Shown: positions 1-64,000 of the stretch, one piece after another
How the letters are laid out: each line of letters starts with the position of its first letter
How positions within the stretch are numbered: position 1 is the stretch's first letter
Source: Argopecten irradians
Taxonomy: Eukaryota > Mollusca > Bivalvia > Pectinida > Pectinidae
Assembly: GCF_041381155.1 (NCBI RefSeq)
Contig: NC_091147.1
Span: 38,814,053-38,878,052 of the forward strand
Length of the DNA stretch: 64,000 nucleotides
Direction: 5' to 3'
Made by a program: the position numbers and the translations under genes
Notes under the pieces: generated by a model
Databases searched by the model: none
Told to the model about the DNA's origin: nothing
What the model saw: the letters and a program-made list of their open reading frames with translations, nothing else

Positions 1-38
1 ACAGCAACCACGAATATAACGAAAAACTGTCTACAAAT

Positions 39-130
39 TAACTCATTCACCCCTTACAATTCATAATGAATTGTTCCAAAGTTTGAATCGGAAGAGTTCA
101 TATAGGTCGTTTTTAGGGGTGAATGAATTA
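39..130. repeat. Small foldback (MITE-like) element
   Basis: Inverted copies of a motif reading TAACTCATTCACCCCTTA lie at about 39-57 and, in reverse complement, at about 113-130, so the 90 bp can fold back on itself. A single related end (CTAATTCACCCCTAA) recurs near 11214. This fits a short non-autonomous DNA transposon. No coding capacity is seen and the superfamily is not assigned. Confidence 0.45.
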
Positions 131-498
131 TAAGTTACATGTGTCTTAGTGACTGGGTTGAGTGTTTTTGAATGTAGGAGATACTTTTGGAATTAAAAGA
201 GTTATGAACATTGATTAGGTACAATTATATCTATAAAAGTTGAACAAGCATATGATCAATGTTAGCTTAGATCTCCATTTATTAACATAATTTATAATCG
301 TGATGATTTTTGTAATATGATGGAATAATTACCCATGTCTGTCTCGTTTTATTCTAATGCGTCTGATTTTCATGTGTCAGTTTTGTCTTGCAGGTATTTC
401 TGTTATTTTTATTATTTGAACAATTTGTCTTTATTTATTACTGGTGACAATCCTATATCTTTATAGCTCAGGTATTCTGTTACGCCATTATACCAATC
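131..498. other. Non-coding AT-rich stretch
   Basis: No gene, RNA gene or clear repeat is seen here. Confidence 0.5.
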
Positions 499-793
499 AT
501 CCTCAATACTCTAGGGGTTACAATAACTGAAGTTATATCTACCCCGGGACTATGTAATAATAAAACTGAAAGCAGCGCAGGAGAAAAATTCTGAACCAAT
601 CAGGGCCTGCAAAGACTTCTTTAGAAGTCTACAGAGAGAGTGATGCCATACAGTCAATCACAGTGTAACAGTATTCAATTATTTCAATTGACATCAATGG
701 ACTAAATTATCTGTTCTGTTGCCTCCTATTTAACTATGAGATAGTCCAGGGGTGGATGTAACGTCGGTGATAATAACCCCTGGAGTATCGATG
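499..793. mobile_element. MITE, same family as 49163-49479
   Basis: The left end reads CATCCTCAATACTCTAGGGG and the right end, in reverse complement, CATCGATACTCCAGGGG, followed in both arms by related sequence up to about 55 bp inside. The same inverted ends bound the better preserved element at 49163-49479, which has a 9-bp target duplication. No clear target duplication is visible here. The element is non-coding and about 295 bp long. Confidence 0.55.
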
Positions 794-847
794 AAACCCT
801 ACTTTATCTTTCATATCATGATGAAGTCTGTTTAGTTTTCTGGCGAG

Positions 848-925
848 AATGTACACTGGACCCTCGATAATCCGGACACCTTCGTTCCCAGCCTAAACCG
901 TCCGGATTACGAGATAATGTCATCA
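848..925 (+). repeat. Possible pogo/Tigger-like element end
   Basis: CACTGGACCCTCGATAATCC followed by an inverted GTCCGGATTA stretch resembles the terminal repeat of pogo/Tigger-type Tc1-mariner elements. I recognise this from the shape of the motif only. No second end is found, so it would be a solo end or a fragment. Confidence 0.25.
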
Positions 926-1171
926 GGTAGTTTTGAAAACAGGGATCAATTTGCTTGTATAGTAATTATATCTACACATGAAACAATCAATTTTATCTAT
1001 AGCAAGCGCGCTAGGGGCCAAATACTTAGTTATTGGGAATTTATATGTAGTTTGAAGATTATAGCATATTTGTACTATTTTATCTTGGATTAAAATCTGC
1101 AGCTTTCATATCCAACTAAAGTTGTTAGTCCGTCACCTTTGTCTGCTAGGAGCTCTATTCTGTATTTGCGT

Positions 1172-1302
1172 ATTACAGAGTTATCTGCCCTTGCTGGTAG
1201 TTATTGTTTGTGACATCATGTGCTTGCGTGAGTAACATCTTACCTTTCAGAAATAATGATATCACAATCTATACCTACCCGCAAGGGAGATAACTCTGTA
1301 AG
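1172..1302. mobile_element. Foldback MITE
   Basis: Arms TTACAGAGTTATCTGCCCTT (1173-1192) and the reverse complement of GGGAGATAACTCTGTAA (1285-1301) bound about 130 bp of non-coding DNA. Short elements with this kind of GAGTTATCTCCCTT end are common in mollusc DNA. No transposase is present. Confidence 0.5.
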
Positions 1303-2697
1303 ATGGCAAGAGAATACATTGATCTCTTTAAGCTCTTGATAGACTCGGGGAAATTGTTGAAACATAATATTTTATGGACCTATTGATGCATATCTATCCC
1401 ATATGAACAATAACTTGTGAGATTGTATATATATATATGTTATCCCAGTGATGGTTTAGATTCATTTATTTACTTTTGTCAACTGCAAAACTGGGAACAA
1501 AATCTAGCAAAGAATTACCTTGGGTAGCAACATATCATGTCTAAAACTTTCATCAAAATTCATCACCCAATGACTGCGGTACAGTTATATTAGTATGTAA
1601 TGTTAACATGCTTGCACCACAGAGTTTGATAATGTATGGTGCTTTTAGAAACTACAAATTTTAGACGTTGTTAACCATTTTTATATAATTGTTTGCCATA
1701 AAATTACATTTACGTTAATTTCTGCTTGAAACATTTGTGGTGGATTTTAATTTTACATTAATCAGATAGTATAACTACAGTTGTGGTTGTATATTGAAAT
1801 CAGTCAGTTTTATCTGTACGCTTTTAATTTGCAATTTATCAGTTTTGCCATAGATACATGTAAATTGATATATGACCATTGCATTAATATCATGTTTTTA
1901 AGTTACAACTAATTTTTTTTAAGCTCTCCTGATTTTGATGTTAGGAGAATGGCATTGTGTCCATCTGTTGGTCAAGTTTCTAAATCATTACTAGTCATCA
2001 ACTTGTATTTTGAAAATCCAAGTTTTTTACTGCTCTTTTTGTTTAGTACATGTACTATAGATTAATGCATGTAGTTTTTTTTTAACTTTCATTTTCCCTT
2101 GGTCCTTAAATATGTATATTGGATATTGAGACCAATATGAACAAAGTTAGCCAACATATTGCAGTCTCACATTTTAACAATGATTATCGATGAAATTGTA
2201 TTGCCTTTCAAATATATATGATGCATTTAGAAATCGTGAGGTCAGAGAAGTTACATTGAACAAGAAACATACTTGTAGCTTTCTGTTATTTCTAATGTGG
2301 AAAATGTGTTTTGTTTTGTTATCAAAGATAACAATCTTTTAAAAGTTTTTGAACAAAAAGCTCATGTACATTTTTTTAATAAGTAGATTGTTCTACAATA
2401 GCATTGTATTTCATGATTACACAGATTTATAAGTTTGTTCTACAATAGCATTGTATTTCATGATTACACAGATTTTTAAGTCATAACATGAGGAACAAAT
2501 CGTACAGGTAATAGTTATAACCTTGCATACAGGTAATCATCTCGTTATAACCAGGTACAGGTGTTGTTTGCACAGTATGATTTCAATAAAATGATGAAGT
2601 CAGAGGTAATATCTCCGGAGTTATTTTTCAAAGTGATTTCATTCATATTACCTTAAAGTCATGCAATATCCCAAACTTCGTACTGCCAATTAACCAC
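1303..2697. other. Non-coding stretch with one tandem duplication
   Basis: AT-rich DNA without a supportable gene. A 41-bp sequence (2388-2428) is repeated at 2435-2475 with a 47-bp period and almost no change, so it is a recent local duplication. A short (TA)n run lies near 1427. Confidence 0.5.
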
Positions 2698-3106
2698 TAG
2701 TGCTCTAGTGCTGAGTATCGTAGGGAATTTCACGTTATGATACGTATCGCGATATTGTGTTGCGATACATGAGGTATTGCGATACATAATACAAAAATTC
2801 AAGCAGGTGTTTATTTTATATTTTAATATTACCGACAAGTTTAAAATTGTCTTTGATTAACCTGAGTTCATTTTCTGACAACTTGAAACATCTAAATCAA
2901 AGCACAAACACTTTTAACAGTTTCTGTGCCCTATTTTGAATCTAAATTTCTCAGCTGGGCTGCTATTTTTGTTTGTAAGGAGAGGTTATTCAGCAATTAT
3001 AGGGTGCATACTACTATTGCTAGACATATCGCGATACAGTCTAACTGACGATAGGATTGTATCGTGAAATTTCAGATCGATTATATCGATGAATCGTTAC
3101 AACCCT
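2698..3106. mobile_element. Degenerate hAT-like non-autonomous element
   Basis: The right end in reverse complement reads AGGGTTGTAACGATTCATCG, and the left end holds GTAGGGAATTTCACG with several ATCGCGATA words. Ends of this TAGGGTTG...ATCGAT kind are typical of hAT-family MITEs. The copy is diverged, and I could not define a target duplication. No reading frame of note is present. Confidence 0.4.
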
Positions 3107-3137
3107 ATTAACCACTATAGGATGACACAGGCTCGCC

Positions 3138-3248
3138 TTGGCTTTTTGAAACAAGCTTGCCCTTGCCTTTTGGAATAAGCTTAACTCTACCTTTTGGAAT
3201 AAGCTTGACCTGGCCTTTTGGAATAAGCTTGACCTGGCCTTTTGGAAC
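3138..3248. repeat. 24-bp minisatellite
   Basis: Four to five copies of a unit containing CCTTTTGGAATAAGCTTGAC in tandem. Because the unit is a multiple of three, a short open frame on the minus strand runs through it. It looks like a by-product of the repeat and not a gene. Confidence 0.6.
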
Positions 3249-3249
3249 A

Positions 3250-5702
3250 GATAATAAGCCAGAACGGTAACATATTGTTAATATTAAAATTAACAGGACT
3301 TTAGTTTGTTTAAAAACAACATACACTTTCTTTCCTCTTTTGTATACTTGTTTATTTTTATGATAAATCTACCCACCAATAACGCACAATACATGAAAAT
3401 ATCATATGAGGAAAAGTGAGACATCTATAACAACCTAATAGCTTTGTTCTTGGTTACAACAAAAACACATCTCTTTCATCACATGCTACCCTGGTTTATA
3501 ACATAGGAATGATGGAATTGTTGGAAATCATGGACAATTTTCACCAAAATGCAACTTTGTAAAATTACGGCACCACACAACACTCGAAATAATGTACTAT
3601 ACACTATTCAGCTTTCTGGTCAAGATACAACAATGCTTTAACAATCATTCATTCGATCACAAAACTTTTTTTGTAATAAATTCAATTTTTTTTCATGATT
3701 TGTTATATCATTTTCAAGCATGATTATCAAAATCATAATTTGGTTATTAATTAATGACTTGATGATATACAAAAGTTCAACACACGCACATAACATGTAA
3801 CATGTTGATCTAGTATAATACACACATAGTAATAACCTTCCTCGTATTTATTACATGTAAATGGGTTTTAAAACAATACCACATCGCTTACAATCATATG
3901 ATATATAATAACAAATAGAGATCAACATTCATAACTGTCTGGAAAATCTTAATTGTCGATTCATAAACAGGTTGAAGCACTTGAATATATGGAAGTTATG
4001 TCTTATCAAGCATAAATGTTCTTTTATGTTTAAATTTTTATTTTTCAATTTTTGGCTCGTGAATGAAGCCAGCATTGAATACCACAGGACTCTGTACAGA
4101 AAATGAATATCAAACTTGTAGTATATCTCAAGCTCACAGTATACCAAACTAACTTTTGTCATCGGAATAACATCTGTAGACACCTATACAACAATCATAT
4201 CCTCGTTTCATTACACAAGATTGCTTTCAAAAGTTAAACGTTCTAGATAAGTTTGAATCTACATTCTGAAATCAACAGGATTTTATGTTTGTCTTGCATA
4301 CTAAATGCACCACAGATTTTTCATTATAATTAAAACCTCGGAATGTTAATCAATGATAATTACACAATGACCAATAATTACGGAAGTGACTATAATATCA
4401 ACGTACACACATTCATACTATCACATCATCAGCTATGTCTATGTAGTCAGCAGATGAGAACTGTAGTCATTATTTCACAGATTTAACAAATAGATCATTT
4501 AACATCGATTTCCCACACTTGACTTGTCTTCTTGCTGTCGAAAATGTAATTGAATTATAGAAGACTCTGTAAACTTTATTACTTTACTGAAGTTCTCGTA
4601 ATTATGGCCTTTAAACAATTAATATATTACCACAGTTCTTATGTATACACGAGCAAAAAAAAAAAGGTTATTTTCGCAAATTGTAGTTCTTGCAATAAAA
4701 TGAACATTACAAACCTGTGATAGTTAAAATATAAAATTTCTCACCTTTTTATTTTTTTGGCTAAACAAATAGAATTTTCATATTTAGAATCAGTTGTTTT
4801 GAAGCTGAGAACGAGGACAATTTTGAAATTCCTCAGTTGTGAATTACCTTTCATTCAAAAATATGAAAACTTAATTACACGACAACTTACGTCTGGTGAC
4901 TACATGGGTGGATTTTTTTATAGAGTAAGGGGACTGGAATATCAAACAAATACAACAACATTCACACCAATATATATATATTTCATAATCTTAACATAAT
5001 CAGCAGAATTATAAACATATCAAAATTAAAATATTCCTATTAATAAATAGTAACGACATGAAATCACCATTAATTTTGTCCTCATCAGACAAGACTAGAT
5101 ACATAATGATACACCTTCTATACATTTCTACTCACTCACATATGGTTAAGTTTTACACTATTTGTTTTACAGATTTATATCAAATTATGAATTGTATAAA
5201 GCCTGAAAGCGTTAACCCATCAAACAAAAGAAAAAAAAGGGTTATTTTTTTAATTTCTTTCTTTCAAAAAAAAAAATTTATAATCTTTTAAGAAAATTTT
5301 AAAATTGACAATACCATCATTTGAATGCTTCAACTTAATACATACACATATATAATGGAAGTCTATCTTGTGGAAACAATTATCAAACTGAATGTTCTTT
5401 TATCTTATTTGTACTAGTTGTACAAAATATGTGTAATATTAAATTATTTGTACTAGTTGTACATAACAGGTTGGATGATAATACACAAACAAGTTTTATG
5501 TCATTGGTAAATGTGTGTAATTGGAGAATCATAATTCATTCACCTTTGACCTTTGCGATAAAATTACATCAAATATGTATCAATCATAACCATTCTGCTG
5601 GAAAGCTGTTGCCCAATACAGAAGATTTGTTCATACCATACAAGTAAAGCCGATTTGTACAACTTGTACAAACTTGATAATGGAGACCAGTATTATGAAG
5701 AT
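3250..5702. other. Intergenic DNA and likely 3' UTR of ATP6AP2
   Basis: Strongly AT-rich, with only short scattered open frames of no recognisable family. The part nearest 5702 must contain the 3' untranslated region of the minus-strand ATP6AP2 gene, but I cannot place its polyadenylation site with confidence. Confidence 0.45.
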
Positions 5703-5900
5703 CTACTCCTTCTTTAGTCGTGTGGTTGTCATTCTGTATATGATGCTATCCCTGCCGGGGTCAATGTTCCACATGCCGTAGCAGACGGCGAACAAAACGA
5801 TGGCCAGGACGATCATGAACCACAGAATGATGTTGAATATACTTGAGTAGTCCTCATCGTAATCCTTGGATAAGTTCATATCGGGAATGTCGCCGGTCAC
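5703..5900 (-). CDS. ATP6AP2: ATP6AP2 exon 8: membrane helix and tail
   Basis: 198 nt including the stop. It starts VTGDIPDMNLSKDYDED after TTTTGACAG, then the membrane helix IFNIILWFMIVLAIVLFAV, then WNIDPGRDSIIYRMTTTRL and a short basic end. This is the most conserved part of the family. The first 29 nt and the acceptor are copied many times in the adjoining intronic minisatellite. Confidence 0.93.
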   Translation of the reverse strand: MTGDIPDMNLSKDYDEDYSSIFNIILWFMIVLAIVLFAVCYGMWNIDPGRDSIIYRMTTTRLKKE

Positions 5901-8900
5901 CTGTCAAAACATTAAGAAGGACTATCGTATAGGACAAGTTCATATCGGGAATGTCGCCGGTCACCTGTCAAAACATTAATACTGAATGTCGCCGGTCACC
6001 TGTTAAAACATTAAGAAGGTCAATCGTATAGGACAAGTTCATATCGGGAATGTCGCCGGTCACCTGTCAAAACATTAATACTGAATGTCGCCGGTCACCT
6101 GTCAAAACATTAATACTGAATGTCGCCGGTCACCTGTCAAAACATTAAGAAGGACTATCGTATATAGGACAAGTTCATATCGGGAATGTCGCCGGTCACC
6201 TGTCAAAACATTAAGAAGGACTATCGTATATAGGATAAGTTCATATCAGGAATGTCGCCGGTCACCTGTCAAAACATTAAGAAGGACTATCGTATATAGG
6301 ATAAGTTCATATCAGGAATGTCGCCGGTCACCTGTCAAAACATTAAGAAGGACTATCGTATATAGGATAAGTTCATATCAGGAATGTCGCCGTCACCTGT
6401 CAAAACATTAAAAGGACTATCGTATATAGGATAAGTTCATATCAGGAATGTCGCCGGTCACCTGTCAAAACATTAATACTGAATGTCGGTCGCCGGTCAA
6501 ACATTAACTTGTGCCGCACCTGTCAAAACATTAATACTGAATGTCGCCGGTCACCTGTCAAAACATTAATACTGAATGTCGCCAGTCACCTGTCAAAACA
6601 TTAATAAAGCCTATTGCATAAGACAAGTTCATATAAAGAATGTCACCGGTCACCTGTCAAAACATTAATAAGGTCTATCGTATAGGACAAGGTCATATGT
6701 GGAATATCGTCTGTTAGAGTTTAAAAACCGCAGAATTGAAAATTTACGATATATTCTTAATCATACCATGAAACTTTGCTAAATTTTAGAATATGATATG
6801 AAAAATCATTTCCAAAAGTTATTCTCCTCATAAGGAGTCATGTGGTTAAGATGTCTGAACTAATTCCAATAAACCTTCCACCTTTGTGTGACAAGGTTGA
6901 ATCCTATCTGGGACAGTTACGTAATGACTGTAGGGCCGTTTTCGGTTATACGGTTTGGCTGATGGACCTCGTTGTTCATTTATTAATTAAAGACGGACCT
7001 GGTGATTTTACATTGTTTTCAGACGAGCCTTGGCAAAGCCCTCACAGGCCTGTATCAAAAACTGCAGGTCCGTCAGGACTTATACTTGAAATAATTACTT
7101 TAACCAACGGTCAAACCGGTTGTTCCGAATAAACGAAAACGGCCTAGGTCAGCAGTTGTCTTCGAATAGTCTATCGCGACTTTCCTCCATCTCTTCATAT
7201 TGTCACCACCTTAAATGACCCAGACTGTTAATAAGATTTAAAATAAATCAATCCCAATCAAGCTCTGATAATATTGATGAATACTTACCTCAGCGGCCTT
7301 GAGACTGCGGACCTTCCTTATGTAACCTGGAGTTTGTGGGGTCAAGGTCAATACCTCCACTATAACATTGTCTTTATAAAGGTGACGGAAGTCGTCGGTA
7401 ATCTGAAGAAATCAAAACTTGTGTAAAAGCAATCACAGAAAGCTGCAGAGCAAAATATGGATACTGTAAACTAACTTTCTCTCGCGTGCAATTTATTTTC
7501 GTGAATTTCGCGATCAAGGTAAATTCCCAAAAGTTTATATCCAAAAATTGATTTCTAGGGCAATTCTAGCACAATTAAATTCAAACATATCTTCATTCAA
7601 TTTTAAATCTGCGAAACTTAGTCTCCGCAAAAATATTTTGAAATGGAAATCCCGATAAGTAGTAGCCGCGAAAGAAAGTTAATTTACAGTAAAAGGGCAC
7701 ATAAAATTTTGTGTTAAGTAAATATATGCTCAGGCCCTAGTTTAACAAACACTGAGACTTGTAAACATGAAATTCCCTATTTGACAGCATTACAGTTAAG
7801 AAAATAAAGTCTAAAGTTAACTAAAGGAGACTTTCTTAATCTCTGTAATGCTTTCCTATGGACAATTTTATGGTTAGGAGCCTCTTAAAGATAAGGAAAG
7901 TTGAATGATGAAGCTGGTTCCCGGTATTGTAAACATGGAAATTATCGCGGGTGGTTAACTTCATGATTTCTTACGGTAAACCATGCGCGTGGGCGTTATT
8001 TTCTAGATCAAGATTTAACTGAGCTCTTTTATTTGTCTTATCCTTAAAATACAACACGTCACAAAACATTATGTGTAGGGCAAAATTTCGCGATCTTGTA
8101 CCACTCTACAGCATATTGTAAATCAACAGCATTGTCTAAAGTGTCAAACTTTAAATTTAGATGACAACTTTTTACCTGCTTTACACCTTTTAGTACCCAT
8201 GCTTCCTTGGTCATTTGTCGTCTGATATTGACAGAGATATTTTGTACTTGGTAACATCATATATCAACATCCATTAGCCTTTTATCAAAAGGTTCTATCA
8301 AACTTGTAGACTTGAAAATACATGATCATACCTTATGGATGAAATCTGTTACAAGGCTTGAAGCATCTGACACCTCCGAAGATCCAGCTCCGTGTTTCTC
8401 AGCAACGTCTCTCAGACCACCGATGTTGAAGGACAGAAGATCCGGAGATTTAGACAAAAGCATCTCTGGTTTGTTGGACAACTGTTAACAATGGTGGAAT
8501 GAAAATTAGAATCAACATCAAATCTAATCGGGAAGGTCAGTTTTACTCAAGAACATGTCTACAAAATTTATGAACAGAGAAAAAAAAAGCACTAAAATAA
8601 AGTTGCAGAGATGTTTGCCACAAGAAATTACTAAACTATGAAAGTTATCATATGTATATTTGCATGTTCTCGATGTCCTTTACATTCCTGTTATAGTTAA
8701 TGAATAATTGTCTAAATTGGACGAAATTTTTAGTATTTTTTTTTTCATTCCGACTTCAACAGCAGGGGTTCAACTTTTATCAATTCTGAAAAGTCCATAT
8801 TGTCAGTGCTACCATATTCCCCTGTATAGAGACTGCCTGGACTAACATATTCCCCACAGTATGAAATATCACAAAATATACATTGTCAGGGCCATGATAT

Positions 8901-11900
8901 TTCACAAAATATACATTGTCATGGCCATCATGTTTTGCAAAATATACATTGTCAGAGCCATCATAATTTGCAAAATAAACATTGTCAGGGCCACTGTATT
9001 TCACGAAATGTACATTGTCAGGGCCATCATATTTTATAAAATACACATTGTCAAGGCCATGATTTCTCTCAAAATATACACTATCAGTGCCATCTAATGC
9101 TAACATATACATGGCCAGGGCCACCATAGATTAACAGAATCATCAAAGTAACCCTGGTTATAATAATCCAAATATAGAGTAAGTTTGTGTACAGTGTTAA
9201 AGACATCCTGGATCATCTGTAGCTCTCCCATCAGCTTTAGGTGAGTTGGTGAAGAAGTATTGAGTGTGCCAGTGGCCAGGGTCCGACTGACCGAGTCTAC
9301 GTCCATCAAACGGTCAGCCATATGGCGCATCGTGTTGGGGATCTTACGGAATACATCAAAGTCCGAGTGTACATCGAAAAACTACAACAGAGAAAGTCAT
9401 CAAATTATTTAGTTACAAAAATAGCCTGTAATCTTAACAAAGTCTGACTCTACGATACTAACTCTAAAATACAATAAACATACATTGTACTTATTTCAGT
9501 GGTAATTTTATTTAAGCGCTTGTCGCTTTTCAAGCTGTCATTCAAGCGCTAATTCATGTCAAACCTTAACTACTGCTAATTGCATGAAAACAATTACACA
9601 TGTAATTTTAAGATTATAAGCATAATTTTCTCATTTCTTTTAGTTATCAATTGGGAATTTTTTTACCAAATACCGGGAACTAAATGCTGTTATGATCATC
9701 AGGAATAGGGTAATGTTAGATAGTCAACCTGTAACATTTTATCTCAATGAGATACGTTAGATAGTCAACCTGTAACATTTCATCTCAATGAGGTACGTTA
9801 GATAGTCAACCTGTAACATTTTATCTCAATGAGGTACGTTAGATAGTCAACCTGTAACATTTTATCTCAATGAGGTACGTTAGATAGTCAACCCGTTATA
9901 CACAGTAAAAACACACAGCTGTCAAGTTCTCTTTGAAAAATTTAACTGCATTGTTTACTAAAATCAGTTGTATAATATATTCTGTTAGAGATATTAATTA
10001 ATTACGCTGTTGTCCACTCCAGCGTCAAGGAGAAGAGGGGTCTGGTCGAAGAAGGCGTTCTGTAAATTGTTCATCAACTCCCCGATATCTACACTCGCTA
10101 CATCCTACAAAAGAGAAAATTATAATTATAAATGAGTCAGGTTAATTGTACAAACCAATAAATTATTACTTAAACAAATAAGTGTAGAACCAATATATGT
10201 ACCCGGTCTTCTATACCTTTCGGCCGAGTACGGTGTATTTACATATAACGGTTCCTATGTGTCGTAGTGGCGACCATCTCAGAAAATCACTTGGGCACTA
10301 TTTTCTATATTTTTTTTGTAGGTTTCCAATTATTTTATGGATACATGTACTTATGTATTATTTTTGTGTAAAACAAACATAACCACCATTCTTAAAATCT
10401 ACCGTACCAATCACAAGACGTCAAATTCATAATTTGTAGACTTGTCGTATAATTTTGCTTCTAATAGACCGTCATATTTATATGTGAAAAAAAATAAAGT
10501 CTTGCTGTGAATTTGTTACTTTGTACATTTCAGTTTTATTTCCTAGCAGTTAAGTGATATACAACAAGTACAATAATATGCATACAAACATTTTGATAAT
10601 GGTTTGCATAATCATTACTTTGCTTCATTAGCAGTAATAAGCACAAATTGTAGCTCCAAAGACGACACCATTATCTGTCTAAAAGTCTTTTGCATAATCA
10701 TTACTTTGCCTCATTAGCAGTAATAAGCACAAATTGTAGCTCCAAAGACGACACCATTATCTGTCTAAAAATCTTTTGAGCTACAATAATATTGCAGCAT
10801 AAATAACTAGTAGGAGCCTAAAAATGTACGGCCAGATCAGGATTCACACATGGGATCCTTCGAGTCTAATTTTAATATGGTTATTGACAAGGTTAACCTC
10901 CAGGAACAATATCAAATCACCACATTTGCACTATCCATTTAAGCCAAAGCTGTTATCGTTATACTTACATTGGTGACGGGGTACTTGGCAACACTTTTGA
11001 GAGGGAGTGGATTCTGTTTGATGCCATCGTATCCAGTCACTGAGATCAACACGTTAGCTTTGGGCCGTTTGAACAACGAGCCCTGCTTAAGGCCATTCCA
11101 AGACACCTCCTGAAGAAAAAAAAGTCAAATTGTATATATGTACACCTGGTAATGAATTTCATGATTGTTGGCTTTTGAAGTTAACTTCATGATCAAAAGT
11201 GGGCCAAAATTTAACTAATTCACCCCTAAAATTTAATAATGGACTGCCCTTGCATTTGATCCAGAAGTGCCTAAATGTGTCTTCCTTGATGAATATGTTA
11301 AATGAGTCATCACTTCAGCTTTCTGAGAAATGATGACCTGATTTCTGAATCTACCAAAGGTCAAAGGTCAACAGGATGCCCGAGTACTGTAAATATGGAA
11401 AATAACGCAAGGAGAAAATTTACGTTAATTATGCATAGGACGCTTGATCGGAAAATTTCCTCCGCACGTGATATTTTGTACGGGTATAAACTTTGTTGTT
11501 AAAATTGCATTTTTCATGAAAATAACAACACACAGTGAAAGATTAATACAAGAAAATCAAGAAATTAAGCTCTCATGAAAATATCTTCATTAACACTATC
11601 TAGTACGAGAATACTGACCTGTGCTGGAACTCCAAGGGTATGGGAGATAACTCTTGGTACATCACTGGTTTGTAACTGTTCGGACTGTTCTTGAAAGTGA
11701 ACATACTTAGGGGCATGTGTCACCACCAACTCCTGAGAGACCGCATGAGCTGTAAATAAAAACAAAAATCATGATGATCTGGAATTAACTGGCCATGGTA
11801 TACAAAGTAACTACTGTATTCACTGTAATTAGCGCTTAAATAATTGTAACAAGGGGGGGGGGGCACATATTAATAAACCAAAATGTAAATTGTGGACGAA

Positions 11901-12863
11901 AAAAAGTCAGCCATATTTTCTGTACTCATGACACATTAATCTGTTACAGTAAACAAAATTTAACATGCATATATATATGCATTTTTCATCCTTTGGGACG
12001 CATTATTATTATGCCATGATTCACATGTAAAACACTCACAAGTTCATGTAATATGGGATACAATGCTGATATTAGAGCTTGAGGCATCACATAATCTTAA
12101 ACATTGTTAAATCAAAGGGGGCGTTTATACAATTTAAAACGATGCAGCGATATACAGCATGTTAAAATATGTATCAGCATGTTTAAATATGTATGTATAT
12201 ATCGATATGCTACAAAAAACCGCCACCGGTACGCACATACCAGTATACCGGTATATTGATCCAGCCATAATTTAGAAATTTAGATTATATTTCTTTTGTT
12301 AACATATTGATATCGCTTCAATTTATTTGAACTTCGCATGATCATGACCTAGGTGAACATGCGTATGTATCCATTCGGGTCCAGAAACGTATTGCGGTAG
12401 ATCTGAAGTTTGATAATATTGACATCTAACGTTAGTCCAAGACAGTACAGAAGAATACAAAATGACTTTTGTCGACGCGTACGTATATTCGTTATCTATT
12501 ATAAAATGGTCGGTGCAAAGGAATATCCAAAATATAGATTATAAGTTAGATGGTAGTCATAACTGATCCCATATTAACCAATGTCTAATTTCGCGAGAAA
12601 GAGCCAACGATATGTATTTCTCTCTAGCGAAATTCTTGTGTTGTTAGCCAGGTAAGGTCATTCCCTCATTGGCGATCAGCGGAAACTGCCATCCAATAAC
12701 AAACAAACAGACCATGTATCAATCGTTGAATGGTAATGGCTGTGTTATTTTCATATTGTTCATACTAAATCGTGAAAATAGCAATGCTTAATCTATATAC
12801 TTTACCTATAATCAATCCAAATATTCCAGCAAGATATAGCGGAAGTTTCCTGTCAGTCGCCAT
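5703..12863 (-). CDS. ATP6AP2: ATP6AP2, V-ATPase accessory protein 2 / (pro)renin receptor; eight coding exons
   Basis: Exons on the minus strand are 12863-12806, 11749-11619, 11109-10969, 10104-10006, 9381-9193, 8481-8332, 7402-7289 and 5900-5703. They join in frame to 359 codons; the human protein has 350. Every junction is GT-AG. I joined the exons by eye using frame, splice sites and the remembered human protein. The product is a type I membrane protein that helps assemble the V-ATPase and acts in Wnt and renin signalling in vertebrates. Visible parts: a signal peptide (about 1-24), a lumenal domain in which ELQMIQDVFNT followed by LSNKPEML aligns without gaps to the human protein, a furin-type site RKVR at 285-288 matching human RKTR, one membrane helix at about 315-338, and a short tail with the diagnostic WNIDPGRDSIIYRMT. 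The start ATG at 12863 opens the signal peptide. No frameshift or stop was seen. Confidence 0.93.
5885..6715. repeat. Minisatellite made of the ATP6AP2 intron 7/exon 8 boundary
   Basis: About 14 extra copies of a unit holding GTCGCCGGTCACCTGTCAAA, in 64-66 bp and about 35 bp forms. Read on the minus strand, each full unit has a 3' splice acceptor (TTTTGACAG) followed by the first 29 nt of exon 8. The true boundary at 5900/5901 is the left end of the array. The long plus-strand frame through the array is only a result of the 66-bp period. Confidence 0.9.
6716..7288. other. Rest of ATP6AP2 intron 7
   Basis: Non-coding. An open plus-strand frame at about 6842-7132 has no recognisable domain and lies wholly in the intron, so I do not call it a gene. 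Confidence 0.5.
7289..7402 (-). CDS. ATP6AP2: ATP6AP2 exon 7, with furin-type site
   Basis: 114 nt (38 codons) between CTTCAG and GTAAGT. It codes for ITDDFRHLYKDNVIVEV and onward to GYIRKVRSLKAAE. RKVR (residues 285-288) sits where the human protein is cut by furin at RKTR. Confidence 0.9.
7464..7689. mobile_element. TA-flanked MITE in ATP6AP2 intron 6
   Basis: Inverted ends CTGTAAACTAACTTTCTCTC and, on the other strand, CTGTAAATTAACTTTCTTTC, each followed by a CGCG-containing stretch, flanked by TA on both sides (7462-7463 and 7690-7691). This is the pattern of Tc1/mariner-type MITEs. It is 226 bp and non-coding. Looser relatives rich in CGCGAAA words occur near 7930-8100 and 58090-58155. 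Confidence 0.65.
8332..8481 (-). CDS. ATP6AP2: ATP6AP2 exon 6
   Basis: 150 nt (50 codons, phase 0 at both ends) between TTAACAG and GTATGA. It codes for LSNKPEMLLSKSPDLLSF and onward to LVTDFIHK, matching the human KHLAKDHSPDLYSL region. Confidence 0.88.
8862..9122. repeat. 33-bp minisatellite in ATP6AP2 intron 5
   Basis: About eight diverged tandem copies of a 33-bp unit containing AAAATATACATTGTCAGGGC. Both strands stay open through it because 33 is a multiple of three, which explains overlapping open frames on both strands here. It begins about 70 bp downstream of the exon 5 donor. Confidence 0.75.
9193..9381 (-). CDS. ATP6AP2: ATP6AP2 exon 5
   Basis: 189 nt (63 codons, phase 0 at both ends). 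It starts FFDVHSDFDVFRKIPN after TTGTAG and ends ELQMIQDVFNT. The donor is the weak GTACAC. I chose it because the joined protein then aligns gap-free with human ATP6AP2. Reading on past it runs into the intronic 33-bp repeat. Confidence 0.82.
9712..9893. repeat. 41-bp minisatellite in ATP6AP2 intron 4
   Basis: Four to five near-identical copies of a 41-bp unit containing GTTAGATAGTCAACCTGTAA and TCTCAATGAGGTAC. The low divergence points to recent expansion. Confidence 0.8.
10006..10104 (-). CDS. ATP6AP2: ATP6AP2 exon 4
   Basis: 99 nt (33 codons, phase 0 at both ends) after TTTGTAG, coding for DVASVDIGELMNNLQNAFF and onward to DAGVDNS, with a GTAATT donor. Confidence 0.85.
10604..10775. repeat. 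86-bp tandem duplication in ATP6AP2 intron 3
   Basis: Two copies, 10604-10689 and 10690-10775, that differ at only a few bases. Non-coding. Confidence 0.8.
10969..11109 (-). CDS. ATP6AP2: ATP6AP2 exon 3
   Basis: 141 nt (47 codons, phase 0 at both ends) between CTTCAG and GTAAGT. It contains WNGLKQGSLFKRPKANV, which matches human WPGLAVGNLFHRPRATV and is a strong family signature. Confidence 0.9.
11619..11749 (-). CDS. ATP6AP2: ATP6AP2 exon 2
   Basis: 131 nt after a TTTACAG acceptor. It codes for AHAVSQELVVTHAPKYVHF and onward to LGVPAQ, then a GTCAGT donor in phase 0. The signal peptide probably ends before QELVV. Confidence 0.85.
11750..12805. other. ATP6AP2 intron 1
   Basis: About 1.06 kb without an evident nested gene. 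It has a run of ten G near 11852 and a patch of short palindromes with ACCGGTA words near 12225-12255. Confidence 0.6.
12806..12863 (-). CDS. ATP6AP2: ATP6AP2 exon 1
   Basis: 58 nt coding for MATDRKLPLYLAGIFGLII, most of the signal peptide, ending in phase 1 at a GTAAAG donor. The next exon completes an Ala codon. Confidence 0.88.
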
Positions 12864-13020
12864 TTTGGATAACCATGTGACACGACGTCAGATCAAACGG
12901 AACTCATCGCGTCTTTGCTTTTCTCTATGAAAACGTCCGAGAGATCTATCGCGCAAAGTATACCGGTAATGCTCGGGTTAGTGCACCGCCGTGCCTGGCG
13001 GGGTTTGTGAGTTGGCAAAG
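12864..13020 (-). promoter_or_regulatory. Likely 5' UTR and promoter of ATP6AP2
   Basis: This is the only CpG-rich patch near the gene start. On the minus strand it runs from about 13020 through an ACCGGTATAC stretch to a pyrimidine-rich segment just before the ATG at 12863. No TATA box is obvious, as is usual for housekeeping genes. The extent is inferred from position. Confidence 0.35.
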
Positions 13021-13857
13021 TGTAAATAGGCCTACTTCAGAGATTGTCAATTCATTCATTTATTCTAAACCATGCAGCTTGAAATAATTGGCTAATTTTA
13101 GCAAGGCTTTCATCTCCATTTGTAAATTACCTTGTTCTAACTTTTATTTATAAGTGAGAAACCTTGCTTAAGTAAACACAAATAGAGTCTAAAACAAAGA
13201 TTGTTATTTTTTCACAAAGTAGATTCGTTTTCATACACGTATCTAGGAGTAGACTCTATATTGATGAATTAAAATGAGAGATTTCATAAAAAAGAAATTG
13301 AAATTATTAAAACATTCAAGAAATGCTATGTTTGCTGTTTACAAGCCTTTAAGATTTTTTTTAAGAATCATTCCTCTTCCTACGGTATCTATATTCAGTT
13401 AATTAAAAATATACAAATGATTCTCTCGGTATTAGCAGTATTACCGTATTCAGTACGTAGAAGTAGGGGGTCACGAAAATATTACAGCTATATGCAAACG
13501 TATACTTAATTGGTATTATGAAAGTACGTGTGATACATAGTATATGGCGAATTAGGGAGATTCCATAACTATATAGAGCTTAAAAACAGAATAATTATGT
13601 TCTGGCACATAATGATCACAACTAATAATCTGTCTAGCAATATACATGCGCATGTATATAAGTTGATGTTTAACTTATACAAACAAATACTATGATGGAA
13701 TTCAAATGGATGCATAATGTTAAACATATTTTCGAAGAAATTGGTGTTTATTAATGTACGTAGGACTACCAGAATAAATGTACTGCGACGATTTTCGTTG
13801 TGTTTTAGTCCATACGTATGTACGTGTTTGATAGTTGCCGAGATCGTAATAATACTT
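13021..13857. other. Intergenic DNA
   Basis: Nothing recognisable on either strand. Confidence 0.5.
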
Positions 13858-14272
13858 TAAAGGCCCACTACCTTTCCGAAACGGCTTTTAATTTTTAAAA
13901 TGGGAATGTAAAACAAGATCGATACTTTTGTAGAGTTGCAAAAGTTATTAGCTTTCCGTTAATATTATATTTATCATCACCTTCTGAACGATTTGATTAG
14001 AATAAATAAAATGTTTATTTTCATAAAGCGGGTCGTATTATGTTTCCCGCCGTCGTCCTATAAGTACCGCGCTGTAGTTGATTATCATTGCGCCAGACGG
14101 CAAAACAGCGAATTGACTCTCAAATGTTTTCATATATTACGCAGGAAATCTTGCATATGTTTGGTGTCGTAACCTTATTTTAGGTCATCGGTATGCATTT
14201 TCTGATGTTATTAATGTTTTTAAGAAACCTTTATATTTTGCTCCGGAAGGGTAATGGGCTATGCCAATACAA
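13858..14272. mobile_element. Non-autonomous DNA transposon (MITE), about 0.4 kb
   Basis: Left end AAGGCCCACTACCTTTCCG and right end, in reverse complement, GGCATAGCCCATTACCCTTC form imperfect inverted repeats. The interior is non-coding. The superfamily is not assigned. Confidence 0.5.
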
Positions 14273-15554
14273 ACTGTGGTACCCGGAACTAGTGACATGA
14301 CTGGAAACAAGATGATAATTACCACATTGATAAATTTGACTACGAGAAGTTGATCAGACTCCGTGTTATATGTATATATATGTGTTTCCTCTCAAATCAC
14401 TGAGTTCCTACAGCATGATGGCTGTCGTCTGTCACGTCACATAAAAGATAAATAGATCGGGTCGTCTTGTGCTGGGTTACCACTTCAGTGAAGAAACAAC
14501 ACAGTTGTAAATTTCCAATAGTGTATTAAAATCCAAACAGAATATATGTAAAGAATACAGAGGTATCACATCCAGCCTATCATCCAGACTCGGGCTCTCG
14601 TCAGACTCGCTCATCCTCTCATACGCACTCTCTTTTATACCACTCATCTTGTTAAGGTTCTCGCGAGAACAGAAAACATCCCTAACAAACTCCTAATTGA
14701 CAGAAGTTTGGGCACCGTGTTGATACATTTTGGGCACCCCATAATTCGAAATTGGGCGCACTAGTCATCAAGATAATCACTAAACCAACGCAACACTTAT
14801 TAATTAATTATTTATCATAAAGCCCCTAACTCCGATATATAAACACTCTCACGGTGTCAGTTATACGACTCTGGGAGCACATCTGGGCCCTGATCGCCCA
14901 AATTGGTCCTATATAAAAATGTACATTACAGTACATATAATAGAGCATACTTAAATCTATCGTAAAATAAAGATCAAGGATTTATATTCATATACGTCCT
15001 TGCAAAGTTTAATTTTTAAGATCAATTTGTAAAAAAAAGGGTTGGTTGGTTGGTTCAGTGATATAGAGAAATCATCAAACTATAAATTCTAATTTTAAAA
15101 ATTATTTTGAATTTGAAAAACATTTTGTGAAATTATTTAAGTCAACGGATAGGCAAATAATAATAAAATTCAGAACTTCAAACTTGCACTTACCTATAGA
15201 AACTGGAAGATGGACTGATTCCTGAAGTAAATAGAACTTGGAATCGGTGTTTTACTGATGTTTGAATCGAATGTACAAAATGTATACTGTATGATGAAAC
15301 GTTTAAGAGAAATGCATATCTGAAATTACTATTATAGAAATCATAGTATTATCAAAATGGAGGCCTATTTACTGTATGTAACATAACTTTTCGAAAAATG
15401 TATGTAAGTTTTTGAAAGATAAAAACTATTGATTGAGCATGTACATCACGTGCACTAATACATATTGTAATACACTGTCACGCTATGTGCCCTTTATATA
15501 CATGCATGACTATAAGACTCTTTCATATTTGGATATCAAGGACATAGGTAAATG
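14273..15554. other. Intergenic DNA
   Basis: No gene seen. A somewhat GC-richer patch at about 14560-14910 has repeated GGGCACC/GGGCGCA words. I could not pair its ends with anything, so it stays unassigned. Confidence 0.45.
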
Positions 15555-15637
15555 TAGCCACTGTTGTAGCGGAAAAGATATCGCCTTCTGAAAGTCAGTC
15601 AGAAGGCGATATCTTTTCCAATACAACAGTAGCTAGG
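15555..15637. repeat. Long near-perfect hairpin
   Basis: The core arms GGAAAAGATATCGCCTTCTG (15571-15590) and their exact reverse complement (15600-15619) are separated by about 9 bp. With weaker pairing the arms extend to about 37 bp through CACTGTTGTA/TACAACAGT. It could be a tiny foldback element or an expressed stem-loop. Confidence 0.75.
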
Positions 15638-15645
15638 ATTTAGGG

Positions 15646-15737
15646 TTATTCTACCCGAGGGTTACAAATTTTGTACAACCTGATGCTTGCCGAGGTTTTT
15701 ACAACATTATGTGACCCGAGGGTAGAATATCCCCATC
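15646..15737. repeat. Second inverted repeat with CCGAGGGT words
   Basis: GGGTTATTCTACCCGAGGGT near 15646 pairs with ACCCGAGGGTAGAATATCCC near 15713-15735. Similar CCGAGGG...GATATCCC arrangements occur in the TRIM upstream flanks (22359-22429 and its copies) and near 53010-53110, suggesting a dispersed foldback family. Confidence 0.5.
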
Positions 15738-16124
15738 CTTCATATTCACGTATGAAAGAGTATGTTTTTTTCTCATACCTCGACGTTTTATTGCAATTTC
15801 ATTACAATGATTTTCCGCCATTTTGAAATAAATTTGAAAGAAAATTTGACTGCAAGTCAACTCTATATACATGAAAAATTGCTTGATATTTTCTTTTAAG
15901 TAAATCCAGCCTAGTTTCTAAAAATAAATCGTTAAATTGTACCCCAAAAATAGTAATTATGTTGACGCTGTGACGTCACGAGGCTTTATTGCATGGATAG
16001 CATGAGTGTATTGCCCTAGACCAGCCAGTATTACACGAGTAGGTATATGAGAGAAAACATTATGTATAGTAACCTTCTGTTATATACTTGTATGTCTGAG
16101 AGCGGTATAAAATCTGAAAATCTG

Positions 16125-16510
16125 TCAATCAATCTTTTATTTACCAAAAGCCCTTAGACTTATAGGTTCAAAACATGTACACATTACATTTAATTTAATT
16201 TAATTGCATTTATGATTACAATTATATTTACAATGTAGTTTAGACATTGAAAAATGTAAACGAAATATCAACTTTAAATATATATTTCGATCATCGTCTC
16301 TTAAAAGCTAGATACAAGTATTTCCCTAAATTTGATAACTCTCTGACATTTTCTATACTAAGCAATTATATCACTTTAAATATCGACGTTTTCCTGTAAT
16401 AATATTGTTTAATTAATTGGCGCCTGAGATCAATATAAAATGGACAAATCAAAATAAAGTGAAACTCATCTTCTATATCCCTTACAAATTCTGTTTTCTT
16501 GTTACAAATT
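16125..16510 (-). mobile_element. LINE 3' end fragment (reverse-transcriptase C-terminal zinc-finger part)
   Basis: The minus strand encodes DIEDEFHFILICPFYIDLRR and, after an in-frame stop, NVRELSNLGKYLYLAFKRR. This is the zf-RVT region that closes the reverse-transcriptase ORF of many LINEs. The 3' end runs into AATAAAAGATTGATTGA. It is 5'-truncated, with at least one stop, so it is a dead copy. Confidence 0.7.
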
Positions 16511-16685
16511 CTGTTTCTTCTTATCACATGTAGCTAAATCTTGTTCACTCCTTGTCTACCTGTAGTCTAAATCTTGTGCATTTGATCCGTGCATGTCTAC
16601 CTATCTTGTGCACTCCTTGTCTACCTGTAGTCTGAACGTAGTTCATTCTGTGTGAACAAGGGTGTAACTAATTTGCGCTCGACTT

Positions 16686-17308
16686 TTAGTGTTAATATGT
16701 TGTGACACTGTCAGAGAAGTAGTGGTAATATGTTGAGACACTGTCAGAGAAGTAGTGGTAATATGTTGAGACACTGTTAGAGAAGTAGTGGTAATATGTT
16801 GAGACATTGTTAGAGAAGTAGTGGTAATATGTTGAGACAGTGTCAGAGAAGTAGTGGTAATATGTTGAGACACTGTTAGAGAAGTAGTGGTAATATGTTG
16901 AGACATTGTTAGAGAAGTAGTGGTAATATGTTGTGACACTGTCAGAGAAGTAGTGGTAATATGTTGAGACACTTTTAGAGAAGTAGTGGTAATATGTTGT
17001 GACATTGTTAGAGAAGTAGTGGTAATATGTTGAGACACCGTTAGAGAAGTAGTGGTAATATGTTGAGACACCGTTAGAGAAGTAGTGGTAATATGTTGAG
17101 ACATTGTTAGAGAAGTAGTGGTAATATGTTGAGACATTGTTAGAGAAGTAGTGGTAATATGTTGAGACACCGTTAGAGAAGTAGTGGTAATATGTTGAGA
17201 CACCGTTAGAGAAGTAGTGGTAATATGTTGAGACATTGTTAGAGAAGTAGTGGTAATATGTTGAGACACTGTTAGTGAAGTAGTGGTTATTTGTTGAGAC
17301 ATTGTTTA
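16686..17308. repeat. 33-bp minisatellite, about 19 copies
   Basis: Tandem 33-bp units containing GTAGTGGTAATATGTTGAGA. The minus strand is open for 219 codons and would read SQHITTTSLTV over and over. The frame is explained by the period and has no gene-like flanks, so I do not call a protein. Variants (CACTGTCAG, CATTGTTAG, CACCGTTAG) are mixed, showing repeated internal shuffling. Confidence 0.85.
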
Positions 17309-17424
17309 TGGTATCAATAGTATTATTATAGGGTAATGATTCAGATTTATTTCACTATTTCTAGTTGTAAGAAATTTTGTGAGAATTACTCTCTTACCTC
17401 TTATTCTCCTGATAATCTAGTTTT

Positions 17425-17695
17425 GCGCTACCAACAACCCTGGCACGTCTGTAAATGACATGACTATTAATAGGACGTCAAAACTAATGAAACCGCAAAA
17501 AAGGGGCAGCGGTTGGCGAGTGGTCAAGATATCCTGACATACTACCTAGGGGTTACAAGTTCGAATATCATGTGGGGCAGCTGTCAGGTTCTGATCGGTA
17601 GCCGGTGGTTTTACTCCGCTTTCCTCTACCAACATAACGAGCACATCCTGAAATGACCTGGCTGGTAATTGGATGTTAAACTAATAAAACCAAAC
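17425..17695 (+). mobile_element. tRNA-derived SINE, preceded by a truncated copy
   Basis: A truncated tail (17425-17500) with CCTGGCACGTCTGTAAATGA precedes a fuller copy from about 17508. That copy has an A-box-like GGTTGGCGAGTGGTC, a B-box-like GGTTACAAGTTCGAATATC, then a conserved body (GGTGGTTTTACTCCGCTTTC) and a tail (ATGACCTGGCTGGTAATTGG). A related copy lies at the matching place beside TRIM copy 3 (42495-42690), so it was in the ancestral duplicated unit. Confidence 0.75.
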
Positions 17696-18216
17696 TTTAG
17701 TTGCCAGAAACATTTCATTTGAGTTCTTTTTCATTTCTCAAACAGAAACAATTAACTATTGAAACTCATGTCCATTAATGTGATGTGAAAAACAGATTAT
17801 TACACTCGTAGCGCTGTGTAAGATGAAATATAAAAATCTTGTAGAGTAATTGGGTATGCAACTTGTGTAAAGGCTCGTACGTGGCATATCAGATTATAGC
17901 ACTTGTGAAATAAATTACGTACTTCATATCCACGAGTGTAAGATATATATCTAACATGAGGTGGTGAAAAATAACAAAGGCTGGTTGCATATAAAATCAT
18001 ATAACATCTTTAATTCATTTTACATTGTAACATCATCTTAATATATTAAGTGATTCTTCTGGATTCTGAGATGGAACTTTAGAAAGAAAAGATGTACAAA
18101 CAAGTGTCATTAATTATTGTCTTATTTTAATCATCACACAACCAATGTTTTGAGATGTGATGTTAAATACATTTCCTTGTTTGTTATTATTGTAATGTAT
18201 CACAGTTTCCATTAAT
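17696..18216 (-). other. 3' flank of TRIM copy 1
   Basis: Homologous to 42691-43211 beside copy 3 over its whole length. It shares the words ATATCTAACATGAGGTGGTG with all four copies. It contains the 3' UTR. No AATAAA is evident close to the stop. Confidence 0.6.
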
Positions 18217-20190
18217 TCAGCAGAGTTGAAAGATACGAATGTAGCTACGATCATCCACAGTATCACTCAGGTTGGAAACCACAAACTTTTCACCATTAAC
18301 AGCTGTTGCCCTTGGTCTCCGCATTCCATCTGTAGATGTCAGTAGTTCCCGGACACGTGTCCCATCCCCAGATATCTGTACGACGTTGTGTGAAAAACAA
18401 CCACACACGTATATGTTTCCCTCCCTATCTACGTCTATTCCAGTAGAAACTCTCACGACACCAACCTTCATCACGTCCGTGCGGCGTTTGTCTGGCGACA
18501 GTCTGGACACTGCGACTTGTCCGTCTTTGTGGTTACAAGTACTGACGAGTATGTCACCTGTCTCTGTATCATGTCCCAGGTTCCAGCATGTGTTGTCATA
18601 TTTGTGTAACATGTCAGTGGCTCCGTCCTGTGTCAGACTGTACACTCCTCCTCCATACTCACTCACTACAAACCTCCCGTCTGTATGTGTGATACCACGT
18701 AAATCTTTGTCTATGTTGATGACAGATGACAGAGATAGTTTTTTGTCCTCCACTTTTACCACATGTACACCTTTACCACAGACAGCGACTGCCACAGTAG
18801 TGTTGTTCACCAAACACATATCACAAGGATTTTCAGGAACGGTCAACTGATCCAGGTACTGTCCTTCGTCTGTAAACAGTTTCAGTCTCTTGTTTGTACT
18901 GTCACTAACTACTAAGTTGTTATCTGGAAGGTACACAATTCCACGTATCTTAATATCTTGATCAGCTGGAATACGTACGTTGAACTTCCTTATCTCCTTC
19001 GCTTGGCGTTCTGACAGCGTTAGTGGAACGAACCCAGAATCAACAGGGAAACGTCTCCCCTGTTTCTCGATCACAATATTCCCCAACATGTGATCACCTT
19101 GAGTGCCAGGTTTAGGAACATGATGCTGGATACTGACGGATGTATAGGGCTCCCTCATGTCTTTGATCAGGTCCTGACATGACTCGATCTCGGCCTGTCC
19201 CCTCTGATACATCATTATAACTTCCATGGGATTGTTTTCCTCCACAGCTTTGACGGAGGACTTCATAGTATTTAGCATACCCTTCATCAGACGATCACAT
19301 TGCCGTAATGACATGTCAATGTTCTCTTTCTCCTCCTTATACTTTGTGACCAATTCATCCGTGACAGCTTTCTGACGTTCATCTAGTTCTTTCTCGATCC
19401 TCTGGCGAAGATCTGTGATGCTCTTCAGAACAACTTCTTGATTCTGAACCAAGGTTTGGATCTGTTCATCAAAGTCCTTCACTAACGACTTCATGGCCTC
19501 AGCCCCTTTCTTCAGCATCTCTTCCATGTCTCTTAGTCGTGTCCCACTTTTTAACCTCTCTAAATAATCCTTGGCTGTCATCACCACTTCCTGTTCACAC
19601 TGTCTGTGGTATTTGATCATGCATACATGGCACCCAAGACGTTGGTGCTTTTCACAATACCAAAGGATTTTTTCTTCGTGTTGATCACATTTCGGGACTG
19701 ATTCCTCCGGTTTTGACCTGCTGATATCATACTCACTGATATCTAAGATATCACAGTCATTGTGCAGGATGTCATGATGTTGTTTCTTACAGTTCTCACA
19801 AAAATGGATGTTCATCATTTTGCACCAGAACTTGGCTGGATTAGTCAGGGTACCTTTGGTCTGGCAGGGTTTGCAGTATGGTAATTCAGATGAACGTTCC
19901 TTTAGCTGGATCAGATCCTGGATTACGACATTAGTCGGGAACTGCTCCGCCCATTTCTCCTTTGGTTCAGCTTGATTGACAGGGGAGGTCGTCCTCCGAC
20001 AGATTGGACAGGGAAATGAGGTATCTGACACCCTCTTCTCAGAAACTTCCTTGTCAATGTAAGTCCCAAGACATTCCTGACAGAAGCTGTGTAGACAAGG
20101 TAGGGACTTGGGTTGTTGGAGTCTTTCAAGGCAGATTGGACACTCAAGTAAGTGTAGATCAAGTTCTGGAGGACGTCCGCCTTCAGCCAT
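18217..20190 (-). CDS. TRIM copy 1 (alpha): RING, two B-boxes, coiled coil, NHL-like propeller; probable E3 ubiquitin ligase
   Basis: An intact 657-codon single coding exon. The RING finger is C3HC4 with C17, C20, C32, H34, C37, C40, C61 and C64. B-box 1 lies at about 106-143 (C106, C109, C123, C131, C134). B-box 2 lies at about 168-195 (C168, H171, C179, H182, C187, C190, H195). A coiled coil runs over about 211-346. The last 240 residues form NHL-like blades (GIVYLPDNNLVVSDSTNKRL, then GNIYVCGCFSHNVVQISGDG). Proteins of this build transfer ubiquitin, with the propeller binding RNA or protein. The target here is unknown. The closest relative in the window is copy 3: by hand count about 6 changes in the first 415 residues against about 31 in the last 240. 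The start MAEGGRPPELD is shared by all copies. Mollusc TRIM families are often linked to immunity; that role is inferred here. Confidence 0.92.
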   Translation of the reverse strand: MAEGGRPPELDLHLLECPICLERLQQPKSLPCLHSFCQECLGTYIDKEVSEKRVSDTSFPCPICRRTTSPVNQAEPKEKWAEQFPTNVVIQDLIQLKERSSELPYCKPCQTKGTLTNPAKFWCKMMNIHFCENCKKQHHDILHNDCDILDISEYDISRSKPEESVPKCDQHEEKILWYCEKHQRLGCHVCMIKYHRQCEQEVVMTAKDYLERLKSGTRLRDMEEMLKKGAEAMKSLVKDFDEQIQTLVQNQEVVLKSITDLRQRIEKELDERQKAVTDELVTKYKEEKENIDMSLRQCDRLMKGMLNTMKSSVKAVEENNPMEVIMMYQRGQAEIESCQDLIKDMREPYTSVSIQHHVPKPGTQGDHMLGNIVIEKQGRRFPVDSGFVPLTLSERQAKEIRKFNVRIPADQDIKIRGIVYLPDNNLVVSDSTNKRLKLFTDEGQYLDQLTVPENPCDMCLVNNTTVAVAVCGKGVHVVKVEDKKLSLSSVINIDKDLRGITHTDGRFVVSEYGGGVYSLTQDGATDMLHKYDNTCWNLGHDTETGDILVSTCNHKDGQVAVSRLSPDKRRTDVMKVGVVRVSTGIDVDREGNIYVCGCFSHNVVQISGDGTRVRELLTSTDGMRRPRATAVNGEKFVVSNLSDTVDDRSYIRIFQLC

Positions 20191-20217
20191 TGTAGGTATT
20201 GGTAGTGTTCAAGGTGG

Positions 20218-20223
20218 ATCTAA
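20218..20223 (-). promoter_or_regulatory. Putative 3' splice site of a 5' UTR intron, TRIM copy 1
   Basis: On the minus strand TTATTTTTAG/ATCCACCTTG lies 30 bases before the start codon and is kept in all four copies. This suggests that the coding exon is preceded by a non-coding first exon (see 23453-23530). Confidence 0.4.
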
Positions 20224-20561
20224 AAATAAATCGTCATCAAAAAACAATTAAACATTATGTACGTGATAAATCCTATTTGCTAGAAAAAATATATTGTACT
20301 GTATTCATAATAATGTATTCAATTCATTCTATCATATAGCTAGTTGATTTTGTGAGTATTATGTTTTCGCGATTTCACAGGACATTACTATGACCGCGAA
20401 AAGTTGATCCGCAAAATATCGAGAAATGGTTGAATAATATGTAATGCGGATAGGCAGATTCGTGAAAATAAAGGTTTTTGTTCAAATCTCGAAAATTACG
20501 GTAATTTCATTTCCCTTTGACTGGCTTACTATAGAAACATTGACATGCCATCATAACTTAA

Positions 20562-21646
20562 GATTTAAGGCCATGTTTAAACTTGTTATTTTTTGTATGC
20601 CTATATATCACTTCTTAGGTGTACTTGAACATTACTTAGTTGATATAAAGCGTCTTTGCATTCGACCTAACCTTAGATATTACAGTTGACTAATAGATTG
20701 TTGTGTTGTTTGTAAAATTTGGTAAAATATGCAAAAAATGTAGATTTCAGATCTGCAAGTGCACAGGTTTCAGTACATACTTCTGTCACCAAATAACCCT
20801 GCCATTATGTTTACTAGTGTTTATGGCATGTAGTAGGAGCGATGGTTTGACTGGATTCAACTTTACAAAAGCATAGACATAGAATTCTTTATTACTTTGT
20901 CAGGAAAATGGCGGCTATAGATTATAACACGCAAATATGGTATATATGGGACATCCCCAATTGATACTAATGTACATATTAAATGTTATGTCATATGAAC
21001 ATAGTGGGACTTTTTTAAAGAAAAAAAATGTTTAATATAAGGGTTTAAGTGTATTTCCACAATCTGCATGTTTTGCCCCAAGTACAGCAGTTAAATATTT
21101 TTTCTCAAAACTAGTCTTCGTTTCATGTCCAGTGTTCCTAAAAGTATATAGTAGACTTATTTGAGATGATTGAAATGCCTTCCTATAATGCTATATTTTC
21201 ATCATATAATCTACAGTCACCATTTTTTTAATAAGGTGAAAAAGGGCCCAATACGTATGTCTTTGTAAGGTCGAATCCGGTCAAACCATCGCTCCTACTA
21301 CATGCTATAAAATTTAGTTAACATAATGGCATGGTTATTTTGTGACAGAAATATGTACTGAACCCAAACCTACAATTTTTTTGGCATATTTTGCAAAAAT
21401 ATACAAACCAATGCTTCTACTACATGCTATAAACAAAAGTAAACATAAAGACATGATTATTTGGTGACAGAAATATGTATTGAATCCTGTGGACTTGCAT
21501 AACTGAAATCTACAATTTTTTTGCATATATTACCAATTTTTTTATGAACATCACAATAATCTACTAATCAACTGTAATCGACTAAGTTATATACAAGTAC
21601 ACCTAAGAAGTGATATATAGGCATACAAAAAATCACGTTTAAAACC
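20562..21646. mobile_element. 1.1-kb foldback DNA transposon at a TTAA site (copy 1)
   Basis: Long inverted arms: TGTATGCCTATATATCACTT near 20597 pairs with AAGTGATATATAGGCATACA near 21609, and GTAGTAGGAGCGATGGTTTG near 20831 pairs with CAAACCATCGCTCCTACTAC near 21282. The right arm has an internal duplication of part of itself. TTAA stands at both borders (20558-20561 and 21647-21650). Copy 4 of the TRIM array has one TTAA at 63324-63327 and lacks the element. TTAA targets are typical of piggyBac-type elements. No transposase is present. Confidence 0.8.
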
Positions 21647-22358
21647 TTAAGTAAAACTAACATAACAAATTCAGCTATGACAATTTTTTACGTATAAAGA
21701 AAAAAAAGACCCAACGGACCTGAATTGATCACCTGCTATCTGGTGATCATGGTGCATATATGTATTAATAAGTCTTATAACATAGGTAGTCGTTTCAGTC
21801 ATTTCAAAAATATTTCCATGTTTGACCCAAGTCACTCCAAATGATTATCAATCACAATTACTTGAACAAACCTGGTAACCTTTATTTAAGTATGATGACA
21901 TGATCTTTGCCTTTTGGACCTCTGTGACCTTGAATCAGAGTCATGGTCATTCATTTGATAACCTTTCGTATTTCGTAGTGGTTCATCCCAGCATGCACAG
22001 GTTCAATATCAGGTCCATAGACTCCTAGATTTATTTGTTTGGTCAATGTGGTCTTAAATGAATCTTCAAGGTAATTCAAATGATCACATAAATATGGTAA
22101 CACCTAGCCCATCCCACAATATTCTTTGTCCAATAGGAGGGCTCTTAGATTGCTAGTTATTGATTCTGTATATATCTTAGCCTATATCACACTTATGACC
22201 ATTAATGAAGGCCAAGGCCATTCGTTTGAAATAACGTCATAATCATAGCACCATGCAATAGATCCAAAATACCTGGTCTTGCTATGGCCATTACTTTCCT
22301 CGTAGTTACTGGCAAGATGATAGAATAATAGAATCTTACATGGGTCTGTCAAGTCGAC

Positions 22359-22429
22359 AGGGATATCTCAACCATCATGAAAGATTTTGGCTAATCAACC
22401 CTAGACTTGCCGAGGGTTGAGATATCCCT
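22359..22429. repeat. Hairpin in TRIM upstream flank
   Basis: AGGGATATCTCAACC (22359-22373) and GGTTGAGATATCCCT (22415-22429) are perfect inverted repeats around a 41-bp loop. The same hairpin is present in the copy 2 flank (about 34927-34997) and the copy 3 flank (about 47389-47459). Confidence 0.65.
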
Positions 22430-23452
22430 TTCCACCTGACTGGCCCATCTATAATTCTTTTTCTCCGATACTTTAACGAGAAATGGTAAAAATTCAGACG
22501 AGCTGTGAGCTGTCTTTTCCCTACCCGGCAAAGAACGAATTATCTTTTCCCTTGCATCCGCGAGGTAACCCTGTCAAGTATGGGAGAATGCAGTATCCCC
22601 CTTCATCGTAACCTAGTGACCTTAAATAAATATCAAGGCCCTTTATTCACAAGGTGTGTTTTCCTCATCTCAGGAAGTTACAGGTCCAATATGAAGGGTC
22701 AATTTCTACGCCTACCAGCTTTAGAACTAATTGGCATATTTCTACCTATTTGATATCTGTGACCTTGAAAGGTTATTAATTTGTTTTGAAAATATTAGGT
22801 CTTAAGGCCGTCTTCCTGATATTTGAATCACAACCACATTTATCAATAAGCAGGAAGATAATTAAATTTGTAATTATTTTTCTCAATTTGATATAAAGAC
22901 AGATCCATATGATCAATTCGTTAAATAAATGGAGGATCTGAAAACATCACATATGGGTTCACGTTCTGTACTTCAGATCAAATACATTTTATACATAATT
23001 GTTACATCAAGTGAAAAGGATATGTCGTCCCATTATACATATACGTTAAGATTTGTTATGCTCTTTGGGCGAAATGACTACATAAAAAAACAAATTTAAC
23101 AACGCTTTCAAACTATCTCGTCCCCAAAACACATTTCCAAGATTTTGGAAGCAGACATTTGATTGATCCGAAGTTATATAATGGGATGTTTACAGATCAT
23201 TGACCTTGATCAAATGGAGTAATAATATCGTCTGTATTTGAATCAGATATTTTTGTCATTGTTTTTCTCTACTTTCGGTTTCTACTTCGTTAGCGTTACA
23301 GTACAGACTTGAGGATTAATTTGTCGATTGATGATGTCAATACACTATACTTAATGTTATACACAAGATAGCCCAGTGATTAAACTATGATATCTAGTTC
23401 TTCGAATGAAAAATCCTGTATACACTGTGTACATGAACCGCACATTACTCAC

Positions 23453-23530
23453 CAGTCACAGTCACCACAGATCACTCCCACAGATACGGAACGTTACAAA
23501 GGGAAGTAACTATAGATCTGAAATATGATC
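23453..23530 (-). promoter_or_regulatory. Putative non-coding first exon and promoter zone, TRIM copy 1
   Basis: On the minus strand a strong donor CTG/GTGAGTAATG lies at 23453/23452. The stretch before it (GGGAGTGATCTGTGGTGACT) is less AT-rich and is kept near 56440-56480. Splicing to 20219 would remove a 3.2-kb intron. The upstream limit is unknown. Position and splice sites are the only support. Confidence 0.33.
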
Positions 23531-25076
23531 ACAATAATTCTTCCGTGTTGTTGAAGACGAATGCAATGCATGACGAATTTTAAAAGTTGAAGCAAAAAAT
23601 ATATTTCTTGCTTAGCTATTGCATCTATGTGCATACTGTTTGCATATACAGTATTTTTAGTATAATAACTGTACTACATGAATAATTTTGTTTTAATGCG
23701 TTTTGCGAGGTTTATTGTGCGATAGGACAAATTGTTTAGTGATTTTTTTTTATAACATTGTAGGTTTGTAACATATCGGTTGAATATCTATAAAACAAGC
23801 AGGTTTGGAACATTTTCCACCTCGATTGCGGCTTAATTATTAATAGCTAAAAGTAATTTACCTCTTTTTTTTGCAAAGTTTTCAAAATATGCTATTTTCA
23901 TTTTTCTTTTGTTATAACATATACTATAGTGAAAATAATTGTGATCTAGGGACATATACGGTATCAGTAAACAAAAGAAATTTGCAATAATTCAGAACAT
24001 TTTGCCACTATGATAGGAATCTCCAATTTAAGGTATATTAAAAAAAAGAATTGAGAACTAATTCCTGCAATTTTGGCCAAAAAAATCAGAATTTTATTTA
24101 CAAATATTTGAGGTATTTTTTCTGTTAAGCGCAGAAAATGGCATGTTCTGCAGAATAATACTATCATACAGGTATATTTTTACAGTTAGACAAATCATAA
24201 ATTGTCCAAATATACTGTCTTCTGCCACCTGATGCTGTCAGCCCATTCGGCAAACCTCGGATGATTCCGGTAAAGCCCTGGAATAATAGATGTGCGTATA
24301 ATTTTTCCCTTTATTATGTATACATGATTGGTCAATATTTTTGGGATTAATTGATCGTGCACTATAATTAGAAATTCAGCCGTATGAAGAGAAATAAGCG
24401 CGTCTTTTATTAATATTTTTTAGTAACACGACACTAATATTTAGAGACATATGTCATGAGGCTTAACTAAGTTTGGAAAATGGTTGGGAAAATAGGTTCT
24501 TAATTTACGTGAAGTTTTGTACATACCGATTATTAGTTTGTATAGTTAGGAAATTCTAGAGACTCTTTGTTGGCTGTTTATGGGTAATTATATAAAAAGA
24601 AACTGTATTCAAAATCGAAATGTACATTATCTAATAGAATGATTTTTCTTTTCCTATCAGTTTTCTATAGAAGTTCTGGTTCATCGACTTAAGATCATCA
24701 CACAAGTAGTCCAGATAACGGCTGAATAATATATTTGTTAATAAAACACAAATATTGTATGGAATGGTATAAGTAAGCACAGCAGATCAGAAGAAAGGAA
24801 ATGACTGCATATGCACAAGTTCTTACAAAATATTTAATGCAAAATATAGGACGGAGCTTTATGTACATGCAAGATTTGATATTTGTGGTCCCTAGTTGTG
24901 GAGACAGAATTCTGATGAGAAAATGGTATAACGGGGACTATAAACCAAAGCCTTTTCCTAGGTAAGTAGAATTCGGGAAAAGGCGTCAAACACCGTTATA
25001 CAGTATTATAACCATATCACAAACAAAATCACTTCGTTATAGGCATAGCTTGTTATAGATATAGTACATATATATT
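23531..25076. repeat. Outer duplicated flank (copy 1)
   Basis: Homologous to 56520-58060 beyond TRIM copy 3. It contains one exon-like patch (24195-24277). Otherwise AT-rich DNA that runs into satellite array A. Confidence 0.7.
24195..24277 (-). CDS. Candidate terminal exon of an unidentified gene (first copy)
   Basis: On the minus strand TTATTCCAG is followed by 83 nt that read G-LYRNHPRFAEWADSIRW and end in YLDNL-stop. The patch is GC-richer than its surroundings and is kept with the same length, frame and stop at 57248-57330, while flanking DNA has more indels. I do not recognise the family, and no upstream exon could be joined to it. Confidence 0.35.
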
Positions 25077-28000
25077 ATAGTATTAATAAGGATGTCATGA
25101 TCAATATGTGAAATCACATGTAGTATTAATTAGGATGTCATAATCAATATGTGACATCACATGTAGTATTAATTAGGATGTCATAATCAATATGTGACAT
25201 CACATGTAGTATTAATTAGGATGTCATAATCATTATGTGACATCACATGTAATATTAATTAGGATGTCATAATCAATATGTGACATCACATGTAGTATTA
25301 ATTAGGATGTCATAATGTGACATCACATGTAGTATTAATTAGGATGTCATAATCAATATGTGACATCACATGTAGTATTAATTAGGATGTCATAATCAAT
25401 ATGTGACATCACATGTAGTATTAATTAGGATGTCGTAATCAATATGTGACATCACATGCAGTATTAATTAGGATGTCATAATCAATATGTGACATCACAT
25501 GTAGTATTAATTAGGATGTCATAATCAATATGAGACATCACCTGTAGTATTAATTAGGATGTCATAATCAATATGAGAAAACATGTAGTATTAATTAGGA
25601 TGTCATAATCAATATGTAGTATTAGATGAATCAATCACATGTAGTATTAATTAGGATGTCATAATCAATATATGACATCACATGTAGTATTAATTAGGAT
25701 GTCATAATCAATATGTGACATCACATGTAGTATTAATTAGGATGTCATAATCAATATGTGACATCACATGTAGTATTAATTAGGATGTCATAATCAATAT
25801 GTGACATCACATGTAGTATTAATTAGGATGTCCTTAATGAATATATGACATCACATGTAGTATTAATAGGATGTCTTAATCAATGTTACATCACATGTAG
25901 TATTAGTATTAATTGGACATCACATGTATATTAATAATCAATATGTGACATCACCATGTGTAGTATTAATTAGGATGTCATAATCAATATGTGACATCAC
26001 ATGTAGTATTAATTAGGATGTCATAATCAATATGTGACATCACATGTAGTATTAATTAGGATGTCATAATCAATGTGACATCACATGTAGTATTAATTAG
26101 GATGTCATAATCAATATGTGACATCACATGTAGTATTAATTAGGATGTCATAATCAAATATGTGACATCACATGTAGTATTAATTAGGATGTCATAATCA
26201 ATATGTGACATCACATGTATTATTAATTAGAATGTCATAATCAATATGTGACATCACATGTAGAATTAATTAGGATGTCTTATCAATATGTGACATCACA
26301 TGTAGTATTAATTAGGATGTCATAATCAATATGTGACATCACATGTAGTATTAATTAGGATGTCATAATCAATATGTGACATCACATGTAGTATTAATTA
26401 GGATGTCATAATCAATATGTGACATCACATGTAGTATTAATTAGGATGTCATAATCAATATGTGACATCACATGTAGTATTAATTAGGATGTCATAATCA
26501 ATATGTGACATCACATCTAGTATTAAATAGGATGTCATAATCAATATGTGACATCACATGTAGTATTAATTAGGATGTCATAATCAATATGTGACATCAC
26601 ATGTAGTATTAATTAGGATGTCATAATCAATATGTGACGTCACATGTAGTATTAATTAGGATGTCATAATCAATATGTGACATCACATGTAGTATTAATT
26701 AGGATGTCATAATCAATATGTGACATCACATGTAGTATTAATTAGGATGTCATAATCAATATGTGACATCACATGTAGTATTAATTAGGATGTCATAATC
26801 AATATGTGACATCACTGTAGTATTAATTAGGATGTATGTGACATCACATGTAGTATTAATTAGGATGTCATAATCAATATGTGACATCAATGAGTATTAA
26901 TAGGATGTCATAATCAATATGTGACATCACATGTAGTATTAATTAGGATGTCATAATCAATATGTGACATCACATGTAGTATTAATTAGGATGTCATAAT
27001 CAATATATGACATCACATGTAGTATTAATAGGATGTCATAATCAATATGTGACATCACATGTAGTATTAATTAGGATGTCATAATCAATATGTGACATCA
27101 CATGTAGTATTAATTAGGATGTCATAATCAATATGTGACATCACATGTAGTATTAATTAGGATGTCATAATCAATATGTGACATCACATGTAGTATTAAT
27201 TAGGATGTCATAATGAATATGTGACATCACATGTAGTATTAATTAGGATGTCATAATCAATATGTGACATCACATGTAGTATTAATTAGGATGTCATAAA
27301 TACATACCATAATCAATATGTGACATCACTTGTATTATATTAGAATCAGAATCAATATATGTGAAATCACATGCAATAGAAGTATTAATTAGGATCTCAT
27401 AATCAATATGTGACATCACATGTAGTATTAATTAGGATGTCATAATCAATATGTGACATCACATGTAATATTAATTAGGATGTCATAATCAATATGTGAC
27501 ATCACATGTAGTATTAATTAGGATGTCATAATCAATATGTGACATCACATGTAGTATTAATTAGGATGTCATAATCAATATGTGACATCACATGTAGTAT
27601 TAATTAGGATGTCATAATGAATATGTGACATCACATGTAGTATTAATTAGGATGTCATAATCAATATGTGACATCACATGTAGTATTAATTAGGATGTCA
27701 TAATCAATATGTGACATCACTTGTAGTATTAATTAGGATGTCATAATCAATATGTGACATCACATGTAGTATTAATTAGGATGTCATAATCAATATGTGA
27801 CATCACATGTAGTATTAATTAGGATAGTCATAACGGTTGTGAATCAATAATGTGACATGACACACATGTAGTATTAATTAGGATGTCATAAATTAATATG
27901 TGACATCACATGTAGTATTAATTAGGATGTCATAATCAATATGTGACATCACATGTAGTATTAATTAGGATGTCATAATCAATATGTGACATCACATGTA

Positions 28001-29850
28001 GTATTAATTAGGATGTCATAATCAATATGTGACATCACATGTAGTATTAATTAGGATGTCATAATGTGACATCACATTATATGAATCACATGTATATTAA
28101 TTAGGATGTCATAATCAATATGTGACATCACATGTAGTATTAATTAGGATGTCATAATCAATATGTGACAACCATGGTAATTAATTGGATGTCATAATCA
28201 ATAATATGTGACATCACATGTAGTATTAATTAGGAAGTCATATATGAATCAATATGTGACATCACATATGTGTAGTAATTAATTAGGATGTCATAATGTG
28301 ACATCACATGTGGTATTAATTAGGATGTCATAATCAATATGTGACATCACATGTAGTATTAATTAGGATGTCATAATCAATATGTGACATCATATGTGAC
28401 ATTATATCACATGTGTAGTATTAATTAGGATGTCATAATCAATATGTGACATCACATGTAGTATTAATTAGGATGTCATAATCAATATGTGACATCACAT
28501 GTAGTATTAATTAGGATGTCATAATCAATATGTGACATCACATGTAGTATTAATTAGGATGTCATAATCAATATGTGACATCACATGTAGTATTAATTAG
28601 GATGTCATAATCAATATGTGACATCACATCTAGTATTAATTAGGATGTCATAATCAATATGTGACATCACATGTAGTATTAATTAGGATGTCATAATCAA
28701 TATATGTGACATCACATGTAGTATTAATTAGGATGTCATAATCAATATGTGACATCACATATGAATATTAATTAGGATGTCATAATCAATATGTGACATC
28801 ACATATGTATATGTGATTAGATGTCATAATCAATGTGTGACATCACATGTAGTATTAATTAGGATGTCATAATCAATATGTGACATCACATGTAGTATTA
28901 ATTAGGATGTCATAATCAATATGTGACATCACATGTAGTATTAATTAGGATGTCATAATACAATATGTTGACATCACATGTAGTATTAATTAGGATGTCA
29001 TAAATCAATATGTGACATCACATGTAATATTGATTAGGATGTCATAATCAATATGTGACATCACATGTAGTATTAATTAGGATGTCATAATCAATATGTG
29101 ACATCACATGTAGTATTGATTAGGATGTCATAATCAATATGTGACATCACATGTAGTATTAATTAGGATGTGCATCATGTAGTATTAATAGGATATGTGA
29201 CATCACATGCAGTATTAATTAGGATGTCATAATCAATATGTGACATCACATGTAGTATTAATTAGGATGTTATAATCAATATGTGACGTCACATGTAGTA
29301 TTAATTAGGATGTCATAATCAATATGTGACATCACATGTAGTATTAATAAGGATGTCATAATCAATATGTGACATCACATGTAATATTGATTTGGATGTC
29401 ATAATCAATATGTGACATCACATGTAGTATTAATAGGATGTCATAATCAATATGTGACATCACATGTAGTATTAATTAGGATGTCATAATCAATATGTGA
29501 CATCACATGCAGTATTAATTAGGATGTCATAATCAATATGTGACATCACATGAGTATTAATTATATCATAATATATGTGACATCACATGCAGTATTAATT
29601 AGGATGTACATAATCAATATGTGACATCACATGTAGTATTAATTAGGATGTCATAATCAATATGTGACATCACATGCAGTATTAATTAGGATGTCATAAT
29701 CAATATGTGACATCACATGTAGTATTAATTAGGATGTCATAATCAATATGTGACATCACATGTTGTATTTACTAGTATGTCATAATCAATATGTGACATC
29801 ACAATCTAGTTTTAACTATGATATCATAATCAATGTGATATTACGTGATT
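25077..29850. repeat. 43-bp satellite, array A
   Basis: About 110 tandem units of 43 bp. Each contains the near-palindrome TGTGACATCACATG, then TAGTATTAATTAGG and ATGTCATAATCAATA. Many units are exact and many carry indels or partial units. The array lies between TRIM copies 1 and 2. Arrays B and C have the same unit in the same orientation. Confidence 0.97.
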
Positions 29851-30335
29851 GTCTTGGTAGCCAAAAGGAACGCAGTGGGCTCAGTGGTTAAAATGTTTAT
29901 ACAAATCACATCCGTATTGCAAGTCATAATTAATACCCATATAGGGCATTGGCCACATACTTGATCGACATCACGTGGTATTTATTAGGGTGGTTTTTCT
30001 AGGATGCTGTTCATCACATCAATAGACTCTGATACGTTCTTAAATGACATCAACGTGATAGGATGTCGTATTATGGAACGTTAAACTATATGTGACATCA
30101 AATGTAGTATTTAATTACGATGTCATAATCAAATGTGACATCACATGTAGTATTAATTAGGATGTATAATCAATTTGACAGTAGTATTTAATAGGATGTT
30201 CGTAATCAATATGTGACATCACAATGTAGTAATTAGGATAATCAATCGTGACATCACATGTAGTATTAATTAGGATGTTATAATCAATCAATATTTATTA
30301 GGATATCATATTTCAATGTGTGACATCACGTAATT
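29851..30335. repeat. Degraded edge of array A with a SINE remnant
   Basis: At 29855-30095 the words TGATTGTCTTGGTAGCCAA, AGTGGTTAAAATG and ATAGGGCATTGGCC match the SINE beside TRIM copy 3 (42470-42690), but they are broken and mixed with satellite words. Decayed satellite follows to about 30335, then the 3' flank shared with copy 4. Confidence 0.6.
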
Positions 30336-30725
30336 ATTTATATGGTATATGACACTTGTTTAAAGAATTCGTACGTGGTATATCAAATTATTTCACCCAC
30401 TTTATGAAATAAATTTCGTACTACAAATCCACGTGTGTGAAATCTATATCTGATCAGTGAGGTGGTGAAAAATTAACAAAGAATTTGTTGTATATCCAGT
30501 TCTTTGTATATAAACAACAACTTTAATTCATTCTTACATAGTAACATCCTATTTAATATATAAAGTGGTTCTACTGGAATCCGGAAATGAAAACTTTAGA
30601 AATAAAAAGATGCGTCAGTAATTTATTTTTAAGATATGATCGTTTAATATCCTATAACTTATCATTGTTTGTTGTTTATTGCATTGTGATTTATTGTAAT
30701 TGCATATCTCACAGTTTTCATTAAT
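30336..30725 (-). other. 3' flank of TRIM copy 2
   Basis: Homologous to 60591-60941 beside copy 4; both begin with the same satellite/flank junction (GACACTTGTTTAAAGAATT). It contains the 3' UTR. Confidence 0.6.
30675..30680 (-). promoter_or_regulatory. Possible polyadenylation signal, TRIM copy 2
   Basis: AATAAA on the minus strand, about 45 nt past the stop codon. The matching place in copy 4 (60896-60901) has the same hexamer. Copies 1 and 3 read differently there. Confidence 0.35.
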
Positions 30726-32702
30726 TCAGTAGATTTGAAATATACGAATGTAGCTACGATCATCCTCAGTATCACTTTCGTTGCAAACCACAAACTTGTC
30801 GCCATTAACAGCTATTGCATTTGGATACTCTATTCCATCTGTAGATGTCAACAGTTCCCGTACACGTGTCCCATCCCCAGACATCTGCACGATGTTGTGT
30901 GAATTCCAACCACACACGTAGATGTTTCCCTCCCTGTCTATATCTATTCCAGTAGACTCACTCACGACACCAACCTTCATCACGTCCGTCCGGCGTTTGT
31001 TTGGTGACAGTCTGGACATTGCGGCTTGTCCGATTTTGTTGCAATCAATACTAACAAGTATGTCACCTGTCTCTGTATCATGTGCCAGGTTCCAGCATAT
31101 GTTGTCATATTTGTGTAACATGTCTGTGGCTCCGTCCTGTGTCAGACTGTACACTCCTTCTCCATACGCGCTCACTACAAACCTCCCATCTGTATGAGTG
31201 ATACCACGTAAAGCATTGTCTGTGTTGATGACAGAAGACAGAGATAATTTTTTGTCCTCAACTTTTACCACATATACACCTTTACTATCGACAGCGACTG
31301 CCACAGTAGTGTTGTTCACCAAACACATATCAACGGGATTTCCAGGAATGGTCAACTGATCCAGGTACTGTCCAACGTCTGTAAACAGTTTCAGTCTGAT
31401 GTTTTGACAATCACTAACTACTATGTTGTTATCTGGAAAGTACACCATTCCACATATTGCAACATCCCATATATCAGCTGGGATACGTACGTTGAACTTC
31501 CTTATCTCCTTCGCTTGGCGTTCTGACAATGGCAGTGGAAGGAACCCAGGATCAACAGGGAAACGTCGCTCCTGTTTCTCGATCACAATCTTCCCCAACA
31601 TGTGATCACGTTGAGTGCCAGGTTTAGGAACCTGATGCTGAATACAGACGGATGTATAGGGCTCCTTCATGTCTTTGATCAGGTCCTGACATGACTCGAT
31701 CTCGGCCTGTCCTCTCTGATACATCATTATAGCCTCCATGGGGTTGTTTTCCTCCACAGCTTTGACGGAGGACTTCATGGTATTTAGCATACCCTTCATC
31801 AGACGATCACATTGCCGTAACGACACCTCAATGTTCTCTTTCTCCTTTTTATACTTTGTGACCAATTCATCCGTGACGGCTTTCTGACATTCATCTAGTT
31901 CTTCCTCGATCCTCTGGCGTAGATCTGTGATGCTCTTTAGAGCATTTTCTTGATTTTGAACCAAGGTTTGGATCTGTTCATCAAAGTCCTTCAATAACGA
32001 CTTCATGGTCTCCGCACCTTTCTTCAGCATCTCTTCCATGTCTCTTAGTTGTGTCCCACTTTTTAACCTCTCTAAATATTCCTTGGCTGTCATCACCACT
32101 TCCTGTTCACACTGCCTGTGGTATTTGATCATGCATACATGACACCCAAGACGTTGGTGCTTTTCACAATACCATAGGATTTTTTCTTCATGTTGATCAC
32201 ATTTCGGGACCGATTTCTCTGGTTTTGACCTGCTGATATCATACTCACGAATATCTAAGATATCACAGTCATTGTGTATGATGTCATGATGTTGTTCCTT
32301 ACAGTTCTCACAAAAATGTGTGTTCATCATTTTGCACCAGAATTTGGCTGGATTAGTCAGGTCACCTTTGGTCTTGCAGGGTTTGCAGTATGGTAATTCA
32401 GATGAACGTTCCTTTAGCTGGATCAGGTTCTGCATCACGACATTAGTGGGGAACTGTTCCGCCCATTTCTCCTTTGGTTCTGCATGATTGCCAGGGGAGG
32501 TCGTCATCCGACAGATTGGACAGGGAAATGATGTATCTGACACCCTCTTCCCCGATATTTCCTTGAGGATGTAAGTCCCAAGACATTCCTGACAGAAACT
32601 GTGATGACAGGGTAGGGACTTGGGTTGTTGAAGTCTTTCAAGGCAGATTGGACACTCAAGTAAGTGTAGATCAAGCTCTGGAGGACGTCCGCCTTCAGCC
32701 AT
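30726..32702 (-). CDS. TRIM copy 2 (beta): RING, two B-boxes, coiled coil, NHL-like propeller
   Basis: Intact, 658 codons from the shared start MAEGGRPPELD at 32702. An in-frame ATG seven codons earlier (32723) exists, but the other copies do not support its use. RING, B-box and coiled-coil residues are as in copy 1, with LPCHHSFC in place of LPCLHSFC. It shares with copy 4, against copies 1 and 3, the words QENALKSITDLRQRIEEELD and KEYLERL and one extra residue in the first propeller blade (ADIWDVAICGMVY). Its blade loops are its own: SDCQNIRL, VDSKGVY, SIDCNKIGQ, CGWNSHN. Expected role: an E3 ligase whose propeller picks the target. The target is unknown. Confidence 0.92.
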   Translation of the reverse strand: MAEGGRPPELDLHLLECPICLERLQQPKSLPCHHSFCQECLGTYILKEISGKRVSDTSFPCPICRMTTSPGNHAEPKEKWAEQFPTNVVMQNLIQLKERSSELPYCKPCKTKGDLTNPAKFWCKMMNTHFCENCKEQHHDIIHNDCDILDIREYDISRSKPEKSVPKCDQHEEKILWYCEKHQRLGCHVCMIKYHRQCEQEVVMTAKEYLERLKSGTQLRDMEEMLKKGAETMKSLLKDFDEQIQTLVQNQENALKSITDLRQRIEEELDECQKAVTDELVTKYKKEKENIEVSLRQCDRLMKGMLNTMKSSVKAVEENNPMEAIMMYQRGQAEIESCQDLIKDMKEPYTSVCIQHQVPKPGTQRDHMLGKIVIEKQERRFPVDPGFLPLPLSERQAKEIRKFNVRIPADIWDVAICGMVYFPDNNIVVSDCQNIRLKLFTDVGQYLDQLTIPGNPVDMCLVNNTTVAVAVDSKGVYVVKVEDKKLSLSSVINTDNALRGITHTDGRFVVSAYGEGVYSLTQDGATDMLHKYDNICWNLAHDTETGDILVSIDCNKIGQAAMSRLSPNKRRTDVMKVGVVSESTGIDIDREGNIYVCGWNSHNIVQMSGDGTRVRELLTSTDGIEYPNAIAVNGDKFVVCNESDTEDDRSYIRIFQIY

Positions 32703-32719
32703 TGTAGTTATTGGTGTGA

Positions 32720-35655
32720 TCAACGTGGATCTAAAAATAATTCATAATAAAAGTAATTAATTGTTATGAACGTGGTATACCTTGTTTGTCAGGAAAAAAA
32801 GAAAAAGTACATTATACTCTATTCATAATAATATATTCAATTCATTCTTTCATATAGCTAGTTAATTTTGTGGGTATGATGTTTTCGCGATTTCACAGGA
32901 CATTACTATGACAGCGAAAATTTGATCCGCGAAACATTAAGAAATGGTTGAATAATATATAAATGCGGATAGGCAGATTCGTGAAAATATAAAACCACTA
33001 AAATTTGATTTCCTTGTTTAAGTTCAAATCTCGAAAATTTTGACCCACGAAAATAGTCGGCAATACGTTAATTTTTATTCCCTTTGACTGGCTTGTTACT
33101 ATAGAAACATTGACATGCCATCATAACTTAAAATTTAAGGCCCTGTTTAAACTTGTTATTTTTGTATGCCTATATATCACTTCTTAGGTGTACTTGAACA
33201 TAACTTAGTTGATATAAAGTGTCTTTGCATTCGACCTAACCTTAGATATTACAGTTGACTAATAGATTGTTGTGTTGTTTGTAAAATTTGGTAAAATATG
33301 CAAAAAATGTAGATTTCAGATCTGCAAGTGCACAGGTTTCAGTACATACTTCTGTCACCAAATAACCATTATGTTTACTAGTGTTTATGGCATGTAGTAG
33401 GAGCGATGGTTTGACTGGATTCAACTTTACAAAAGCATAGACATAGAATTCTTTATTACTTTGTCAGGAAAATGGCGGCTATAGATTATAACACGCAAAT
33501 TATGGTATATATGGGACATCCCCAATTGATACTAATGTACATATTAAATGTTATGTCATATGAACATAGTGGGACTTTTTTAAAGAAAAAAAATGTTTAA
33601 TATAAGGGTTTAAGTGTATTTCCACAATCTGCATGTTTTGCCCCAAGTACAGCAGTTTAAATATTTTTTTCTCAAAACTAGTCTTCGTTTCATGTCCAGT
33701 GTTTCTAAAAGTATATAGTAGACTTATTTGAGATGATTGAAATGCCTTCCTATAATGCTATATTTTCATCATATAATCTACAGTCGCCATTTTTCTAACA
33801 AGGTGAAAAAGGGCCCAATACGTATGTCTTTGTAAGGTCGAATCCGGTCAAACCATCGCTCCTACTACATGCTATAAATACTAGTTAACATAATGGCAGG
33901 GTTATTTGGTGACAGAAGTATGTACTGAACCCAAACCTACAATTTTTTTGGCATATTTTGCAAAAATATACAAACCATTGCTTCTACTACATGCTATAAA
34001 CAAAAGTAAACATAAAGACATGATTATTTGGTGACAGAAATATGTATTGAATCCTGTGGACTTGCATAACTGAAATCTACAAATTTTTTGCATATATTAC
34101 CAATTTTTATGAACATCACAATAATCTACTAATCAACTGTAATCGACTAAGTTATATACAAGTACACCTAAGAAGTGATATATAGGCATACAAAAAATCA
34201 CGTTTAAAACCTTAAGTAAAACTAACATAACAAATTCAGCTATGACAATTTTTTACGTATAAAGAAAAAAAGACCCAACGGACCTGAATTGATCACCTGC
34301 TATCTGGTGATCATGGTGCATATATGTGTATTAATAAGTCTTCTAACATAGGTAGTCGTTTCAGTCATTTCAAAAATATTTTCCATGTTTGACCCAAGTC
34401 ACTCCAAATGATTATCAATCACAATTACTTGAACAAACCTGGTAACCTTTATTTAAGTATGATGACATGATCTTTGCCTTTTGGACCTCTGTGACCTTGA
34501 ATCAGAGTCATGGTCATTCATTTGATAACCTTTCGTATTTCGTAGTGGTTCATCCCAGCATGCACAGGTTCAATATCAGGTCCATAGACTCCTAGATTTA
34601 TTTGTTTGGTCAATGTGGTCTTAAATGAATCTTCAAGGTAATTCAAATGATCACATAAATATGGTAACACCTAGCCCATCCCACAATATTTCTTTGTCCA
34701 ATAGGAGGGCTCTTAGATTGCTAGTTATTGATTCTGTATATATCTTAGCCTATATCACACTTATGACCATTAATGAAGGCCAAGGCCATTCGTTTGAAAT
34801 AACGTCATAATCATAGCACCATGCAATAGATCCAAAATACCTGGTCTTGCTATGGCCATTACTTTCCTCGTAGTTACTGGCAAGATGATAGAATAATAGA
34901 ATCTTACATGGGTCTGTCAAGTCGACAGGGATATCTCAACCATCATGAAAGATTTTGGCTAATCAACCCTAGACTTGCCGAGGGTTGAGATATCCCTTTC
35001 CACCTGACTGGCCCATCTATAATTCTTTTTCTCCGATACTTTAACGAGAAAATGGTAAAAAATTCAGACGAGCTGTGAGCTGTCTTTTCCCTACCCGGCA
35101 AAGAACGAATTATCTTGTCCCTTGCATCCGCGAGGTAACCCTGTCAAGTATGGGAGAATGCAGTATCCTCCTTCATCGTAACCTAGTGACCTTAAATAAA
35201 TATCAAGGCCCTTTATTCACAAGGTGTGTTTTCCTCATCTCAGGAAGTTACAGGTCCAATATGAAGGGTCAATTTCTACGCCTACCAGCTTTAGAACTAA
35301 TTGGCATATTTTCTACCTATTTGATATCTGTGACCTTGAAAGGTTATTAATTTGTTTTGAAAATATTAGGTCTTAAGGCCGTCTACCTGATATTTGAATC
35401 ACAACCACATTTATCAATAAGCAGGAAGATAATTAAATTTGTAATTATTTTTCTCAATTTGATATAAAGACAGATCCATATGATCAATTCGTTAAATAAA
35501 TGGAGGATCTGAAAACATCACATATGGGTTCACGTTCTGTACTTCAGATCAAATGCATTTTATACATAATTGTTACATCAAGTGAAAAGGACATGTCGTC
35601 CCATTATACATATACGTTAATATTTGTTATGCTCTTTTGGCGAAATGACTACATA
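32720..35655. repeat. Duplicated upstream flank of TRIM copy 2 (mosaic)
   Basis: Up to about 32925 it carries copy 4-like words (ACAGCGAAAATTT at 32911). From about 33100 on it is nearly identical to copies 1 and 3, including the foldback element. It stops abruptly at about 35655, where an unrelated repeat begins, so the predicted first exon of this copy is missing or scrambled. Confidence 0.75.
33132..34211. mobile_element. 1.1-kb foldback DNA transposon at a TTAA site (copy 2)
   Basis: Same element as 20562-21646 and nearly identical to it, between TTAA at 33128-33131 and 34212-34215. Because it was copied with the flank, it is not an independent insertion. Confidence 0.75.
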
Positions 35656-36015
35656 AACAAGAGATCCCAGAGGGATCTTGGCGCCCACCAAAGAAAGATC
35701 TATGTCTGACAATGGAAAGAGGGGTCTTTTCCCCTGCTTTTCAAACTTTTTTAAACACATGACATATAAAATTTGAGACAGATCGCTATAGTACTTTCAC
35801 AGAAATAGTGGTAACAAACTTCAACAATGAAATCTAAGATGGCGGCCGGTTGGCCATCTTGTTTACCGATCAGTCCCGAAAGGCATTATGCATCAGTCCT
35901 AAAAGGTACTATGCACAACTAGGGTACAAGGGGAACCTACACATAAAATTTGGATCGGACCCATGTATACACACATGCACAACTAGGGTCCTTGGGGAAC
36001 CTCAGTCATATGACA
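35656..36015 (+). repeat. Dispersed repeat beginning GAGATCCCAGAGGGATCTTGG
   Basis: It begins with AGATCCCAGAGGGATCTTGG and contains AAGATGGCGGCCGGTTGGCC, CCGATCAGTCCCGAAA and CACAACTAGGGTCCTTGGGG. Repeats of this wording are frequent in bivalve DNA as I remember them; the class is not known to me. It breaks the TRIM copy 2 upstream flank. Confidence 0.55.
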
Positions 36016-38716
36016 TTTGTACACGATACCTTCAGATACGGAACGTTACAAAGGGAAGTAACAATAGACTGAAAACATTATGTGACATCACAATCCATAG
36101 CCATCAATTCTTCCGTAATGTTCCAAAATCACAATCAATGCAACATGATAAATTTTTATGTGGGAAATATTTTCTTGCTTACCTATATCTATGTGAAATT
36201 TTGAAAGATCCCTACTACATTCTATACATTTTGGACATTTTGAGTAATAGCGGTAACAAACAGAAAATCATTTTGACATCAAAATCCTAAGATGGATAAA
36301 CATTATGTGACATCCATTTGTCCACCGATCGGTCCCAAAATGTTCACAATATGCACAAATAGGGCCTAGGAAAAACCTGTACAATGATAAATTTTGAAAG
36401 ATCAATACCTATCAGCACTTTTTCGAGAAAAATTTTTCCTTTTAACTATCAAAATCCAAGATGTTTGTAACCTGTCGGCCATTTTTTGACCGATCGGTCC
36501 CAAAACAGAGCAATCATTATGTGACAACACTTTCAATACCTATACGGCTTACATATAAAATCATTAGAAAATTGTTTCATATATTTTTACAAAGGAAAAT
36601 ATGCAATTTAATCAAACTTTAACTATAAAATATACCAATATGGCCGCGATTGTGGCCATCTTTTGACATATCGGTAAACCAAAAAAATGCAATATGCACA
36701 ACATTTTTACTTTAGGGGAACCTATCCCCAATAGGACAAATTATATTGAAAAGAAAGATCCCTGCAGTACTTTCTGATAAAAATAGCACAGAAAAAAACA
36801 TTATGTGACATCACAAAATACCTTTACAAAAAGCATATTCTTATTGACCATCAATTCCAAAATTTCATATGCAGATAAAATTATGTGACATCACAATATT
36901 ACCCTAGGACAGAGAAAACCTATGTGACATCACAATTAATACCTAATTTAGGACAGAAAGATCCATTAGTAATTTTTTTAGTAAATAGCGGTTTAATTTA
37001 ACTTTAAAAATCCATGATGCCACCTGTGAAACAATCAATTTTCCAATAGGTCCAAATAAACTGTGTTATGTGCACAATGATGCTGTATACATTAGAACAA
37101 TAAAATTATTGATCACAATCAAAACCTTACAATAGGGATAAACCATTATTTGAAAATGTGTACCTATACAAATTTTTCCCATTATTGACAAAATCAAAAT
37201 GCCTGGGCCATATTTTGACGATCACGATCAATCCCAAAAAATGCAATATGTGCATCAAATAATAGAGTTCTATAGGACAATAAATCGAAATGTGACACCT
37301 GTATCAATAAAATTTGAGAAAGATTATTCATCACAATCATTTTTAATAATAGCGGACAATAGACAGATAAACATTTATGTGACTTCACAATTTTAAATAT
37401 CATAATTCATTATGGCAATCAATACCTAGTTACAATAGGACAGATAAACCATTTGTTACATCACAATCGATACCTATAAAATGCAATATGCACATACAAT
37501 CAATAGTCCTAGAAGAAATACATATGAAATTTACAAGATACCTATCCCTACAGAAAAACTTTCTGATGAATAGCAATAACAATAATTTTAATAATACAAT
37601 AGGACAGATAAACCATTATGTGACGGATCACAAAAGGCTATTTGGACAATGATCCAATAGTGACAGTTTTTCTATTCAATAGGTCAGAGAAAGTTCATTA
37701 TGTGACATCACAATTCAATTGACAATACAGTAACATTAACACCCAAAATTTCAATATTTTCAATAGGTGATAAAAATGTAACCAAAATATATTTATTTGT
37801 TACATTTTGACATCACAATCATATTACAATGTGATCATATTATGTAAATCATATATACCTATCAATAGACAATAAAAACATTATTACATGAACAATTCAT
37901 TATTTTATACCTTTTAGGATCAAAAAAACCCATATGTGACATCACAATCATACTTTAATTTGGACAGATAAAGCAAGGCCCTATACTAGGATAAACATTT
38001 GTGAATCACAATTAAACGTATTCAAAGACAGTTTGCATTAATGTTGACATACAATGTAACATTTAGTTTCGATAAAATTGGTTCGTGACATCAAATAATA
38101 CATTGTTTACAATGGAAAGAGGTCTTATTGACGACGTTTTTTAAAGGGGACAGAATCATGATAGATAGATTGAACTGGAGTAAAACCCAAAGGACAAAAT
38201 CATTATGTGACATAATCAATACCTTTAAATATGGGACAGATAAACCATTATGTGATTCACATCAATTATACAATAGACAATATTTTTATTTGACATGGAT
38301 TCAAATATACATAGGACAGATAAAAATTTTGAATCTTTCAATTTTACATATACATAGTAAACATTGTTGTCACATTCAATTAACACAAAAACAAACAAAA
38401 CAAATTGAATGTAGGATAGTTTATGATACCCTCGTTGAAAACTGATTATAATAGGAAGATCATTTTTCAACGTATCAAAAACAATAGGAAGAAATTAATT
38501 ATGAAAAATCAAACTTCAATAGGACAGATTTATTTGACATCGACCCAATCAATAAAAAGACCCTTTCAATTATGTGACATCCATCAATATAACATAGGAC
38601 AGATTCCATTATGTGACATCACAAACAAACATACACATAATAGGACAGATAAATCATTATGTGACACACAATCAAATATACATAGAATCACAAAAATTAA
38701 CAATAATGACACAAAT
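36016..38716. repeat. Mixed or decayed repeat zone between flank 2 and array B
   Basis: Words from three sources alternate. The 35656 repeat recurs in ever weaker form (CCGATCGGTCCCAAAA near 36325 and 36490, GGCCATCTTTTGACATATCG near 36653). A TRIM outer-flank piece (CAGATACGGAACGTTACAAA) sits at 36033. Satellite-like units read ATTATGTGACATCACAATC and AATAGGACAGATAAACC at a period near 43-45 bp. Open frames inside are by-products. It may be a real decayed array or an assembly error. Confidence 0.6.
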
Positions 38717-41700
38717 AGGATGTCATAATCAATGTAGTATAATTAGGGATGTCACTATGAAAGTGACATGCACATGTAGTATTAATTAGGATGTCATAAT
38801 CAATATGTGACATCACATGTAGTATTAATTAGGATGTCATAATCAATATGTGACATCACATGTAGTATTAATTAGGATGTCATAATCAATATGTGACATC
38901 ACATGTAGTATTAATTAGGATGTCATAATCAATATGTGACATCACATGTAGTATTAATTAGGATGTCATAATCAATATGTGACATCACATGTAGTATTAA
39001 TTAGGATGTCATAATCAATATGTGACATCACATGTAGTATTAATTAGGATGTCATAATCAATATGTGACATCACATGTAGTATTAATTAGGATGTCATAA
39101 TCAATATGTGACATCACATGTAGTATTAATTAGGATGTCATAATCAATATGTGACATCACATGTAGTATTAATTAGGATGTCATAATCAATATGTGACAT
39201 CACATGTAGTATTAATTAGGATGTCATAATCAATGTGACATCACATGTAGTATTAATTAGGATGTCATAATCATATGTGACATCACATGTAGTATTAATT
39301 AGGATGTCATAATCAATATGTGACATCACATGTAGTATTAATTAGGATGTCATAATCAATATGTGACATCACATGTAGTATTAATTAGGATGTCATAATC
39401 AATATGTGACATCACATGTAGTATTAATTAGGATGTCATAATCAATATGTGACATCACATGTAGTATTAATTAGGATGTCATAATCAATATGTGACATCA
39501 CATGTAGTATTAATTAGGATGTCATAATCATATGATGCATCACATGTAGTAGTATTAATTAGGATGTCATAATCATATGTGACATCACATGTAGTATTAA
39601 TTAGGATGTCATAATCAATATGTGACATCACATGTAGTATTAATTAGGATGTCATAATCAATATGTGACATCACATGTAGTATTAATTAGGATGTCATAA
39701 TCAATATGTGACATCACATGTAGTTATTAGATGATTCATATGTGACATCACATGTAGTATTAATTAGGATGTCATAATCAATATGTGACATCACATGTAG
39801 TATTAATTAGGATGTCATAATCAATATGTGACATCACATGTAGTATTAATTAGGATGTCATAATCAATATGTGACATCACATGTAGTATTAATTAGGATG
39901 TCATAATCAATATGTGACATCACATGTAGTATTAATTAGGATGTCATAATCAATATGTGACATCACATGTAGTATTAATTAGGATGTCATAATCAATATG
40001 TGACATCACATGTAGTATTAATTAGGATGTCATAATCAATATGTGACATCACATGTAGTATTTATTAGGATGTCATAATCAATATGTGACATCACATGTA
40101 GTATTAATTAGGATGTCTCATAATCAATATGTGACATCACATGTAGTATTAATTAGGATGTCATAATCAATATGTGACATCACATGTAGTATTAATTAGG
40201 ATGTCATAATCAATATGTGACATCACATGTAGTATTAATTAGGATGTCATAATCAATATGTGACATCACATGTAGTATTAATTAGGATGTCATAATCAAT
40301 ATGTGACATCACATGTAGTATTAATTAGGATGTCATAATCAATATGTGACATCACATGTAGTATTAATTAGGATGTCATAATCAATATGTGACATCACAT
40401 GTAGTATTAATTAGGATGTCATAATCAATATGTGACATCACATGTAGTATTAATTAGGATGTCATAATCAATATGTGACATCACATGTAGTATTAATTAG
40501 GATGTCATAATCAATATGTGACATCACATGTAGTATTAATTAGGATGTCATAATCAATATGTGACATCACATGTAGTATTAATTAGGATGTCATAATCAA
40601 TATGTGACATCACATGTAGTATTATTATTAGGGATGTCATAATCAATATGTGACATCACATGTAGTATTAATTAGGATGTCATAATCAATATGTGACATC
40701 ACATGTAGTATTAATTAGGATGTCATAATCAATATGTGACATCACATGTAGTATTAATTAGGATGTCATAATCAATATGTGACATCACATGTAGTATTAA
40801 TTAGGATGTCATAATCAATATGTGACATCACATGTAGTATTAATTAGGATGTCATAATCAATATGTGACATCACATGTAGTATTAATTAGGATGTCATAA
40901 TCAATATGTGACATCACATGTAGTATTAATTAGGATGTCATAATCAATATGTGACATCACATGTAGTATTAATTAGGATGTCATAATCAATATGTGACAT
41001 CACATGTAGTATTAATTAGGATGTCATAATCAATATGTGACATCACATGTAGTATTAATTAGGATGTCATAATCAATATGTGACATCACATGTAGTATTA
41101 ATTAGGATGTCATAATCAATATGTGACATCACATGTAGTATTAATTAGGATGTCATAATCAATATGTGACATCACATGTAGTATTAATTAGGATGTCATA
41201 ATCAATATGTGACATCACATGTAGTATTAATTAGGATATGTAATAATCAATATGTGACATAATCAATGTAGTATTAATTAGGATGTCATAATCAATATGT
41301 GACATCACATGTAGTATTAATTAGGATGTCATAATCAATATGTGACATCACATGTAGTATTAATTAGGATGTCATAATCAATATGTGACATCACATGTAG
41401 TATTAATTAGGATGTCATAATCAATATGTGACATCACATGTAGTATTAATTAGGATGTCATAATCAATATGTGACATCACGTGTAGTATTAATTAGGATG
41501 TCATAATCAATATGTGACATCACATGTAGTATTAATTAGGATGTCATAATCAATATGTGACATCACATGTAGTATTAATTAGGATGTCATAATCAATATG
41601 TGACATCACATGTAGTATTAATTAGGATGTCATAATCAATATGTGACATCACATGTAGTATTAATTAGGATGTCATATTCAATATGTGACATCACATGTA

Positions 41701-42467
41701 GTATTAATTAGGATGTCATAATCAATATGTGACATCACATGTAGTATTAATTAGGATGTCATAATCAATATGTGACATCACATGTAGTATTAATTAGGAT
41801 GTCATAATCAATATGTGACATCACATGTAGTATTAATTAGGATGTCATAATCAATATGTGACATCACATGTAGTATTAATTAGGATGTCATAATCAATAT
41901 GTGACATCACATGTAGTATTAATTAGGATGTCATAATCAATATGTGACATCACATGTAGTATTAATTAGGATGTCATAATCAATATGTGACATCACATGT
42001 AGTATTAATTAGGATGTCATAATCAATATGTGACATCACATGTAGTATTAATTAGGATGTCATAATCAATATGTGACATCACATGTAGTATTAATTAGGA
42101 TGTCATAATCAATATGTGACATCACATGTAGTATTAATTAGGATGTCATAATCAATATGTGACATCACATGTAGTATTAATTAGGATGTCATAATCAATA
42201 TGTGACATCACATGTAGTATTAATTAGGATATCATAATCAATATGTGACATCACATGTAGTATTAATTAGGATGTCATAATCAATATGTGACATCACATG
42301 TAGTATTAATTAGGATGTCATAATCAATATGTGACATCACGTGTAGTATTAATTAGGATGTCATAATCAATATGTGACATCACATGTAGTATTAATTAGG
42401 GTGTCACAATCAATATGCGACATCACGTGTAGTATTAATTAGGATGCCATAATCAATGTGATATCAC
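38717..42467. repeat. 43-bp satellite, array B
   Basis: About 87 units, the most uniform of the three arrays: long runs are exact copies, with few indels (for example near 39535, 39725, 40625 and 41240). It ends in units with CACGTGTAG variants and then the SINE. Confidence 0.97.
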
Positions 42468-42690
42468 GCGATTGTCTTGGTAGCCAAGAGGGAACGCGGT
42501 GGCCTAGTTGTTAAAATGTCCTGACAAATCACCTCTGTGTTGCAAGTCTGAATTCCATGTAGGGCAGTTACCAGGTACTGGCCGCTGGTAGGTGGTTTTT
42601 CTCAGGGTACTCCTGCTTTCCTCCAAGCTATAGACCTGACACGTCCTTAAATGACTTGGCTGTTAATGGGACGTTTAACTACAAAAACAC
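42468..42690 (+). mobile_element. tRNA-derived SINE between array B and TRIM copy 3
   Basis: From about 42495: A-box-like GTGGCCTAGTTGTTAAAATG, B-box-like GCAAGTCTGAATTCC, the body words GGTGGTTTTTCTCAGGGTAC and TCCTGCTTTCCTCCAAGC, and the tail ACACGTCCTTAAATGACTTGG. It is at the same place, relative to the gene, as the SINE at 17508-17695. Confidence 0.75.
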
Positions 42691-43211
42691 ACTACGGTAT
42701 AGCTAGAAACATTTCATTTCAGATATAATTCATTTAAATAAATGGAAACAGCAGTGAAACTTTAGTCCATTAATGTTAGCGATGTGATCAATATAATATT
42801 ACACTCATGGCTGTGTAATTTGGAACATATAAATGTTGTTGAATAATTGGGTATGTAACTTGTGTAAAAAATTGTACGTGATATATCAAATGATCCCATT
42901 TTAGAAATTATTTCCTTACTACATAGCCAGGAGTGTAAGATCTATATCTAACGTGAGGTGGTGAACATTAACAAAGCCTTGTTGTATATCAAATTATATA
43001 ACGGATTTAATGTTTAACATAGTCAACATTTAAAGTGGTTCTACTGAATTCTGAGATGAAACTTTAGAAAGTGAAAGATGAACAGACAAGCGTCATTATT
43101 TATTGTCTTATTTCAATCATAACACAAGTTTTTTGGGATGTGATGTTAAATACATTTTCTTGTTTGTTACTATCGTAATTTATTGTAATGTATCACACGG
43201 TTTCCATTAAT
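42691..43211 (-). other. 3' flank of TRIM copy 3
   Basis: Homologous to 17696-18216. It contains the 3' UTR of copy 3. No separate gene. Confidence 0.6.
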
Positions 43212-45185
43212 TCAGCAGAGTTGAAAGATACGAATGAAGCTACGATCATCCGCAGTATCACTTACGTTGGAAACCACAAACTTTTCACCATTAACAGCTA
43301 CTGCCCTTGGATACTGTACTCCATCTGTAGATGTCAACAGGTCCCGGACACGTGTCCCATCCCCAGACATCTGTACGATGTTGTGTGACCTAGTACCACA
43401 CACGTAGATGTTTCCCTCCCTGTCTACATCTATTCCAGCAGAACCTCTCACGACACCAACCTTCATCACGTCCGTGCGGCGTTTGTCTGGCGACAGTCTT
43501 GACACTGCGACTTGTCTATTTGTATTGCTCTCAGTACTGACAAGTATGTCTTCTGTCTCTGTATCATGTGCCAGGTTCCAGCATGTCCTGTCATATTTGT
43601 GTAATATGTCAGTGACTCCGTCCTGTGTCAGACTGTACACTCCTCCTTCATACTCACTCACTACAAACCTCCCGTCTGTATGCGTGATACCACGTAAATC
43701 TTTGTCTATGTTGATGACAGATGACAGAGATAGTTTTTTGTCCTCCACTTTTACCACATGTACACCTTTACCACAGACAGCGACTGCCACAGTAGTGTTG
43801 TCCACCAAACACATATCACAAGGATCTCCAGGAACGGTCAACTGATCCAGGTACTGTCCTTCGTCTGTAAACAGTTTCAGTCTCTTGTTTTTACTGTCAC
43901 TAACTACTATGTTGTTATCTGGAAGGTACACAATTCCACGTATCTTAATATCTTGATCAGCTGGAATACGTACGTTGAACTTCCTTATCTCTTTCACTTG
44001 GCGTTCTGACAGCGTTAGTGACACGAACCCAGAATCAACAGGGAAACGTCTTCCCTGTTTCTCGATCACAATATTCCCCAACATGTGATCACCTTGAGTG
44101 CCAGGTTTAGGAACATGATGCTGGATACTGACGGATGTATAGGGCTCCCTCATGTCTTTGATCAGGTCCTGACATGACTCGATCTCGGCCTGTCCCCTCT
44201 GATACATCATTATAACTTCCATGGGATTGTTTTCCTCCACAGCTTTGACGGAGGACTTCATAGTATTTAGCATACCCTTCATCAGACGATCACATTGCCG
44301 TAATGACATGTCAATGTTCTCTTTCTCCTCCTTATACTTTGTGACCAATTCATCCGTGACAGCTTTCTGACATTCATCTAGTTCTTTCTCGATCCTCTGG
44401 CGAAGATCTGTGATGCTCTTCAGAACAACTTCTTGATTCTGAACCAAGGTTTGGATCTGTTCATCAAAGTCCTTCACTAACGACTTCATGGCCTCAGCCC
44501 CTTTCTTCAGCATCTCTTCCATGTCTCTTAGTCGTGTCCCACTTTTTAACCTCTCTAAATAATCCTTGGCTGTCATCACCACTTCCTGTTCACACTGTCT
44601 GTGGTATTTGATCATGCATACATGGCACCCAAGACGTTGGTGCTTTTCACAATACCAAAGGATTTTTTCTTCGTGTTGATCACATTTCGGGACCAACTCC
44701 TCCGGTTTTGACCTGCTGATATCATACTCACCGATATCTAAGATATCACAGTCATTGTGCAGGATGTCATGATGTTGTTTCTTACAGTTCTCACAAAAAT
44801 GGATGTTCATCATTTTGCACCAGAACTTGGCTGGATTAGTCAGGGTACCTTTGGTCTGGCAGGGTTTGCAGTATGGTAATTCAGATGAACGTTCCTTTAG
44901 CTGGATCAGATCCTGGATTACGACATTAGTCGGGAACTGCTCCGCCCATTTCTCCTTTGGTTCAGCTTGATTGACAGGGGAGGTCGTCCTCCGACAGATT
45001 GGACAGGGAAATGAGGTATCTGACACCCTCTTCTCAGAAACTTCCTTGTCAATGTAAGTCCAAAGACATTCCTGACAGAAGCTGTGTAGACAAGGTAGGG
45101 ACTTGGGTTGTTGGAGTCTTTCAAGGCAGATTGGACACTCAAGTAAGTGTAGGTCAAGTTCTGGAGGACGTCCGCCTTCAGCCAT
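43212..45185 (-). CDS. TRIM copy 3 (alpha): RING, two B-boxes, coiled coil, NHL-like propeller
   Basis: Intact, 657 codons, the same architecture as copy 1 and nearly the same protein up to residue 415. The changes I count there are G42W in the RING, S152G, S164L, one R to C, P to S and A to V. The propeller differs much more: SDSKNKRL, PGDPCDMCLVDNTT, STESNTNRQVAV, CGTRSHNIVQM, DGVQYPRAVAVN. All RING and B-box metal ligands are kept, so the ligase part should work. A 7.95-kb insertion upstream (48490-56440) may have changed its promoter. Confidence 0.92.
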   Translation of the reverse strand: MAEGGRPPELDLHLLECPICLERLQQPKSLPCLHSFCQECLWTYIDKEVSEKRVSDTSFPCPICRRTTSPVNQAEPKEKWAEQFPTNVVIQDLIQLKERSSELPYCKPCQTKGTLTNPAKFWCKMMNIHFCENCKKQHHDILHNDCDILDIGEYDISRSKPEELVPKCDQHEEKILWYCEKHQRLGCHVCMIKYHRQCEQEVVMTAKDYLERLKSGTRLRDMEEMLKKGAEAMKSLVKDFDEQIQTLVQNQEVVLKSITDLRQRIEKELDECQKAVTDELVTKYKEEKENIDMSLRQCDRLMKGMLNTMKSSVKAVEENNPMEVIMMYQRGQAEIESCQDLIKDMREPYTSVSIQHHVPKPGTQGDHMLGNIVIEKQGRRFPVDSGFVSLTLSERQVKEIRKFNVRIPADQDIKIRGIVYLPDNNIVVSDSKNKRLKLFTDEGQYLDQLTVPGDPCDMCLVDNTTVAVAVCGKGVHVVKVEDKKLSLSSVINIDKDLRGITHTDGRFVVSEYEGGVYSLTQDGVTDILHKYDRTCWNLAHDTETEDILVSTESNTNRQVAVSRLSPDKRRTDVMKVGVVRGSAGIDVDREGNIYVCGTRSHNIVQMSGDGTRVRDLLTSTDGVQYPRAVAVNGEKFVVSNVSDTADDRSFIRIFQLC

Positions 45186-45189
45186 TGTT

Positions 45190-48100
45190 GGTATTGGTAG
45201 TGTTTAAAGTGGATCTAAAAATAAATAATCATAAAAGCAATTAAATATTATGAACGTGCTTTTTGCTAGAAAAAGTACATTATACTCTATTCATAATAAT
45301 ACATTTTGTATATTCAATTCATTCTATCATATAGCTAGTTAATTTTGTGGGTATGATGTTTTCGCGATTTCACAGGACATTAATATGACCGCGAAAAGTT
45401 GATCCGCGAAACATTTAGAAATGGTTGAATAATATATAAATGCGGATAGGCAGATTCGTGAAAATATAAAACCACTAAAATTTGATTTCCTCCTTTTAGT
45501 TCAAATCTCGAAAATTTTGACCCACGAAAATAGTCGGCTATACGGTAATTGTATTTCCCTTTGACTGGCTTGTTACTATAGAAACATTGAAATGCCATCA
45601 TAACTGTTAAAACTTGTTATTTTTTGTATGCCTATATATCACTTCTTAGGTGTACTTGAACATAACTTAGTTGATATAAAGTGTCTATGCATTCGACCTA
45701 ACCTTAGATATTACAGTTGACTAATAGATTGTTGTGTTGTTTGTAAAATTTGGTAAAATATACAAAAAAATGTAGATTTCAGATCTGCAAGTGCACAGGT
45801 TTCAGTACATACTTCTGTCACCAAATAACCCTGCCATTATGTTTACTAGTGTTTATGGCATGTAGTAGGAGCGATGGTTTGACTGGATTCAACTTTACAA
45901 AAGCATAGACATAGAATTCTTTATTACTTTGTCAGGAAAATGGCGGCTATAGATTATAACACGCAAATATGGTATATATGGGACATCCCCAATTGATACT
46001 AATGTACATATTCAATGTTATGTCATATGAACATAGTGGGACTTTTTTAAAGAAAAAAAAGTTTAATATAAGGGTTTAAGTGTATTTCCACAATCTGCAT
46101 GTTTTGCCCCAAGTACAGCAGTTAAATATTTTTTCTCAAAACTAGTCTTCGTTTCATGTCCAGTGTTCCTAAAAGTATATAGTAGACTTATTTGAGATGA
46201 TTGAAATGCCTTCCTATAATGCTATATTTTCATCATATAATCTACAGTCACCATTTTTTTAATAAGGTGAAAAAGGGCCCAATACGTATGTCTTTGTAAG
46301 GTCGAATCCGGTCAAACCATCGCTCCTACTACATGCTATAAATACTAGTTAACATAATGGCAGGGTTATTTGGTGACAGAAATATGTACTGAACCCAAAC
46401 CTACAATTTTTTTGGCATATTTTGCAAAAATATACAAACCATTGCTTCTACTACATGCTATAAACAAAAGTAAACATAAAGACATGATTATTTGGTGACA
46501 GAAATATGTATTGAATCCTGTGGACTTGCATAACTGAAATCTACAATTTTTTTGCATATATTACCAATTTTTTATGAACATCACAATAATCTACTAATCA
46601 ACTGTAATCGACTAAGTTATATACAAGTACACCTAAGAAGTGATATATAGGCATACAAAAAATCACGTTTAAAACCTTAAGTAAAACTAACATAACAAAT
46701 TCAGCTATGACAATTTTTTACGTATAAAGAAAAAAAAGACCCAACGGACCTGAATTGATCACCTGCTATCTGGTGATCATGGTGCATATATGTATTAATA
46801 AGTCTTATAACATAGGTAGTCGTTTCAGTCATTTCAAAAATATTTCCATGTTTGACCCAAGTCACTCCAAATGATTATCAATCACAATTACTTGAACAAA
46901 CCTGGTAACCTTTATTTAAGTATGATGACATGATCTTTGCCTTTTGGACCTCTGTGACCTTGAATCAGAGTCATGGTCATTCATTTGATAACCTTTCGTA
47001 TTTCGTAGTGGTTCATCCCAGCATGCACAGGTTCAATATCAGGTCCATAGACTCCTAGATTTATTTGTTTGGTCAATGTGGTCTTAAATGAATCTTCAAG
47101 GTAATTCAAATGATCACATAAATATGGTAACACCTAGCCCATCCCACAATATTCTTTGTCCAATAGGAGGGCTCTTAGATTGTTAGTTATTGATTCTGTA
47201 TAGATCTTAGCCTATATCACACTTATGACCATTAATGAAGGCCAAGGCCATTCGTTTGAAATAACGTCATAATCATAGCACCATGCAATAGATCCAAAAT
47301 ACCTGGTCTTGCTATGGCCATTACTTTCCTCGTAGTTACTGGCAAGATGATAGAATAATAGAATCTTACATGGGTCTGTCAAGTCGACAGGGATATCTCA
47401 ACCATCATGAAAAATTTTGGCTAATCAACCCTAGACTTGCCGAGGGTTGAGATATCCCTTTCCACCTGACTGGCCCATCTATAATTCTTTTTCTCCGATA
47501 CTTTAACGAGAAATGGTAAAAATTCAGACGAGCTGTGAGCTGTCTTTTCCCTACCCGGCAAAGAACGAATTATCTTTTCCCTTGCATCCGCGAGGTAACC
47601 CTGTCAAGTATGGGAGAATGCAGTATCCCCCTTCATCGTAACCTAGTGACCTTAAATAAATATCAAGGCCCTTTATTCACAAGGTGTGTTTTCCTCATCT
47701 CAGGAAGTTACAGGTCCAATATGAAGGGTCAATTTCTACGCCTACCAGCTTTAGAACTAATTGGCATATTTCTACCTATTTGATATCTGTGACCTTGAAA
47801 GGTTATTAATTTGTTTTGAAAATATTAGGTCTTAAGGCCGTCTTCCTGATATTTGAATCACAACCACATTTATCAATAAGCAGGAAGATAATTAAATTTG
47901 TAATTATTTTTCTCAATTTGATATAAAGACAGATCCATATGATCAATTCGTTAAATAAATGGAGGATCTGAAAACATCACATATGGGTTCACGTTCTGTA
48001 CTTCAGATCAAATGCATTTTATACATAATTGTTACATCAAGTGAAAAGGACATGTCGTCCCATTATACATATACGTTAAGATTTGTTATGCTCTTTGGGC

Positions 48101-48475
48101 GAAATGACTACATAAAAAAACTATCTCGTCCCCTGAAATACATTTCCAAGATTCTAGAAGCAGTAATATGATTGTCTGTCCCGTAATAATATATTAAAAT
48201 GGGATGTTTTCAGATCTTTGACCTTTATCCATTGGAGTGATGATGGGGTCTGTATTTGAATCAGATTGTATATTTTTATCATTGTTTTTCTCTACTTTCG
48301 GTTTCTACTTCGTTAGCGTTACAGTACAGACTTGAGGATTAATTTGTCGATTGATGATGTCAATACACTATACTTAATGTTATACACAAGATAGTCCAGT
48401 GATTAAACTATGATATCTAGTACTTCGAATGAAAAAATCCTGTATACACTGTGTACATGAACCGCACATTACTCA
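45190..48475. repeat. Duplicated upstream flank of TRIM copy 3
   Basis: Nearly identical to 20224-23450. The predicted first-exon donor (GTGAGT, minus strand) is kept at 48476-48471. The flank is cut 12 bp further on by the inserted element at 48490. Confidence 0.8.
45606..46676. mobile_element. 1.1-kb foldback DNA transposon (copy 3)
   Basis: Same element as 20562-21646, with a small deletion at its left border. The right border TTAA is at 46677-46680. Confidence 0.75.
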
Positions 48476-48633
48476 CCATTCACAGTCACCAATCGGATCC
48501 CCTCGGAGAAATTTCCGGTAATCTTCGGAAATATAACACCTCGGGAGTGTGTGCCGAAGCCGCCATGCCGTGATTCACGACATAGTTCGAAACCCTCGGA
48601 CTTTATCCATCTATAGTTTCCGAATAGAGAAAT

Positions 48634-48671
48634 ATGGCTGCCAATGTTTACAGTGGCGAAAGCACAGCTCA
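48634..48671 (+). other. Exon-like start inside the left end of the TIR element
   Basis: ATGGCTGCCAATGTTTACAG opens a short frame that meets a GTAAGT donor-like site at 48672. It points inward from the left end. A similar inward start (minus strand, ATGGCTGCGCCCATGAAATG near 56332, donor-like GTACGT about 46 nt later) lies by the right end. It may mark promoters or captured first exons. Weak support. Confidence 0.2.
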
Positions 48672-49162
48672 GTAAGTTTGATAAGGATACGCAAACTGAA
48701 ACAAGGGCGAAATTCCTGTCAGTTTCTTTAATAATCAGTTGCCAGCATGCTGAGATAGAAAATCTACCAGAGCAGGATTGGTGCGATACTCGTTATTGTT
48801 AGATTTCAAGTTATTTTGAATACACTGTCATTCATTTGTATTTTTCTGAGTTAGGCCTAGTATTCGTTGTAAAGTTAGGAGACTATGCAGCCGCCGTCAC
48901 TGTTATTCATATCATGGGAAGATGTCTGTGTGAAATTGATATAATACGCGTATGTGATTAATTATTCATCGATTTGAAATTGCAGACATTAAAGTGACCA
49001 TACAAACGTTTCTTTATGTTTTATAGTTTTGTCATGTCATCTGTAAAATACATTTGTGTCTCCTTGGCTACAGATAATTGCAGAGTGAGACTGAACTCCA
49101 ATCAGTCAATATTTTTATGTAGAGACATAGAACACAGAGGAAACATAGGGTCTATATACATG

Positions 49163-49479
49163 CATCCTCGATACTCCAGGGCTTCCGATCACTTACGATC
49201 TCTACACCCCTGGACTATTTCATAGTAAAACTGGAGGCAACAGAATAGAACAGGTAACTTAGTCATTTGATGTACATCAAAAGAGCCGTATAACGGTACA
49301 CTGTGGTTGACTCTGTGGCTTTGATGTTAGGCGTCGCTCTCTCTGTAGTCTTCAAATGAAATATTTGCTAGCCTGTGATTGGTCAAATGTTTTCCGCTGA
49401 GCTGCCTTCAATTTCACTATGAGATAGTCCAGGGGTGTAGAGATCGTAAGTGATCGGAACCCCTGGAATATCGAGGATG
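49163..49479. mobile_element. 317-bp MITE with 9-bp target duplication
   Basis: Inverted ends of about 64 bp start CATCCTCGATACTCCAGGG (left) and, in reverse complement, CATCCTCGATATTCCAGGGG (right). ATATACATG flanks both sides (49154-49162 and 49480-49488). The 9-bp duplication fits Mutator-like MITEs. It is nested in the 7.95-kb element. The relative at 499-793 is older. Confidence 0.75.
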
Positions 49480-49577
49480 ATATACATGTAGATCGATACC
49501 AAATTTATTAGGATACTATGGATAATTATTGGATATAAGCTTACTAGTTTAATGTAGTAATGTTCAACTTCAACAGC

Positions 49578-49648
49578 TATAACTATGAGATAGTCCAGAG
49601 GTGGATATAATGTCAGCTATAGTAAACCCTCGAGTAGCTATCAGCATG
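49578..49648. repeat. One-ended fragment of the same MITE family
   Basis: AACTATGAGATAGTCCAGAG followed by GGTGGATATAATGTC and CCCTCGAGTAGCTATC matches only the right end of the family at 499-793 and 49163-49479. Confidence 0.5.
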
Positions 49649-49654
49649 AAGAGA

Positions 49655-49900
49655 CATTGGAAAATACTGTTTTAGCTCCCGCATTGTATCTCCATGGAAT
49701 AATCTACCACCCGAAGTCGTTAACTCACCAAATATCAAAAGTTTTGAGGCACGTCTCGACAGTTACTGGAAAAATGAAAATATACTGTATGACTATCGAT
49801 CCCCCCCCCCCCCACCGGGAAAGATGCTAAAGAAGGAGCTGATTATAGAGGCCATAGCCTGTGTTCAGAAATCATCCTAAGGTATGAATGCACTACATGA
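49655..49900 (+). mobile_element. LINE 3' end fragment, plus strand
   Basis: The plus strand reads FSSRIVSPWNNLPPEVVNSP, then SFEARLDSYWKNENILYDY. This is the closing segment (WNxLPxxVV...SFxxRLDxxW) of reverse transcriptases from CR1/Jockey-group LINEs. A run of about 14 C follows at 49801. It is heavily 5'-truncated and non-functional. Confidence 0.7.
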
Positions 49901-50155
49901 AAAGGATCCTTTGCAGACCACCATCAATTCTTTTAATCAAATAACTCTTATTGCCAGGTATTATGGCATATTTATACCCATTTAATACGGATATCTTTAT
50001 TTTAATTACAGATATCTTCAATTGATTTTGAATAAATATGTCTTTGAATTTAGAAATGTAACAATTCTGTATTTTACAGATATCTGTAATATATTACAGA
50101 TATTTATATAATACTATACTTATAGCAATAAATATAGATATCTGTATTTTATAGT
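49901..50155. other. AT-rich spacer with GATATC palindromes
   Basis: Several ACAGATATCTGTAAT-like palindromes lie just beyond the 3' end of the LINE fragment that follows. A related palindrome, TTCAGATATCTGAATT, lies at its other end near 51546. Confidence 0.45.
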
Positions 50156-51545
50156 TTCAATTCATTTATTTGCATTTTTACATCCACAAACAAGGATCGA
50201 TAGCAAATTACAAAGATAACATTACATGTATAACACAATAACAATAAAACAAGAACAACTTATGCATTTAGCAAGCCCGCTTTCCTCAGTTCAAACGACT
50301 TTTTAATGAAGAGGCCCAAATCCTGCAGAAGTTGTGGTTCATTAGATGACAATAACTTTATTAAATTTTCATAGTCTGTGAACATAGAATCAATGTTGTA
50401 TTTAGATAGAAAACTTTTTCTTTCAGTAGAATTTACTGTACACTGGAGGATGAAGTGAGCTTCATCCTCTACAATATTGCAAAATTTGCATAACCGGTGC
50501 TGGCGAGGTATCTTTTTTGTCCTACCAGCTTCAATTTCTAGGTTGTGATTGCTGATCCGAAGTTTTGTCAACAATTTTCGATATTCAAAATTTTGCAAAG
50601 AGAGATAATATTCCTCTTTATAGTTTTGTTTAAGTTTACTATATAGAAGTAGCTTATTACTACAATCTAAAAGCTGCATTTTGCTTGAGAAAATAATGTC
50701 AAATCTGCCATGTATGAATCTTTTTAACGACCGTTTTAATCTGGCCTGTGCCTTCCTACTGAATTTTCCCCTTTTAATGTCAAATATGATGTTATTTTCG
50801 TTGATAATACTTGATACGTATGAATACCACGAATATGATCCACTTTCATGAATATTTTTGACTGACCTTCAAAGCCTCTTTTACAAGATTATTAATGTCA
50901 TCTTGTGATATTCTAGCCAAATAACACAATGCTTGAGTATTAATGAAACAGTCTAGTGTATATTGTCCTAATTCAGCCCTGGAAGCAGCATTTACTGCAT
51001 ATTTTCCAACCCCAAGGGCCATTTTGCAAAATTTTAAATTTATTTGTTCAAATGGCGTTTTATCTATTATTGAAAATTTGTCAAATGTTGAATTATTCAC
51101 ATGCGCTCTTTTACTTGCATTTGCAATTTTACTGTAAAAGTCAGCATACCATATTTCAGAATTATATGTTAAGATTGGTCTGACTAAAGAATTATACAAC
51201 TTTTTCCAGAGCCATATGGGCATATCAGCTATTTTATTTAAATATTGCTTAATTGAAAACAGAACTTTTCTACTTTTTACACTAAGTTCCTTAGCAGCTA
51301 GCATGAATTTACCGTTGTTACATAAAGTTGTACCTAAATATTTATACTCAGAGACTTGTTCAATTTCCTGATTTTTAAACATAAACGGTTTCACATTATG
51401 TTTGGTTTTTATATTTTTCTGCCTAGTTTGGAAAATCATCGTTTTTGTTTTTTTAGAATTTATTGAAAGCTGCCATTTTTCACAGTAGTTTTCCAATTCA
51501 ATTAATGATTGCATATGAAGATATTTAAGAGTATATATTGTTAAT
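50156..51545 (-). mobile_element. 5'-truncated LINE: end of reverse transcriptase and C-terminal zinc finger
   Basis: The minus strand, from about 51520 down, reads ELENYCEKWQLSINSKKTKT and then YKYLGTTLCNNGKF and VRPILTYNSEIWYADF, the thumb region that follows the catalytic YADD box of non-LTR reverse transcriptases. After one frameshift near 50850-50880 the frame continues through SWYSYVSSIINENNIIFD to the zinc finger RQHRLCKFCNIVEDEAHFIL, with the stop at 50260. The catalytic core and endonuclease are missing, so it cannot move by itself. A short 3' UTR follows to about 50156. Confidence 0.85.
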
Positions 51546-52085
51546 TCAGATATCTGAATTTGTGAACTGAAGAAATAAAGATAAATGGGTTTAAAATCAG
51601 AAAATGGATTGAATTCTTCTGCCCATTCATATATGAATATGAATCTATTTGTGGACATGCAAGTACCCTTTCCAAACTTGTTTTATTTCCTATTACTGGA
51701 AGATGCCACTTAAAATATATTCATTTAAGGATGTATATATGACCACATGTTGTGGTTGATCATAACTTATAACTATGGCTTAAATTATACCTTACAGTTA
51801 CAGGTTTCATTTAAATCATAACACCCAGTCACATTCCCAGCTCCTCCATATCTATTTAGTGTTCCATAAACAATTAATTTACAACACTCCACATGTGGTT
51901 ACATGTATGTTATAAGTTTAGGCCTACAAGTCCAAATAACAATAACTAGTGTATGTACAGTAAAACATTTCATAACAAACACTCTTACAATTAAGTTCAA
52001 TAACACAGTAATTTTCAGTCCCTGTCAATATTCCTACACAATATCTGTAATATGTGTTTACATATAATGGGTTTGGGTTTCATTT

Positions 52086-52279
52086 GTTTAACCTCCTATT
52101 AACAGTCAGGGTCATGTTAGGACGTGCCAGGTTTGTTGGTGGAGAAAAGCAGGAGTACCCGGAGAAAAGCCTCTGACCAGCGGCCTGTACCTGGCATTAC
52201 CCGGATTCGAACTCGTGACCCAGTAGTGGAGGGCTTGTGGTATTAAGTCAGAGACATCATAACCACTTGGCCACCGCCG
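52086..52279 (-). mobile_element. tRNA-derived SINE, well preserved
   Basis: On the minus strand from 52279: GCGGTGGCCAAGTGGTTATG (A box), then GGGTCACGAGTTCGAATCC (B box), then TTTTCTCCGGGTACTCCTGC and CTGGCACGTCCTAACATGAC. This is the best copy of the family in the window. It shows an RNA polymerase III type promoter. Confidence 0.85.
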
Positions 52280-52366
52280 TGTGCATATAACAAACTACTG
52301 AAAGTATATTTGTATAACAAGGTTGTTTTGTTGTTCTCCAGAGGTTAATTATAACCATGTTTTTTC

Positions 52367-52674
52367 CACAGGGGGCCAACTCAATGAAAATGGATATTGT
52401 CATACATTTTTTGTGTTTGGTGGATGGACTGATGAGTATATATGACAGTCATGTGAATTTTTTTTGGAAAATATGGGATTTGAAAAATTATTAAAAAATC
52501 GGGATATTTACTATAAAACAGAGATAGTAAATATCCCGATTTTTTAATAATTTTCCAAATCTCGTATTTTTTGAAAAAAATCACATGACTGTCATATATA
52601 CTCATCAGTCCATCCACCAAATACAAAAAAAAAATGTATGACAACATCCATTTTCATTGAGTTGGCCCCCTGTG
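52367..52674. mobile_element. 308-bp foldback hAT-type MITE with 8-bp target duplication
   Basis: Arms of about 148 bp pair almost completely around a loop of about 10 bp, from CACAGGGGGCCAACTCAATG to its reverse complement. The 8-bp GTTTTTTC stands on both sides (52359-52366 and 52675-52682). An 8-bp duplication with CAGGG-like ends is the mark of hAT elements. The centre carries GGGATATTTACTA in both orientations. The small minus-strand frame inside is not a gene. Confidence 0.85.
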
Positions 52675-53004
52675 GTTTTTTCTGTATTTTCCAGTATTAA
52701 AAGGTATATATAAATAAGCGAACACCGACGACCGATATGTATCAATTAGACTCCCCAAACTTAATATTTCAAAACCTCATAAGATGATTAGACATGATTT
52801 TGGACTTAAAGACCCTACCTATAGAAGTTTCCCTCACATCTGGTAGAGGACACTCTTTTCAGACTCTCCAAGGATCTTTAGGTTATATTTGATTGGCCTA
52901 GGACATATAATACAGTATTATTTTTCCAACTTTAACGCATATACTACCAAAGAACCAATATATCACACAAACAATATAGGTTGAATATTAAAAAGTAATA
53001 AAAT

Positions 53005-53112
53005 CATAAAACCCCTTTGGGCCGAGACAGGATAACAAACCAAGGAGTAAAATTCAAACAAACAAAAAGTATAAAAATCTTATCCCGAGGGTCGAGATCT
53101 CCTGTCTCACCA
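53005..53112. repeat. Inverted repeat with CCGAGGGTC word
   Basis: GGCCGAGACAGGATAAC near 53020 pairs loosely with TTATCCCGAGGGTCGAGATC and CTCCTGTCTC near 53089-53110. It is similar in design to 15646-15737 and 22359-22429. Confidence 0.4.
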
Positions 53113-53194
53113 AAAGAGAGTGAACGATTCTTTTTCTCTTACCCTATGTGAGCATTTGCAAAGATCTTTACTGCCTATTGTATTGTACCTTGGT

Positions 53195-53365
53195 GAGATT
53201 ACCTTGTACCATGTTTAGTTGGAGGAAGCTGAATTATACAGAGAAAATCAATAAACCAATGATCAGTACTTTGGTAGCTTGCCTATTAGGGTTCAAACTT
53301 GAAACCCAGAGGTGAAGGAGTAGTTGTAATGTTGGAACACCTTAACCACTCTGCCTCAAAATGTT
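53195..53365 (-). mobile_element. Decayed SINE fragment
   Basis: The minus strand has an A-box-like GCAGAGTGGTTAAGGTG and a B-box-like GGGTTTCAAGTTTGAACCC. The body is too diverged to align in full. Confidence 0.45.
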
Positions 53366-53884
53366 TAAATGTAAAAGTAATCTATTTACTAGAGGACACA
53401 TCTGATGTACTGTGTTTTTGTGTGCATTTGATAACTATAGTCAAACTTATCTATAATATAGATCTTTCCACTTTATACACAGACTAAATTGTGTTATAAA
53501 CATCCATTTTAGACACTTAAAAGTCGTTTAAAAATTATAAGCAGGTGGTCTTTATACAGAGATGGTGCTAAGGCAGAATTTACAATAATCAACATCTATA
53601 TCTCAAATATCGAAACATCTATATATCAAATATTGAAAGAAATGCTGATGCTAAACTGTTTTATTGTTTCAAATTATATTGGAATGATTTCCATGTACAG
53701 AATGTACATACACATGTGTTAGCTACAATTTGTACTCCATTCTCTGGTGAGGATTTCATTATACCTGGGTTCCAATGTATCTTGATGCAAGAAAAGTAGG
53801 AAGTCATTAGGAATAAAAGAACTATATATTTTGATTTTAATAATGAATTCTGACTCCACATCATTGGTTAGGATGTTTTTGGTG

Positions 53885-54105
53885 AGTGTGAAAAAGAAAA
53901 CAGATACTTTGTTGCCTGGTGTGGTTTGATTAGCATGTTTAATAGCTAGGATCGAAGAAATCTGGAGTACCTAGAGAAAAACAAAAACCCCAGCATTAAT
54001 ACAGGAAAACTGCCACAAATGGGATTCAAACTCTGTGACCTTCAGTGTCTTGTTGTATTTTGTCATATCTTAACCATGCACCCAGTCACATGCACTGCAT
54101 GCAGC
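53885..54105 (-). mobile_element. Decayed SINE fragment
   Basis: The minus strand has TGGGTGCATGGTTAAGATAT, CACAGAGTTTGAATCCC and TTCTCTAGGTACTCCAG in the same order as the SINE at 52086-52279, with many changes. Confidence 0.5.
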
Positions 54106-56300
54106 TCCAATAGAATGTCTTGTAGTTTGTTGTTTTTTTTCTCTAAAGAATAAACAGGAGTACCGGGTAATAAGTATTTAAATCACATAATACCACAGCT
54201 ATTTATTACTAAATACATAATTTTAATGTCTTTTTTACATGTATACCAGTACTTGGCTTGAAGGGAAACTATACATACTGTACATATCAAATGAAAACAC
54301 TTGGACAAGAAAAGTTAACATTTTTGATTTTCCATATACATATGTATTATTAAGTAGGTTGTACCCTGTATGCTAAATTACCTTAAAAGAAATAAGAATC
54401 TTTGATTTTAATACTTTTTCTCTTTATTTACTTATCAATTTGGCGATTGATGTTCTATTGAATAGTGAAATCTCAAAGTCACTTAGGTTACTAAAAAGTC
54501 TGATGAACTGGTATATGTTTTAGTGACAGTTATTTTACAATATCCAAGAATGGTAGGGCCACTTTTTCGAACTGGACACACATAGGTGTATTAAAAGGTT
54601 GTTGCGATGACAAGGGAATCCAGATAGCCTTAAACTTGTGTCTTTTCCATTTATCTTATGCTATGTGCTGTCACATCCAAAACAAACTTTCAAACTTGGC
54701 ATTCAGTGGTGTCTTTTGATAACTTTTCCTGGAAAGAGAAAATCAAATACTGGTAAACCATTGATCAGTAAAAGCATAAATATTTCAAGCTGTACACTTT
54801 ACTGTATATTGCACTTTACACTTCTTCGTCACAAACAATCGTCATGCTTTTTTTCATATTAAGTAGTATGTATTTTGTAATATTAATGGAAGCAAATATC
54901 TACAAAATAGACAAACTTGGGCAAAACTATAGCTGTTCTTGATCAAGCAAGTGATCTTATTATGACAATTCAAAATAATTCTGACTTAGTCATAAAAAAC
55001 CTAAACCAGACATTTTAATCACTTAACTTTCCTCAGAGGCTCAGATCATATCAAATGCTTGTTAAGAAAATAATATGCAATGGAAAAAAATGAAGATTTG
55101 CTGACACCTTTTCAAGAGACAATATATACATGCACATCTATATAGGCATTCATGTACATTCAGAATCTCCTCCATTATGCGGTATTCATAAGGTTATGTC
55201 TCCTCTTAGTTTTGATGACTGCATATATACATGGTGCATCTTTGACATCCCATATTTTGAAGTGATAAGTAATGGCCTTTCCATATGTCAATCTTTATAG
55301 GCCTGCAAAACACAAATACCATCAACATTATTTGAAACATAATTGTGCCTATAGGTAAGTTACATTTTGTGATGATCCTGATATCAAAACAGTATTGGAC
55401 TTGAAGACTGAATAAAAAATAATGTGAACTTATAATAAATGTTCCATACATGCACGCAATAATACATACAATGCAGTATATATATATACATGTATATATT
55501 TTTGGCAGAATGTCAAACCCCTGTGCATATACATGTATGTTTTGTTCAGGTATTGTGTTGCATGTATATTACTCTTAGGAATACATTACGCAGTATTATA
55601 AATGTAATTGAATAAAATGAAGATATTCACATACAATATTATATAACAATATATACTGTACAGCATAATTGTATCTCTGTCATTCGCTTATAATTCATTT
55701 GCATAATATATTTATCAAAACAAGAAGATATTCTTATCTTGTGCATTAATGCAATACAGATATACCATGGATTTAACATTTACATAATCATTTTGAAGTG
55801 GTAGTTCTACTGGTACTTTCTGTGTGCCATACTGTTATTCCTCTGTTAAGTGCATATGGATCACCGGATCACCCAAGGAATATACGATCTCATTTCTATG
55901 CCGTCTTACTTTGTGATTGTGAAATTAATTCTTTCCTTCTGAAAAAAAATCAAACATCAACATGCAATATCAATTAATATGTCTTTTCAATCATTTACAT
56001 TGATGCATAGATAAATTACAAGCACTATTAACTAATAATAGTATAAACATATCTGTATATAGTGTACACGAAATGCATATTTAAAACAGAACTCTTAACA
56101 AAATAATTATACTTCATTCTTCAGGTTTTAAATTTATTCAAACAAGAACCGCATATATTCACCTGTTTCGCGTGGTCTTCGGAAATACATGTCCCATCTC
56201 TAGCTTATCACAAACGCCTTCAGATTTGTATTTCTGGTTCCAGACGCTTTGTTGTGCTAGAACACATCAAACAAAAACGTACTGCGTTCCTTCGTGTTGA
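54106..56300. other. Interior of the TIR element without recognisable genes
   Basis: AT-rich DNA with only short frames of no known family. A (TA)n run is near 55480. The final 150 bp become GC-richer towards the right inverted end, with the sequence CAGCCATTTTGGAATATGAC. Confidence 0.5.
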
Positions 56301-56450
56301 TTTCATGCCATTTCATGGGCGCAGCCATTTTGGAATATGACGTACACACCACGTGAACATACCACGTGCCCCTCCATGCATGCACTCGAGGTGATATATT
56401 TCCGAAGGTTCACGGAAATTACTCCGAGATGTCGCGATTGTCACAGTCAC

Positions 56451-58744
56451 CACAGATCACTCCCACAGATACGGAATGTTACAAAGGGAAGTAACTATAT
56501 ATCTGAAATATGACCACAATAATTCTTCCGTGTTGTTGAAGACGAATGCAATGCATGACGAATTTTAAAAGTTGTTGCAAAAATATATTTCTTGCTTAGC
56601 TATTGCATCTATGTGTATACTGTTTGCATATATTTTAGTATAATAACTGTACTACATGAATAATTTTATTTTATTGCGTTTTGCTAGGTTTATTGTGCGA
56701 TTGGACACATTGTTTAGTGATTTTTTTTTTATCATTTTCCGGATTTTCCTATAACATTGTAGGTTTGTAACATATTGGTTGAATATCTATAAAACAAGCA
56801 GGTTTGGAACAATTTCCAACTCGATTGCGGCTTAATTATTAATAGCTAAAATCAATTTACCTCTCTTTTTTTGCAAAGTTTTCTAAATATGCTATTTTCA
56901 TTTTTCTTTGTTATAACATATACTATAGTGAAAATAATTGTGATCTAGGGACATATACGGTATCAGTAAACAAAAGAAATATGCAATAATTCAGAACATT
57001 TTGCCATTATGATAGGAATCCCCAATTTAAGGTATATCAAAAAAAATAATTGAGAACTAATTTTTGCAATTTGGGGCAAAAAATCATAATTTTATTTACA
57101 AATATTTGATTTATTTTTTCTGTTAAGCGCAGAAAATGGCATGTTCTGCAGAATAATTATTGATGTACTATCATACAGGTATATTTTTACAGTTAGAAAA
57201 CTACATATGTATATTTAAATTTATAAAGCATGTGCCGTAAATTATTTTCATAAATTGTCCAAATCTACTGTGGTCTGCCACCTGATGCTGTCAGCCCATT
57301 CGGCAAACCTCGGATGATTCCGGTAAAGCCCTGGAATGATGGATGTGCGTATAATTTTTCCCTTTATTTTGTATACATGATTGGGCAATATTTTTGGGAT
57401 GATGTGTGTTGTTATGATTAGAAATTCAGCCGTATGAAGAGAAACACGCTCGTCTTTAATTAATATTTTTAGTAACACGACATTAATATGTAGAGACATA
57501 TGTCATGAGGCTTCACTAAGTTTTGAAAGTGGTTGGGAAAGAAGGTTCTTAGTTCACGTAAGGTTTTGTACATAGTGATTATTTGTTCGTATAGTTAGAA
57601 AGCTTTAAAGATTCTGTGTTGGCTGTTTAGGGGTAATTATATAGTAAAAGAAACTGTATGCAAAATCGAAATACATTATCTAATAGAATGATTTTTCTTT
57701 TCTATCGGTTTTCTATAGTAGTTCTGGGTTCATCGACTCAAGACCATTACACAAGTAATCCAGAGAACGGCTGAACAATCAGGAGCATCCCAAATAATAT
57801 ATTTGTAACTGAAAAGCAAATATTGTATGAAATGGTATTTATAGTATGCGCATCAGATCAGAAGAAAGGACATTACCACAGACTAACAGGTTAAAAACAT
57901 TCAATAAAAAAATAAAGGATGGCGTTTTCTTTACACGTACATTTTGATTTTCGTGGATTTCGCGAAAAACGTCAAACATCAGTATACAGTATTAGAACCA
58001 TATGACAAACAAAATCACTTTGTTATAAACATAAACGTTATACATATAATGATAGGAATGGATTCGTCGTTGTAAGAGTAATCGTTATAAAACTTCGGTA
58101 TGAAATCGCGAAATTTTTTCAGCGCGAAAATGAGTTGATTTACAGTAAAATCCTACAGAAGTCGCGAATTTTGACTTAATCATTAATTAGCAGTCATATT
58201 TAGTTTCTCCATTTTCTTTTATTTAATAAGGATTCGCAATTACGTGATTTTGTGGAATATCAAAAGAAGTCCGCCTATGTTTAAATGTTCAAATTGTATT
58301 CATACGCACCGAATTGGGTCACGTTCTGTACACAAGTTATTGGGAAATAAACAGATCTGCCCCAACTCAGTTTATCGATACAGAAACAGTGGCAATTATA
58401 AGGGGAAAGAATAGAAAAACAGTAAAAACCAATCTCTCAATGGACTGATGAAGATCGCTAATTTAATTTAATTTTTACTTTAACAATATTTCCATTAATA
58501 ATACATGTTCCGGATTTCTTAATATGAAGTTTCTCTTGATTGTCTTCGAAAATGTAAATAAAAGATAAATGACTTCATCTCTGGATGGATTTTCACATTT
58601 GACAAGACATATTCTTGCCGGAAATGAATTCAAGTTGTACCAAGCTAACCTTTGCACTTTGAATACTTACCACCACATAGTACAATAATTGCATTTTAAC
58701 ACATAACTAGCCCTGCCTTTTATAAATAAGACATATGATAACGC
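56451..58744. repeat. Outer duplicated flank (copy 3)
   Basis: Homologous to 23465-25050, with small indels and a later insertion near 57195-57240. It then runs about 680 bp further than copy 1 before satellite array C begins. A stretch rich in CGCGAAA words lies at 58090-58155. Confidence 0.7.
57248..57330 (-). CDS. Candidate terminal exon of an unidentified gene (second copy)
   Basis: Same length, frame and stop as 24195-24277: acceptor-like ATTCCAG, then G-LYRNHPRFAEWADSIRW and an end in DLDNL-stop. Two residues differ (K to T and Y to D). In this copy the frame also stays open upstream without splicing. No family is recognised. Confidence 0.35.
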
Positions 58745-60590
58745 CATGTGACATCACATGTAGTATTAATTAGGATGTCATAATCAATATGTGACACCAC
58801 ATGTAGTATTAATTAGGATGTCATAATCAATATGTGACATCACATGTATTATTAATTAGGATGTCATAATCAATATGTGACATCACATGTAGTATTAATT
58901 AGGATATCATAATCAATATGTGACATCACATGTAGTATTAATTAGGATATCATAATCAATATGTGACATCACATGTAGTATTAATTAGGATGTCATAATC
59001 AATATGTGACATCACATGTAGTATTAATTAGGATGTCATAATCAATATGTGACATCACGTGTAGTATTAATTAGGATGTCATAATCAATATGTGACATCA
59101 CGTGTAGTATTAATTAGGATGTCATAATCAATATGTGACATCACGTGTAGTATTAATTAGGATGTCATAAAGTAATATCACTTGTAGTATTAATTAGGAT
59201 GTCATAAAGTAATATCACTTGTAGTATTAATTAGGATGTCGTTATCAATATGTGACATCACATGTAGTATTAATTAGGATGTCATAAAGTAATATCACTT
59301 GTAGTATTAATTAGAATGTCGTTATCAATATGTGACATCACATGTAGTATTAATTAGGATGTCATAATCAATATGTTACAGCACATGTAGTATTAATTAG
59401 AATGTCGTTATCAATATGTGACATCACATGTAGTATTAATTAGGATGTCAAATAATCTGACATCACAGGTAGTAATAATTAGGATATCATAATGTGACGT
59501 CACATGCAGTATTAATTAGGATGCCAAAATCAATATGAGACATCACGTGTAGTATTAATTAGGATGTCATAATCAATATGTGACATCACGTGTAGTATTA
59601 ATTAGGATGTCATAATCAATATGTGACATCACATGTAGTATTAATCAGGATGTCATAATCAATATCTGATATCACATGTAGTATTAATTAGGATGTCACA
59701 ATCAATATGTGACATCACATGTAGTATTAATTAGGATGTCATAATGTGACATCACGTGTAGTATTAATTAGGATGTCATTATCAATGTGTGACATCACAT
59801 GTAGAATTAATTAGGATGTCATAATGTGATATTACATGTAGTATTAATAAGGATGTCATAATCAATATGTGACATCACGTGTAGTATTAATTAGGATGTC
59901 ATAATGTGATATCACATGTAGTATTAATTAGGATGTCATAATCAATGTGACATCACATGTAGTATTAATTAGGATGTCATAATCAATATGTGACATCACA
60001 TGTAGTATTAATCAGGATGTCATAATCAATATGTGTCATCACATGTAGTATTAATTAGAATGTCATAATCAATATGTGACATCACATGTGACATCACATG
60101 TAGTATAAATTAGGATGCCATAATCAATATGTGTCATCACATGCAGTATTAATTAGGATGTCGTAATCAATATGTGACATCACATGTAGTATTAATTAGA
60201 ATGTCATAATCAATATGTGACATCACATGTAGTATTAATTAGGATGTCATAATCAATATGTGACATCACATGTAGTATTAATTAGGATGTCATAATCAAT
60301 ATGTGACATCACATGTAGTATTAATTAGGATGTCATAAACAATATGTGACGTAACATGTAGTATCAATTAGGATGTCATAATCAATATGTGACATCAGCT
60401 GTAGTATTAATTAGGATATCATAATCAATATGTGACATCACATGTAGTATTAATTAGAATGTCGTAATCAATAGGTGACGTCACATGAAGTATTGATTAG
60501 GATGTCATGATCAATATGTGACATCACGTTTAGTATTGATTAGGATGTCATGATCAATATGTGACATCACGTGTAGTATTTATTTGGTAT
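58745..60590. repeat. 43-bp satellite, array C
   Basis: About 43 units, the most varied array: CACGTGTAG variants, units shortened to CATAAAGTAATATCACTTG, and point changes throughout. It joins the TRIM copy 4 3' flank directly, with no SINE between. Confidence 0.96.
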
Positions 60591-60941
60591 GACACTTGTT
60601 TAAAGAATTGTATATGGTATATCAATTTTTCCCACTTATGAAATAAATTTCGTACTAAATACCCACGTGTGTAAGATCTATATCTAACGTGAGGTGGTGA
60701 AAAATAAGAAAGGCTTGTTATATATCAATGAATATAACATCTTTAATTGATCTTACATAGTAACATTATATTTAAATATAATGTGGTTCTACTGTAATCC
60801 GGATATGAAACTTTAGAAATAAAAGATGAACAGACAAGCGTCAGTAATTATTTTTTTGGAGATGATGTTTAATACATTCTTTTCCTTGTTTGTTGTTTAT
60901 TGCATTGTGATTTATAGTAATGTATCACAGTTTCCATTAAT
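60591..60941 (-). other. 3' flank of TRIM copy 4
   Basis: Homologous to 30336-30725. AATAAA on the minus strand at 60896-60901, about 41 nt past the stop, is a possible polyadenylation signal. Confidence 0.55.
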
Positions 60942-62918
60942 TTAGTACAGTTGAAATATACGAATGGAGTTACGATCATCCGCAGTACTACATTCGTTGG
61001 AAACCACAAACTTTTCACCATTTACAGCTATTGCACTTGGTTTTTCTATTCCATGTGTAGATGTCAACAGTACCCGGACACGTGTCCCGTCCCCAGACAT
61101 TTGTACGACGTTTTGTGAATAAAAACCACACACGTAAATGTTTCCCTCACTGTCTATGTCTATTCCATTAGAACCTCTAACGACACCAACCTTCATCACG
61201 TCCGTGCGTCGTTTGTCTGGCGACAGTCTGGACACGGCGACTTGTCCGTTTTTGTTGCTAAAAGTACTGACGAGTATATCATCTGTCTCAGTATCATGTG
61301 CCAGGTTCCAGCATGTTGTGTCATAATTGTGTAACATGTCGGTGGCTCCATCCTGTGTCAGACTGTACACTCCTCCTTCATACTCACTCACTACAAACCG
61401 CCTGTCTGTATGTGTGACACCGCGTAAATCTTTGTCTAATGTGATGACAGATGACAGAGACAGTTTTTTGTCCTCCACTTTTACCACATGTACACCTTTA
61501 CCATAGACAGCGACTGCCACAGTGGTGTTGTTCACCAAACACATATCAAAGGGACTTCCAGGAACGGTCAACTGATCCAGGTACTGTCCTTCGTCTGTAA
61601 ACATTTTCAGTCTCTTGTTTCCCAGGTCACTTACTACTATGTTGTTATCTGGAAGGTACACAATTCCACATATCGTAACAACGCATTGATCAGCTGGAAT
61701 ACTTACGTTGAACTTCCTTATCTCCTTCGCTTGACGTTCTGACAATGGCAGTCGAAGGAACTCAGGATCAACAGGGAAACGTCGCCCCTGTTTCTCGATC
61801 ACAATCTTCCCCAACATGTGATCACCATGAATACCAGGTTTAGGAACCTGATGCTGAATACTGATGGATGTAAAGGGCTCCCTCATGTCTTTGATCAGGT
61901 CCTGACATGACTCGATCTCGGCCTGTCCCCTCTGATACATCATTATAGCCTCCATGGGGTTGTTTTCCTCCACAGCTTTGACGGAGGACTTCATGGTATT
62001 TAGCATACCCTTCATCAGACGATCACATTGCCGAAACGATACCTCCATGTTCTCTTTCTCCTCTTTATACTTTGTGACCAATTCATCCGTGACGGCTTTT
62101 TGACATTCATCTAGTTCCTCCTCGATCCTCTGGCGTAGATCTGTGATGCTCTTCAGAGCATTTTCTTGATTTTGAACTAAGGAGTGGATCTGTTCTTCAA
62201 AGTCCTTCACTAACGACTTCATGGCCTCAGCACCTTTCTTCAGCATCTCGTCCATGTCTCTTAGTCGTGTCCCACTTTTTAACCTCTCTAAATATTCCTT
62301 GGCTGTCATCACCACTTCCTGTTCACACTGCCTGTGGTATTTGATCATGCATACATGACACCCAAGACGTTGGTGTTTCTCGCAATACCAAAGGATTTTT
62401 TCTTCGTGTTGATCACATTTGGGGACTGATTCCTCCGGTTTTGACCTGCTGATATCATACTCACTGATATCTAAGATATCACAGTCATTGTGTATGATGT
62501 CATGATGTTGTTCCTTACAGTTCTCACAAAAATGGATGTTCATCATTTTACACCAGAATTTGGCTGGATTAGTCAGGATACCTTTGGTCTGGCAGGGTTT
62601 ACAGTATGGTAATTCAGATGAATGTTCCTTTAGCTGGATAAGGTCCTGGATCACGACATTAGTCGGGAAATGCTCCGCCCATTTCTCCTTTGGTTCAGCA
62701 TGATTGACAGGGGAGGTCGTCCTCCGACAGATTGGACAGGGAAATGATGTACCTGACACACTCTTCTCAGAAATTTCCTTGTCAATGTAAGTCCCAAGAC
62801 ATTCCTGACAGAAGCTGTGTAGACAAGGTAGGGATTTGGGTTGTTGGAGTCTTTCAAGGCAGATTGGACACTCAAGTAAGTGTAGGTCAAGTTCTGGAGG
62901 ACGTCCGCCTTCAGCCAT
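60942..62918 (-). CDS. TRIM copy 4 (beta): RING, two B-boxes, coiled coil, NHL-like propeller
   Basis: Intact, 658 codons, the same architecture and start as the others. All RING ligands (C17 to C64) and B-box ligands are kept. It shares QENALKSITDLRQRIEEELD, KEYLERL, the PLSERQ form and the extra blade residue with copy 2. Its own blade loops are SDLGNKRLKMF, VYGKGVH, STFSNKNGQVAV, CGFYSQNVVQM and SNECSTADDRNS. Its upstream flank is the most diverged of the four and lacks the foldback element, so it has had least recent exchange with its neighbours. Confidence 0.92.
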   Translation of the reverse strand: MAEGGRPPELDLHLLECPICLERLQQPKSLPCLHSFCQECLGTYIDKEISEKSVSGTSFPCPICRRTTSPVNHAEPKEKWAEHFPTNVVIQDLIQLKEHSSELPYCKPCQTKGILTNPAKFWCKMMNIHFCENCKEQHHDIIHNDCDILDISEYDISRSKPEESVPKCDQHEEKILWYCEKHQRLGCHVCMIKYHRQCEQEVVMTAKEYLERLKSGTRLRDMDEMLKKGAEAMKSLVKDFEEQIHSLVQNQENALKSITDLRQRIEEELDECQKAVTDELVTKYKEEKENMEVSFRQCDRLMKGMLNTMKSSVKAVEENNPMEAIMMYQRGQAEIESCQDLIKDMREPFTSISIQHQVPKPGIHGDHMLGKIVIEKQGRRFPVDPEFLRLPLSERQAKEIRKFNVSIPADQCVVTICGIVYLPDNNIVVSDLGNKRLKMFTDEGQYLDQLTVPGSPFDMCLVNNTTVAVAVYGKGVHVVKVEDKKLSLSSVITLDKDLRGVTHTDRRFVVSEYEGGVYSLTQDGATDMLHNYDTTCWNLAHDTETDDILVSTFSNKNGQVAVSRLSPDKRRTDVMKVGVVRGSNGIDIDSEGNIYVCGFYSQNVVQMSGDGTRVRVLLTSTHGIEKPSAIAVNGEKFVVSNECSTADDRNSIRIFQLY

Positions 62919-62939
62919 TGTAGGTATTGGCAGTGTTTA

Positions 62940-64000
62940 AAGTGGATCTAAAAATAAATAATCATACAAGCAATTAAATATTATGAACGTGGTAAATCCT
63001 GTTTGCTAGAAAAAGTACATTATACTCTATTCATAATAATATATTCAATTCATTCTATCATATAGCTAGTTAATTTTGTGGGTATGATGTTTTCGCGTTT
63101 TCACAGGACATTACTATGACAGCGAAAATTTGATCCACGAAATATCGAGAAATGGTTGAATAATATATATGCGAATAGGCAGATTCGTGAAAATATAAAA
63201 CATTTAAAATTTTATTTCCTCGTTTTAGTTCAAATCTCGAAAGTTTTGACCCACGAAAATAGTCGGCTATACGGTAATTTTATTTCTGTTTGCCTGGCTT
63301 GTTACTATAGATACCATCATGACTTAAGTAAAACTAACATAACAAATGCAGCTAAGACATTTTTACGTATAAACAAAAAGGGATCCAACGAACCTGAATT
63401 GATCACCTGCTATCTGGTGATCATGGTGCATACATGTACTAAATAAGTCTTATGATATAAATAGTCATTTTAGTCATTTCAAAAATATTTCCATGTTTGA
63501 CCCAGGTAACTCAAAATGTTTATCAATCTCAATTACTTGAACAAGTCTGGTAACCTTTATTTAAGTATGCTGACATTATCTTAGTATTTGGACCCCTGTG
63601 ACCTTGAATGAGAGTCATGGTCATTCATTTGATCACGTTTCGTATTTCGTAACGGTTCATCCCAGCATGCTATAGGTTCAATATCAGGTTCATAGACTCC
63701 TAGATATTGACTAGAAGTTATTTTAAGGTTTTACTTGTTTGGCCAATGTGGTCTTAAAGGAATCTTCAAGGTAATTCAAATGATCACATTAACATGGTAA
63801 CACCTAGCCCATCCCACAATATTCTATGTCCAATAGGAGGGCTCTTAGATTGTTAGTTATTGATAAGAAGTTCTGTAAAGATCTTAGCCTATATCACACT
63901 TATGACCATTAATGAAGGTCAAGGCCATTCGTTTGAAATAACGTCATAATCATAGCACCATGCAATAGATCCAAAAATACCTGGTCTTGCTATGGCCATT
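62940..64000. repeat. Upstream flank of TRIM copy 4, lacking the foldback element
   Basis: About 90 percent like the other three flanks, judged by eye, and cut by the window edge. At 63321-63330 it reads GACTTAAGTA, the empty form of the TTAA site that holds the 1.1-kb element in copies 1-3. Confidence 0.8.

Follow-up and report, generated by a model that had tools for sequence, protein, structure and literature searches.

The tandem TRIM genes at this locus raise the question of how a set of related proteins keeps one half constant as the other varies, and of what drives the variation. The window, a stretch of 64,000 nucleotides, was read from sequence alone as holding four intact TRIM genes. 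The count is borne out, as all four are uninterrupted open reading frames of 657-658 codons on the minus strand, each coding for a RING, a probable B-box and coiled coil and a predicted NHL propeller. Satellite arrays lie 3' of three of them, and no tRNA was found in the 64,000-nt window.

18217..20190, minus strand: TRIM-NHL gene 1 (L001), 657 aa, uninterrupted ORF
25315..29834, plus strand: 43-bp satellite array, 3' of gene 2
30726..32702, minus strand: TRIM-NHL gene 2 (L007), 658 aa from MAEGG, uninterrupted ORF
38728..42457, plus strand: 43-bp satellite array, 3' of gene 3
43212..45185, minus strand: TRIM-NHL gene 3 (L002), 657 aa, uninterrupted ORF
58746..60584, plus strand: 43-bp satellite array, 3' of gene 4
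60942..62918, minus strand: TRIM-NHL gene 4 (L004), 658 aa, uninterrupted ORF

The ORF of gene 2 as listed begins with a TTG start seven codons upstream of MAEGG, and gene 2 is 87% identical to gene 1. The array extends past the window with at least nine copies from 38.832 to 39.053 Mb, near a contig end, seven of which are intact, and at least 70 matching stretches occur genome-wide. We sampled 48 loci, covering 49 of the 70 matching stretches. Seven broken or partial loci (L005, L015, L016, L017, L018, L021 and L045) and five that were too divergent (L043, L044, L046, L047 and L048) were excluded, and the 36 loci kept for the site tests form clades A, B and C, with 13 genes in clade A. The 40-gene alignment does not include L010, which was placed in clade A by its 73% identity and not by the tree. 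All selection comparisons are between paralogues within one genome.

The copies are probably intracellular E3 ubiquitin ligases in which the RING, B-box and coiled-coil half stays fixed. The RING profiles PF13445/PF00097 of Pfam exceeded the cut-off in all four window genes (40.8 bits for PF13445 in gene 1), and the zinc positions C17, C20, C32, H34, C37, C40, C61 and C64 (C3HC4) are invariant in 40 of 40 aligned paralogues.

44994..45137, minus strand: RING finger of gene 3, residues 17-64, from Pfam and the paralogue alignment

Over residues 1-200, 23 of 28 Cys/His columns are invariant across the 40 paralogues. Within residues 106-198, 15 such columns are invariant in all 40, H195 is kept in 39 of 40 and three further His columns vary; the zf-B_box profile scored 18.7-19.5 bits in the four window genes, below its cut-off of 24.1. 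Region 210-345, the putative coiled coil, gave only weak Pfam matches to helical profiles, and an RBCC structure of TIF1-beta aligned over residues 12-379. The intact zinc ligands suggest ligase activity and, as the ligase half is fixed, every copy should act alike in dimerising, recruiting an E2 and ubiquitinating its target.

The C-terminal part, a six-bladed propeller in the predicted structure, would be the target-binding part. AlphaFold2 gave six blades for gene 3 (mean pLDDT 76.5, pTM 0.80) in a model of modest confidence, for which the input alignment held four sequences, the faces were assigned by strand order and the N-terminal strand was counted to blade 6 by our choice. The first Foldseek matches were TRIM2, TRIM3 and Thin (E 3e-12 to 6e-12 for the NHL domains of TRIM2/TRIM3), at 14-17% identity to the matched structures. 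The NHL profile PF01436 exceeded the cut-off of 20 bits, with one repeat each, in genes 1 (23.5 bits), 3 (30.3 bits) and 4 (22.5 bits), and fell below it in gene 2 (16.6 bits). Among solved structures, phmmer ranked a WD-40 repeat protein and some designed propellers first, none with a single stretch that passed, and TRIM3 and TRIM2 came next through their RING; the fold comparison settled the matter for NHL. No B30.2/SPRY family was among the Pfam matches listed up to E = 1.

The sequence-only reading had listed five variable motifs, and these map to the BC loops of blades 1, 2, 4, 5 and 6 of the predicted propeller. The list was right in these five places and incomplete, since loop BC3 and the six DA loops vary too. 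The variable stretches fall in every BC loop and every DA loop of the six blades, and by strand order these loops lie on one shared face.

43215..43988, minus strand: six-bladed NHL-type propeller of gene 3, residues 400-657, from the predicted model and Foldseek
43944..43967, minus strand: loop DA1 of gene 3, residues 407-414, variable
43884..43895, minus strand: loop BC1 of gene 3, residues 431-434, motif VVSD(..)N
43767..43775, minus strand: loop BC2 of gene 3, residues 471-473, motif VAV(..)KGV
43641..43652, minus strand: loop BC3 of gene 3, residues 512-515, absent from the earlier list
43515..43529, minus strand: loop BC4 of gene 3, residues 553-557, motif VST(.....)
43383..43394, minus strand: loop BC5 of gene 3, residues 598-601, motif YVCG(..)S
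43239..43268, minus strand: loop BC6 of gene 3, residues 640-649, motif VSN(..)

Selection was analysed with codon models in our own implementation, not PAML; branch lengths were kept fixed once M0 had been fitted, and site posteriors came from naive empirical Bayes. For the propellers of clades A, B and C, the comparison of M2a with M1a gave 2dL = 113, 132 and 65.5 and that of M8 with M8a gave 104, 130 and 61, and the N-halves gave 8.4 (with two sites), 2.4 and 24.3 for M2a against M1a. The signal persisted when gapped columns were left out (89.4, 133.3 and 57.0), and the seven array copies by themselves gave 71.6. In clades A and B the selected class had an omega of about 5-6, in clade C one of 16. 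Among the 43 mapped sites with P>0.8, 39 lie on the top face of the modelled propeller, two on the bottom and two in the linker, the kind of result that the sequence-only reading had named as support for its idea; by strict loop limits 33 of the 43 fall in BC/DA loops and one in AB/CD loops. Residue 598 in loop BC5 was selected in all three clades tested. Clade C contributed three sites only, and its top-versus-bottom contrast was not significant (Fisher p = 0.25).

We consider it fairly probable that the locus is a tandem repertoire of E3 ligases shaped by positive selection on one face and reshuffled by conversion, with an antagonist of pathogen type as its likely cause. The top face, made of the BC and DA loops and the adjoining strand ends, would diversify under positive selection as the presumed binding site and the opposite face would stay constant. 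New faces would arise by point substitution and also by exchange between copies, in which gene conversion or unequal crossing-over carries over contiguous stretches of propeller. By analogy with finTRIM and TRIM5-alpha, the driver would most likely be an antagonist that itself keeps changing, for instance a protein of a virus or bacterium. A possible though distinctly less probable explanation is that the same diversified face serves endogenous partners (RNAs, transposon products, gamete or self-recognition proteins, or meiotic-conflict factors), in which case the array could comprise target-specific ligases or RNA regulators. TRIM-NHL proteins bind through the top surface of the NHL domain, and solved NHL domains bind RNA on this surface, which is positively charged, according to one account (PMC9070667); a pathogen ligand, for its part, is something that we infer. 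However, a positive charge is not the rule in the top loops of these proteins, as K+R minus D+E, counted over loop residues only, ranges from -9 to +3 in 40 proteins and is below zero in 24, and the omega values of the selected class would fit a continuing antagonist better than a one-off specialisation.

Surface loops commonly evolve fast, and the top loops might simply drift under relaxed constraint, without positive selection, which we regard as improbable. In the wider clades the pooled top-loop dN/dS does not in fact significantly exceed 1, being 0.77 (0.58-1.01) over all 13 clade-A genes, 1.15 (0.79-1.72) in clade B and 1.34 (0.84-2.17) in clade C; the latter two intervals include 1, and the case in the wider clades therefore rests on the site models. 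Against drift, the tree-free dN/dS of the top-face loops is 1.91 (1.30-3.09) in the seven intact array copies, an interval above 1, where a value at or below 1 was what the sequence-only reading had named as a refutation; for the four genes of the window it is 2.30 (1.39-4.59). Loops of the opposite face are conserved in the same seven copies (0.20; 0.26 for the ligase half), and M8a, with omega fixed at 1, was beaten in each clade. For copies 1 and 3 the sequence-only reading had counted 6 differences in residues 1-415 and 31 beyond; the counts are exact, but the size of the contrast was inflated by the homogenised N-half of that pair. Their dS is 0.0245 in the N-part against 0.0764 in the C-part (Fisher p = 0.026), and the contrast looks larger because the N-part is a conversion or recent-copy tract with unusually low dS. 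In the other five window pairs dN/dS is 0.24-0.28 for the N-part and 0.48-0.84 for the C-part.

Conversion between copies is real, as the PHI-type test for mosaicism gave its lowest possible value (p = 0.001) for each of the four sets, and two copies have five contiguous variable loops of twelve in common. Sites with omega>1 might therefore be false products of conversion analysed on a single assumed tree, an explanation to which we attach very little probability. Simulations under M1a, every data set being given 15 conversion tracts, were run 20 times for clade A, 12 for B and 12 for C, and four further clade-A simulations were made without conversion. With conversion, 21 of 44 runs exceeded the nominal 5% limit, with maxima of 2dL of 29.2 (A), 33.3 (B) and 27.4 (C), and the nominal p-values are unusable because conversion inflates the site models in this way. 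The observed propeller values nevertheless exceed every conversion simulation of their own clade (44 of 44 runs); the N-half of clade C, at 24.3, falls inside the simulated range. Propeller segments analysed on their own trees favoured M2a in six of six cases, two of the three in clade A (25.8 and 11.9) lying below the largest whole-propeller simulation, and the pairwise dN/dS contrast needs no tree. Two simulations with omega near 1 flagged 88 and 66 'sites' at 2dL <1, so that site counts without a high 2dL are meaningless; in the remaining runs the false sites came to 0-8 for clade A, 0-6 for B and 0-17 for C. Clustering of false sites on one face would not be expected. Hypermutation confined to the loops, or templated mutation there, which the clustering of changes in short stretches might suggest, has a negligible probability because dS in the seven intact copies is 0.156 in the top loops, equal to the ligase half (0.157) and not above the opposite-face loops (0.181), so the loops do not show the raised synonymous divergence that the sequence-only reading had named as the mark of a missed conversion tract. 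With loop dN/dS above 1 where dS is not raised, M8 preferred over M8a and sites on one face, a fixed ligase joined to a diversified recognition face is well supported.

Among known systems, the teleost finTRIM (ftr), btr and trim35-like sets come closest in design, being multigene sets with a fixed tripartite half, selected C-terminal loops and recombination points. The excerpts available for them report selection by M1a/M2a and M7/M8 in loops of the recognition domain (PMC2657112, PMC3137616) and, in group A finTRIMs of zebrafish, a few selected sites also near the RING. In these excerpts the finTRIM domain is B30.2, a beta-sandwich, and the animals are vertebrates, whereas here the domain is an NHL propeller. 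Primate TRIM5-alpha likewise has selected hypervariable C-terminal loops, which set its target specificity, as far as the same partial source describes it (PMC2657112), but its variation lies between species, in a B30.2 domain with a known retroviral target, and not in a large array. TRIM2, TRIM3, TRIM71/Lin-41, TRIM32, Brat, Mei-P26 and Thin have a six-bladed NHL domain, like the propeller predicted here, and, though not all of them, a RING, B-box and coiled coil. Known TRIM-NHL proteins are conserved regulators, mostly single-copy, and the genes described here differ from them in their arrays, in positive selection and in having no filamin domain by Pfam. Nematode F-box and MATH-BTB adapters are also large families with diversified substrate-binding domains and a constant link to ubiquitin ligases. 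They act via cullin, unlike the self-contained RING ligases found here, and their recognition folds differ.

In our search of non-subscription literature, no paper combined TRIM, NHL, bivalve and tripartite motif, and none among the matches listed described NHL propellers under positive selection or a TRIM-NHL array in an invertebrate. An account of the Aplysia genes counts 22 TRIM genes (PMC9334734, in part), and the passages covered of an account of the Pinna defensome show no TRIM family (PMC13093298). TRIMs with varied C-termini, those of invertebrates included, are described as an ancient conserved group, and the fast SPRY group as absent from invertebrates, in the portion available of PMC2533329; the fast-evolving signature on a defined face seen here belongs to an NHL-type TRIM, against that conserved group. 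We give roughly even chances to the wider proposal of an invertebrate NHL-propeller recognition repertoire, in at least three clades, with twelve loops of one face reshuffled blockwise over a constant ligase, as a counterpart of finTRIM/B30.2 with independent origin. As to the kind of animal, COX1 gave no match in a search that detected 8 of 14 controls, and neither the FMRFamide family nor molluscan haemocyanin gave one in searches that detected none of their controls and are thus uninformative. All 150 of the 241 C1q candidates that were scored did match, which suggests a bivalve, since an expansion of C1q has been reported for that group (PMC6835236). The host, probably an invertebrate, would lack vertebrate adaptive immunity, and the selected positions provide a concrete list of residues for swaps and a route to how such animals may build variable intracellular recognition from germline arrays.

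The assembly (846 Mb) holds at least 70 stretches that match the TRIM-NHL family at E <= 0.001 (67 of 521 candidates scored). The window spans positions 38,814,053-38,878,052 of contig C14; its array continues to 39.053 Mb and holds at least nine copies within ~220 kb, of which seven are intact, one carries an in-frame TAG and one is broken. It occupies 38.83-39.05 Mb of 39.157 Mb and stops ~100 kb short of the contig end; the array thus lies ~100-325 kb from that end, and the other clusters fetched sit megabases inside their contigs. In the window itself, four uninterrupted ORFs of 657-658 codons lie on the minus strand at a spacing of ~12-18 kb (genes 1 to 4), and tblastn of gene 1 against the window (E <= 1e-3) matched these four genes and no additional piece. 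RING exceeded the Pfam cut-off in all four and NHL in three, gene 2 being under the cut-off, as were the B-box scores of all four. Over residues 1-200 of 40 aligned paralogues, invariant Cys/His columns numbered 23/28, the eight RING C3HC4 positions among them. A splice-acceptor-like TTTTAG or TTTCAG lies ~30 nt upstream of the ATG in all 11 copies inspected, which makes a 5' untranslated exon likely. Genome-wide, at least 150 C1q-domain stretches point to other expanded recognition families and to an animal of bivalve type.

AlphaFold2 predicted a six-bladed propeller for the C-terminal part of the four window genes (mean pLDDT 76.5, pTM 0.80), and Foldseek matched the model best, at E 3e-12 to 6e-12 and 14-17% identity, to the NHL domains of TRIM2, TRIM3 and Drosophila Thin. 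As a general rule of strand order, a blade of four antiparallel strands has its BC and DA loops on one side of the propeller and its AB and CD loops on the other. We term these faces top and bottom respectively, as assigned from this rule, with strands halved at their midpoint. The sequence-only reading had noted five variable motifs at matching places of successive blades; these correspond to BC1, BC2, BC4, BC5 and BC6, but the list was incomplete, BC3 and the six DA loops being variable as well.

A tree of 40 full-length proteins gave clades A (C14, C13, C7 and C16, with L010 on C5 assigned by identity and not via the tree), B (C8 and C4) and C (C12, 25.3-25.7 Mb), and five more divergent proteins that were excluded. 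For the propeller, site models with omega > 1 were favoured in clades A, B and C, both for M2a vs M1a (2dL 113.2, 132.4 and 65.5) and for M8 vs M8a (103.9, 130.2 and 61.4); the N-halves, which carry the RING and the presumed B-box and coiled coil, gave 8.4, 2.4 and 24.3 for M2a vs M1a. Sites with M8 posterior > 0.8 numbered 14, 27 and 3, and all were mapped onto gene 3 except one clade-A site that falls in an inserted column. Mapping on a predicted propeller had been proposed from the sequence alone, and it placed 39 of the 43 sites in the putative top half, two in the bottom half and two in the linker (Fisher, top vs bottom, p = 0.0012 for A, 8e-6 for B and 0.25 for C). By strict loop limits, 33 sites fall in BC/DA loops, one in an AB/CD loop, seven in strands and two in the linker, and positions 598 (BC5) and 625 (DA6) recur among the sites of each of the three clades.

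Pairwise dN/dS pooled over codons provided a tree-free estimate with a codon bootstrap interval. Among the seven intact array copies the top loops reached 1.91 (1.30-3.09) at a dS of 0.156 and the top strand ends 0.62 at 0.133; the bottom loops had 0.20 (dS 0.181), the bottom strand ends 0.26 (dS 0.155) and residues 1-370 likewise 0.26 (dS 0.157). The four window genes only gave 2.30 (1.39-4.59) for the top loops. The earlier reading had suggested examining dN/dS at the loops, and in the array copies it exceeds 1. Clade-wide, pooled top-loop values are 0.77 for the 13 genes of A, 1.15 for the 13 of B and 1.34 for the 10 of C, each with an interval that includes 1; bottom-loop values were 0.18, 0.39 and 0.39. 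The count of 6 residue differences between copies 1 and 3 in residues 1-415 and 31 beyond was reproduced exactly. Part of this contrast is due to homogenisation of the N-part, because its dS is low (0.0245 vs 0.0764 in the C-part; Fisher p = 0.026). From N-part to C-part dN rises 13-fold and dS 3-fold, so the equal rise of synonymous and protein divergence that had been named as evidence against selection is not seen. For the remaining five window-gene pairs, dS is 0.14-0.26 in the N-part and C-part alike, and dN/dS is 0.24-0.28 in the N-part vs 0.48-0.84 in the C-part.

Gene conversion is an alternative source of such signals, and it does inflate the site test, as 21 of 44 simulations under M1a with 15 conversion tracts exceeded the nominal 5% limit. 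These gave 2dL of 0 to 29.2 (A, n = 20), 0 to 33.3 (B, n = 12) and 0.9 to 27.4 (C, n = 12), and 2dL stayed at 0-2.4 in the four clade-A runs that had no conversion; the observed values are far above every simulated run. After removal of gapped columns 2dL was 89.4 (A), 133.3 (B) and 57.0 (C), and for the seven array copies by themselves 71.6. With the propeller in three segments, each with its own tree, 2dL was 25.8, 11.9 and 40.9 (A) and 30.2, 36.3 and 48.7 (B); two of the three clade-A segments are under the largest simulation, each segment being a third of the length with its own tree and the simulations whole-propeller. In the clade C N-half, four candidate sites with omega > 1 lie at alignment columns 233, 265, 268 and 325, presumably in the coiled-coil half, its 2dL of 24.3 being within the simulated-conversion range for propellers. 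In each of the four sets tested, compatibility between adjacent sites was higher than after permutation, with p at its floor of 0.001. L004 (gene 4) and L006 show zero differences in the final coding stretch and 4-12% in the preceding windows. They have five contiguous loops of 12 in common, BC4 to BC6, and differ in all remaining seven, so conversion can combine one portion of the face with a different remainder; of the 21 pairs, 18 have at most one loop in common, two have three and this pair has five. Conversion may thereby create useful new specificities.

The most likely reading is of a RING ligase set in which the ligase module would be held constant and the predicted binding face changed again and again; a changing antagonist would account for ongoing change at few sites in three clades. 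Solved TRIM-NHL proteins are described with a positively charged, RNA-binding top surface (PMC9070667). The top-loop net charge of the paralogues, -9 to +3, would make a general RNA patch less likely and protein ligands likelier. The ten TRIM-annotated genes listed among larval herpesvirus-resistance candidates of oyster (PMC9437489) are suggestive only for the antagonist reading. Group 1 TRIMs are characterised in PMC2533329 as conserved, with various C-terminal domains and found in invertebrates, and group 2 as fast, with SPRY and not in invertebrates. Tandem expansions among animal TRIMs are reported, with a supposed link to defence, in PMC3503706. The finTRIM and related fish sets, as described in PMC2657112 and PMC3137616, have the same evolutionary design as the present array, but on B30.2. 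Among the papers listed by our literature search there was no counterpart of this finTRIM-type design on an NHL face; diversified TRIMs are already known on B30.2, and the NHL-face version would be new as far as those papers show.

The sequence around the window genes contains the following repeats and fragments:

25315-29834, 38728-42457 and 58746-60584: 43-bp satellite 3' of TRIM copies, also in the 3' flanks of L005 and L006
16687-17306: 33-bp minisatellite 3' of gene 1, yielding a 219-aa repetitive ORF that is probably spurious
50846-51658, minus strand: reverse-transcriptase-like fragment between genes 3 and 4 (RVT_1 E 7e-4, under cut-off), probably a degenerate retroelement piece

Among the 1.5-kb 3' flanks of eight C14 loci, 13-26 units of the 43-bp satellite were present in five (L002, L004, L005, L006 and L007) and one unit in L003, and none was found in those of L001 and L008. 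Genome-wide it had 240 forward and 36 reverse matches (<= 2 mismatches), all in the C14 array among the places listed, and it may promote unequal crossing-over among copies. Upstream of the ATG, at about -1390 to -430, L001, L002 and L007 differ by just 0-4%, although within most of the coding sequence L007 is 5-13% different from both L001 and L002. A distinct second upstream sequence is common to L003, L005 and L008, and the upstream groups possibly reflect different regulation, or conversion.
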